Source: Lachnospiraceae bacterium MD308 (GTDB lineage: Bacteria > Bacillota > Clostridia > Lachnospirales > Lachnospiraceae). From it: a stretch of 44,448 nucleotides of DNA. Numbering within the stretch: position 1 is the stretch's first letter; every line of letters starts with the position of its first letter. This document shows positions 1 through 44,448 of this stretch, one piece after another. Made by a program: the position numbers and the translations under genes. The DNA is taken from assembly GCA_010206225.2 (NCBI GenBank), contig VIQU02000031.1, forward strand, positions 1-44,448, in the 5' to 3' direction. Under the pieces are notes generated by a model. It was not told where the DNA came from. It did no database searches and saw only the letters and a list, made by a program, of their open reading frames with translations.

Positions 1-204
1 AGGGGAATGGCCGTTCCGTTTGTTATCTGTCAGCAAGCCACCCTTTTGATTTTTCTCGTAACCAAGGGTAGCATCCAGTTCTGCTTCCATAAGCTCCTGA
101 AGGATGTCTTTGAAACTCTCTTTGAGAAGAGAATAAACATCTGATACGCTGTTAATGTTGTTTTGTGAAATAATCTGTCGGATCTGCTCCTTTGCAACTG
201 CCAT
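1..204 (-). CDS. IS256-family transposase, N-terminal fragment (runs off window)
   Basis: The first 68 codons are visible, starting at the ATG complementary to 202-204 and open to base 1. The protein begins MAVAKEQIRQII and continues with a DVYSLLKESFKDILQ helix and ELDATLGYEKNQKG. This is the classic start of IS256/mutator transposases, including the conserved AELDATLGYEK segment. An AAAGGAG ribosome-binding site precedes the start. These enzymes cut and paste DNA with a DDE catalytic domain, which would lie beyond the window, so intactness cannot be judged. The gene points out of the element region and is probably a later insertion beside it. Confidence 0.9.
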   Translation of the reverse strand, partial: MAVAKEQIRQIISQNNINSVSDVYSLLKESFKDILQELMEAELDATLGYEKNQKGGLLTDNKRNGHSP

Positions 205-297
205 AAAAACACTCCTTTACTATAAGAATTGTCATATCTTAATTCTTACCAAAAAGGAGCCATTTTCTTCCAAAAACACAAATTAATTTACACTACC
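1..297 (-). mobile_element. IS256-family insertion sequence, partial (one end)
   Basis: The element is read on the minus strand and is cut by the left edge of the window. It holds the start of a transposase of the IS256 (mutator-type) family. About 70-95 bases upstream of its start codon lies an AT-rich end-like stretch (around 268-297) with the TGTAAATTAATTTGTGTTT look of IS256-family terminal repeats. The exact outer base near 297 is inferred, because the other end is not in the window and the inverted repeat cannot be paired. Confidence 0.75.
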
Positions 298-380
298 GTA
301 AAACCAGTGCAGAGACAGCGCATGACAAGCTGAAACGTATCATAGTTAATGATTACATACACGAAAAAGTATCTTAGTGA

Positions 381-600
381 TTAAAAAGTCCTTGACATTT
401 TTGTTGCGAGGCTTTTACATAAATCTGTCCTAGTTTGGACATCTTTAATGTTCTGCTGCGTCTGTATCTCATTCAAAATAAATTCATACCGCTTCTGCCC
501 AAATTACTGAACCATCTCTACAAAGGCGCCGCTTTTCGGGCTGGTTGTCCATGTACCGAGATTACGGAAGTTCCATCTGTTGAACGACCTTGAAGAATTA
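381..600 (-). pseudogene. Decayed reading frame of unknown family
   Basis: On the minus strand one frame reads as protein-like sequence for about 70 codons. It includes FNRWNFRNLGTWTTSPKSG and, after an in-frame TAA at 504-506, QKRYEFILNEIQTQQNI, and it ends with TAA at 381-383. There is no start codon or ribosome-binding site. The composition looks like real protein, so it is probably the tail of a gene truncated and inactivated next to the IS end. I do not recognise the family. Apart from this, the stretch from 298 to 630 shows nothing. Confidence 0.35.
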
Positions 601-630
601 TAGATAAATACAAGTCATAGCTTTTAGAAA

Positions 631-837
631 TTATTCAGGAGAATCGTCTATATATTCAATTACATCCGATACAGAGCAATGGAGGATGGAGCAAAGCTGG
701 TTGATAGAATTAGTTGTAATTCCTTTCCCGTGCTTGATTGCATAATAAGTTGAACGTGGAAATCCTTTCTTATCAAGTTCATAGGAACTGATACATTTCT
801 CTTTCATGGTTTGAAACAATGGTTTATAGCTAATCAT
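631..837 (-). CDS. Small XRE/Cro-type HTH regulator (copy 1)
   Basis: A 68-aa protein that is almost entirely one Cro/CI-type helix-turn-helix domain. It starts MISYKPLFQTMKEK, followed by ISSYELDKKGFPRSTYYAIKHGKG (turn and recognition helix), then SINQLCSILHCSVSDVIEYI, the usual closing helices of this family. I chose the ATG at 837 rather than the one 18 bases upstream because a GAGGTG ribosome-binding site sits just before it. It is a paralogue of the next gene (931-1131), with the same length and order of helices. The promoter region carries a 27-base box nearly identical to the one in front of that paralogue. A role in controlling the divergent or neighbouring genes is inferred. Confidence 0.85.
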   Translation of the reverse strand: MISYKPLFQTMKEKCISSYELDKKGFPRSTYYAIKHGKGITTNSINQLCSILHCSVSDVIEYIDDSPE

Positions 838-867
838 GTTATACACCTCGTACAATCATCATATCAA

Positions 868-894
868 TATACTCGGAAATTGAGTATGTACGAA
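868..894. promoter_or_regulatory. Operator/promoter box 1
   Basis: This 27-base box, starting TATACTCGG and ending ATGTACGAA, matches the box at 1172-1198 at 24 of 27 positions. Each lies directly upstream of one of the two small HTH genes. On the minus strand it can be read as a weak -35 (TTCGTA), a 17-base spacer and a -10 (TATATT). It is probably where these regulators or RNA polymerase bind. Confidence 0.55.
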
Positions 895-930
895 AAATCA
901 AACATATATACATGTTAATAGTTCTGTTTC

Positions 931-1131
931 CTATTCTTCATCTATAAATTCGATAATGCCGCAAACCGGGCATTTCAACAGTTTGCATAATTGGTTGATG
1001 GTATTGGTACTAACACTGTTCCCGTGGCGGATTGAATGATACGTTGCTTTGGGAAAGCCCTGCTTGAAAAGCATATAGGAAGTAATGTGTTTCTCATCCA
1101 TAGTTTTGAAAAGTGGTGCGTAGCTGATCAT
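931..1131 (-). CDS. Small XRE/Cro-type HTH regulator (copy 2)
   Basis: A 66-aa single-domain HTH protein, MISYAPLFKTMDEK, then a turn/recognition region around GFPKATYHSIRHGNS, then TINQLCKLLKCPVCGIIEFID. About half of its residues match the HTH protein at 631-837, so the pair is a tandem duplication that also copied the promoter box. The start at 1131 is preferred over the longer frame from 1215, because homology with the neighbour begins at MISY and because the longer frame would run through the operator palindrome. A GGAG lies 11-14 bases upstream. It is divergent from the plus-strand gene at 1255 and likely controls the shared intergenic region. Confidence 0.85.
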   Translation of the reverse strand: MISYAPLFKTMDEKHITSYMLFKQGFPKATYHSIRHGNSVSTNTINQLCKLLKCPVCGIIEFIDEE

Positions 1132-1171
1132 AGTTTCTGCTGCTCCTATTATTTTTTTTTCAGTGTAATCG

Positions 1172-1210
1172 TATACTCGGATATTGAAAATGTACGAATA
1201 TCCGAGTATA
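1172..1210. promoter_or_regulatory. Perfect 14-bp inverted repeat operator, with a third half-site nearby
   Basis: TATACTCGGATATT (1172-1185) is followed after 11 bases by its exact reverse complement (1197-1210). A further CGAGTATA half-site lies at 1229-1236. The palindrome covers the whole plus-strand promoter at 1184-1212 and the minus-strand -10 region of the HTH gene, so a protein bound here would control both directions. The bound protein is most simply one of the two adjacent HTH proteins (inference). Confidence 0.75.
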
Positions 1211-1212
1211 AT
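1184..1212 (+). promoter_or_regulatory. Strong sigma-A-type promoter
   Basis: TTGAAA (1184-1189), a 17-base spacer and TATAAT (1207-1212), 43 bases before the ATG at 1255. It overlaps the inverted repeat at 1172-1210, so repression by occlusion is likely. Confidence 0.75.
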
Positions 1213-1254
1213 CATATGTACGGAAAAGCGAGTATAAAAAGGAAGGAAAAGAAG

Positions 1255-1713
1255 ATGAAGATTGCAAAAGAGATTTTTGAAAAAGCAACAGTCAGGGGGC
1301 TGGCGGATTATTTTCTGTTTGGGTTAGCGCCTGAACCGGATAAACGGGATTACAAAGCACGTCTGGATGCAACGTATGAAGCATTTGAAAAAACGGCTTT
1401 TCGGTATGAACCGGATGGAGCGCTGGAACTGTTATCATTGGCAAATGATATGACCTGCGAAAATGCATGTGTCTATCTGGAGATCGGCATACAGGCCGGT
1501 ATCCTGCTGATTGCTGATATATTTAAGAATGTGCAGACGGAACTATATGGAGAAGATATGGCTTCTTCTTCTGACGGCCAGACCGTGCAGGAAGAAATAA
1601 AAAAAGCATTGAATATAATAGCGGATGAATCTGCAGAAAACGAAAGAATAAAGCAGGCATATGATATTTTGAAAAATTTGGAAGAGTCTGGAACAAAGCG
1701 GGAGGATTTATGA
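1255..1713 (+). CDS. Hypothetical acidic protein (DUF6809-like)
   Basis: A 152-aa soluble protein beginning MKIAKEIFEKATVRGLADYF. The start at 1255 is preferred over the long upstream extension because GGAAGGAAAAGAAG precedes it and a clear promoter lies at 1184-1212, inside the longer frame. The middle holds ALELLSLANDMTCENACVYLEIGIQAGILLIADIF, which recalls the C-terminal helix (…GFRLG…) of DUF6809-type proteins common in clostridial mobile elements. That resemblance is by eye only. No catalytic motif or membrane segment is seen. Its stop overlaps the next start (TATGATG), so the two are translated together under control of the operator upstream. Confidence 0.75.
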   Translation: MKIAKEIFEKATVRGLADYFLFGLAPEPDKRDYKARLDATYEAFEKTAFRYEPDGALELLSLANDMTCENACVYLEIGIQAGILLIADIFKNVQTELYGEDMASSSDGQTVQEEIKKALNIIADESAENERIKQAYDILKNLEESGTKREDL

Positions 1714-2024
1714 TGAAATCACTGGAGGCATTAGGAAAAGCAAAACTGGAGCAGCTTATTTCACAGCTCATCTATGAAGAGGAACCTGCAGGAGCGATTC
1801 CGGAAGATTGTGAAGAAAAAGTAGAAAACTCTTTTAAGGAATTTGCGGCAAAGCTTGAATCTTTATATGATGAAATTGATAAGGATGATAACTGTCTGTT
1901 TGATGTGATGGCGGATTTTGCGCAGATCCATGACGATATTTATTTTGAAACGGGATTTTGGACGGGATTGAGGTTGGCTAAAAAGCTTGAATCAGCAGGC
2001 GGGAAGAACGAATATGATAGTTAA
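1710..2024 (+). CDS. Hypothetical small acidic protein, DUF6809-like
   Basis: A 104-aa acidic helical protein. Its start overlaps the stop of the preceding gene. GGAGG at 1701-1705 fits the second ATG (1713) slightly better than the first (1710). The C-terminal part, FAQIHDDIYFETGFWTGLRLAKKL, resembles the end of DUF6809-type proteins, where a helix with GF..GLR follows an acidic region. No enzyme motif is visible. It is the second gene of a two-gene unit that ends at the terminator at 2039. The function is unknown. Confidence 0.75.
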   Translation: MMKSLEALGKAKLEQLISQLIYEEEPAGAIPEDCEEKVENSFKEFAAKLESLYDEIDKDDNCLFDVMADFAQIHDDIYFETGFWTGLRLAKKLESAGGKNEYDS

Positions 2025-2038
2025 ATAGGGATATGTGA

Positions 2039-2086
2039 GGGAGCAACCAGGTAAATTATAACCACCGGCTGCTCCCTTATTTTATT
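2039..2086 (+). terminator. Rho-independent terminator after the two-gene unit
   Basis: GGGAGCA (2039-2045) pairs with TGCTCCC (2070-2076), with further pairing inside (ACC/GGC), followed by TTATTTTATTT. Confidence 0.7.
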
Positions 2087-2195
2087 TCCCGCTTTTTTTC
2101 GCACTAACGATTTTATGTCCGGAATAGATACAGATAAACATGCTGATCAGCATGATAAGCGAACTATATTTGTGCCATTTCATATGATTCATCAT
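2082..2195 (-). CDS. Putative 37-aa single-span membrane peptide
   Basis: This short minus-strand frame begins MMNHMKWHKY and continues SSLIMLISMFICIYSGHKIV, one likely membrane helix, ending with a basic tail AKKSGK. The start is backed by AGAGGTGG just upstream, and a perfect TATAAT lies at 2222-2227 on the same strand, though its -35 is weak. It is convergent with the gene ending at 2024, and its stop lies inside that gene's terminator. It may be a small membrane or toxin-like peptide, but coding status is not proven. Confidence 0.45.
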   Translation of the reverse strand: MMNHMKWHKYSSLIMLISMFICIYSGHKIVSAKKSGK

Positions 2196-2227
2196 TCCAC
2201 CTCTTTTCTACAGGCACCTCTATTATA

Positions 2228-2788
2228 ACACTGCAAACACTGTCATTCTATATATCAAATCATCCGATTCCTAAAAAAATTTAAAAAATTTTTCAAAACT
2301 ACTTACATTTTGTCCTCTCCAACATGTAATAAGTGAAGGGGTTATTTTTCTGGATAACATTCTGAGTAAACATTTCAAAGATTTTCCCTTTCGTTGTACC
2401 TTGAAAAATTCATATCCTGCCTAGATTGATACCCGGTACTGAGCGTGCATTTTAGCGCACCTTGCCGGAGAAAACGCTGCGGACAATAAGAGCCGGGACA
2501 GGGAACGGGTCTGGGAAGAACACAGGAAAACGCTCAAAGAATAAAAATGTAACCAGTCCGGGTAACCGGGCTGGATAACAGTAGATACTATGCAGGGAAG
2601 GAAATCTTTTCAGGAGTGAATGTACCTGATAGAGAGCTTCCCTGTATTTATGTGCTGTTATCGGCTGGCAGTGCAAATGATAAAGGGGGAGGTATTGATA
2701 CATGAGAATATAAGAAGCAAATGAGCAGAAATATAAGGTAACAGCAGCATTATAAGTTGCACAGCAAGGAAAGTGAGGTAAAAATATA
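2228..2788 (+). promoter_or_regulatory. Long structured leader upstream of the adhesin gene
   Basis: No convincing gene is seen in these 560 bases. Two hairpins stand out. A 9-bp stem CCAGTCCGG/CCGGGCTGG lies at 2553-2574 (one G-U pair, GTAA loop). A long stem-loop has arms ATGCAGGGAAG (2590-2600) and CTTCCCTGTAT (2637-2647) and a smaller TCAGG/CCTGA stem inside. Neither is followed by a T-run, so they look like leader RNA structure rather than terminators. The promoter could not be placed with confidence. Confidence 0.4.
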
Positions 2789-5700
2789 TTGAAAGGAAAC
2801 GTAAAAAGGGTTGTATCCGGTCTGCTGTCGGCAGTCACGGTCTTATCAGCCTTCTTACAGCCAGTGGTCATCCAGGCGGCAGAAACAGAGCAGGCGGCGT
2901 ATGAAGCAGAGTATCCGGCACTTGATAAGGTGAAGGACAAGCTTGCAGAGGATGAAATCGTGACTGCAGAGGATCATGAGATGGAGGCTGGCAGTGATTT
3001 TGATGTGGAACATGATTTTTCGGGCCTTAAGTTTTCTTCGGATAAGGTAAAAGTAACCTTCCATGAAGCGAAGAACAGAGACGGACAGAAGCTTGACTGT
3101 AACCGGGCAGATACATACAAGGCGATCTATTTTGTAGAGCCTGCCAGTAAGAATCCGTCTTACCATGTCTGCAGGAACATCATTGTAAAAGAAAAGAAAT
3201 CCGAAGACAGCGAAGATGAAGAGGCGGACGAAAGCAGCCTGACTGTAGACAGCGCTATTATGCAGGCGCAGGAACAGGGCATTGACTTAATGGCAATGGA
3301 AGCTGGGGAGAGCGTTACATTTTATGCTGCAGCGGGCGCAAGGGCAGTAGAGCGTGTCACCGTAACAAGAGGAACCTGCTATAAATACACAGATTATGAT
3401 TATGGTTCTTATCAGACTTACAAATATACGGTCAAGTTTGATGATGTCTCTGCAACAGCCTATTGTGTTCAGCCGTCTAAAGATTCACCGGATAGCGGCA
3501 GTTACAGCATTACAAAGCTAAAAGACGGGAAAGGTCTTGCGAAGGTTTGCTATTACGGCACGAAAGCCAGTGGAGAGGAAGGATTTTTTGCAGAGAAATA
3601 TCCGGATTTCTCAGCAGGGCAGAGATTTATCCTCGTCCACATGGCAGCCAGCTACGCTAACGGGAGCAGCGATGCATTTTCCGGGGCCAGCTCCAAAGCG
3701 AAGAAACTTGCATTGGAACTCTATGATTACTGTATGGCGCAGCCGGAGATTCCTGATGTTGATATGGAGTTTTCCACTGCTAATGCGGAGGCATATGTAG
3801 AAGGAAATATTCAGCGGACTAAAGAGATTACATTTAAAGCAGATGAACTTCAGACAATCACAATGAAGCTGCCAAGTGGCGTAAGGTTCCATAATTTAAC
3901 GACAGGAAAGACAAGCAGCGCCGGAGCATCTGTTGAAGTATCTGGAGGGACAAAGTTTTATCTTTCTGCACCGCTTACACAGGCAGTAGATGTGTCAAAT
4001 TCATGGTCTGCTACAATGAAGGGGGCGATTACAAAAGATTACTCAGCATATAAAATCTCAACTGGTGGAGGAAGCCAGGATTTAGCGCTTGTATTCGGGG
4101 AAGGTGTCACCGATGAAAAGTATGTGGACTTTTCCGTAAGGTGGCTTGAGTTTGCCAAGGTAAAGGTTATCAAGGTGGATTCTCAAAAAGAGGATGCGAA
4201 GCTGTCGGGAGCAGTGTTTGGGATTTATAAGGACCAGGGTTGTACACAGCTTATTGCGCAGATGCCGGCAACAGATAAAGACGGGGCTTCCAGTATGGAG
4301 ATTGTGAAAACGCAGGATACCGTATATTTAAAAGAGATCACGGCTCCGACAGGATACTGTTATAATGCCACTGCTTATAATGTGGGGTTAAAGGCAGGAC
4401 AGACTACATCCGTCACGGTTCCGGACGTGGAACAGCTTGGAAATCTGACCGTTTACAAAGAAGGTGAAGTTTTAACAGGCGCTTCATCAAATGAAAGCGG
4501 CACGACATTCCGGTATGAGAGACGCAGACAGAAAGGCGCTGTTTTTAATGTCTATGCTGCGAAGGATATCACGACGCCTTATGGCGCTGTGGTTTATAAA
4601 GCCGGAGAGCTTGTGGCAGAAAATCTTATAACCGGAGACAATGGCTCTGTAATATTAAAGAACCTGCATCTTGGAACTTATCGTGTAGAGGAAGTACAGG
4701 CACCAAAGAATTTTTACAATAAGGGCGAGACGAAGGAAGTTGAGATTGTCTATGCCGGGCAGATGGCAGAGGCGGCATTTTCTGATACTACATTTCAGAA
4801 TGACAGACAGAAAGCGGAAGTTACGATTGTAAAAAAAGATAAGGAAACACTGAATGGTCTGGCAGGCGGTATTTTTGGGCTGTATGCTTCGGAAAATATT
4901 ACTAATGCAGATGGGAATGTTGTTGTAACAAAAGGTTCGCTGATTGAGAAGGTGACTACAGATGGAAACGGCAATGCTTCATTTTCTGCGGATATCCCGA
5001 TTGGCTTTGGGTATGAAATAAAAGAGATCCAGGCACCGGAGAATTATCTGCGGAATACAGAGGATGTGTATTCTTTTAAATTTGCTTACACAAATGACAG
5101 GGAAGCAAAAGTATCCTTTTCACACACTTTTGCAAATGAGCGTGTCAATGCTACAATCCGTCTGCAGAAGATAGATAAGGAAATGAATAAAAATATCCCA
5201 CAAGGGGACGCAACACTGGAACATGCGGTTTACGGGCTGTACGCAAGGAAGGATATCAGCCATCCGGATAAAAAGACAGGGATTCTTTATAAAGCAGGAG
5301 AGCAGGTGGGAACACTGACTACGGATAAGGAAGGAAAGGCGGAGATCACAAATCTATACTTAGGGGAGTATTTTGTAAAAGAGATCACGCCGTCTACCGG
5401 ATATCTTGCAGATGAAACAGAGTATGACCTGGTATGCAGCTATGAGGGAGATTTGGTGGCTACGGTAGAGCGGGATTGCACATCTCCGGAGCAGGTGAAA
5501 AAGCAGCCGTTCCAGATCATCAAGGCAGCAAATAACGGGGAAACCGATGCACCTTTGCTTTCGGGGGCAGGCTTTACGGCTTATCTTGTATCTTCCCTGA
5601 AACAAAAAGGAAATGGCGGATATGATTTTGCTTCCGCTGAAGCAGTAGTGATCGGGGAGAACGGTGCAACAGAGATTTTCACAGATGAAAAGGGCTATGC

Positions 5701-8593
5701 CTGCAGTATCCCGATTCCATACGGAACGTATATTGTGAGGGAAACGACTACGCCGCATAATTATACGCCGGTTAAAGACTTTATTGTGCGGGTTACCGAA
5801 CATAAACCGGACACGCCGCAGGTATGGCGGGTGCTTCTGGATGATGAATTTGAAGCGAAGGTAAAAATCGTGAAGCAGGATGATGAAACGAAAAAGCCTG
5901 TGCTTGCGGAAAATACAGAGTTCAAAGTATATGACCTAGACAACGAAAAGTATGTGGAGCAGGTAACAACTTATCCGACCGTGGTGACGCACAAATCTTA
6001 TTTTACGGACAGTCAGGGTTATCTGATCCTGCCGCAGAATCTGAAGATCGGACGTTACCGTATTGAGGAAGTAACAGCTCCATCCGGGTATACACTGAAT
6101 GAGAATTATTATGAAGTGTCCGTAGATTCCGATACAATGTATCAGATCGAGGAAGTGTCCGGGGATGTGGTCATTGACGTTGTATATGAGAATCATCCGG
6201 TGAAGGGCGAACTGCATGTTGTAAAAAAGGGTGAAGTTTTAAATGGCTATAAGAATGATTTCACATATGAGACAGAGGATCTGGAAGGAGCAGAATTTAA
6301 AGTCTATGCGGCGGAGGATATCTACACAGCAGACTTCCAAAAAGACGGGGATGGAAACCGGATTTTAGAGTATGCGTCCGGGGAACTGGTAGAAACATTA
6401 ACTACGGACCAGGATGGGAAGGCTATACTTAAGAATCTTCCGCTTGGTACATACCGGGTAGTGGAGACGAAAGCTCCAAAAGGGTATGTGCTGAATGGAG
6501 AAGAGCAGACGGTTACATTTTCCTATAAAGATCAGAATACGCCAGTCATCGAACAGACAGTAGCATTTGAAAATGAACGCCAGAAGGTGGAGATTGCGGT
6601 TGTGAAGAAAGATGCGAAGAATGGAGTCACAGTAGAGGGCGCAGTCTTTGGATTGTGTGCGAAAAATGATATCCAGGCACATGGAGAAGTGATTGTGAAA
6701 GCGGATACTTTGCTTGGTGAAGCCACATCCGGGAAAGATGGCAGGGCAGTTTTTGATTTGGACGTGCCGTTCGGTGCGTATTACATTCGTGAGGAGAAAG
6801 CCCCGGCAGGCTATGTATCTTCTGATGAAGTGATTGAAGTGTCTGCCTCATATCAAGGGCAGGATGTAAAGGTTGCCGCATATACCTCTGATTTTAAAAA
6901 TGAGCCGACTACGGTTTCAATTAAAAAGACTGACCTTGCAACGAGTGTGGAGCTGGAAGGCGCAACGCTGACAGTGCTTGATAAAGACGGAAATATTGTG
7001 GATACATGGAAATCTGTTAAGGGCAGAGAACATATCATAGAGCGCCTGACTGCAGGTGAAACCTATACGCTCCGTGAAGAATTAGCACCGTATGGATATC
7101 TTAAGGCAGAGGAGATAAAATTTACTGTAGAGGATACGGCAGAGATCCAGAAGGTAGAAATGAAAGACGATGTGCCGACAGGAACGCTTCTGATCAATAA
7201 AAAAGGAGAGTTTTTAGAGGATGTATCTTTGTTGGACAGCATTGGCGGATGGATTGCACATCTGTTTGAGTATGTCACTGGTTCACTGAAAGACGTCACA
7301 TTTGAAGTGTATGCGCTGGAGGATATAAAAGCCGCAGACGGTGAGAGTGAGGATTATTATAAAAAGGATGAACTGGTGGATACCATCATTACGGATGATA
7401 CCGGGATTGCGAAACTGGAAAACCTTCCTCTTGGGAAATATTATGTGAAAGAGAAAGAGACAACAGAAGGCTATGTACTGGACAATGAGATCCGTGAGGT
7501 TGACCTAACCTACCGTGACCAGGATACGAAGGTGGTTACATTTTCTGCGGACTGGCAGAACAATCGCCAGAAAGCAGAAATCAACGTATTAAAGACGGAG
7601 AAGGATTCTGACCGTGTAGTAGAAGGAACCGTGTTTGCTCTTTGTACGAAGGAGGATATCACTACTGCAGAAGGCAAGGTGATCATGGATGCGGATACTG
7701 TGATTGAAGAGAAGGCTACCGATGAGGAAGGAAAAGTAACATTTACGGCTGATCTGCCTGTCGGATTTTCCTATTATGTAAAAGAAACTGCTCCGGCTCC
7801 GGGATTTACCAGTGAAGGTGAGGTGCAGGAATTTAGTTTCAATTATGAAGGGGCAGAAAAAGAGAGTGTTCCGTATGCTCTGAATTTTGAGAACCAGGCT
7901 ACCGTATTTGAATTTAGCAAAGTATCCCTTGCGGATGGAAAAGAAGTAGAAGGTGCGAAGCTTCAGATAACAGATGAGGATGGCAATCTTGTGGAAGAAT
8001 GGGTTTCCGGTAAGGAGCCGCATATCATTAAGGAACTGGTTGTCGGTAAGAAGTACACTATGACAGAGACACAGCCTGCGGATGGTTATGTAACTGCAGA
8101 AAGTATCGAATTTGCCGTAGAAAACACGGGAGAAGTGCAGAAGGTAGAAATGAAGGATGATGTAACGAAAGTAGAAATCTCCAAGACAGACATTGCCGGG
8201 AAGGAGCTGCCGGGTGCGAAGCTTGCCATCCTTAATAAAGAGGGAAAAGCAATGGAGAGCTGGACTTCTGAGGACAAGCCGCACTACATTGAGATGCTGC
8301 CGGTCGGGGAGTATACGCTCCATGAGGAAAGTGCGCCGGAAGGATATCTGGTAGCGGAGGATGTGAAGTTTGAAGTGAAAGACACCGGAGAGATCCAAAA
8401 GGTTGTGATGAAAGATGAAGCAGAGCCGGAGAAATCAAAAGATACACCGAAGCCTGAGACACCATCTACACCTTCAGCCGGGACACCGAAAACCGGAGAC
8501 GACAGACCGTTCTGGTTATGGCTTGCATTAGCGGGGATTGCTGTCTGCGGTATTGGAAGTGCTGCGAGTATCTTCCGGAAGAAGAGGAAATAG
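2789..8593 (+). CDS. Giant LPXTG-type surface adhesin with thioester-like region and about 13 SpaA/Cna-B domains
   Basis: A 1934-aa cell-wall protein starting at TTG behind a GTGAGG site. Residues 1-31 form a signal peptide (KRVVSGLLSAVTVLSAFLQ, cut near IQAAE). An N-terminal region holds YCVQP (Cys226) and GQRFILVHMAASY (Gln278), resembling a thioester adhesin domain able to bind host surfaces covalently. From about 455 to 1875 come roughly 13 SpaA/Cna-B repeats, each with an early Lys strand (for example VKVIKVD), a GAVFGIY/GAEFKVY core and a closing E-APxGY, the pattern that forms Lys-Asn isopeptide bonds. The end is a Pro/Thr stalk, a TPKTGD sorting signal, a hydrophobic helix and RKKRK. 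It is probably transcribed alone, given its own leader and terminator. Likely roles are mating-pair adhesion or host attachment. The sortase at 20085 is a candidate anchor enzyme. Confidence 0.9.
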   Translation: MKGNVKRVVSGLLSAVTVLSAFLQPVVIQAAETEQAAYEAEYPALDKVKDKLAEDEIVTAEDHEMEAGSDFDVEHDFSGLKFSSDKVKVTFHEAKNRDGQKLDCNRADTYKAIYFVEPASKNPSYHVCRNIIVKEKKSEDSEDEEADESSLTVDSAIMQAQEQGIDLMAMEAGESVTFYAAAGARAVERVTVTRGTCYKYTDYDYGSYQTYKYTVKFDDVSATAYCVQPSKDSPDSGSYSITKLKDGKGLAKVCYYGTKASGEEGFFAEKYPDFSAGQRFILVHMAASYANGSSDAFSGASSKAKKLALELYDYCMAQPEIPDVDMEFSTANAEAYVEGNIQRTKEITFKADELQTITMKLPSGVRFHNLTTGKTSSAGASVEVSGGTKFYLSAPLTQAVDVSNSWSATMKGAITKDYSAYKISTGGGSQDLALVFGEGVTDEKYVDFSVRWLEFAKVKVIKVDSQKEDAKLSGAVFGIYKDQGCTQLIAQMPATDKDGASSMEIVKTQDTVYLKEITAPTGYCYNATAYNVGLKAGQTTSVTVPDVEQLGNLTVYKEGEVLTGASSNESGTTFRYERRRQKGAVFNVYAAKDITTPYGAVVYKAGELVAENLITGDNGSVILKNLHLGTYRVEEVQAPKNFYNKGETKEVEIVYAGQMAEAAFSDTTFQNDRQKAEVTIVKKDKETLNGLAGGIFGLYASENITNADGNVVVTKGSLIEKVTTDGNGNASFSADIPIGFGYEIKEIQAPENYLRNTEDVYSFKFAYTNDREAKVSFSHTFANERVNATIRLQKIDKEMNKNIPQGDATLEHAVYGLYARKDISHPDKKTGILYKAGEQVGTLTTDKEGKAEITNLYLGEYFVKEITPSTGYLADETEYDLVCSYEGDLVATVERDCTSPEQVKKQPFQIIKAANNGETDAPLLSGAGFTAYLVSSLKQKGNGGYDFASAEAVVIGENGATEIFTDEKGYACSIPIPYGTYIVRETTTPHNYTPVKDFIVRVTEHKPDTPQVWRVLLDDEFEAKVKIVKQDDETKKPVLAENTEFKVYDLDNEKYVEQVTTYPTVVTHKSYFTDSQGYLILPQNLKIGRYRIEEVTAPSGYTLNENYYEVSVDSDTMYQIEEVSGDVVIDVVYENHPVKGELHVVKKGEVLNGYKNDFTYETEDLEGAEFKVYAAEDIYTADFQKDGDGNRILEYASGELVETLTTDQDGKAILKNLPLGTYRVVETKAPKGYVLNGEEQTVTFSYKDQNTPVIEQTVAFENERQKVEIAVVKKDAKNGVTVEGAVFGLCAKNDIQAHGEVIVKADTLLGEATSGKDGRAVFDLDVPFGAYYIREEKAPAGYVSSDEVIEVSASYQGQDVKVAAYTSDFKNEPTTVSIKKTDLATSVELEGATLTVLDKDGNIVDTWKSVKGREHIIERLTAGETYTLREELAPYGYLKAEEIKFTVEDTAEIQKVEMKDDVPTGTLLINKKGEFLEDVSLLDSIGGWIAHLFEYVTGSLKDVTFEVYALEDIKAADGESEDYYKKDELVDTIITDDTGIAKLENLPLGKYYVKEKETTEGYVLDNEIREVDLTYRDQDTKVVTFSADWQNNRQKAEINVLKTEKDSDRVVEGTVFALCTKEDITTAEGKVIMDADTVIEEKATDEEGKVTFTADLPVGFSYYVKETAPAPGFTSEGEVQEFSFNYEGAEKESVPYALNFENQATVFEFSKVSLADGKEVEGAKLQITDEDGNLVEEWVSGKEPHIIKELVVGKKYTMTETQPADGYVTAESIEFAVENTGEVQKVEMKDDVTKVEISKTDIAGKELPGAKLAILNKEGKAMESWTSEDKPHYIEMLPVGEYTLHEESAPEGYLVAEDVKFEVKDTGEIQKVVMKDEAEPEKSKDTPKPETPSTPSAGTPKTGDDRPFWLWLALAGIAVCGIGSAASIFRKKRK

Positions 8594-8659
8594 AAAGATT
8601 ATACTTAGAGAAATCCGGATTAATCTGAAATGATCATGGTAGTAACAAAGAAAATATAA

Positions 8660-8708
8660 GGCATGACGGGCGTTTACAAGTGTGGGCTTGTAGGCGTTTT
8701 TTCATGCC
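8660..8708 (+). terminator. Terminator after the adhesin gene
   Basis: An outer stem GGCATGA/TCATGCC (8660-8666, 8702-8708) encloses CGTTTACAAG (8671-8680) paired with CTTGTAGGCG (8687-8696), followed by six T. It separates the adhesin from the transfer operon. Confidence 0.8.
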
Positions 8709-8785
8709 GGCATATACGGGAAGCCGGAGATAGAGATTTCCGGGCAGAAAGGGGTGAAATAAAATGAAAAGGAGAGGGGGACCGG

Positions 8786-9127
8786 ATGCAGGAAGGAAAT
8801 ACGGATAACAGGAATCATGAGCGAATAGCAGACAGCCGGAACTATGCGCCTGACAAACCCAAAGAGTGCAGGCATTGTTATTTTTGGAGAGGAAAACGTA
8901 AATGCTGCAGCCGGAGGGAATGTTATTATCTTCTTCCAACGGAGGAGCGGACAGATCAGACGGTGATCGGAAAGCAGTCCCAGGAGCTTGTCAGAATCGG
9001 GGACTGCCAATGCTGTCCATACGGGAGGCATTCACCATGTATCGGTTTCTGTATCCGAAAGATTATGCTGGAAATGAAGGAGAGAAAGCAAACCGCAGGG
9101 AAGGAGGGAAACGGCATTGCAGGATGA
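8786..9127 (+). CDS. Cysteine-rich small protein, putative zinc-binding
   Basis: A 113-aa hydrophilic protein with ten cysteines in two clusters: C28, C31, C40, C41, C46 (ECRHCYFWRGKRKCC) and C74, C76, C77, C85, C89 (CQCCPYGRHSPCIGFC). The CxxC spacing suggests metal binding, but no named family is certain. The ATG at 8786 has AGGAGAGGGGG upstream. It is the first gene of the PcfB-VirD4 unit, and its end overlaps the TTG start of PcfB by 11 bases, so it is probably co-translated and tied to DNA-substrate handling (inference from position). Confidence 0.75.
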   Translation: MQEGNTDNRNHERIADSRNYAPDKPKECRHCYFWRGKRKCCSRRECYYLLPTEERTDQTVIGKQSQELVRIGDCQCCPYGRHSPCIGFCIRKIMLEMKERKQTAGKEGNGIAG

Positions 9128-9635
9128 GGTAAATGAAAAAACCGTATCGCTGTGTATCAATGGCGGCAAGATTTCCGCACGGATTCTGAAAGTGGCTATG
9201 CTGAAAGCGCTGGTAAGACTGGAGCAGGAGAAGCATAGAGGGAAGCAGCGGCTTAAGGAAATGAAATCAGGAAAAGAGAGTGCGGTCTATCATGGGAAAC
9301 AGAGTATGGAGAAGCTGATGAAGCAGAACTGCCAGCTTTCCAATATCGAAGTTACGGATGGAAATATTAAATCTTTTGAGAAATGTGCAAGGAAATATAA
9401 CATTGATTTCAGTTTGAAAAAGGATACGTCCATATCTCCGCCACGTTATTTTGTATTTTTTAAGGCGAAGGATGTGGATGTCATGACTGCCGCCTTTAAA
9501 GAGTATACCGGGCAATCCCTGAATAAGAGTAAGAAACCTTCCATTCGCAAGAAGCTGGAGCAGGCAAAGGAGCGGACTGCAAAGCACAGGGAGCGGGAAA
9601 AGACGAAACAGAAAGAACGGGGACCAGAGCATTGA
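9117..9635 (+). CDS. pcfB: PcfB-family (DUF3801) conjugation protein
   Basis: A 172-aa protein starting at TTG behind AAGGAGG. It matches the PcfB/DUF3801 pattern: an N-terminal strand VSLCINGGKISARILK, then the signature around NIEVTDGNIKSFEKCARKYNIDFSLKKD, then RYFVFFKAKDVDVMTAAFKEY. In pCF10, PcfB is an accessory factor for the coupling protein and relaxosome. The basic tail starting KKPSIRKKLEQAKERTAK resembles the tails of three other proteins of this element. The gene ends in a TTGA overlap with virD4, so the two are translationally coupled. Confidence 0.9.
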   Translation: MQDEVNEKTVSLCINGGKISARILKVAMLKALVRLEQEKHRGKQRLKEMKSGKESAVYHGKQSMEKLMKQNCQLSNIEVTDGNIKSFEKCARKYNIDFSLKKDTSISPPRYFVFFKAKDVDVMTAAFKEYTGQSLNKSKKPSIRKKLEQAKERTAKHREREKTKQKERGPEH

Positions 9636-11584
9636 GAAGAAAACAGGTAAAGAAAAAGAAAGCTGCGGCAAAACCGGAATCTGTACAGTTATCAAAAAAA
9701 GTTAAGGATATGATCCATGAAAAAATGCCTGTTGTGGATGGGAAACGGTTAGTTATGCTGAATATTCCCTATGTGATTGTATTTTATTTGGTAGACAAGA
9801 TCGCATGGCTGTACCGTCACTGTATCGGGGATTCCCTGATAGTGAAAGCAGGGGTGTTGTTCCTGAATTTTCAGATGGCATTTGAAAATCCGTTGCCGAG
9901 TTTACATGGATATGATCTGTTGGCAGGCATTGGCGGTGCTATTATCGTGAAGCTGATTGTATATATGAAAGGGAAAAATGCGAAGAAATACCGGCAGGGC
10001 GAAGAGTATGGTTCTGCCCGGTGGGGGACACCGAAAGACATCGCTCCATTTATTGATCCGGTATTTGAGAATAATATCCTGCTGACACAGACGGAACGGC
10101 TGACTATGGAAAGCAGACCGAAGCTGCCTAAATATGCAAGAAATAAAAATGTGATTGTAATTGGTGGCTCTGGATCTGGTAAAACACGTTTCTATGTAAA
10201 GCCACAGCTTATGCAGATGCCGCAAAAGGTTAGCTTCTGTGTCACTGATCCAAAAGGTACTATCCTGGTCGAATGTGGAGAGATGCTGAAACGTGGCACG
10301 CCGAAGATGAATCATGGGAAACCAGTACGGGATAAAAACGGAAAAGTAGTTTATGAGCCGTATAAGATCAAGGTGCTGAATACCATTAATTTTAAGAAAA
10401 GTATGCATTACAATCCGTTCCAATATATCCGCTCTGAAAAAGATATATTGAAACTGGTGAATACAATCATTGCAAACACCAAAGGGGAAGGGGAGAAATC
10501 TTCTGAAGATTTTTGGGTGAAGGCCGAGAGGCTTTTGTATTGTGCGCTGATTGGTTATATCTATTATGAAGCGCCGGAGGAAGAACAGAATTTTTCTACG
10601 CTGCTAGAGTTCATCAATGCTTCAGAAACCAGAGAAGATGATGAAGAATTTAAAAATGCTGTGGATGAACTGTTTGAGGAGCTGGAGAGGGAAAAGCCGG
10701 AACACTTTGCAGTACGGCAATATCGCAAGTTCAAGCTGGCGGCGGGCAAAACTTCAAAATCGATCCTGATTAGCTGTGGTGCAAGGTTGGCTCCGTTTGA
10801 CATAGCGGAACTTCGGGAGTTGACTTCTTATGATGAAATGGAACTGGATATGATTGGGGATCAGCGCACGGCAATGTTTATCATTATCTCCGACACGGAT
10901 GATACATTTAATTTCATTGTGGCAATCATGTATACCCAGCTATTCAATCTTCTGTGCGACCGTGCGGATGATGTGCATGGAGGCAGGCTGCCTTATCATG
11001 TAAGGCTTCTATTGGATGAGTTTAGTAATATCGGGCAGATTCCGAAGTTTGACAAGCTGATTGCAACGATACGAAGCAGGGAGATTTCAGCGTCGATTAT
11101 TTTACAGTCGCAGAGCCAGTTGAAAACCATCTATAAAGATGCAGCCGAAACGATCCTCGGCAACTGCGATACTATGTTGTTTCTTGGAGGCAAGGAAGGG
11201 TCTACGCTGAAAGAGATTTCTGAAACCCTTGGAAAGGAGACTATAGATCTTTATAATACGTCGGATACCCGTGGACAGAGCCGATCTTATGGATTGAATT
11301 ATCAGAAAACGGGGAAGGAATTAATGAGCCGGGATGAACTGGCGGTTATGGACGGGAATAAGTGTATCCTGCAGTTGCGTGGAGTGCGCCCGTTCTTAAG
11401 TGACAAGTTTGATATAACACGGCATAAGCGGTACAAGGAATTATCAGATTATGATAAGAAAAATGCCTTTGATGTGGAGGCATATATGAAACACCCGTTA
11501 AAAATCAGGATGAAGGAGGAGTTTGATTTATATGAAGTGGATGGAAGTGAAGGTGATTCGGATGAATTAGAAGAAGGGCAGTAA
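9632..11584 (+). CDS. virD4: VirD4-like type IV coupling protein (CD1115 family)
   Basis: A 650-aa TraG/VirD4 ATPase that brings DNA-protein substrates to the type IV secretion channel. The N-terminus has two or three membrane helices (about 40-65, 70-85 and 93-110). It is followed by the KYRQGEEYGSARWGTPKDI linker typical of the family, Walker A GGSGSGKT (178-185) and Walker B LLLDEFSNIG (Asp462-Glu463). Sensor-like IILQSQSQLKTIY and the closing segment ILQLRGVRPFLSDKFD also fit. The TTG start overlaps the pcfB stop. Length is normal for the family and no damage is seen. The gene is followed by the palindromic repeat region rather than directly by the rest of the transfer genes. Confidence 0.95.
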   Translation: MRRKQVKKKKAAAKPESVQLSKKVKDMIHEKMPVVDGKRLVMLNIPYVIVFYLVDKIAWLYRHCIGDSLIVKAGVLFLNFQMAFENPLPSLHGYDLLAGIGGAIIVKLIVYMKGKNAKKYRQGEEYGSARWGTPKDIAPFIDPVFENNILLTQTERLTMESRPKLPKYARNKNVIVIGGSGSGKTRFYVKPQLMQMPQKVSFCVTDPKGTILVECGEMLKRGTPKMNHGKPVRDKNGKVVYEPYKIKVLNTINFKKSMHYNPFQYIRSEKDILKLVNTIIANTKGEGEKSSEDFWVKAERLLYCALIGYIYYEAPEEEQNFSTLLEFINASETREDDEEFKNAVDELFEELEREKPEHFAVRQYRKFKLAAGKTSKSILISCGARLAPFDIAELRELTSYDEMELDMIGDQRTAMFIIISDTDDTFNFIVAIMYTQLFNLLCDRADDVHGGRLPYHVRLLLDEFSNIGQIPKFDKLIATIRSREISASIILQSQSQLKTIYKDAAETILGNCDTMLFLGGKEGSTLKEISETLGKETIDLYNTSDTRGQSRSYGLNYQKTGKELMSRDELAVMDGNKCILQLRGVRPFLSDKFDITRHKRYKELSDYDKKNAFDVEAYMKHPLKIRMKEEFDLYEVDGSEGDSDELEEGQ

Positions 11585-11626
11585 AGACACATATTCAAAT
11601 ATTGTTTTTAAAGGCTATTTATCTAA

Positions 11627-11790
11627 TGAAACTTTGCGACACGATGTCGTAAAGTTTCATACGGAATAGCTCCTTGGAAATTGATAGGAAGAAAAACTTT
11701 ACGACATGCTGTCCTAAAGTCGATTTCGGGTAGAATGATTTTTTGAAGTCCGGTAGGAAGAGAAAACTTTACGACACGATGGCGCAAAGT
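11627..11790. repeat. Palindromic repeat array A (3 copies)
   Basis: Three copies of a 25-base imperfect palindrome of the form ACTTTRCGACACGATGTCG plus YAAAGT start at 11631, 11696 and 11766, spaced 65 and 70 bases. The first copy extends to a 33-base hairpin (11627-11659) with TGAAACTTT and AAAGTTTCA arms around CGACA/TGTCG and a CGA loop. The last two are degenerate in the right arm. The gap 11585-11977 holds this array, the promoter at 11904 and no other gene. Confidence 0.85.
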
Positions 11791-11903
11791 TGTGAAATTC
11801 TGTTAAAAGCAATTAAAAACAGTCAGAGCCAGGATCAAAGAAGATATTTAGATAGTATATTTTGTAGAATTAATATAGTAGCAGAGTGAGAGGGGATTTT
11901 GAA

Positions 11904-11932
11904 TTGTGATTGTAATGAAGAAGTGCTATACT
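11904..11932 (+). promoter_or_regulatory. Promoter for the cargo genes
   Basis: TTGTGA (11904-11909), a 17-base spacer and TATACT (11927-11932), 45 bases before the kinase start at 11978. The cargo therefore appears to have its own promoter. Confidence 0.55.
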
Positions 11933-11977
11933 GGTGTTGGAAAATAACATTACAAATCGGAATTGATGGAGTATCAT

Positions 11978-12502
11978 ATGGGAACAGGAATTATTGTTTG
12001 TGGTCTTAATGGTTCTGGTAAGAGTACATTGGGGAAAGCTCTTGCAGAGAAATTAGATTTTCATTTTATGGATAACGAAGATTTATATTTTCCCAAGACA
12101 AACCCTAATTATGTTTATTCTTCCCCACGCACTCGAGAAGAAGTTGAAAAGCTCCTTTTTAGTGAGATTAAAGCACATGAGAATTTTGTTTTTGCTTCTG
12201 TAAAGGGGGATTACGGAAAACATATTTATCCTTTCTTTCGGTATGCTGTATTGATTGACGTTTCAAAGGATATTCGGATACAACGAGTTAGAAATCGTTC
12301 TTTTCAAAAATTCGGTAATAGAATGTTAATGGGCGGCGATTTATATGAGCAGGAAGAAAAGTTCTTTGAACTTGTTAAATCTCGTCCAGAGAATACTGTT
12401 GAAGAATGGATACAATCTTTGAAATGTCCTATCATACGCATTGATGGAACGAAGTCTATTGAGAAAAATGTAGACTTTATCATTGAGCAGTTACAAAATT
12501 AA
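11978..12502 (+). CDS. P-loop kinase of the shikimate/adenylate-kinase-like superfamily (cargo)
   Basis: A small ATP-binding protein of about 174 aa. It begins MGTGIIVCGLNGSGKSTLGKALAEKL, with Walker A GLNGSGKST at residues 9-17, a following FHFMDNEDLYFP segment like the acceptor-binding part of shikimate or gluconate kinases, and a lid-like RVRNRSFQKFGNR region. The substrate cannot be told from sequence. The ATG at 11978 has GGAG six bases upstream; alternatives are ATG 11966 or TTG 11963. AT-richer codon use than the transfer genes and the separate promoter suggest it is passenger DNA. It could serve stress response or small-molecule modification; it is not a conjugation gene. Confidence 0.8.
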   Translation: MGTGIIVCGLNGSGKSTLGKALAEKLDFHFMDNEDLYFPKTNPNYVYSSPRTREEVEKLLFSEIKAHENFVFASVKGDYGKHIYPFFRYAVLIDVSKDIRIQRVRNRSFQKFGNRMLMGGDLYEQEEKFFELVKSRPENTVEEWIQSLKCPIIRIDGTKSIEKNVDFIIEQLQN

Positions 12503-12683
12503 ATTCAAGTTTGTGTATAAACAGAAAAAATCGAAGTTTGAAGAAGATTTTTATACCTAAATCAAGATAGATTGCAGGGCAAATCCAATCAACCATAGGT
12601 GGAATGTGCTTAATTCAACTAATAGTTCGTTTATCATGACACGATTTTCCAATACGATATACACAGAAAGGAGGTTTTCGGAG

Positions 12684-13151
12684 ATGAATCAGAATGAGAT
12701 AGGAAAGTTTATTGCGTCCTGTCGTAAAGAAAAAGGATTGACACAAATGCAGCTTGCAGAACAATTGAATATTACAAATCGGGCAGTATCGAAATGGGAA
12801 ACCGGAAAAAGTATTCCTGATGTGTCAATCATGATGGAACTGTGTGATATTTTAGGGATAACCGTAAATGAACTATTAAGTGGAGAAAGGATTGCTATGG
12901 AGGATTATAAAGCAAAGGCAGAAGAAAATATGCTTTTATTGCAAGAAAAGAAAGCAAAGGCAGAAAAAGATTTTCGACGTGTGGAAAAGATTTGGCTGAT
13001 AGTTGCGGTATTACTTACACCAATTCATTTTGCAATTAATTATTATTTCCCTAATAACAATGGAACAGGGATTGGTTTGGTTATACTTTTTATTGGACTG
13101 ATTATGTATACAGTCTATTTTGGGCAACATTATGAAATTAGACTAAAGTAA
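12684..13151 (+). CDS. XRE-family regulator with C-terminal membrane segment (cargo)
   Basis: A 155-aa protein with an HTH_3 domain at residues 1-65: NEIGKFIASCRKEKGLTQMQLAEQL, then NITNRAVSKWETGKSIPD and the closing MMELCDILGITVNELLSGE. A charged coiled region (about 70-105) follows, then two short hydrophobic spans (LIVAVLLTPIHFAINYYF and IGLVILFIGLIMYTVYF). This HTH-plus-membrane layout is common in Firmicutes XRE proteins. The ATG at 12684 is chosen for its AAAGGAGG site and the HTH boundary; the upstream extension is not conserved-looking. It is the second cargo gene, about 180 bases after the kinase. Its target is unknown. Confidence 0.85.
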   Translation: MNQNEIGKFIASCRKEKGLTQMQLAEQLNITNRAVSKWETGKSIPDVSIMMELCDILGITVNELLSGERIAMEDYKAKAEENMLLLQEKKAKAEKDFRRVEKIWLIVAVLLTPIHFAINYYFPNNNGTGIGLVILFIGLIMYTVYFGQHYEIRLK

Positions 13152-13217
13152 ACAGATTTCTATTAGAGAAATTCCAGTTTGTAGGAATATGCAAATCGTA
13201 AAAAGGTGGAGATAATC

Positions 13218-13475
13218 ATGCATGAATTAACATCAATGATGAATATTGGTAAAGAAATGGAGAAAAAGCTAATATCTGTCGGTATCGAATCTTCTGAAAA
13301 ACTTATTGCGGTAGGTGCAAAAGAGGCATTTCTTAGATTAAAGCAGAAATATCCGAATGTGTGTCTTGTGCATTTATATACATTAGAGGGAGCAATTCAT
13401 GATATAGAATATAACAGGCTTTCAGAAGATACGAAAAAAGAATTGAAAGAATTTAGTGATTTTTTGAAAAAGTAA
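13218..13475 (+). CDS. TfoX/Sxy C-terminal domain protein (cargo)
   Basis: An 85-aa protein, MHELTSMMNIGKEMEKKLISVGIESSEKLIAVGAKEAFLRLK. The NIGKEMEKKLISVGI…L..VGAKEAF pattern is the helix-hairpin-helix-like TfoX C-terminal domain found alone in many Firmicutes. The residues NVCLVHLYTLEGAIHDIEYNRLSED follow the family to its end. The start at 13218 has AGGTGGAG upstream. Stand-alone copies have no proven role in competence. It sits in the AT-rich cargo block between the XRE regulator and the DUF1877 protein. Confidence 0.85.
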   Translation: MHELTSMMNIGKEMEKKLISVGIESSEKLIAVGAKEAFLRLKQKYPNVCLVHLYTLEGAIHDIEYNRLSEDTKKELKEFSDFLKK

Positions 13476-13544
13476 CAATAACGCAAGTTCAAGTTTTCTA
13501 TTTATTAAAAGGAAACAAAAGAGAAATTTATAGGAGAAAATATT

Positions 13545-14087
13545 ATGGGTTGTTTAGCAGTTTTATTTGCATTGAAAGAGCAGGAAGTAGAAGAACTTTT
13601 GGCAGTAGAAAGAAGTGAGCGTTCTGAATATATGCACGAGGAAATTGAGGAAATATTTTTTGATGATTTTCCTGAATATACATGTGAATTAGACAAATCA
13701 TGGGACGCAATGCACCGGATGCTGACAGATGGGAATCTTAATTTTGAAAACAAATATCCGCCGTTATGTAATGTGATCTTTGGAGGAGAGTTTGTATATG
13801 GGTTGGAGCGTAAACCGTCCGGAGAGGTTGTAATTATTGATGATGAAGATGATGAATACATGATTTTGAAAACACCGGATCAGGTGATCAAAATAGCGGA
13901 GGCACTTCCCAAAAGGACAAAGGAAGAATGCCGGAAATGCTATGATATGATCGACGAAGGCGATTATGGTATGGAGCTGGATGATGAAGATTTTGAATAT
14001 ACATGGGAATATCTTCGGGACAGTTTGGATTTTTGGGAAAAGGCGGCAGAAGAAAAACGATATGTGTTGTTTACAGTTGACAGATAA
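13545..14087 (+). CDS. YfbM/DUF1877 family protein (cargo)
   Basis: A 180-aa acidic protein with the DUF1877 layout. It starts MGCLAVLFALKEQEVEELLAV, then WDAMHRMLTDG (the W-x-L/M-H-x-x-L signature), then NVIFGGEFVYG, TPDQVIKIAEALPKRTKEE and a C-terminal EYLRDSLDFWEKAAEEKRYVLFTVD. The family is widespread and of unknown function. AGGAG precedes the ATG. It is the last gene of the cargo unit and is followed by a terminator at 14177. Confidence 0.85.
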   Translation: MGCLAVLFALKEQEVEELLAVERSERSEYMHEEIEEIFFDDFPEYTCELDKSWDAMHRMLTDGNLNFENKYPPLCNVIFGGEFVYGLERKPSGEVVIIDDEDDEYMILKTPDQVIKIAEALPKRTKEECRKCYDMIDEGDYGMELDDEDFEYTWEYLRDSLDFWEKAAEEKRYVLFTVDR

Positions 14088-14176
14088 TAGTGCTTTAAGA
14101 TACATGATTTCAAATTCAGAAGTTTAAGGATGTGCGGTTGAATAAAATTAAATAATGGTTATCAATACAAATCAGG

Positions 14177-14212
14177 AGCGGTAAAGCTATCACCATAGTT
14201 TTATCGCTTTTC
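14177..14212 (+). terminator. Terminator ending the cargo unit
   Basis: A 14-bp stem AGCGGTAAAGCTAT (14177-14190) pairs with ATAGTTTTATCGCT (14195-14208) through two G-T pairs and a CACC loop, followed by TTTTC. Between here and 14442 I see only the perfect hairpin GCATGGT/ACCATGC (14324-14340), likely in the toxin mRNA leader. Confidence 0.75.
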
Positions 14213-14442
14213 TTATGCAAAAACAGAAGGGGTAATTATGACAGAAATTATAAGTAAATAAAATATCAGAATAGCTAAGGGGATAATTGTTGAACTGAGC
14301 GGAAAAAGTGGTAATCTGTCTTTGCATGGTATTACCATGCAGGAAAGTATCCATGACAGGGTGGTGACCTCCCGGATTTACATAACCAGCTTCCTAAAGG
14401 ATTCCTTTGGTATGGCTGGAGAGAAGAAGGGAGGTGCGTAAC

Positions 14443-14559
14443 ATGACAGCTTATGAGATCATTTCGATTTTCATTGGGATATTAGCATTGCTGATATCCT
14501 TTGGTAGTTTAGTTGTTGCGTTTCTTGCCTTTCTCGATAAGAGGAACAAGAAGAAATAA
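14443..14559 (+). CDS. Type I toxin of the TxpA/BsrG holin-like family
   Basis: A 38-aa peptide starting MTAYEIISIFIGILALLIS, with one membrane helix and a DKRNKKK tail. Its length, MTxYE start and basic end match BsrG/TxpA-type type I toxins (Hol_Tox family) of Firmicutes, which insert in the membrane and disturb cell-wall synthesis. GGGAGG lies ten bases before the ATG. A hairpin in the leader (14324-14340) could limit translation. On the opposite strand a strong promoter at 14661-14689 and a perfect terminator over 14555-14591 define an antisense RNA that overlaps the 3' end, the normal control for this family. It lies between the cargo and repeat array B, and would stabilise the element (inference). 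Confidence 0.8.
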   Translation: MTAYEIISIFIGILALLISFGSLVVAFLAFLDKRNKKK

Positions 14560-14655
14560 AAATGCCTATCCTGTCTGCCAACAGGATAGGCGGTGTCCGT
14601 AAGGACATTTTAACCAATCCCGGAGGCATCCACTTTGGAGTGGGTGCTTTCCTTA
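14555..14655 (-). ncRNA. Antisense RNA antitoxin of the type I system (predicted)
   Basis: It starts about 7 bases after the minus-strand promoter (14661-14689). It runs through a hairpin with arms GCACCCAC and GTGGATGC, and ends at a perfect minus-strand terminator: GCCTATCCTGT, loop TGGCAG, ACAGGATAGGC, then ATTTTTATTTC. The roughly 100-base RNA would pair with the toxin mRNA 3' region and the last codons. Start and end are predicted, not measured. Confidence 0.7.
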
Positions 14656-14660
14656 TGTCT

Positions 14661-14689
14661 AATATATCATTTCTTTATGTAAAAATCAA
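14661..14689 (-). promoter_or_regulatory. Promoter of the antisense RNA
   Basis: Read on the minus strand: TTGATT (14689-14684), a 17-base spacer, TATATT (14666-14661). It points toward the toxin gene. Confidence 0.7.
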
Positions 14690-14783
14690 CGATGATTTCT
14701 ATAGTGTTTGCAGACACAGAGAATGAAAAAAGATGTAATCGCTTCATTTATAGTTGAGAAATTTCCCCAAAGCAGATAAAAGA

Positions 14784-15006
14784 ACTTTGCGACACGATGT
14801 CGTAAGGTTGATTATATACAGAACAGAGAGTATGGAACTATGTAAATAAAGACTTTACGACACGATGTCGCAAGGTTGGATTGCCGCAGAGCAGATTCAT
14901 GAAATCAAGGAAAGAACTTTACGACATGATGTCGCAAGGCTAAATCGCTACAGAGCAGATTCTATGAAATTAGGCAGAAAAACTTTACGACACGGTGTCG
15001 CAAAGT
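14784..15006. repeat. Palindromic repeat array B (4 copies)
   Basis: Four copies of the same 25-base palindrome as in array A start at 14784, 14852, 14916 and 14982, so the spacing is 64-68 bases. The spacers are themselves partly alike (CAGAGCAGATT and ATGAAAT recur), which makes a degenerate tandem repeat of about 66 bases. The remaining stretch from 15007 to 15259 holds a long-range pairing (GTGCAGT 15031-15037 with ACTGCAC 15109-15115) and the hairpin at 15172, but no gene. Confidence 0.85.
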
Positions 15007-15171
15007 AGAAGGGAGTATAGATGGGTTTAGGTGCAGTCAGTGCAAGAACGCACAGACATATTCTGCCGCATATCAGGGCAGAGCCTTGAAAGCAGCGGAA
15101 AACAGCCCACTGCACAATTAATAAAAACACAAAAATGAGAAAGAAAGGAAAACTCAATAGGAAAAGGGCGG

Positions 15172-15201
15172 ACCGTCAGAGCAATCTGGCGGTTTTTCTT
15201 T
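15172..15201 (+). terminator. Terminator or attenuator just upstream of the mating-pair operon
   Basis: ACCGTCAGA (15172-15180), loop GCAA, TCTGGCGGT (15185-15193), then TTTTCTTTT. It lies only 59 bases before the Maff2 start. No clear promoter follows it, so it may act as a conditional leader terminator rather than a simple end. Confidence 0.7.
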
Positions 15202-15259
15202 TGTGCAGAAACAGGATGAAATATTCTGTATATTTCTGATTTGGGTTACAGGAGAATTT

Positions 15260-15472
15260 ATGGCATTTTTTAATTCAGCAATCAGTATTTTACAGACGCT
15301 TGTAGTGGCAATCGGAGCCGGGCTTGCGGTATGGGGAGTGATCAACCTCTTAGAAGGCTACGGAAACGATAATCCGGGAGCAAAAAGTCAGGGGATCAAA
15401 CAGCTTATGGCAGGCGGAGGAGTGGTTCTGATCGGGACACAGTTGGTTCCGCTTTTAAGCGGCCTGTTTTAA
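15260..15472 (+). CDS. Maff2-family mobile-element membrane protein
   Basis: A 70-aa hydrophobic protein starting MAFFNSAISILQTLVVAIGAG. It has two membrane spans separated by NLLEGYGNDNPGAKSQGIKQ, the Maff2 family pattern, ending GGGVVLIGTQLVPLLSGLF. The start at 15260 follows CAGGAG; the upstream extension encoded by the longer frame is rejected. The size, two helices and position directly before the VirB6/TrbL gene suggest a VirB2/TrbC-like channel or pilus subunit (inference). Confidence 0.9.
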   Translation: MAFFNSAISILQTLVVAIGAGLAVWGVINLLEGYGNDNPGAKSQGIKQLMAGGGVVLIGTQLVPLLSGLF

Positions 15473-15493
15473 TGGAGGAAAGGAGATTCACTC

Positions 15494-16366
15494 ATGTTCG
15501 ATAGCATTTTTGAAGCAATCGAGGAATGGATGAGGGAACTTTTGACCGGGATGGTAAAGTCTAACCTGACAACAATGTTTACGGACGTTAATGAGAAAAC
15601 CGGGGAGATTGCTGCGCAGGTTGGACAGACGCCGCAGGGATGGAACGGGAGCATTTTCAGCCTGATACAGAATCTTTCAAATTCAGTGATTGTGCCGATT
15701 GCAGGCATGATCATTACGTTTGTCCTCTGCTACGAGCTGATTTCCATGCTGACCGAGAAAAACAGTATGCACGAGATAGATACATGGATGTTCTTCCAGT
15801 ATTTTTTCAAGATGTGGGTGGCTGTGTATCTGGTCAGCAATACCTTTACCATAGCGATGGCGGTCTTTGATGTAGGGCAGCATGTGGTGAGCGCTGCGGG
15901 CGGGGTAATCAGCACACAGACAACCATCAATATAGATACTATGATAGAAACGATGGAGACAGCTATGGAATCTATGGAGATCGGGGAGCTTGTGATACTG
16001 GCGCTGGAATCTATGCTGGTCAGCCTGTGTATGAAAATCATGTCGGTCGCTATTACGGTCGCTCTATATGGGCGTATGATAGAAATTTACCTCTACACTT
16101 CGATTGCACCAATACCATTTGCAACCTTCTCCAACCGGGAATGGGGGCAGGTGGGAAACAATTATTTCCGTGGGCTTCTGGCGCTGGGGTTCCAGGGGTT
16201 CTTTATGATGGTGTGCGTCGGCATTTATGCAGTGCTGGTGTCTACCATTCAGATTTCAGACAACATGCACTCAGCGCTGTTTGGGGTGGCAGCGTATACT
16301 GTAATCTTATGCTTCAGTCTGATAAAAACGGGAAGTCTTAGTAAAGCAATATTTAATGCACATTAG
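15494..16366 (+). CDS. VirB6/TrbL-like conjugal transfer membrane protein (CD1112 family)
   Basis: A 290-aa polytopic membrane protein with five or six hydrophobic spans, including VIVPIAGMIITFVLCYELI, YFFKMWVAVYLVSNTFTIA and SLCMKIMSVAITVALYGRM. The motif EIYLYTSIAPIPFATF and later GFQGFFMMVCVGIYAVLV are typical of the clostridial VirB6/TrbL group, which forms the inner-membrane part of the secretion channel. The ATG at 15494 follows GGAGGAAAGGAG. It ends 10 bases before the methylase start, so the genes form one operon. Length is normal and no defect is seen. Confidence 0.9.
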   Translation: MFDSIFEAIEEWMRELLTGMVKSNLTTMFTDVNEKTGEIAAQVGQTPQGWNGSIFSLIQNLSNSVIVPIAGMIITFVLCYELISMLTEKNSMHEIDTWMFFQYFFKMWVAVYLVSNTFTIAMAVFDVGQHVVSAAGGVISTQTTINIDTMIETMETAMESMEIGELVILALESMLVSLCMKIMSVAITVALYGRMIEIYLYTSIAPIPFATFSNREWGQVGNNYFRGLLALGFQGFFMMVCVGIYAVLVSTIQISDNMHSALFGVAAYTVILCFSLIKTGSLSKAIFNAH

Positions 16367-16376
16367 GGAGGTGGCT

Positions 16377-16973
16377 ATGGAAAGGAAATACAGCATTGTT
16401 TACGCAGATCCGCCGTGGAAATACGATATGAAAAAAGGCCAGGGCGTAGCTGAAAACCATTACCAGACGATGAGCATAGAAGAGATATGCAGCCTTCCAA
16501 TCGGTGAGATTACACAAAAGGATGCAGTATTGTTTTTATGGGTGACATTTCCGCAGTTGCCGGAGGCATTTAAAGTAATGAAGGCGTGGGGATTCGCCTA
16601 TAAAACTGTTGCCTTTGTTTGGGTGAAGCAGAATAAAACCGGGAAAGGCTTCTTTTTTGGATTGGGATATTGGACACGCTCCAATGCGGAGATCTGTCTG
16701 ATTGGTGTAAAAGGGCATATGAAGCGGATTTCTAATAAAGTGTTCCAGCTCATAGTCAGCCCGTTGGAGGGTCACAGCAAAAAGCCGGATGAAGCAAGGA
16801 CAAGGATTGTGGAACTGATGGGCGATCTGCCGAGGATCGAACTGTTTGCAAGGCAGGAAATGCCGGGATGGGATGTCTGGGGAAATGAAGTTACATGTTC
16901 TCCGGGAGCTTTAGACTTAGAAAAAATGGAAAGGAAGGAGGAACCGGAAGCCAGTGGAGAAGGAGTGTGCTGA
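16377..16973 (+). CDS. MT-A70 family DNA adenine N6-methyltransferase
   Basis: A 198-aa methylase starting MERKYSIVYADPPWKYD. The catalytic DPPW sits at residues 11-14. HYQTMSIEEICSLPI, the VLFLWVTFPQLPEAFKVMKAWGF strand-helix pair, SNAEICLIGVKG and the late KPDEARTRIVELMGD are all family marks. The start follows GGGAGGTGG; the frame could begin 21 bases earlier but would overlap the upstream stop. It sits inside the transfer operon between channel genes, so it is probably expressed at transfer and may mark DNA against host restriction (inference). Its recognition site cannot be read from sequence. Confidence 0.92.
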   Translation: MERKYSIVYADPPWKYDMKKGQGVAENHYQTMSIEEICSLPIGEITQKDAVLFLWVTFPQLPEAFKVMKAWGFAYKTVAFVWVKQNKTGKGFFFGLGYWTRSNAEICLIGVKGHMKRISNKVFQLIVSPLEGHSKKPDEARTRIVELMGDLPRIELFARQEMPGWDVWGNEVTCSPGALDLEKMERKEEPEASGEGVC

Positions 16974-16994
16974 GTATTTCCGGGATAAAGAAGA

Positions 16995-17369
16995 ATGGCT
17001 TTTGTATCCGTACCAAAGGATTTGACAAAGATAAAAAATAAAGTGGTACTGAACCTTACAAAGAGGCAGCTTATCTGCGTTGTGATTGCGGCGGCTGTGG
17101 GACTTCCCTTTTATTTTCTCACGAAGGATTATATCGGGACGAGCAATGCAGCAACGGGCATGGTGGTTCTGATGTTGCCGGCATTTTTGTTCGCTATGTA
17201 TGAGAAGGACGGGATGCCGCTTGAGAAGGTTCTTTTAAATATCATCAATGTAAAATTGAAAAAGCCGGCAGTCCGTAAATATGAAGTGAGAAATATTTAT
17301 GAGACAGAAGAAATTATAACATCAAAAAAGAAAGGGGGAGGAAAACATGGGAAGAAAAAGAAACGCTGA
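16995..17369 (+). CDS. PrgI-family conjugation protein
   Basis: A 124-aa membrane protein with the PrgI layout: VSVPKDLTKIKNKVVLNLTKRQLICVV, two adjacent membrane helices (about 28-46 and 52-70), then YEKDGMPLEKVLLNIINVKLKKP and a Lys-rich end. PrgI/TcpE-like proteins are small inner-membrane partners of the VirB4 ATPase in Gram-positive systems. Its 3' end overlaps the VirB4 start by 23 bases, and the VirB4 ribosome-binding site lies in its Lys-rich tail, so the two are coupled. Confidence 0.9.
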   Translation: MAFVSVPKDLTKIKNKVVLNLTKRQLICVVIAAAVGLPFYFLTKDYIGTSNAATGMVVLMLPAFLFAMYEKDGMPLEKVLLNIINVKLKKPAVRKYEVRNIYETEEIITSKKKGGGKHGKKKKR

Positions 17370-20088
17370 TTATCGGCGGAATGCGACGGGGAAGGAGGAC
17401 GCAGTATTCTTAGATGACTGGCTTGATGATCCGGAGGATGATTATATAGATTTTGAGAATCATCCTGCTTATTCAGGCAAAGGCAGAAGGGGCATGAACA
17501 GAGCGCTTACCCGCCGTGAGAAGAAGGCGATGGAGAAAGCGGCAAAGGAGGCGGAGAAACTTCGGAGAATACGGGAGGAAGCAGACCGGAAAGCCGCAAA
17601 GAAAGCTGCCCGTGAAGAAAAGAAGAAAGCAAGAAGGGAGGCGGCGAGGAGAAAAACACAGCATAAGAAATCTGGTTCTAAAGGGAAGAATGGTGCTGGA
17701 GGGGCAGTAGCCAGTAATCATATTGATAATAAAAAGCAAAAGAGGGAGAAACAGATTTCCGCACAGCAGTCGATTCCTTATAAGGAAATGGCGAAGGACG
17801 GGATCTGCCGAGTGCAGGATAAATATTATTCTAAATCCATCCGATTTTATGATATCAATTACCAGTTGGCGCAAAATGAGGATAAGAACGCTATTTTTGA
17901 GAACTGGTGCGATTTCCTCAATTATTTTGACAGCACGATATATTTTCAGCTATCTTTTGTCAACCATCACAGCAATATGAAGGAGTATGAATCTATCATA
18001 CAGATCAAACCTCAGAATGACGCTTTTGACGATGTGAGGATGGAATACGCGAGGATGCTGAAAAACCAGCTCGCAAAAGGTAACAACGGGCTTGTACGTA
18101 CTAAATATATTACGTTCGGGATTGAAGCGGATAACATCCAGGAGGCAAAGCCGAAGCTGGAGCGGATTGAGGCAGACATTCTGAATAATTTCAAGGTGCT
18201 TGGAGTATCGGCATATCCGCTGAATGGGGAGGAACGTCTGCAGGTTCTGTATGAGACCTTCAATCCGGAAGAAAAGACGCCGTTTAAGTTTTCCTATGAG
18301 AAAGTGCTGCGTACCGGGATGGGAACAAAGGATTTTATTGCACCTACCAGTTTTGTATTTAAAAACGGCAAAGATTTTCAGATGGGAGATACGGTGGGGG
18401 CAGCGTCCTATCTGCAGATACTGGCTCCGGAGCTGACAGACAAGATGCTTGCGGAGTTTTTGGATATGGACAGAAATCTGATGGTGAACTTACATATCCA
18501 GTCCTTAGACCAGATGAAAGCGATCAAGCTGGTAAAAAGCAAGGTGACGGACATTAACCGGATGAAGATAGAAGAGCAGAAAAAGGCAGTGCGTTCCGGG
18601 TATGATATGGATATCATTCCGTCTGACCTCAATACTTATGGCGGAGAGGCGAAACGATTACTGGAAGATTTGCAGTCAAGGAATGAGAGGATGTTCCTTG
18701 TAACTGTGATTTTCTTAAATACTGCAAAGACGAAGCAGGAACTGGATAACGCTGTATTCCAGACAGCAGGAATCGCACAGAAATATAACTGTTCGCTTCG
18801 GCGGCTGGATTATATGCAGGAGCAGGGGCTGATGAGCAGTGTTCCGCTGGGATTGAACCTAATCCCGATCAAGCGGGCGCTGACTACTACATCCACTGCT
18901 ATTTTTGTGCCTTTTACCACGCAGGAATTATTTATGGCAGGGGAATCTTTGTATTACGGTTTAAATGCATTGAGTAACAACATGATCATGGTAGACCGAA
19001 AGAAACTGAAAAACCCCAACGGCCTGATACTTGGTACGCCGGGGTCTGGTAAATCATTTTCTGCTAAGAGGGAGATTACCAATGCTTTTTTTGCTACGCA
19101 GGATGACATCATTATCGGAGATCCGGAGGGTGAGTATTATCCGTTGGTACATGCGCTTGGCGGTCAGGTCATTCACATTTCCGCAACGAGCCATGATTTT
19201 ATTAACCCGATGGACATCAACATGGACTATTCGGATGATGATAACCCGTTAGGCGTAAAAAGTGATTTTATCTTATCCTTATGCGAGTTGATCATGGGGG
19301 CGAGGAACGGAATTGAAGCGGAGGAAAAGTCTGTGATTGACCGGTGCCTACCGATTGTGTATCAGAAATATTTTGAAAACCCTGTGCCGGAAAATATGCC
19401 GGTGCTTGGGGATTTGTACCAGTGTCTGCGTGAACAGGAGGAGGTGCAGGCGCAGAGGATTGCAACAGCACTGGAAATCTATGTGAACGGTTCTTTGAAA
19501 GTATTCAATCACCGTACAAACGTGGAATTAGAAAATCGGATTATCTGCTTTGACATTAAGGATTTGGGTAAGCAGTTGAAAAAACTTGGTATGCTCATTG
19601 TTCAGGATCAGGTATGGAACCGCGTAACGGTCAATCGTGCCGCGCGGAAATCTACCAGATACTATATTGACGAGTTCCATCTGCTTTTAAAAGAGGAACA
19701 GACGGCGGCATATTCGGTGGAAATCTGGAAGCGTTTCAGAAAATGGGGCGGTATTCCGACAGGCATTACACAGAACATCAAGGATCTGCTGTCAAGCCGT
19801 GAGATTGAAAATATCTTTGAAAACTCGGACTTTATTTACATGCTGAACCAGGCGGCGGGGGACAGGCAGATATTGGCGAAGCAGCTCAACATATCGCCGC
19901 ACCAGTTGTCCTATGTGACAAACAGCGGTGAAGGTGAGGGATTGATTTTCTACGGGAGTACGATCATTCCTTTTAAAGATAAATTCGATAAATCGCTGCG
20001 CTTGTATACTTTGATGACAACAAAACCATCTGAGATGGAGAAAAGTCGGGAAATATTGCCCGCCGAAGAGCAGAAAGGCAAAGTATGA
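17347..20088 (+). CDS. virB4: VirB4-like conjugal transfer ATPase (CD1110 family)
   Basis: A 913-aa ATPase that powers assembly and substrate passage through the mating channel. Residues 1-140 form a highly charged Lys/Arg/Ala/Glu extension, probably coiled coil, then the family N-terminal domain (KEMAKDGICRVQDKYYSKSIRFYDI). The ATPase core has LILGTPGSGKSFSAKREI with Walker A GTPGSGKS (563-570), IIIGDPEGEYYPLV, and Walker B YYIDEFHLLL (Asp775-Glu776), followed by RKWGGIPTGITQNIKDLL. The ATG at 17347 follows GGGGGAGG. It ends in an ATGA overlap with the sortase gene. No damage is seen. Confidence 0.95.
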   Translation: MGRKRNADYRRNATGKEDAVFLDDWLDDPEDDYIDFENHPAYSGKGRRGMNRALTRREKKAMEKAAKEAEKLRRIREEADRKAAKKAAREEKKKARREAARRKTQHKKSGSKGKNGAGGAVASNHIDNKKQKREKQISAQQSIPYKEMAKDGICRVQDKYYSKSIRFYDINYQLAQNEDKNAIFENWCDFLNYFDSTIYFQLSFVNHHSNMKEYESIIQIKPQNDAFDDVRMEYARMLKNQLAKGNNGLVRTKYITFGIEADNIQEAKPKLERIEADILNNFKVLGVSAYPLNGEERLQVLYETFNPEEKTPFKFSYEKVLRTGMGTKDFIAPTSFVFKNGKDFQMGDTVGAASYLQILAPELTDKMLAEFLDMDRNLMVNLHIQSLDQMKAIKLVKSKVTDINRMKIEEQKKAVRSGYDMDIIPSDLNTYGGEAKRLLEDLQSRNERMFLVTVIFLNTAKTKQELDNAVFQTAGIAQKYNCSLRRLDYMQEQGLMSSVPLGLNLIPIKRALTTTSTAIFVPFTTQELFMAGESLYYGLNALSNNMIMVDRKKLKNPNGLILGTPGSGKSFSAKREITNAFFATQDDIIIGDPEGEYYPLVHALGGQVIHISATSHDFINPMDINMDYSDDDNPLGVKSDFILSLCELIMGARNGIEAEEKSVIDRCLPIVYQKYFENPVPENMPVLGDLYQCLREQEEVQAQRIATALEIYVNGSLKVFNHRTNVELENRIICFDIKDLGKQLKKLGMLIVQDQVWNRVTVNRAARKSTRYYIDEFHLLLKEEQTAAYSVEIWKRFRKWGGIPTGITQNIKDLLSSREIENIFENSDFIYMLNQAAGDRQILAKQLNISPHQLSYVTNSGEGEGLIFYGSTIIPFKDKFDKSLRLYTLMTTKPSEMEKSREILPAEEQKGKV

Positions 20089-20858
20089 GATATAAGATTG
20101 CAGGAATGATACTGGCAGTGTCGCTTGTATTATTAGGGATCAGCGAATATTTCTTGATAGATTTATTTTTAGAGGAACGGGAGGATGATATGTTGCAGGA
20201 GCAGTTGAAGGAAATCTATGAAGAGAGTGAAAATGAAGATACGCCAGAAGAAAGCGAAGGTGATGAAAACGACAGATCTGCACCTTCCGTTCGTCCGGGC
20301 TTGCTTGCATTGCATAAGAAAAATCCGGATTGTATCGGATGGTTGCAGATTGAAGGCACAGTGATTGATTATCCGGTTATGTATCATCCGGAAAAAGAGA
20401 ATTATTATCTGCACCGGGATTTCAATGAGGATTATTCAGCGAATGGCTGTCTGTTTCTTTCGGAATTATGTAACCCGGATACAAGCGATAACCTGATCAT
20501 CTATGGACATCACATGAACAGCGGGAAGATGTTCGCAGCGTTAGACAAATATAAAAGCAGTAAGTTTTACCGGGAACATCCGCTGATTTCCTATAATACT
20601 TTGCAGGGTGAGGAAACCTATCAGATATTTGCGGTTTTTAGAACTCCGGTATATACCGGGAATGATTTCCCTTACTATACATTCACAAAGGCAGAGAGTA
20701 TATCAGATTATCAGGAATATATAAAAGCAGTGAAAGAGCGTTCCATTTATGATACGGGAAACGCTGCTGTTTTCGGGGATAAACTTCTGACCTTATCCAC
20801 CTGCGAGTATTCCCAAAGGAACGGGCGGATTGTAGTAGTGGCAAAGAGAATCCGATAA
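20085..20858 (+). CDS. Class B sortase
   Basis: A 257-aa transpeptidase with an N-terminal membrane anchor (AGMILAVSLVLLGISEYFL, residues 5-24), an acidic linker, then the sortase B fold: GWLQIEGTVIDYPVMYHPE, NYYLHRDFNEDYSANGCLF and LIIYGHHMNSGKMF (catalytic His142). TLSTCEYSQRNGR carries the active-site Cys240 and Arg248, so all three catalytic residues are present. It would join surface proteins to peptidoglycan or link pilus-like subunits. The only obvious substrate in the window is the adhesin at 2789, whose TPKTG signal is not the classic NPQTN of class B enzymes. The gene overlaps virB4 by four bases. Confidence 0.93.
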   Translation: MRYKIAGMILAVSLVLLGISEYFLIDLFLEEREDDMLQEQLKEIYEESENEDTPEESEGDENDRSAPSVRPGLLALHKKNPDCIGWLQIEGTVIDYPVMYHPEKENYYLHRDFNEDYSANGCLFLSELCNPDTSDNLIIYGHHMNSGKMFAALDKYKSSKFYREHPLISYNTLQGEETYQIFAVFRTPVYTGNDFPYYTFTKAESISDYQEYIKAVKERSIYDTGNAAVFGDKLLTLSTCEYSQRNGRIVVVAKRIR

Positions 20859-20895
20859 TGATTGGGGTGATAAGAATCCAAAGGAGTTGACAGAT

Positions 20896-23388
20896 ATGAA
20901 GGAACAGGAATATCAGGCAAAGGAGAAAACAGTCAGTAAAATGAGCCGTGACGGGCTGATGAAGGAAAACCTGCAGAGCAGGGATTCTGTAAGGATCAGC
21001 CAGAGGGAAGCCGACAGTCTGGTGCTGCCCGGACAGGCTGTTGATTCGTTTGAACTGCAGAAAGAAAAAGTGTATACGAGAGGACAGAAAGGAGGGGAAG
21101 AAAGCCTCTCTGATACGCAAACTTCTGCAAAGGCAAAACAGCGAAGGATGACGTGGGCAGACAGGCGGCGGCAGTTATATGAAGGGAAGGGTTCGGAGGA
21201 TGAAATGCGAAAAGATCTTCCGGAGTCTGAATCAGATGGTGGATTGTCGGAGTATTCTTCACGTATGGAGAGTATCCGGGGACATTCGTCAAGCGGAGGG
21301 AAGTATGCGGAAGCCTTTGTAGAGACAAGCCATAACCGCAGAAAAAAGTTCGTGCAATCCCGTTTTGGAGAGGGGGATGGTAAGCAGGCTGACGGTGAGA
21401 GCGGTAATAAAGATTCTAAACAAAAAAATGTACGTTTCCGGGAGACATCCAAAGAAACGGAAGATACTTTGGAATCCATCCGTGAGAAGATTAAGAAAAA
21501 AACACAGCGTGAACAGATCTATAAAGAACAGAAGAAAAAAGTATCCCGCCTTTCTTTTGGTGACGATGACGGCGGCATGATACATGGAGCTGGCGTGGGG
21601 ATTACAAAAAAGGCAGTATCTAAAGCGGGTCATTTAGCATCGGCCTATGCACATGGGAAAGGGCATGAAGCAGAGCAAGAGAACTCAGCAGTAGAAGGAG
21701 CGCACCGGGCGGAGATTATGGCAGAACATTCTCTGCGCTCTGCGATGCGTTCATCCAGACGGATCATGCAGCAGAAGCTCTCCCGATGGCAGGAATCCCC
21801 GGAAGAAGTGGGGATGAAAAGCCGCCTGCAGTTTGAACCGATGCAGGAAGCGGCAAAGGAGGCAGGAAAGCAGGCAACAGAAGCAAAGCAAGCGGAAAGA
21901 TCTGCAAGGAAACATCTTCTGCAGAAACTGCGGATCAAAAAATCCTATCAGGCAGCAAAGCAGGGTAGGGACACGACAGCGGAGGCGGTAAGGGCCACGC
22001 AGACCGTATTCGACAAAATAAAAAGAACAGCAGCGGTAATTGTAAAAAATAATAAAAGGATTCTTGAAGCGGCGGCAGTTTTAATGCTGCTTTTTTTAAT
22101 GGTATCAGCAGGATTTTCAAGCTGCAGCGCTATGACAGAAGGTGCGGCAACTACGATTATCGGAACAACCTACCCCAGCACGGATGAAGATATTTATGAT
22201 ACGGAACATGCATATGCGGCGCTGGAGGATGCTCTAAACCGGCAGATCAACAACATGGAATCCACACATCCGGGATACGATGAGTATTGGTATCGTGTGG
22301 ATGAGATCTCTCATAACCCGTATCACCTGATTTCTTATTTTACTGCAAAATACGGGCAGTTTACCTACAGCCAGGTGGCGGATGAAGTGGAGGAAATCTT
22401 CCGGGAACAGTACAGTATGAATGTGGATGGAGTCAGGGATACGGTGACGGAGACAAAGACGGTACATGTAGGAGAATCGCTGGGGCAGGTAGTTACAAGC
22501 GGTTACTGCAATTGTTCCATCTGCTGTGGTTCATGGGCAGGCGGGCCGACGGCGAGCGGTGCATACCCGACAGCAAACCATACGATAGCGGTGGACGCAG
22601 CCAATCCTTTTGTGCCGATGGGGACAAAGGTTATTATGAACGGCGTGGAGTATGTAGTGGAAGATACGGGAGCATTTGCAGGGTACGGCGTACAGTTTGA
22701 TGTCTATTATGGTAGTCATTCCGCTGCGTCCGCTCACGGACATAAAACGTGGGAGGCGTACATAGCGGATGATAACGGGAGCCGGGAGGTAGAAGTGACC
22801 ACGACAAGGGTGGTGAACCGTCTAGAGGTGAAACTGACAAACCATAGCCTGGATACTGTGCTTCGGAGCCGGATGGACGAGAATGAGGAAAAACGGTATG
22901 ACCTTTACAATACAACCTATGGCAACCGGAATTATCTGTTTGATATTGAGAGCCTGCCGGGAGGTTCAGACGGATTCGGTTATGAGATTCCGTCTGAAGC
23001 GTTGTCTGACGCAAGATTCGCAAGAATGATCCGTGAGGCAGAGAAGTATCTTGGATATCCCTATGTGTGGGGTGGCGCTTCACCGAGTACCAGTTTTGAC
23101 TGCTCCGGATTCGTAAGCTGGGTAATCAACCATTGCGGGAACGGATGGAACATAGGCAGGCGGACAGCTGAGGGATTACGGGGGTGCTGCGCTTATGTAT
23201 CGCCTGCGGAAGCAAAGCCGGGAGATCTGATATTTTTTAAGAATACATATCCCACATCCGGTGCAAGCCATGTGGGGATTTATGTAGGCAACAATATGAT
23301 GATCCACTGCGGCAACCCAATCCAGTATACCAAGATGAATACATCGTATTGGAAAAAACATTTTCTTGCATTTGGGAGATTACCATAA
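20896..23388 (+). CDS. Conjugation peptidoglycan hydrolase with 3D and NlpC/P60 domains (CD1108 family)
   Basis: An 830-aa membrane-anchored cell-wall enzyme. Residues 1-380 are a Lys/Glu/Ser-rich, probably cytoplasmic, region. One membrane helix (about 395-412, AAAVLMLLFLMVSAGF) follows. Outside lies a 3D domain (GYCNCSICCGSWAGGPTASG…IAVDAANPFVPMGTKV…VEDTGAF), usually linked to lytic transglycosylase-type folds. A C-terminal NlpC/P60 peptidase has YPYVWGGASPSTSFDCSGF (Cys736), SHVGIYVG (His792) and MIHCG (His804), so its catalytic triad is complete. It would open the wall for the mating channel, like CwlT/Orf14 of Tn916. The ATG at 20896 follows AAGGAG by nine bases; a TTG nine bases upstream is the alternative. 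Confidence 0.92.
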   Translation: MKEQEYQAKEKTVSKMSRDGLMKENLQSRDSVRISQREADSLVLPGQAVDSFELQKEKVYTRGQKGGEESLSDTQTSAKAKQRRMTWADRRRQLYEGKGSEDEMRKDLPESESDGGLSEYSSRMESIRGHSSSGGKYAEAFVETSHNRRKKFVQSRFGEGDGKQADGESGNKDSKQKNVRFRETSKETEDTLESIREKIKKKTQREQIYKEQKKKVSRLSFGDDDGGMIHGAGVGITKKAVSKAGHLASAYAHGKGHEAEQENSAVEGAHRAEIMAEHSLRSAMRSSRRIMQQKLSRWQESPEEVGMKSRLQFEPMQEAAKEAGKQATEAKQAERSARKHLLQKLRIKKSYQAAKQGRDTTAEAVRATQTVFDKIKRTAAVIVKNNKRILEAAAVLMLLFLMVSAGFSSCSAMTEGAATTIIGTTYPSTDEDIYDTEHAYAALEDALNRQINNMESTHPGYDEYWYRVDEISHNPYHLISYFTAKYGQFTYSQVADEVEEIFREQYSMNVDGVRDTVTETKTVHVGESLGQVVTSGYCNCSICCGSWAGGPTASGAYPTANHTIAVDAANPFVPMGTKVIMNGVEYVVEDTGAFAGYGVQFDVYYGSHSAASAHGHKTWEAYIADDNGSREVEVTTTRVVNRLEVKLTNHSLDTVLRSRMDENEEKRYDLYNTTYGNRNYLFDIESLPGGSDGFGYEIPSEALSDARFARMIREAEKYLGYPYVWGGASPSTSFDCSGFVSWVINHCGNGWNIGRRTAEGLRGCCAYVSPAEAKPGDLIFFKNTYPTSGASHVGIYVGNNMMIHCGNPIQYTKMNTSYWKKHFLAFGRLP

Positions 23389-23422
23389 ATGCAGGATACC
23401 GATTAAATTCGATAACAGTGAG

Positions 23423-23806
23423 GTGATAACTACGAACAGGAAATTATACCGTGTTCTGGATGAAATTCAGAAAACAGAAAAGAAGATTGCTGTATGGCAG
23501 GAACATTTGAGTAAGTTGAACGAGCAGAGAGAAATGTTAGAAAATGCAGAGATTATAAAAAGTGTCCGCTCCATGAAGCTTGGCAGCCGGGAATTGTTAT
23601 CTGTTCTGGAAGGTGTACAGAATGGGACAATTGTACTTTCAGAGAACTATAAAACAGAGGAAGGTTTTGAGACGGATGAAAGTGTGGAATTTATGAACCT
23701 GACAGACGGGACAGATAATGGAACGGCAGAGTGGAATGAAGAAAATAAAATGTCAGAGGGGCTGGCATTAGAAAGTGAGGATTTTAATAGTGAAGGTGAA
23801 AATTAA
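23423..23806 (+). CDS. DUF4315 family protein
   Basis: A protein of about 127 aa. The conserved N-terminal half is a coiled coil, TTNRKLYRVLDEIQKTEKKI and LSKLNEQREMLENAEIIKSVRSMKLGSRELLSVLEG, matching DUF4315, a small protein always found in this transfer operon. The C-terminal half is acidic and variable. The start is uncertain: GTG at 23423 begins the conserved part but has no good ribosome-binding site, while the next upstream option overlaps the hydrolase gene. Its end overlaps the DUF4366 gene. The role is unknown; by position it may be a scaffold or accessory of the hydrolase (inference). Confidence 0.8.
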   Translation: MITTNRKLYRVLDEIQKTEKKIAVWQEHLSKLNEQREMLENAEIIKSVRSMKLGSRELLSVLEGVQNGTIVLSENYKTEEGFETDESVEFMNLTDGTDNGTAEWNEENKMSEGLALESEDFNSEGEN

Positions 23807-24533
23807 AAAGTATCTTATAGTGATTACGATGGTCGTGGGTATGTTCTTATCTGCGGCCATTCCTGTATCAGCCTATACAGGCGGGGCAGAGCAGGAGACA
23901 GGAACAGTGGATACAAGCGTGGAACCCGAAAATGGGAGTACGACAACAGCGGCTCCGATTGAGGAAGAATCATCGGATTCGGAGAATAGTCCGTCAGATA
24001 CGGAAGAGGAATCAGAGGAGCAGGAATCTGCGGGAAGGGTTAACGGAACATCATTCTCTGTTCCGGGGAACGGGCAGTTGATGGATGATTTTTCAGAGGA
24101 TGAAACGAAACAGTTCCTGACCATTCAGAGCAAGAGCGGTAATACCTATTTTATGGTTTTAGACCGTTCCAATAATACGGAGAATGTCTATATGCTTTCC
24201 ATGATAGATGAAAATGATCTGGCTGAATTTATCAGTGAGGAACAAAAGGAGAAAGAGCAGTCGGCTGTAGTTATTCCGGAGAAAGAAAGCCCGGCTGTAT
24301 CCGCAGAGCCGGAAAAGGAGCCAGTGGTGGAAGAAAAGAAAGGCGGTATTAATACAAGAGCCTTGCTTGTAGTAATTCTCCTTTTGACCGTTGGTATTGG
24401 CGGTTTCTATTATTTTAAGGTAATAAAGCTGAGGCAGGATGAGGACGAAGCAGACGGAGAGGATTTGGAGTTTTATGATGGCGGTGCATATATCAATGAG
24501 GATCAGGAAGATTCTGATGAAGAGGAGGAATAA
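23790..24533 (+). CDS. DUF4366 / CD1107 family surface protein
   Basis: A protein of about 247 aa with an N-terminal signal segment (KKYLIVITMVVGMFLSAAIPVSA). A Ser/Glu-rich low-complexity region follows, then the conserved block GNGQLMDDFSEDETKQFLTIQSKSGNTYFMVLDRSNNTENVYMLS. A membrane helix (ALLVVILLLTVGIGGFYYF, about 193-211) precedes an acidic cytoplasmic end. This is the CD1107/DUF4366 layout. The start is GTG (23790 or 23775), overlapping the preceding gene, with GTGAGG upstream. It is probably an envelope component of the mating machine; its biochemical role is unknown. Confidence 0.87.
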   Translation: MKVKIKKYLIVITMVVGMFLSAAIPVSAYTGGAEQETGTVDTSVEPENGSTTTAAPIEEESSDSENSPSDTEEESEEQESAGRVNGTSFSVPGNGQLMDDFSEDETKQFLTIQSKSGNTYFMVLDRSNNTENVYMLSMIDENDLAEFISEEQKEKEQSAVVIPEKESPAVSAEPEKEPVVEEKKGGINTRALLVVILLLTVGIGGFYYFKVIKLRQDEDEADGEDLEFYDGGAYINEDQEDSDEEEE

Positions 24534-24535
24534 GT

Positions 24536-26629
24536 ATGTTTTTAGTAATCGCAGAGAAACCGAGTGTATCACAGGCGCTGGCGAAGGTGCTTGGCGCAGG
24601 AGGAAAGGAGGATGGATATATTTCTGGTCAGGACTGTATTGTGAGCTGGTGCCTGGGACATTTGGTGGAGTATGTTTCGCCGGAAATATATGATTCAAAA
24701 TATGCAAAATGGCAGTTCGCAGATCTTCCAATTATCCCGGAGGAATGGGAGCTTGCGGTGGCAAAAGACAAGAAAAAGCAGTTTATCGTTCTGAAAAAAC
24801 TGTTGAACCGTGATGATTTTGATTATGTGGTCAATGCCTGCGACGCAGGACGGGAAGGGGAATTGATATTCAAACGGGTATATGACCTTTCCGGCAGCAA
24901 GCTTCCGGTGAAGAGACTGTGGATCAGTTCGATGGAGGATAGTGCGATCCGGGAAGGATTTGACAGTCTGCAGGATGGCAGTGAGTTTGAAAATCTTTGT
25001 GAAGCTTCTGTTTGCAGGGCAAAAGCAGACTGGCTGATCGGTATGAACGCAACGAGGGCGTTTACTACAAAATGCTATAAACGCTTTACTGTGGGGCGTG
25101 TCCAGACACCGACGCTGGCAATGCTGGTAGAACGGCAGGAAGCGATAGACGGATTTGTGAAGGAAGCCTATTACAAAGTAGAGATTGAAGGAAATGGGAT
25201 TCGTGCTGTATCAGGAAATATGAAAGAGGAAACAGAAAGTCTTGCGCTGGTGGAACGATGTAATGAAAAATCAGCGGTAATTTCTAATGTTGAGAAGATT
25301 CGGAAGAAGAGCAAACCGCCGAAACTTTATGACCTTACTACTTTGCAGAGAGAAGCGAATCGTTTCTTTGGATATACTGCTCAGGAGACATTGCGGGAGC
25401 TGCAGGCATTATATGAAGCGAGGCTTGTAACTTACCCACGGACGGACAGCCAGTATATCACGGCGGATATGGAGCAGACCACGATGGAACTGTTAGGATT
25501 GCTACCGGAAATGCTGCCGTTTCTGCAGAAGGAATCTGTCGGGAGAAATGTGGAGTGTCTTATCAATAATGATAAGGTTTCAGACCATCATGCATTACTG
25601 CCTACAAAGGAGGCTGTGGATCAGGATTTCGGTGAACTGTCTGAAATGCAGAGGAATATCTTCGGACTGATTGGACAGAGGTTTGCGCAGGCAGTGTCGG
25701 AAGAATCTATTTACGAGGAAACCGTGCTTACCATGCTCTGTGAAGAGCATGAATTTTCTGCAAAGGGGAAAGCGGTTGTTCAGTTCGGATTCAAAGGGAT
25801 CGAAGAGGCTTTCCGCAATTTTATGCGGAAAGGGAAATCGACAGATAGAGACAAGGCAGACGATACACCTTCTATTCCAGAAAGGGTGTATGAAGGGATG
25901 GAGATTCTGAAAGTTAATGCAGAAAACAGCAGACATTTCAGTTCCCCGCCGAAGCCCTACAGTGAGGACACTTTACTGGCAGCGATGGAGCGGGCCGGAA
26001 ATCAGGAATTTGAGGAAGAGGCAGAGAAAAAGGGACTTGGAACCCCGGCAACCAGAGCATCCATCATAGAAAAGCTGGTTTCTTCCGGATACGCAAAGCG
26101 GAGCGGAAAGCAGATACTTCCGACGGCAGACGGAAAGGAGCTGATCGCACTCCTTCCGAAATATTTAAAGTCTGCGGCTATGACTGCGGAATGGGAAAAT
26201 AAACTGCTTTTAATGGAAAAGGGGCAGATAGAAAGCAGAGAATTTCTGAAGGAGATCACGGATCTGATTGACTGTATGCTTAAGGAGTGCAGCAATATTT
26301 CAGAAGAGGAACAGCGTCGGTTACATCCAAAGGAAGAGATTGGAGTTTGCCCGGTATGTAAAAGTCCAGTGTATGAGGGGAAGAAGAATTTTTACTGCAG
26401 CAATCAGGAGTGTTCCTTCGCTTTATGGAAGGACAACCGCTATCTTTCCAGTATGAAAAAGCTGATTGATAAAAAGATGGCAGTGGATCTGTTGGAAAAG
26501 GGATGTACCCGTGTGAAGGATCTGTATTCACAGAAAAAGAAGAGAACTTTTTCGGCGGATCTGTTGATGAAGGTGGAGGACGGACGGGTTAATTTCAGCC
26601 TGGATTTCCCAAAGACGAAGAAAAAATAG
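24536..26629 (+). CDS. topB: DNA topoisomerase III
   Basis: A 697-aa type IA topoisomerase, starting MFLVIAEKPSVSQALAKVLG with the Toprim acidic motif NACDAGREGELIF. The fold continues with GRVQTPTLAMLVERQE and the active-site Tyr300 in VTYPRTDSQYI, then DHHALLPT and a GTPATRASIIEKL motif. The C-terminal CPVCKSPVYEGKKNFYCSNQECSF is a four-cysteine zinc finger. It would relax or decatenate the transferred strand during replication of the element. It starts two bases after the DUF4366 stop, so it is co-transcribed. Full length, no defect seen. Confidence 0.96.
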   Translation: MFLVIAEKPSVSQALAKVLGAGGKEDGYISGQDCIVSWCLGHLVEYVSPEIYDSKYAKWQFADLPIIPEEWELAVAKDKKKQFIVLKKLLNRDDFDYVVNACDAGREGELIFKRVYDLSGSKLPVKRLWISSMEDSAIREGFDSLQDGSEFENLCEASVCRAKADWLIGMNATRAFTTKCYKRFTVGRVQTPTLAMLVERQEAIDGFVKEAYYKVEIEGNGIRAVSGNMKEETESLALVERCNEKSAVISNVEKIRKKSKPPKLYDLTTLQREANRFFGYTAQETLRELQALYEARLVTYPRTDSQYITADMEQTTMELLGLLPEMLPFLQKESVGRNVECLINNDKVSDHHALLPTKEAVDQDFGELSEMQRNIFGLIGQRFAQAVSEESIYEETVLTMLCEEHEFSAKGKAVVQFGFKGIEEAFRNFMRKGKSTDRDKADDTPSIPERVYEGMEILKVNAENSRHFSSPPKPYSEDTLLAAMERAGNQEFEEEAEKKGLGTPATRASIIEKLVSSGYAKRSGKQILPTADGKELIALLPKYLKSAAMTAEWENKLLLMEKGQIESREFLKEITDLIDCMLKECSNISEEEQRRLHPKEEIGVCPVCKSPVYEGKKNFYCSNQECSFALWKDNRYLSSMKKLIDKKMAVDLLEKGCTRVKDLYSQKKKRTFSADLLMKVEDGRVNFSLDFPKTKKK

Positions 26630-26651
26630 CAATTAATATGGAGGGGTTTAC

Positions 26652-29600
26652 ATGGCAACAATAAATGAAATCCGTGGGCTTGCAGAGTTTAAGGCGAAGG
26701 ACATCACCCGTTCCCCACGGGACTGGATGAAGTATCTGGATACGGCGGCAAGGCTGTACCGCTATTCTTTTTCGGATACACTGCTGATCCATGCACAGCG
26801 TCCGGATGCAACAGCATGTGCGTCGCTGGAGCTGTGGAATGAGAAGATGAACCGGTGGGTCAATTACGGAGCGAGGGGCATTGCGTTGATTAACGATACC
26901 GGACCGAGAAAGGGGCTGCGGTATGTATTCGATATTGCGGATACGCACATGGGGGCTGGCGGCAGAACACCACACCTTTGGAGGCTTGAGGATTCACAGA
27001 AGGAAGCAGTGCTTGATCATCTGGCGGATGTGTATGGATTATCGGAGAGCGCTGCTTCAAGCTTGCCTGCCGCATTATCGGCAATCTCATTACAGATGAC
27101 AAATGAGAATGTGGATGAAGCGATGGAAGGGCTTTTAAATGAAACGAAAGGGACACTTTTAGAAGAGCTGGATACAGATACAATCCGTGTGGAGTTTCGC
27201 AGGCTCTTGATGGACAGTGCATTTTATACGCTGTCTGTCCGCTGTGGAACTGATCCGATGGAATATCTGGAGGAAGAAGATTTTTCAGGGATTACGGATT
27301 ATAATGCGTTGTCTGTGCTTTCATTCCTTGGAAATGCAACGAGCCAGATTGTGGAGCCGGTTCTTATGGATATCGGGCGGACAGTGCGAAGAATCCTGAT
27401 AGAAGAATCTCAGAAAACGGTTGCAAAAGAAACAGACATCGGTTATAATAACTTTAACACATTAAAGCGCGAAAGTAAAAGTATAGAGGGAGGAAATGAG
27501 AATGGAACTGACCTATCACCGAAAGGGAGACTACCTGTTCCCGAACCTGGTAATAGAGGAACCGGAAATGCAGATCGGGAAATACGGGATGTTGCGTCGG
27601 ACATATCTGAAGGAGAACCGGAAAGGGTGGTATCAGAGCATGTTGCTGACGGGGAAACTGAACAGTCATCTTTTGGAAATCGAGAAAGCGGCCACGGAGA
27701 GGATGGAAATCCTGATGAAGGGACTGCTGCAGAAATATCCGGCTCCGGACAAGGAGAAAGATCAGATGGCGTGGGCAGCGCATATGAACGGGCTGACGGT
27801 AATGGCGGAAGAGAGCATTTTGACGGAATTGGTATACAGTTAAGTGAAGAGACAACAGAACAGGATCTGAGTGAAGCAGAGGAAAAAATCGCCTCTGCTT
27901 TATCTTTGCCTGAACTGCCGACAGTAAAACAGCAGATACGAAAGATAGAGGAACGGATACAGGCTCTGTATGCCGGAGAGATTACGATTCCTGCAGATGT
28001 AGTGGATGAAATATTGCGGGGCGGCGGCAATCGGAACGGGAGTCAGCTTCGTATCATTTATAATTATATGACTGAGCAGACGACAGAGGAATACACAGAG
28101 TTTGTCCGTAAAGAGTATGGCAGGGGCGGTATCGGCCTGAACATCAATGGCATAGAATATTCTGTCTGGTACGATGAATTGGGGATGCAGATTGCAGTCG
28201 GGCATACAGTGACAGATCGTCTACTGGATAAGGCATTTCTTTCATGGGAGGATGTGAGCGGGCGTATCCACCAGCTACTCAGGCAGGGTGAATATGCTCC
28301 CCAGGTAGTACTGGATGCGGCACGGGACAATGCTTTGAAAGAACATGCGAGCACATTGGCATACATGAAGCAGGATATGGCAGAGGGTGTTGCAGAGCTT
28401 GTGTTTGATGATGTGGAGATTTTTAAAGGAGGATTTCCGGGAACAGTTGAAAAACTGATGGAATTAATTGCGCAGCCGGAATACTTGTCAGATTTGCTTG
28501 AGCGTCTGGAAGGGTTAGCCGAAGCGTATGAGGAAGACCCGGACATAATGCGCTTTAAATTATACAACCCTCCGAGGATATTGGCACAATTTCAGAAATT
28601 CTCAAGGGAATCCGTGCCATTTCAGGCAAGGGAAGGCTTTACATGGGAGGAACATCCGGTTTTCATTACGGAAGATGAAATAGACGCTTTCCTGCAGGGC
28701 GGCGGCGCTTATTCTGACGGAAGGCTGTCTACCTATGCGTTCTTCATCCAGGATAAGACAGATAAAGAGAAAACTGAGTTTATCAAGAAAAGCTATGGGA
28801 TTGGCGGATGTAGTCATGCGCTTTCCGGTGCGGATGATTCCCATGCAGATTACAGCGGAAAGGGATTGAAGCTGGCAAGGGGAAGCTATAGTAGCCCGGA
28901 TACGGAAGTCCTTTTAAAGTGGCCGAAAGTGGCGAAACGGGTGGAATCTTTAATCCGGAATGATAATTACCTGAAACCGTCTGATTATTCCCGTATGCCT
29001 GTTTATGAAAGGGAACGGATGGCAGGCAGGGTCCTCCGTTTTTACTATCATCTGCCGGAAGAAATAGAGCGCCCGTTCAAACAGGATTTTCTCAATGAAG
29101 AAGCACGGAAAGAACTGCCGGTTTTGCTGGAGAACCCGAACACAGCAGAGAAGCTTGTGGAAGATATGGATGCTGCATTAGCCGCATTGCCGCTGGATTT
29201 TGAAGATTATGAAAGAAAGGCGCAGATCCTCACAGACCTGCACGGATATGTGGAAGGCACATATACGATTTTTCCGGAGCAGAAGCAGGAAGTGCAGATT
29301 GCAGGAGACGGACAGTTGTCCTTGTTTGATTTCATGGATAATTCTGTGGCTGAACCAGAATCGAAAGAGATGAAAAACGAAAGGGAGAAGAAAGAGCCGG
29401 AAGTAAAGCCTGTACAAGATATAGAAATAGCAGCAGATTCAGAAACAGCAGAAGAGTTAGGGCCAGGAAGAGCAGAAAGCATAGAACAGTCTGAATCAGA
29501 AGAGATGGGGACGGAAGAAGAAAATGTAACGGAGATGGAATCAGAGCAAGTAGATTCTCTGTCGACTGAGCTGGAGTATACAGAGCCGGAATCCTCGCAG

Positions 29601-32600
29601 GAGGAACGGGATACTGAAGAAACCATGATTGAAGATCGGTTGTTCCTTGCAATGGAGGAAGCGAATGTATATCTTGACGATTTTTCACCGGAGCAGGTGG
29701 ATGTTATCTTTGAAGCGGCAGAGAAGAATCTGAATCTTGTACCAATGCTGAATACAGAGTTTCCGCCAGAGCAAATGCAGTTGATCGCTGATGTGATAGA
29801 ACGTATGGCGGCGAACGAGCAGGCAGTATTCGGGAGTGAGATCAATCCGCTTACAAACCATGTGCTGAACCCGGAAGAAATCAATGCAATACGGAAAGAA
29901 CGCCTTCTGACGTTGGAACATGCTGAGTATACAGATATTGAACCGACAGGAAATATCTATAAACCGCAGGAGGAGAGCGGAAGAGAAAATAGCACGGGAA
30001 ACGGCAGAGAAGAGATAAAGAAAAAACCAACCAGGCAGAAGCAGATTAATTTCCATATCACGGACGATGATTTAGGTGCAGGCGGGCCAAAGCAGAAGTT
30101 TCGTGCCAATATGGACGCAATTCATCTGCTAAAGGAACTGGAATCTGAAAACCGTCTTGCTACGCCAAAAGAGCAGGAAACCTTGTCACGCTTCGTCGGT
30201 TGGGGCGGTATTCCAGCAGCATTTGATGATAAGAACGGCACATGGGCGGCGGAGTACGGCGAACTGAAAGAGGCTCTGACACCGGAGGAATATAGAGAAG
30301 CAAGGGCATCTACATTAAATGCGTTCTATACTTCCCCTACAGTAATCAAAGCAATGTATGAAGCATTGGGAAATATGGGGTTACAGCAGGGAAATGTATT
30401 GGAGCCGTCCTGCGGAATCGGAAATTTCATGGGGTTAGTGCCGGAGGCAATGGACGGATTAAAGATGTACGGTGTGGAGCTTGACAGTATTTCAGGAAAG
30501 ATTGCGAAGCAGCTCTACCAGAAAAATAACATTTCCGTGCAGGGATTTGAAACGACAGAGTATCCGGACAGCTTTTTTGACTGTGTGATCGGGAATGTGC
30601 CGTTTGGCGCTTACAAGGTGACAGACCGGAAATATGACCGTCACAATTTTATGATCCATGATTATTTTATAGCGAAGTCTCTTGATCTGGTACGTCCGGG
30701 CGGTGTGGTAGCGGTGGTGACATCCAGCGGAACGATGGATAAGCAGAGTGAATCCGTGCGGCAGTATATTGCCAACCGTGCGGATCTGCTTGGTGCGATC
30801 CGTCTTCCGGACAATGCATTTCAGCGAAATGCAGGGACAGGAGTAGTAGCGGATATCTTATTCTTCCAAAAGCGTGACCGTGCATCCTTAGAGCAGCTGG
30901 ATTGGGTGAAGCTTGGGGCAACTCGGGAAGGATATGCTGTTAATTCCTACTTTGTACAGCATCCGGAAATGGTGCTGGGAGAGTTTACGACGGAAAGTAC
31001 ACAATATGGGAAGCAGGAGGTTACGGTAAAGCCTATAGAGGGCGCTGTCCTATCCGAACAGTTGAAAGAAGCAATCAAACATATAGAGGGGACAATCACA
31101 GAGGTTGAACTGGAAGATTCAGAATTAGAAGACACTGTTATTTCTATTCCGGCAGAGCCGTCTATAAAAAATTTCAGTTTTGCTAACATAGACGGGAAAG
31201 TATATTACCGGGAAAATTCATGGATGAATCTGATGGAACTGCCGAAGATGACAACAGAGCGTGTGCTTGGCATGATTGAACTGCGGAATCTGACGCAGGA
31301 GCTTTTACAGTGTCAGATGGAGGATGGCAGTGATTCGGAAGTGGCTTTACTGCAGCAGAAACTGAATACGCAGTATGACCGTTTTACGTCACAGTACGGA
31401 TTAATCAGCAGCAATGCTAATCGGAGGGCATTTTCCCAGGATAGCAGCTATTGTCTGTTGGCGTCACTGGAACTTCTGGATGAAGAAGGGAACCTAAAAC
31501 GAAAGGCAGATATTTTTACCAAACGTACCATTCGGAAAGCCGTGCCGGTGACAAGCGTGGATACTGCCAGTGAAGCGCTTGCCGTTTCCATTGGGGAACG
31601 GGCAAAAGTAGATGTGCCGTTTATGGCGCAGCTTTCAGGAAAAACGGAGGATGAAGTCACGGAGGAACTGTCAGGGGTGATTTTTAAAAATCCGCTGACG
31701 GACCAGTGGGAAGCGTCGGATGAATATTTATCCGGCAATGTCCGGGAGAAGCTGGCGATTGCAAAGCAGTTCGCAGAGAATCATCCGGAATATGAAATTA
31801 ATGTGCAGGCATTAGAGCGTGTACAGCCGAAGGATCTGGAAGCGTCGGAGATTGAGGTACGTCTTGGCGCAACCTGGGTGAAGCCGGAATATATTACAGA
31901 ATTTATGGGGGAATTATTCCATACGCCGCAATATTTGTTAGGGAAGAAGATTGAGGTAAAGTATGCAAATGTAAACGGGCAATGGAATATCTCCGGGAAG
32001 AATGCGGATTCCTACGGGAATTCTATGGTGACTTCCACCTATGGGACACGGAGGGCAAATGCTTACCGCTTATTAGAAGATGCGTTAAACCTGCGGGATA
32101 CGAAGATATTTGATACCGTTGAAGAAGATGGCAAGGAGAAACGTGTCCTGAATAAAAAGGAAACCATGATTGCACAGCAGAAGCAGGAGATGATAAAGGA
32201 AGCCTATAAGGAATGGATCTTCCGGGATATTGACCGGCGGGAGGATTTGTGCCGGACATACAATGATCTGTTTAACAGCGTCCGTCCCCGTGAATATGAC
32301 GGGAGTCATATCCAGTTTGCAGGCATGACGCCGGAGATCACGCTGATGCAGCACCAGAAAAATGCAGTGGCACATATTTTATACGGAAATAATACCCTGC
32401 TTGCACACTGCGTGGGAGCTGGAAAGACGTTTCAAATGATTGCGGCCGGAATGGAGAGCAAACAGCTTGGACTGGCGCAGAAGAATCTCTATGTTGTGCC
32501 GAACCATTTGACGGAGCAGTGGGGCAGCGATTTCCTGCGCCTGTATCCGGGTGCAAACGTACTGGTGGCTACAAAGAAAGATTTTGAGCCTGCTAACCGG

Positions 32601-33977
32601 AAAAAGTTCTGCTCCCGTATTGCAACCGGAGATTATGATGCGATCATTATCGGGCATAGCCAGTTTGAACGGATTCCCCTTTCAAGGGAACGGCAGATAG
32701 CGGCTATTAAGCGGCAGATGGATGATATTACAACAGCGATTTCGGAGTTAGCAGAGGAAGAGGGGACACGCTACACTATTAAGCAGATGGAAAAGACAAG
32801 GAAATCCCTGCAGGCACGGCTCGAGAAGCTCAATGACCAGAGCCGGAAGGATGATGTTGTTACCTTTGAGCAGTTAGGCGTGGACAGGTTGTTTGTAGAT
32901 GAGAGTCATTTTTATAAAAATATGTTTTTGTACACAAAAATGCGCAATATTGCCGGGATTGCACAGACAGACGCACAGAAAAGCTCGGATATGTTTATGA
33001 AGTGCCAGTATCTGGATGAGATTACCGGAGGGAAGGGCGTCACCTTTGCAACGGGAACTCCCGTGTCGAATAGTATGGTGGAATTATATACTATCATGCG
33101 CTATTTACAATATGATACGCTCCAAAAGCTAGGGCTGGGACATTTTGATTCATGGGCGGCGGCTTTTGGAGAGACAACAACAAGTGTAGAACTCTCGCCA
33201 GAAGGAACGGGTTATCGTGCAAAAACACGGTTTGCCCGTTTTTTTAATCTCCCGGAATTGATCGCATTATTTAAAGAAAGCGCAGATATACAGACATCGG
33301 ATATGCTTAAGCTTCCGGTTCCCGAAGCAGAGTATATCAATGAAGTGCTGAAACCAAGCGAAGAACAGCAGGAACTGGTCAGTTCCTTTGCAGAACGGGC
33401 AGAAACTGTCCGAGCCGGAAATGTAGATCCTTCACGGGATAACATGCTGAAGATTACAAACGACGGAAGAAAATGCGCACTGGATCAGCGGCTGATCAAT
33501 GATATGCTGCCGGACGCAGGAGAGAGCAAGGTCAATCGCTGTGTAAAAAATACGTTTGATATATGGGAAAAAACTTCTGAACAAAAGGGGACACAATTAA
33601 TTTTTTGCGATCTGTCCACACCGAAAAACGACGGTACATTTAATGTTTATGATGATGTAAGGGATAAGCTGGTAGCAATGGGAATCCCAAAAGAAGAAGT
33701 AGCTTTTATCCACGAAGCTGGGACGGAGACAAAAAAAGCAGAATTATTTTCAAAGGTACGCTCAGGACAGGTGCGTATTCTGCTTGGCTCTACACCGAAG
33801 TTAGGTGCCGGGACGAATATTCAAGACAGATTGGTTGCTCTACACCACCTTGATGCGCCCTGGAAACCTGCAGATTTAGAGCAGCAAGAGGGTCGGATTC
33901 TCAGGCAGGGGAATCAAAATGACAAGATACAGATTTACCGATATGTCACCGAGAATACGTTCGACGCATACATGTGG
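26652..33977 (+). CDS. Giant methylase/SNF2-like helicase, exon 1 (interrupted by a group II intron)
   Basis: First 2442 codons of a protein that would be 2770 aa after intron removal. Order: an ArdC-like N-terminus (RSPRDWMKYLDTAARLYRYSF, 1-120); a linker (284-397) that overlaps tnpV out of frame; two diverged modules around GGGNRNGSQLRIIYNYM and GGGAYSDGRLSTYAFFI; an acidic linker; an adenine methylase-like domain (motif I VLEPSCGIGNFMG near 1250 and NVPFG at 1315 in place of NPPF/Y); and an SF2 helicase with CVGAGKT (1920-1926), VDESH (Asp2083), ATGTPVSNSMVELY and QQEGRILRQGNQ. Such proteins are thought to unwind and modify element DNA. The frame reads seven codons into the intron and stops (TAA, 33996). 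Whether methylation is active with NVPF is uncertain. Confidence 0.93.
27502..27843 (+). CDS. tnpV: TnpV-like protein, nested out of frame in the giant helicase gene
   Basis: A 113-aa frame lying entirely inside the helicase gene in the +1 frame. It starts MELTYHRKGDYLFPNLVIEE, has RRTYLKENRKGWYQSMLLTGKLNSHL, and ends MAWAAHMNGLTVMAEESILTELVYS, all typical of TnpV proteins of Tn4451-like clostridial transposons. GAGGGAGG lies eight bases before the ATG. In the host frame the same DNA encodes Gly/Glu/Arg/Ser-rich low-complexity linker, as expected if that frame is secondary. TnpV has been compared with phage excisionases, but its role is unproven. It could be translated on its own from the operon mRNA. 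Confidence 0.8.
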   Translation: MELTYHRKGDYLFPNLVIEEPEMQIGKYGMLRRTYLKENRKGWYQSMLLTGKLNSHLLEIEKAATERMEILMKGLLQKYPAPDKEKDQMAWAAHMNGLTVMAEESILTELVYS

Positions 33978-34580
33978 GTGCGACACGAAGTCGCTTAATT
34001 TAACTGTTTGGCGGTAATACCGACCAAACCATCCATTCCGTTGGATGAAGCCGTTGCCCCCGGCTCTGCCAGTAATGGCACTGTTCGGAAGCGGGCATAA
34101 ACGTAGCCCTATTTAGAATCCAAACCGTGAGGGGAGGATGAAGCTGCCAGCTACAAGGCGGTTAGGGTGCAGGCTTTTTATTGATAGCATGGTTAATTAA
34201 CTGAATCACCGTAAGCTTCGTTAAGGCTGAACAAGCCAAAGTAGCTGACAGGCTTGAACCAAAAAGGTGTGCAGTTGGATATTCCTTTCCACATTGGGAA
34301 TACACGGACGTAAGACTGCCGGAGTAGAGGTGGGACCTAAACTATCAGATAATTGTTGATTAAGTGGAACGTGTCAAGCCCGTATTCTCGCCTGCAAAGG
34401 CAAGCCGACCGTAAGGAAAGCCGTTGGGAATGCGGGTATAGGATTGCGGAAGAAGCGAATGCCGGCTTTGTAATGAAGCCGGATAGGGGTTCAAGATTTG
34501 CCCTGCCCGAAAGGGTGCCCAATTCCGCGTGGTGCTTGATTACGAGAGAATTTATAGAATTTTTGAAAGGAGTAAAGCAA

Positions 34581-36251
34581 ATGAACGGTAAAACGTGTGC
34601 GACTTCTGACGTTGCAAAGGCTTGGAACAGGATTGACTGGAACAAAGCCGAAGCATACGTTAAAAAACTGCAAATGCGTATCGTAAAGGCTCATCAGCAG
34701 GGCAGGACAGGCAAGGTAAAATCCTTGCAGTGGCTGCTCACACATTCTTTTTACGGACGTGCTTTAGCCGTAAAGAGGGTGACAAGTAATAAAGGCAAGA
34801 AAACAGCAGGAGTAGATAACGTATTATGGTCTACCCCAAAACTGAAATACGAAGCGATTTTCAGCTTGAAGCGCAGGGGATATAAGCCCCTGCCACTAAA
34901 GAGGGTGTATATACCGAAGAAAAACGGAAAAATGCGCCCATTAAGTATTCCATGCATGAAGGACAGGGCAATGCAGACATTATATAAATTTGCATTGGAG
35001 CCGATTGCAGAAATCACCGCCGACCCGAATTCTTACGGATTCCGGGCAAAACGGTGTGTGCAGGACGCCATTGAGCAATGTTTCACCTGTCTGAATAAAA
35101 GGAAATCCCCGAAGTGGGTGTTAGAAGGAGATATTAAAGGCTGTTTCGATAATATCAGCCATGAATGGATTCTGGATAACATCTCAATGGACAAGGATAT
35201 CCTGCGTAAATGGCTAAAAAGCGGTTACATTGAAACCGGGCGGTTATTCCCGACAGACTTGGGAAGCCCGCAAGGTTCATCTATCTCACCAACTATCTGT
35301 AACATGGTTTTAGATGGCCTGGAAGTAAAACTAAAAGAGAAATACTACAAGAGAACCATCGGGGGGAAGCCATATTCACCAAAAGTAAATTTTATTCGCT
35401 ATGCCGATGATTTTATTGTTACAGGCGAAAGTAAGGAATTGTTGGAGAATGGTGTGCTTCCAATCATCCGGGATTTTCTGTCAGAGAGAGGATTAGAACT
35501 GTCAGAAGAAAAGACAGTCATTACCCATATCGAAGATGGATTTGATTTTCTCGGAAGCAACATAAGGTGGTACAAAGACAAACTTCTTACAAAACCATCT
35601 AAAAAGAATTATAAAGCCATAGTAAGCAAGATAAGGGAGATAATCAAGAAAAATCCGTCTATGAAGCAGGAGGATTTGATACGCAAGCTGAACCCGGTCA
35701 TCCGTGGCTGGGTGAACTTCCAGAAATATAATGTTTCCTCACAGGCATTTGAAAGGTTTGATTTTGATGTCTGGAGATGCCTGTGGCAATGGTGTAAGCG
35801 CAGGCATCCGAAAAAGAGCCACAAATGGATTGCAAAGAAATATTTCAGACAGGTTGGCAAGAGAAGTTGGACATTCAGCGTTAAAACGACAGATTCGTTC
35901 GAACTGCATTTGATTTATGCCACGGACACCAATATCATACGGTGGCTGAAAACAAAATCGGAAGCGACACCATTTGATGAAAAGTTTACAGAATATTTCG
36001 AGGATAGGGATACAGAGAGGATGTTTCGGGAAATCAATGGGAGAAAGAAGCTGAATGCTCTTTATAAAGCGCAGAAGGGAATCTGCCCTCACTGTGGAGA
36101 AGCAATCACGGTAGAGAGGGGATTCAGAATCCATTCCGAGATAGGAGCGGATTTCAAAGAAAAGAAAATGCTGCTACATGCCGAATGCCATAGGGCATTA
36201 CATTACTTGAAAAACACTGATGAACCGGCTCTGGTGACACAGGGCTTATAA
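34581..36251 (+). CDS. ltrA: Group II intron-encoded reverse transcriptase/maturase with HNH endonuclease
   Basis: A 556-aa LtrA-type protein. The ATG at 34581 is chosen for its AAAGGAG site; the longer upstream frame lies in the folded intron RNA. The RT domain shows VYIPKKNGKMRPLSIPCMKDRAMQ, LEGDIKGCFDNISHEW, GSPQGSSISPTICN and the catalytic FIRYADDFIV. Then comes a maturase (X) domain with LIRKLNPVIRGWVNFQKY. The C-terminal CPHCGE…HSE…HAECHRALHY is an HNH-type endonuclease. All parts look intact, so the protein could both help splicing and drive retrohoming. It ends six bases before domain V. Confidence 0.95.
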   Translation: MNGKTCATSDVAKAWNRIDWNKAEAYVKKLQMRIVKAHQQGRTGKVKSLQWLLTHSFYGRALAVKRVTSNKGKKTAGVDNVLWSTPKLKYEAIFSLKRRGYKPLPLKRVYIPKKNGKMRPLSIPCMKDRAMQTLYKFALEPIAEITADPNSYGFRAKRCVQDAIEQCFTCLNKRKSPKWVLEGDIKGCFDNISHEWILDNISMDKDILRKWLKSGYIETGRLFPTDLGSPQGSSISPTICNMVLDGLEVKLKEKYYKRTIGGKPYSPKVNFIRYADDFIVTGESKELLENGVLPIIRDFLSERGLELSEEKTVITHIEDGFDFLGSNIRWYKDKLLTKPSKKNYKAIVSKIREIIKKNPSMKQEDLIRKLNPVIRGWVNFQKYNVSSQAFERFDFDVWRCLWQWCKRRHPKKSHKWIAKKYFRQVGKRSWTFSVKTTDSFELHLIYATDTNIIRWLKTKSEATPFDEKFTEYFEDRDTERMFREINGRKKLNALYKAQKGICPHCGEAITVERGFRIHSEIGADFKEKKMLLHAECHRALHYLKNTDEPALVTQGL

Positions 36252-36257
36252 GTGCTT

Positions 36258-36291
36258 GAGCCGTGTGAGGGGAAACCTTCATGCACGGTTC
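36258..36291 (+). ncRNA. Group II intron domain V (catalytic hairpin)
   Basis: A 34-base hairpin, GAGCCGTGTGAGGG, loop GAAA, then CCTTCATGCACGGTTC, with the AGC catalytic triad at 36259-36261 and the usual two-base bulge. A domain VI-like stem (GCGGTA/TACCGC, about 36304-36319) follows before the 3' splice site. Confidence 0.9.
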
Positions 36292-36332
36292 TTAGGGGGG
36301 AAGGCGGTAGTAATACCGCTGACCTACCCGAC

Positions 36333-37319
36333 CAGATTTTGGAGAACAAGCAGAAATTTATTAGCCAGATCATGACGAGCAAATCTCCCGTCCGTGCATG
36401 TGAGGATGTGGACGATACGGCGCTTTCGTATGCTGAGATCAAAGCCCTGGCCACCGGTAATCCATATATCAAAGAGAAGATGGATCTTGATATCCAGGTA
36501 AGCAAGCTGAAACTGCTAAAGGCAAACCATACGAGCCAGAAATACCGCCTGGAGACGGAAATCGCAAGAAATTACCCGGTTAAGATTACGGCGCTGAAGG
36601 AGCGTATTGCAGGACTAAAGGCAGATGTTAACACAGTAAAGCCGCTTTTAAAGAAAGATAAGGAAAAAGATGATTTTACGATGGTTATCGGTGGGAAAAC
36701 CTATACAGACCGGAAAGAAGCCGGGACAGCGCTGATTGCTGCCTGCGCTGGGTTAAAGGCTGTAAAAACAGCCGGACAGATTGGAGAATTTCATGGATTT
36801 ACATTGTCCGCTAATTTTGATGGTTTTGCGCAGTCGTTCCAGTTGACTATCAAGGGACAGTGCAGTTATCAGATAGAAGTGGGGAAAGATCCGCTGGGTA
36901 ATCTATATCGTATCAGTAATGCTCTTACTGGAATCGAAAAGAAGCTGGCAGAGGCAGAATTAAATCTAGAAACTGTGCAACAGCAGCTTGCTACGGCAAA
37001 GGAAGAAGTAGAGAAGCCGTTTGTGAAGGAAGAAGAACTGGCGGAAAAAATGGAACGGTTGTCAGAATTAAATGCTTTGCTGAATATGGATGATAACGGA
37101 CCGTCGGAGGCGTTGGGTATGGAAGAAGGAATACAGGAAGTGGCAGACTGTCCGAGAAAATCTGTCACGCTGGCAGGACGGGTGTCGGAGAACTCCAAAA
37201 TTGCAGACGAAGTGAGGAAGCCCTCTGTATTGGATAAATTGAAAGAGGCAAAGGAACGAATTGCCGGAAATCGTGGAAACAATCGGAAACCAGACAGGAA
37301 AATAGAACAGGAATTATAA
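36333..37319 (+). CDS. Giant methylase/helicase, exon 2 (C-terminal part)
   Basis: The last 328 codons of the helicase gene, beginning QILENKQKFISQIMTSKSPV directly after the intron. It contains the conserved DVDDTALSYAEIKALATGNPYIKEKMDLD segment, coiled-coil regions (TSQKYRLETEIARNYPVK and ALTGIEKKLAEAELNLE) and a C-terminal tail with KPSVLDKLKEAKERIAGN. It has no start of its own, so expression depends on intron splicing. The tail resembles those of PcfB, the ArdC/LtrC-like protein and the YodL protein of the same element. Confidence 0.9.
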   Translation, partial: QILENKQKFISQIMTSKSPVRACEDVDDTALSYAEIKALATGNPYIKEKMDLDIQVSKLKLLKANHTSQKYRLETEIARNYPVKITALKERIAGLKADVNTVKPLLKKDKEKDDFTMVIGGKTYTDRKEAGTALIAACAGLKAVKTAGQIGEFHGFTLSANFDGFAQSFQLTIKGQCSYQIEVGKDPLGNLYRISNALTGIEKKLAEAELNLETVQQQLATAKEEVEKPFVKEEELAEKMERLSELNALLNMDDNGPSEALGMEEGIQEVADCPRKSVTLAGRVSENSKIADEVRKPSVLDKLKEAKERIAGNRGNNRKPDRKIEQEL

Positions 37320-37324
37320 AATAG

Positions 37325-37389
37325 ACGGGATGTATCCAAAAAAGCTGTACTTCTATAAGAAAGAGAATGGCTTTAAGGGTACATCCCGT
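37325..37389 (+). other. Stem-loop between helicase and ArdC/LtrC-like genes
   Basis: A perfect 10-bp inverted repeat, ACGGGATGTA (37325-37334) and TACATCCCGT (37380-37389), encloses a partly paired 45-base loop and sits just before the GGAGGG site of the next gene. No T-run follows, so it is more likely an mRNA stability, processing or translation-control element than a terminator. Confidence 0.55.
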
Positions 37390-37409
37390 TATCAGAATGG
37401 AGGGAATTT

Positions 37410-40400
37410 ATGGCAGGAAAAAGGGAAGAACAGATGAAGGAGATTACAAAGCGGTTAGAGCAGGGTGTTCAGGAGCTGTTTACTTCAGAGAAATATATGA
37501 ATTATCTGAAAACAATGTCGCAGTTCCACAATTACAGCTTTAACAATACGTTGCTGATTTCGATGCAGAAGCCGGAAGCGACACTGGTAGCCGGGTTTAG
37601 CTCATGGAACAAGAAATTTAACCGCCGTGTAAAGCAGGGGGAGAAGGGGATTAAGATCATTGCTCCAGCACCAATACGGAAGAAAGAGGAAATAGAGAAA
37701 TTTGATCCGGTGACAAATGAGCCGATCCTTAAACCGGATGGACAGCCAGAGACAGAGGAAGTAGTGCATATCATTCCACGGTTTTGTGTAGCAACCGTTT
37801 TTGACATATCACAGACTTATGGCGATCCAATCCCGGAGCTGGATACACCGGAGCTATTAGGGAGTGTGGAAAATTTCCCGGTATTCATGGAAGCGATTGA
37901 AAGGACATCCCCCGTGCCTATGCACTATGAAGAGATAGAGGGAGAATCAAAAGGATATTACAGTAGTACGGATAAAGAAATAGCGATTCAGGAAGGTATG
38001 AGTGAGATGCAGACGATGAAAACTGCTGTCCATGAAGTAACTCATGCCATGTGTCACGACAGAGACATTATGGAGGAATTGGGGGAAAAGAAAAACCGGA
38101 TGACCAAAGAGGTGGAAGCGGAGAGCGTTGCTTATACAGTCTGCAGCTGTTTCGGACTAGATACGTCAGATTATTCTTTCCCGTATATAGCCGGCTGGTC
38201 GAGTGATAAGGAGATAAAGGAACTGCGCTCTTCGATGGATTTTATCCGGAAAACGGCTGGTTCTTTTATTGACAGCATGGTGGAGAATATGCAGGAACTG
38301 CAGAAAGAAAAAGAAGCAATGCAGGATGTAGTTATAAATGAGAATGAAGGACTGCTTTATACAGACACAACGGATCGTTACGCTATTTTTCAGATTGATG
38401 AAGATGGAAAAGGCCGGGATTATTTGTTTTTGGGAATAGATTATATAAAGGATCATGGTATAGAAATAGACGGCAGTGATTATTCGCTGGTTTATAGCGG
38501 CAGACTTGAAAAGAATGATAATTTAGATACAATTTATGAAAGATTCAATATCAATCATCCGGAAGGGTATACCGGACATTCCCTTTCTGTCAGTGATGTA
38601 GTGGTTATAAATCGTGATGGAAAAGCGTCTGCACATTTTGTAGATAGTTTCGGTTTTACAGAATTGCCGGATTTTATACATCAGAGAGGACAGTTAATAG
38701 GGATAGAAGCGGCGGATCAGGAGCAGGAAGAAACAATATATCCACCCGTCTATACCCACACACTTGCCTATGCTATGGCGCATGGAAAGGTAGACGATCA
38801 TTTCGAATCCCGGAAACAGAATATCGACTGTAAAAAGGCGGTAGAAACAGCAATCCGGGAAAACTTTGACGGGCTGCGGTTGGAAAAAGGAGCGGTAGAT
38901 TCTGTCCTTGAGGAATATGGTGCAGAACGCCTGACATTCATTCTTGCCAACACAGTGCAGTATTTGGAACATGACGGGCGGTTTTCAAGGAATACTAAGG
39001 AATGGGCAAATGGATTTAAAATATCGGAAAACATTGTCCGTGGAACGGATCTGAACCAGGATTATGTTATTACCAGCCATCCGGCTGTATTGGATGGCTT
39101 TATCGGGTTTGCAAGAGAAAAAATGCAGGAACACAATTTGCAGCAGGAAACAACAGTACTGATTAATGAAGAAACCAGAGGATTTACGGTAGACGGGCAT
39201 TTCGGCACATGGCACACCGCAGGAGTTAGAGAAATCAGAGGGGAAATGCTTTATCTGATGGAGCATGATGAATATGAAGATTCTGTTGCTTCTGTCATTG
39301 TGAATCAGGAAGGGAAGCTTGTAGCAGAAGATTTGGAGCATGGATTTGACAAGGGAGCAATGGATGCGATCAATGAATATTTTGCAGAAAAGGGAGTGGC
39401 AGACGAGCAGAAAACTTCATTTATCGCACAATACTATGTCCTGCATGAAGCGTATGGAGAGGATTCTGATAACAAATATGAATATTTTGAGGATTGGAAA
39501 GAGGCGCTGAAAGCCTATCATCGGATTCCGAACCATGTAGATAAGAGCATCGGTATGGAGAGTACGGAGCAGCCTTCGTCCAAAATGTCCTTAATTGAGT
39601 GCCGGAACGGAGTAGAAAAACCTGCGAATATAGATATTTCTTCAATTAGTGGGGAATGGCTGCGTGACGAAACGATAGAAGCGCTGCAGAGAGCAAAGGA
39701 ATATTTTGAGAACCGTGAGACGGAGCTGGCATATGAGTTGAAAGACGGATATTTTTCAATCCATACAGCTTCAGAAGGGTATGATTATACGGTTTATGGC
39801 AAAGATTTTCGGGAGATTGACGGCGGAATATATGAGGATTCAGATATATCCATTCGTGAAGCGATGGAAACAATCCTCAGTGATGAAGGTATTGCGGTGG
39901 CAGGCTGTAAGGTTATGGATTATGAAGAATTACAAGAGGCAGTCAATCGTGTGGCACAGGAAGACATACAGAAAGAGCAGGAAAAAATACAGGAGAAAGC
40001 GCAACTGATTTCTGACCGTGCAGAGCCGGAAACTGCGTTAAATGGTTGTAGTTGTGCAGATATAGAGGAAACGGTATTAAGCTATGCTCAGGCACAGATT
40101 GACGATATGGGACTTGAAGGAGAGGTAGAGCTGCTTGGTGCAAGGGTGTACGGCAGCCGTTCTAGGGAGGGATTATATCATGAAGGTTCGGATATAGATG
40201 TTGTGGTATCTTATAGCGGTAGTGAAGCTTTAAAGGAAGATGATTTTTTTAATATGCTTCATGAAGATGGATTAAAGATTGCAGGTATCCTGGTTGACAT
40301 CAACCCAATCTCAACAGAAAAAACTGGAACACTGGAGAAATATATGGAGAAGGCAGAAAAATATTTAGATGAAAAGCAGAAAACAATAGAAATGTCAAAA

Positions 40401-40967
40401 GAAGTAACGCCAGAGACGGGGGAACGGATTTCATTTTATGTAGCAGAATGTATGGAATTTCATGTCCTGGGGGAATACCATGAGCAGGTGGAAACACTGC
40501 AGGAAGCTATGGACTTATACGAAAAGATCCCCGCAGAGCGGATGAGCGGCGTCAAAGGGATTGGATTCTGTTTGGAGGACGGGAGTATCTATGATGGGAT
40601 GCCCCAGGATCTGATGCGTCTGGGGAGGCTGGAAACAGATCTGGTCAATGAGATCTCCCATTATAAGAACAGTGCCTTAGTACAAAAGACAATTGCAGAG
40701 CTGGAGACGATTCTTGCAGAGCAGTCGGCAAAGAAGATTACGGAGCCTGAGAAAAAGCCGGAGAAGGAGCTTGAGCAAAAAATGGAGAAAAAGCCGGAAA
40801 AAGCGGACGAGGCAGTTCCAAAGGATGATAGTAGCATATCCGCAGGCAGTAAAAAACAGTCCGTCTTAAATGCCCTTCGTGAACGTCAGGAAAGGATGAA
40901 AGCACAGGATAAAGAAAAACAGGGACAAAAAACACAGTCACGCAGGAAAGGGGAGCTGGAATTATAA
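37410..40967 (+). CDS. ArdC/LtrC-like polyvalent protein with metallopeptidase, YodL, DUF3849 and nucleotidyltransferase domains
   Basis: A 1185-aa multidomain protein. An ArdC-like ssDNA-binding N-terminus (1-130; SFNNTLLISMQKPEATLVAGF) is followed by a metallopeptidase-like block with HEVTH (His208-Glu209-His212). Then come YodL (about 325-425, HSLSVSDVVVINRDGKASAHFVD), DUF3849 (about 445-545, YTHTLAYAMAHGKVDDHFES), an LPD28-like region near 595-660 (FGTWHTAGVREIRGEML), and a nucleotidyltransferase fold at about 890-985: VYGSRSREGLYHEGSDIDVV (Gly915, Ser916, Asp928, Asp930) with DINPIS (Asp963). The basic tail KKQSVLNALRERQERM closes it. Such polyvalent proteins are thought to enter the recipient with the DNA and counter host defence. 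It follows the helicase by 90 bases and abuts the next gene. Confidence 0.88.
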   Translation: MAGKREEQMKEITKRLEQGVQELFTSEKYMNYLKTMSQFHNYSFNNTLLISMQKPEATLVAGFSSWNKKFNRRVKQGEKGIKIIAPAPIRKKEEIEKFDPVTNEPILKPDGQPETEEVVHIIPRFCVATVFDISQTYGDPIPELDTPELLGSVENFPVFMEAIERTSPVPMHYEEIEGESKGYYSSTDKEIAIQEGMSEMQTMKTAVHEVTHAMCHDRDIMEELGEKKNRMTKEVEAESVAYTVCSCFGLDTSDYSFPYIAGWSSDKEIKELRSSMDFIRKTAGSFIDSMVENMQELQKEKEAMQDVVINENEGLLYTDTTDRYAIFQIDEDGKGRDYLFLGIDYIKDHGIEIDGSDYSLVYSGRLEKNDNLDTIYERFNINHPEGYTGHSLSVSDVVVINRDGKASAHFVDSFGFTELPDFIHQRGQLIGIEAADQEQEETIYPPVYTHTLAYAMAHGKVDDHFESRKQNIDCKKAVETAIRENFDGLRLEKGAVDSVLEEYGAERLTFILANTVQYLEHDGRFSRNTKEWANGFKISENIVRGTDLNQDYVITSHPAVLDGFIGFAREKMQEHNLQQETTVLINEETRGFTVDGHFGTWHTAGVREIRGEMLYLMEHDEYEDSVASVIVNQEGKLVAEDLEHGFDKGAMDAINEYFAEKGVADEQKTSFIAQYYVLHEAYGEDSDNKYEYFEDWKEALKAYHRIPNHVDKSIGMESTEQPSSKMSLIECRNGVEKPANIDISSISGEWLRDETIEALQRAKEYFENRETELAYELKDGYFSIHTASEGYDYTVYGKDFREIDGGIYEDSDISIREAMETILSDEGIAVAGCKVMDYEELQEAVNRVAQEDIQKEQEKIQEKAQLISDRAEPETALNGCSCADIEETVLSYAQAQIDDMGLEGEVELLGARVYGSRSREGLYHEGSDIDVVVSYSGSEALKEDDFFNMLHEDGLKIAGILVDINPISTEKTGTLEKYMEKAEKYLDEKQKTIEMSKEVTPETGERISFYVAECMEFHVLGEYHEQVETLQEAMDLYEKIPAERMSGVKGIGFCLEDGSIYDGMPQDLMRLGRLETDLVNEISHYKNSALVQKTIAELETILAEQSAKKITEPEKKPEKELEQKMEKKPEKADEAVPKDDSSISAGSKKQSVLNALRERQERMKAQDKEKQGQKTQSRRKGELEL

Positions 40968-41197
40968 TGATACGGTTTGAGGAAAATGAGTGTATTTTGG
41001 TAGCGATGTTCCAAGAAGAAAGCAGGCAGGGAACAATAGAAAAAATACATAGCATACTTCCATATATTATGGGCGAAGATGTAGAAGTGCTTGCTTTGAT
41101 TAATAGTACATTGGAAAAGTTGGAAACTCTTTCAGATAAAGCATTTTTGAGCATAGATTGGGAGCAGTATAAGCAAGAGCCGATGGAGGATGAATAA
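40967..41197 (+). CDS. Transposon-transfer assisting (TTRAP) family protein
   Basis: A 76-aa acidic protein, MIRFEENECILVAMFQEESRQGTIEKI, continuing LPYIMGEDVEVLALINSTLEKLETLSDKAFLSIDW. The early aromatic/acidic start, the xSRxGTI segment and the closing LxKLExLSDxxFxxxD match the small TTRAP proteins found beside LtrC-like genes. The biochemical role is unknown. Its ATG overlaps the last base of the previous stop, and its own end overlaps the next start, so it sits in a tightly coupled group. Confidence 0.85.
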   Translation: MIRFEENECILVAMFQEESRQGTIEKIHSILPYIMGEDVEVLALINSTLEKLETLSDKAFLSIDWEQYKQEPMEDE

Positions 41198-42069
41198 TGG
41201 ATATTAATCAGTTTGCAGTTTATCAGCTTAAGAATATCCCGGAAAACCGGGAAATACGGTTTCGTTCATCTAAAATGCTGCAGGAAAAGAAAATACAGAT
41301 ACGGTATGAAGCTTATGAGGAGGTTTATTTGGGGTATATGCAGCCGGCGGATACACCAGAGAATATCCGCAGCCGATTGGATAAGCAGTTGCCCCGGACA
41401 TTTAAAGGTCATTCTATCAGCGTCAGTGATGTGCTGGTGTTGAATAAAGAAGGTGTTGTGACCTCCTATTATGTTGAAAAGGGTGGATTTACAGTAATAG
41501 CAGGATTTATCAGAAACAGTTCGTCTGGTGCGATTGTATCTTTCGGTACTATGGATTTTCATATCGAGGGGAAGGAGGGGAGCTGGCATGCTTTTGACAG
41601 TATTGTCGTTAACGGAAAACAATTCTTCCTAATGGAGCATGAAAAACATGGGAGAGAAGTCGCATGGACAGTGGTGGACGAAGCAGGGAAGCTGATTGTA
41701 GACAGTACATATGTCGGCTTTGACCAGCCGGTTCTGAAGCAGATCAAGGAATACCTTAATCCTTCCCAATCGGTTATGGAAGCAGACATACAAGAGCAGT
41801 CTCTTGGAAATAATAAGGGCAAACCGTCACTTGAGAACTGGCAGAAATATATGGAGAACGGCGAGTATCTCCGGAGTTCTGAGATTGAAGAAGAGCAGAA
41901 CTACAATATGATTGACGGAAGGCGGAATAATATGTCCCCGAAAAATAAAAAAGGCAGGACATCCGTATTAAAAAAACTGCGTCAGAAGCAGGTGGAGATA
42001 GCAAGGCGGAGCGGTAAGGCTGCGCCGCAGATGGCAGAGGAAGAGGATATGGAGCGTAGACAGAAATAA
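41197..42069 (+). CDS. YodL/DUF4316 family protein
   Basis: A 290-aa protein with an N-terminal YodL domain (FAVYQLKNIPENREIRFRSS and, at 65-90, FKGHSISVSDVLVLNKEGVV). An LPD28-like region (110-185; EGKEGSWHAFDSIVVNGKQFFLMEHE) follows, then a linker and a basic tail (GRTSVLKKLRQKQVEIARRS). The YodL and LPD28-like parts are diverged copies of the same domains in the 1185-aa protein two genes upstream, pointing to domain duplication. It is the last gene of the transfer operon, closed by the terminator at 42076. The function is unknown. Confidence 0.85.
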   Translation: MDINQFAVYQLKNIPENREIRFRSSKMLQEKKIQIRYEAYEEVYLGYMQPADTPENIRSRLDKQLPRTFKGHSISVSDVLVLNKEGVVTSYYVEKGGFTVIAGFIRNSSSGAIVSFGTMDFHIEGKEGSWHAFDSIVVNGKQFFLMEHEKHGREVAWTVVDEAGKLIVDSTYVGFDQPVLKQIKEYLNPSQSVMEADIQEQSLGNNKGKPSLENWQKYMENGEYLRSSEIEEEQNYNMIDGRRNNMSPKNKKGRTSVLKKLRQKQVEIARRSGKAAPQMAEEEDMERRQK

Positions 42070-42075
42070 ATTCAT

Positions 42076-42114
42076 GAAAGATTGTGGCTCCCAGGGCTGT
42101 AATCTTTCTTTTTA
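42076..42114 (+). terminator. Strong terminator at the end of the transfer operon
   Basis: GAAAGATT (42076-42083) pairs with AATCTTTC (42101-42108), with an inner partly paired loop, followed by TTTTTATTT. Confidence 0.85.
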
Positions 42115-42279
42115 TTTGCAAAGATGTATATAGTAAAGAAACTGGAATGGTATTTTTGCTATGGTTGAAAAGTCCGTAGCTTCGAGTCCGTATCTGCATT
42201 GTAAAGCATATGGATTAATCTCAGTGTTTATGTTAAAATAAATATGAACAGAAAATAAGAATGGAAGGACGTATAATAA

Positions 42280-43146
42280 ATGGGGGCAGATAGCAAGATA
42301 CCAAAGAAAGCGGAAGCAAAAAGGACAGTGAAAGACAGCGTATTTACGAATTTATTTGGTGATTCCAAATACCTGCTTCAATTATACCAGGCGCTTCATC
42401 CGGAGGACACAGACGTCCGGGAAGAGGATTTAACAACGGTGACGCTGGAAAATATTTTTACAGACAGTATATATAATGATCTGGGATTTATAAAAGGGAA
42501 TAAGCTCATGGTATTAGTAGAAGCTCAATCTTTATGGACAGCAAATATCATTATCAGGGCATTAGAGTATCTGGTCAATTCATACCGCAGGTATTTTTCT
42601 GATAATGATATGGATCTGTACAAGAGCAAAAAGGTGGAGCTGCCGAAACCAGAACTATACGTTATTTATACAGGAAACCGAAAAACACGCCCGTTAGAGA
42701 TTACTTTATCAAATGAATTTTTTGATGGAGAGAAAACGGCAATTGAAGTAACAGTACAGATGATATATGATGGCAAAAACGGTGATATTATCAACCAGTA
42801 TGTAACATTTACAAAGGTGCTGGATGAACAGATGAAGTTGCATGGCAGGTCAAAGAAGGCTGTCCAGGAGACGATACGTATTTGCAAGGATCAGGATATA
42901 CTTCGGGAATATTTGCAGAGAAAGGAAAGCGAGGTAGTGGATATAATGATGCAATTGTATGATCAGGAAGAAATCATGAGGGTACATGACATAGGAGTGG
43001 CCAGGGATGCGGCAATCCGTGCAACCGTAGAGGCATATCAGGAGTGTGGCATGGCATTTATAGATGTAGTAAAAAAAGTTGCGGCAAAATTTGTGCTGTC
43101 TCATGAAACAGCAGAAAAAGAGGTCGGAGAATGTTGGAAAGAATAA
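42280..43146 (+). CDS. Rpn-like (PD-(D/E)XK) nuclease / putative transposase
   Basis: A 288-aa protein of the Rpn recombination-promoting nuclease group. It begins KRTVKDSVFTNLFGDSKYLLQLYQALHPEDTD; the DSVFTNLFGDSKYLLQLYQ start is typical of lachnospiraceal members. The nuclease core fits NDLGFIKGNKLMVLVEAQSLWTANIIIRALEYLVNSY (Asp, then ExQ). The C-terminus is helical and ends with VVKKVAAKFVLSHETAEKEV. RpnA-type proteins cut DNA and promote RecA-independent recombination in E. coli. It has its own terminator (43174) and lies outside the transfer operon, so it is likely a separate passenger or flanking gene. Confidence 0.85.
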   Translation: MGADSKIPKKAEAKRTVKDSVFTNLFGDSKYLLQLYQALHPEDTDVREEDLTTVTLENIFTDSIYNDLGFIKGNKLMVLVEAQSLWTANIIIRALEYLVNSYRRYFSDNDMDLYKSKKVELPKPELYVIYTGNRKTRPLEITLSNEFFDGEKTAIEVTVQMIYDGKNGDIINQYVTFTKVLDEQMKLHGRSKKAVQETIRICKDQDILREYLQRKESEVVDIMMQLYDQEEIMRVHDIGVARDAAIRATVEAYQECGMAFIDVVKKVAAKFVLSHETAEKEVGECWKE

Positions 43147-43173
43147 CTTTGGCAATATAGACAGTCATAAAAT

Positions 43174-43210
43174 AATCCTTCGGTTTAAAAGTAGTCAACC
43201 GGGGGATTTT
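43174..43210 (+). terminator. Terminator after the Rpn-like gene
   Basis: AATCCTTCGGTT (43174-43185) pairs with AACCGGGGGATT (43197-43208), with two G-T pairs, then TT. The tail is short, so the end may be inefficient. Confidence 0.65.
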
Positions 43211-43240
43211 AAACATTGAGAAGATGTCAGAGCACATTTT

Positions 43241-43702
43241 ATGGAGAAAAATATATTGAAAGAGCGAGAATTGATAGGGAAAATACATTCTGCAGTATAC
43301 CATCAGTGCCAACAGAGGGGATATACTGCTCCGGCAGATGTGTTAGTGGATATTGGAGTGCTGCCGAAACAAAAATATGAGGAATGGCGATTTGGAAAAG
43401 TACAGTATTTGGAGCAGGTCTGCACATGCAATCTTAAAAAGCTTTCTTTTATTATGGGCCAGATACGAGCTTGTGCGAAGAAAAATAATTTAAAGCCATC
43501 TTTCTGTTATTACAAACGATGGGGTGTGAAAAAGAAGCAAGGGCATAAGCAGGTGATTCCCTTACGGTTTAGCCGGAGCGGTAGCCCAGAGATAGAAAGA
43601 GCCTATGCAACACATTATGTGGATCTGAAGAGAGTGGATCAGTTAAAAAAGGAGAAGCAGGAAAAGGCAGATGTTTTTGAGAGAGAAAAAAGAAATGATT
43701 AA
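43241..43702 (+). CDS. Hypothetical protein, basic, Lachnospiraceae-type
   Basis: A 153-aa basic protein with ELIGKIHSAVYHQCQQRGYTAPADVLVDIGVLPKQKYEEWRFGKVQYLEQVCTCNLKKL, a central NNLKPSFCYYKRWGVKKK, and a late LRFSRSGSPEIERAYATHYVD. I do not know a named domain. The pattern is familiar from uncharacterised proteins in related genera but carries no known function. The start is uncertain: ATG at 43241 has no ribosome-binding site, whereas TTG at 43256 has GGAG nine bases upstream and fits the family start. The helical start and Arg/Lys content suggest nucleic-acid binding (inference). Confidence 0.75.
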   Translation: MEKNILKERELIGKIHSAVYHQCQQRGYTAPADVLVDIGVLPKQKYEEWRFGKVQYLEQVCTCNLKKLSFIMGQIRACAKKNNLKPSFCYYKRWGVKKKQGHKQVIPLRFSRSGSPEIERAYATHYVDLKRVDQLKKEKQEKADVFEREKRND

Positions 43703-43831
43703 AAATCCGAAGTTATGAAGCAAGTTATAGTGAATTTGGAAATGTCAATACTATATTTTGTGTTTTTGATGTGCTACTATAAAAGCCGTGAGTATAATTA
43801 AGGGGAAACATTCAACGAGTGGAGGTTTACA

Positions 43832-44071
43832 ATGGAAAAAGATACGGCAGTAATATCAAGATATCATTATAAAAGAGGATATTACGTGGAGGTAGTAAGT
43901 CAGATTCCCAGTATAGGGAACAGGGATTACTGGCTTTGTCATCAGAATAGTGGTAACAAGATGTTTATGTTCAGCGATGATTTTAAAGATATAAGGACTG
44001 AGGAACATTCAATTGCCGGAACAATTCTTAAGGATATTAAAACATTTGAAAAAACCTTATGCAAAAAATAA
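43832..44071 (+). CDS. Hypothetical small protein
   Basis: A 79-aa soluble protein starting MEKDTAVISRYHYKRGYYVEVVSQIP, with a central WLCHQNSGNKMFMFSDDF and a helical end. GGAGG lies 11 bases before the ATG, and a TATAAT (43793-43798) lies upstream, though without a good -35. No family is recognised. It is isolated between the previous hypothetical gene and the Rpn-like remnant. Confidence 0.65.
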   Translation: MEKDTAVISRYHYKRGYYVEVVSQIPSIGNRDYWLCHQNSGNKMFMFSDDFKDIRTEEHSIAGTILKDIKTFEKTLCKK

Positions 44072-44131
44072 AAGAATTATTATAAGAATTGCTAAATTGT
44101 CCGTCCGGGGCTAGGAAGGCGGAGACTGATG

Positions 44132-44299
44132 TCATATTTCCCTTGTTTTAGCCAGGAGGGTTACTTCTTCAAGTGGCAGATCGATAACCTCTGCTATTTC
44201 TTCAAGAGTATCTTTCCCACGGGAAATCATCCGGAGAGCAAATTCTTTGAGGCTGTAAAAAATCCTGTGTCTATGGAAAGCAAGACTTTCTGATATGAA
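44132..44299 (-). pseudogene. C-terminal remnant of an Rpn-like nuclease gene
   Basis: The minus strand reads FYSLKEFALRMISRGKDTLEEIAEVIDLPLEEVTLLAKTREI and stops at 44132-44134. This helical end (RM…GK.TLEEIAE…LPLEEV..LA) is typical of the C-termini of Rpn/PD-(D/E)XK proteins. The frame is closed upstream by a TAA at 44300-44302 and has no start, so only the tail of a decayed gene remains. Bases 44300-44448 show nothing recognisable. Confidence 0.6.
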
Positions 44300-44448
44300 T
44301 TAGATATGTAAAGAATTACTTGTCGGTTTAACATTTTTATTGTTGTCGATTTGCTGTCGAAGAGTTCCTTGTATTTATAGTATAACCATATCAGGAAAAT
44401 ATATACAATTCTTTCTGTTTTTTTGCATGACTATTAAGACCCTGTATG

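What the first reader, a model, noticed from the sequence alone, without database searches (positions are those of the whole stretch)
9537..42069. Four different transfer proteins share a similar basic C-terminal tail
Seen: PcfB ends with KKPSIRKKLEQAKERTAK (about 9537-9635). Helicase exon 2 ends with KPSVLDKLKEAKERIAGN (about 37217-37319). The ArdC/LtrC-like protein ends with KKQSVLNALRERQERM (about 40847-40967). The YodL protein ends with GRTSVLKKLRQKQVEIARRS (about 41947-42069). The common form is K/x-x-S-V/I-x3-L-(K/R)-x2-(K/Q/R)-x-(R/E), followed by a basic end. The proteins are otherwise unrelated. Inference: this could be a shared docking or secretion signal for the type IV coupling complex, marking proteins that travel with the DNA or bind VirD4/PcfB.
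Basis: partly seen in the sequence, partly recalled or inferred. Interest (0 to 1): 0.8.

Follow-up and report, generated by a model that had tools for sequence, protein, structure and literature searches.

The report
Shared C-terminal tag on conjugation cargo
Many otherwise different proteins of a common family of bacterial conjugative elements end in the same short helical tag, which is missing from the parts of the transfer machine itself and probably marks the proteins that are sent into the recipient cell along with the DNA.

Summary
The four tails are real and part of something larger. A 17-column profile trained only on PcfB tails finds the motif ([KR]-P-S-[VI]-x3-L) at the C-end of 47 of 1035 other proteins from 43 related stretches, against about 1 in shuffled ends, 0.4 in internal stretches, 7 in reversed ends and 6 in N-ends. 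Carriers are PcfB itself and "polyvalent"/anti-restriction proteins (methylase-helicase, ArdC, ArdA, YodL/DUF4316, DUF3849, DUF5688) that Iyer et al. 2017 predicted to travel with the DNA, plus some relaxases of other elements. Fifteen machine and donor-side families have it in 0 of 347 proteins, the elements' own MOBP relaxases in 0 of 32. Within an element, tails of non-homologous proteins resemble each other more than tails of different elements, though unevenly (15 of 25 elements). Best reading: a type IV secretion substrate signal of PcfB-type systems. This is inferred; there are no binding or transfer data, and PcfB's role is open. Ten paper searches showed no report of it.

The parts
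9531..9632 (+). C-terminal tail of PcfB (DUF3801 protein, ORF 9117-9635): KKPSIRKKLEQ..., Ser142 before a predicted helix 143-166
   Evidence: Pfam DUF3801; AF2 model
37218..37316 (+). C-terminal tail of the methylase-SNF2 helicase (3' ORF 36252-37319, behind a group II intron): KPSVLDKLKEAKERIAGN...EQEL
   Evidence: score 27.8; intron
40851..40964 (+). C-terminal tail of the ArdC-N/YodL/DUF3849/LPD16/LPD18 polyvalent protein (ORF 37410-40967): KKQSVLNALRERQERM...ELEL
   Evidence: score 10.9
41953..42066 (+). C-terminal tail of the YodL/LPD18/DUF4316 protein (ORF 41197-42069): GRTSVLKKLRQKQVEIA...DMERRQK
   Evidence: score 12.4
9632..11584 (+). VirD4-type coupling protein gene, overlapping the end of pcfB; no tail; candidate receptor
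   Evidence: PcfB followed by a VirD4-family gene within 60 nt in 31 of 34 elements; VirD4 family 0 of 55 with tail

Best explanation
The tail is a C-terminal substrate signal of PcfB-type (Tn1549-like, VirD4 'CD1115' and VirB4 'CD1110' families) conjugative type IV secretion systems. It is a short amphipathic helix capped by Pro-Ser ([KR]-P-S-[VI]-x3-L-x2-[FA]-K-E-x-[VA]) followed by a mostly basic end of some 15-22 residues (window values). It would be read by the coupling complex (VirD4, with or without PcfB) in the donor, so that the anti-restriction, ssDNA-binding, methylase-helicase and related proteins, and the relaxases of some mobilizable elements, are threaded through the channel with or beside the DNA and act at once in the recipient. 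Shown: the motif, its C-terminal place, which proteins have it, the absence from machine parts, the link to PcfB-bearing genomes, and element-specific resemblance. Inferred: recognition by VirD4/PcfB, and translocation. PcfB carries the same tail either because it is itself exported or, as I find equally possible, because it is an adaptor whose own tail sits in the substrate site.
For: (1) Motif outside its training family: 47 of 1035 vs 0.95 shuffled and 0.4 internal at score >=10; 29 vs 0.0 and 0.0 at >=16. Eight PcfB left out of training by the ORF caller all score 24.8-38.6 (8 of 8). (2) Who has it: PcfB 33 of 33 (training set); YodL1306, LtrC, SNF2-helicase, YodL290 and hyp314 families together 34 of 49; 15 machine/donor-side families 0 of 347 (VirD4 0/55, VirB4 0/39, VirB6 0/36, Topo3 0/28, MobC 0/21 and others); MOBP relaxase 0 of 32. 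Pfam bodies of carriers. (3) Relaxases, the established T4SS substrates, can carry it too: MOBQ (PF03389) 4 of 28 distinct unselected search loci, 8 of 60 with loci that I picked; MOBV (PF01076) 0 of 26 unselected, 3 of 30 with picked ones; MOBP 2 of 29 in a later class-wide draw. Six of these carriers' surroundings (L315/316, L317, L318, L322, L326, L327; 12.7-29 kb) show no machine gene with Tn1549 queries, as expected of mobilizable elements. (4) Named check: on pMG2200 (Tn1549-type vanB region) 3 of 24 proteins scored have it (PcfB 27.3, the 1306-aa YodL protein 24.1, the 314-aa protein 17.4). (5) Co-occurrence: 32 of 36 tail-positive genomes have PcfB vs 58 of 259 tail-negative (p 7e-15); phylum-wide draw 5 of 5 vs 9 of 294 (p 1e-7); partly circular, since many matches are PcfB tails. 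(6) Covariation: within-element pairs of non-homologous proteins 20.6 vs 11.5 between (60 and 2166 pairs), 0 of 2000 permutations; the 27 columns upstream show none; residue-shuffled tails give 1.3 of the 9.0 difference; not recent DNA copies (nt identity 0.46 within vs 0.40 between, at most 0.63).
Against: No binding or transfer data. The elements' own MOBP relaxases lack the helix motif (0 of 32). Covariation is uneven: 15 of 25 elements positive, own-PcfB rank only 0.386. Tail frequency of MOBQ relaxases is the same in PcfB-positive (6 of 45) and PcfB-negative genomes (2 of 15), and MOBV 2 of 20 vs 1 of 10, so these do not track a resident PcfB system. The MOBV carriers all come from loci that I picked for likeness to known ones. 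pCF10, whose VirD4 and VirB4 bear the same family names, has no tail on any of 24 proteins scored, PcfB included. A Lacticaseibacillus plasmid has only its PcfB at 10.4, with the Ser 23 from the end. Reversed C-ends score above shuffles (7 of 1035; 4 of 200 basic ones), so charged helices give some background.
Confidence: 0.7

Rival explanations
1. DNA-binding tail: a basic helix that lets these proteins coat or load on the transferred strand, with no role at the coupling protein.
For: Tails are often basic at the end (PcfB: 29 of 34 with five or more K/R in the 16 residues before the last two; other carriers 25 of 44); many carriers are nucleic-acid proteins; the PcfB model's best Foldseek matches are KH domains, but at E 0.067 only.
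Against: Element proteins that also handle DNA but act in the donor lack it: Topo3 0 of 28, MobC 0 of 21, MT-A70 0 of 3, MOBP relaxase 0 of 32. 16 of the 44 non-PcfB carriers do not have a basic last-40 stretch by my cut-off. A fixed P-S-[VI]-x3-L core and element-specific variants are not needed for unspecific DNA binding.
Confidence: 0.12
2. Scaffold/assembly tag: the tails bind PcfB (or each other) to gather these proteins at the pore or relaxosome in the donor, without export.
For: PcfB of the elements studied carries it (33 of 33; 8 of 8 left out of training; 17 of 18 in viral contigs) and is mostly followed directly by VirD4 (31 of 34); tails covary within elements.
Against: Anti-restriction and polyvalent functions make sense in the recipient, not in the donor (Iyer et al. 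2017, PMC5512222; abstract, passages and sections 28 and 33 read); relaxosome and machine partners lack the tag; covariation with the own PcfB is the weaker part.
Confidence: 0.13
3. Chance or composition: basic, lysine-glutamate-rich C-ends look alike.
For: Reversed C-ends give some hits (7 of 1035) and N-ends 6 of 1035; one match of the genome search (L064) reads by eye as the N-part of a charged coiled-coil protein.
Against: 28 of 200 basic C-ends vs 0.2 shuffled and 4 reversed; 0 of 30 basic machine parts; 0 of 20 basic proteins of other held loci; Ser 24-40 from the end in 44 of 47; viral-contig set 5 of 495 vs 0.1 of 394 shuffled.
Confidence: 0.03

Closest known systems
C-terminal T4SS translocation signals (Agrobacterium VirB/VirD4 substrates; Legionella RalF)
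   Same: Short C-terminal stretch, basic or hydrophobic, on several substrates of one system (as summarised in passages of PMC3912908, and PMC11288057).
   Different: Here there is a definite sequence motif with a predicted helix after a Pro-Ser about 31 residues from the end, in Gram-positive PcfB-type systems; substrate status is inferred, not tested.
Bipartite BID-domain + charged tail signal of Bartonella effectors
   Same: Structured element plus charged C-end shared by many effectors (passage in PMC3912908).
   Different: Far shorter (about 40 residues); carriers are conjugation proteins rather than effectors for host cells.
Pfam DUF4316 (PF14195) and the end of DUF3801 (PF12687)
   Same: These models already include the tail of the YodL-type proteins and of PcfB.
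   Different: The helicase and LtrC tails hit neither model; I saw no statement of the cross-family sharing, but did not see the Pfam entry texts beyond their titles.
Polyvalent proteins (Iyer et al. 2017, PMC5512222)
   Same: Same kinds of protein, already predicted to be delivered with the DNA.
   Different: In the abstract, passages and two sections I read the paper names no targeting tail; 'secretion signal', DUF4316 and DUF3801 have 0 occurrences in its text.
F-plasmid protein translocation (PMC8406263, start of abstract in a listing; PMC11288057, passages)
   Same: A conjugation system sends proteins (SSB, ParA/B, PsiB) into recipients; C-terminal or internal signals.
   Different: Gram-negative; signals vary and no common motif is named in what I read.

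Membership tests
C-terminal T4SS translocation signal | Lies at the C-end of the substrate | tested here: met
   All matches at E<0.01 of the iterated profile end within 15 residues of the C-end (its training rows were limited to C-terminal hits, the search was not); Ser 24-40 from the end in 44 of 47
C-terminal T4SS translocation signal | Carried by several unrelated proteins of one system, including known substrate types | tested here: met
   Pfam bodies; MOBQ, MOBV and MOBP relaxases of other elements
C-terminal T4SS translocation signal | Carried by the system's own relaxase | tested here: not met
   0 of 32 MOBP relaxases of PcfB elements have the helix motif; they share only the last residues, [ES][LR] in 15 of 32
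C-terminal T4SS translocation signal | Necessary and sufficient for export; binds the coupling protein | not testable with these tools
   needs reporter-transfer and binding assays
C-terminal T4SS translocation signal | Absent from structural parts of the machine | tested here: met
   0 of 347 proteins of 15 machine/donor-side families; 0 of 107 in the viral-contig set
Pfam DUF4316 | Scores above the curated cut-off | tested here: inconclusive
   Only the YodL protein does (43.4 vs 25 bits); PcfB, helicase 3' ORF and LtrC do not, so the tail as a class is not DUF4316
Polyvalent proteins | Several LPD/ArdC/MPTase/YodL domains in one chain | tested here: met
   LtrC-like protein: ArdcN, YodL, DUF3849, LPD18, LPD16 above cut-off; the helicase and the short YodL protein only in part

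The most novel reading that the evidence does not exclude
PcfB-type conjugative elements use a general, element-specific 'boarding pass': PcfB, bound to VirD4, presents a pseudo-substrate tail that keeps the entry site closed; cargo proteins and parasitic mobilizable relaxases carry variants of the same tail and compete for the site, so that the tail sequence decides which proteins, and which hitch-hiking elements, an ICE will carry.
Probability: 0.25. Interest if true: 0.85.

Novelty: new variant of a known kind. Interest (0 to 1): 0.72.

Why it matters
If true, it gives a readable export signal for a common group of Gram-positive conjugative elements (PcfB was found in 90 of 295 genomes of this order), among them the vanB element type on pMG2200. 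It turns the 2017 prediction that polyvalent proteins are co-injected into a testable list of cargo, and it may offer a sequence rule for which mobilizable elements can use which ICE.

Tried and rejected
Regex scan of C-ends: too loose, replaced by profiles. The four-tail profile over the own genome missed the 318-aa C73 protein that the regex found, so the first profile was too narrow. Genome-contig scan with LtrC: one locus only, not used further. pCF10 as experimental anchor: no tail on the 24 proteins scored, so its data do not bear on this; the Prg/Pcf names that I gave its genes are recalled. PDB by sequence: one match at E 0.27, no use. Fold of PcfB: mean pLDDT 72, KH-like at E 0.067 at best, too weak to name a function. 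The idea that the tails are recent DNA duplications was rejected. The idea that all relaxases share the helix motif was rejected. Of the four tail-positive, PcfB-negative genomes of the order draw, G202 (L064) reads by eye as the N-part of a charged coiled-coil protein, a false positive; G243 is a MOBQ relaxase; G271 is MobV-like but below the NCBIfam cut-off (23.8 of 100 bits); G058 (a 43-aa frame) was not examined at that place.

Choices made after seeing data: score cut-off 10 (one search gives ten cut-offs), spacing 24-40, and the terminal-dipeptide pattern, which was then tested on sets not yet read for it. The 40 PcfB loci were picked from the list for room on the contig. Genes are greedy longest ORFs from a script, not an annotation; it lost PcfB in 8 of the 40 loci, found again. 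Some of the 60 and 30 relaxase ORFs look like wrong-frame reads, and one of the 29 is a 117-aa frame. Of the 40 relaxase regions fetched several were picked because they looked like known carriers, so the totals are biased upwards; one search gives the unselected loci apart. PSSM counts also miss cases: a MobA_MobL protein with KKTSLLRKLDEKKKE was found by the HMM but scores 1.7 in the PSSM.
Full report
What is there. The window is a whole contig (44,448 bases) of an unnamed 4.35-Mb genome. It holds a Tn1549-like conjugative element: pcfB (9117-9635) overlapping a virD4-type gene, T4SS genes, a topoisomerase-like gene, a methylase-SNF2 helicase interrupted by a group II intron (Rfam matches at 34029-34169 and 36256-36332), an ArdC/YodL polyvalent protein, a TTRAP protein and a YodL/LPD18/DUF4316 protein. 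No PF03432 relaxase was found on this contig: the ten matches of the genome are on other contigs, and the genome's single PF03389 and PF01076 matches are on C123 and C67.

Is it more than chance? I fetched the stretch from 2 kb before to 38 kb after pcfB for 40 PcfB loci of the same order, picked for room on the contig (L117 and L152 gave only 3.1 and 4.7 kb, L146 24 kb), plus the window and two other contigs of its genome: 43 stretches, 1810 greedy ORFs. From the 34 PcfB C-ends recovered I made a 17-column profile and scored only proteins outside the PcfB cluster with at least 140 residues (1035). At score 10 or more there are 47 real C-ends, against 0.95 per replicate for shuffled ends, 0.4 for random internal stretches, 7 for reversed ends and 6 for N-ends; at 16 or more the numbers are 29, 0.0, 0.0, 2 and 0. 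The Ser of the motif lies 24-40 residues from the end in 44 of the 47. Among 200 proteins with a basic C-end 28 carry it, vs 0.2 shuffled and 4 reversed; basic machine parts 0 of 30; 138 proteins, 20 of them basic, from held loci of the own genome outside the PcfB elements 0. The eight PcfB that the ORF caller had lost, and that were not in the profile, score 24.8-38.6. Thirty loci from viral contigs that hold a PcfB relative give 17 of 18 PcfB and 5 of 495 others, vs 0.1 of 394 in shuffles; one of the five (L185) looks like a divergent PcfB.

The motif. Over 78 tails (34 PcfB, 44 others) the commonest residues are K/R at -2 (74), P at -1 (54), S at 0 (75), V or I at +1 (70), L at +5 (75), K at +9 (47), E at +10 (39), V/A/I at +12 (51); the profile selects for this, so the numbers are not independent of it. 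In the AlphaFold2 model of the window PcfB (25 sequences, mean pLDDT 72, pTM 0.43) a helix runs from 143 to 166, directly after Ser142, as expected if Pro-Ser caps the helix. PcfB genes are followed by a VirD4-family gene within 60 nt in 31 of 34 elements.

Who carries it. By phmmer with pMG2200 (Tn1549-type) and window proteins as queries, the carriers' tails cut off, 15 machine and donor-side families have 0 of 347 carriers (VirD4 55, VirB4 39, VirB6 36, C40 peptidase 35, CD1107 34, Topo3 28, DUF6017 27, PrgI 24, Maff2 22, MobC 21, CysVLP 9, DUF4315 8, MT-A70 3, TTRAP 3, DUF5348 3). PcfB has 33 of 33; YodL1306 8 of 12, LtrC 12 of 17, SNF2 helicase 8 of 13, YodL290 2 of 2, hyp314 4 of 5; 15 more matches fall in none of these families, among them one divergent PcfB (L150) and one dubious frame (L140_22228). 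Pfam domains found on tail proteins: ArdcN, ArdA, LPD15/16/18/26, YodL, DUF4316, DUF3849/3848, DUF5688, DarA_C with DUF6674, RadC, CHC2 zinc finger, metallopeptidases, MobA_MobL (37 proteins scanned, not all of them carriers, several carriers without any match). Iyer et al. 2017 (PMC5512222; abstract, passages, sections 28 and 33 read) predicted this class of protein to be delivered with the DNA; in what I read they mention no targeting tail. On pMG2200 3 of 24 proteins scored have it: PcfB, the 1306-aa YodL protein and the 314-aa protein. In pCF10 0 of 24 scored have it, PcfB and the ArdC-like protein included; on a Lacticaseibacillus plasmid only PcfB reaches 10.4, with the Ser 23 from the end.

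Relaxases. The PcfB elements' own MOBP relaxases have no helix motif (0 of 32); of 16 MobA/MobL relaxases in the same stretches 1 has it. Among relaxases of the 295 genomes, the unselected search loci give MOBQ 4 of 28 and MOBV 0 of 26; with 40 further regions, several of them picked for likeness to known carriers, the totals are 8 of 60 and 3 of 30 (PF03389, PF01076; Pfam of three carriers). In a class-wide draw made later, 2 of 29 MOBP relaxases have it. Around six carriers (G686 and G603 MOBP; G158, G277, G083 MOBV; G271, MobV-like below cut-off) 12.7-29 kb show no T4SS gene with these queries, only MobC in two; L319, L320, L325 are too short (7.5-8.9 kb) to tell; in L324 and L328 the relaxase gene lies between ICE genes, in L321 beside them, as an inserted mobilizable element would. 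Against a simple picture, tail frequency does not differ between PcfB-positive and PcfB-negative genomes (MOBQ 6 of 45 vs 2 of 15; MOBV 2 of 20 vs 1 of 10).

A second, more general feature. The last two residues are [ES][LR] in 21 of 34 PcfB, 19 of 44 other tail carriers, 15 of 32 MOBP and 13 of 16 MobA/MobL relaxases, against 44 of 1214 other ORFs. A looser pattern was chosen after looking. On sets not read for this before, 15 of 18 PcfB and 2 of 2 MobA/MobL and 7 of 29 MOBP relaxases of the class-wide draw (p 1e-4) have it; machine parts 5 of 107 and other ORFs 21 of 291. So relaxases and tail carriers share the extreme end even where the helix motif is missing. This is what a two-part export signal would look like, but the held-out MOBP fraction (24%) is lower than in the first set (47%), and the PcfB ends of the viral set had been printed earlier.

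Distribution. With the seven-tail profile, 36 of 295 genomes of the order match at E<=0.01; 32 of them have PcfB, against 58 of 259 without a match (p 7e-15; partly circular, since many matches are PcfB tails). Phylum-wide 5 of 299 match, all five among the 14 PcfB-positive genomes (p 1e-7); one of these matches (G380, 277-aa frame) is not at the PcfB place and lies about 7.5 kb from it.

Covariation. For pairs of tails from proteins without body homology (blastp 1e-3), mean BLOSUM62 over 24 columns is 20.6 within an element (60 pairs) and 11.5 between elements (2166 pairs); 0 of 2000 label permutations reach the within value; the 27 columns upstream give no difference. Shuffling residues inside tails leaves 1.3 of the 9.0 difference. 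The effect is uneven: 15 of 25 elements are positive, 39 of 60 pairs exceed their matched expectation, and a tail's own-element PcfB ranks only slightly better than chance (mean 0.386, n=39, p=0.03). The tails are not recent DNA copies (nt identity 0.46 within, 0.40 between, at most 0.63).

Reading. Carriers are proteins expected to act in the recipient, or relaxases; parts that stay in the donor lack the tail. A DNA-binding role alone does not explain why Topo3, MobC and the elements' own relaxase lack it. I therefore take it as a substrate/coupling signal of PcfB-type systems (0.7). Whether PcfB is receptor, adaptor or cargo is open. In ten searches of the open-access library (listings and starts of abstracts seen) I found no description of this tail; most subscription papers and all preprints are outside that library.

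Noticed in passing
window 34029-36332: A group II intron (two Rfam matches; RT/maturase-like ORF 34353-36251) sits inside the methylase-SNF2 helicase gene; the second match ends at 36332, so the listed ORF 36252-37319 begins inside the intron.
   Followed up: partly
relaxases and tail carriers: MOBP and MobA/MobL relaxases often end in [ES][LR] (15 of 32 and 13 of 16) after a basic stretch, like the tail proteins and unlike other ORFs (44 of 1214); MOBV ends look alike by eye.
   Followed up: partly
L324, L328 (and L321): MobA/MobL relaxase genes lie between (L324, L328) or beside (L321) ICE genes, as if mobilizable elements had inserted into the ICE.
   Followed up: partly
G000:C73:28678-28779 (L010): A short frame encodes a YodL-type tail without its body (RASVLKKLRQKQAGIAKRSGK), probably a decayed copy of the same kind of element.
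   Followed up: no
window 9117-9632: The PcfB core is weakly KH-like in Foldseek (best E 0.067), which would fit single-strand nucleic acid binding; model confidence is moderate.
   Followed up: no
window 2789-8593: A 1934-aa protein of repeated modules with a PKTGDD...FRKKRK end looks like a sortase-anchored conjugation adhesin (by eye, not searched).
   Followed up: no
L099:191-1531, L156:15450-16694, L172:8994-10394: A family of 414-466 aa proteins (83-94% identical bodies) carries an RESIxEKL-like variant of the tail; the L099 member has no Pfam or NCBIfam match; function unknown.
   Followed up: partly
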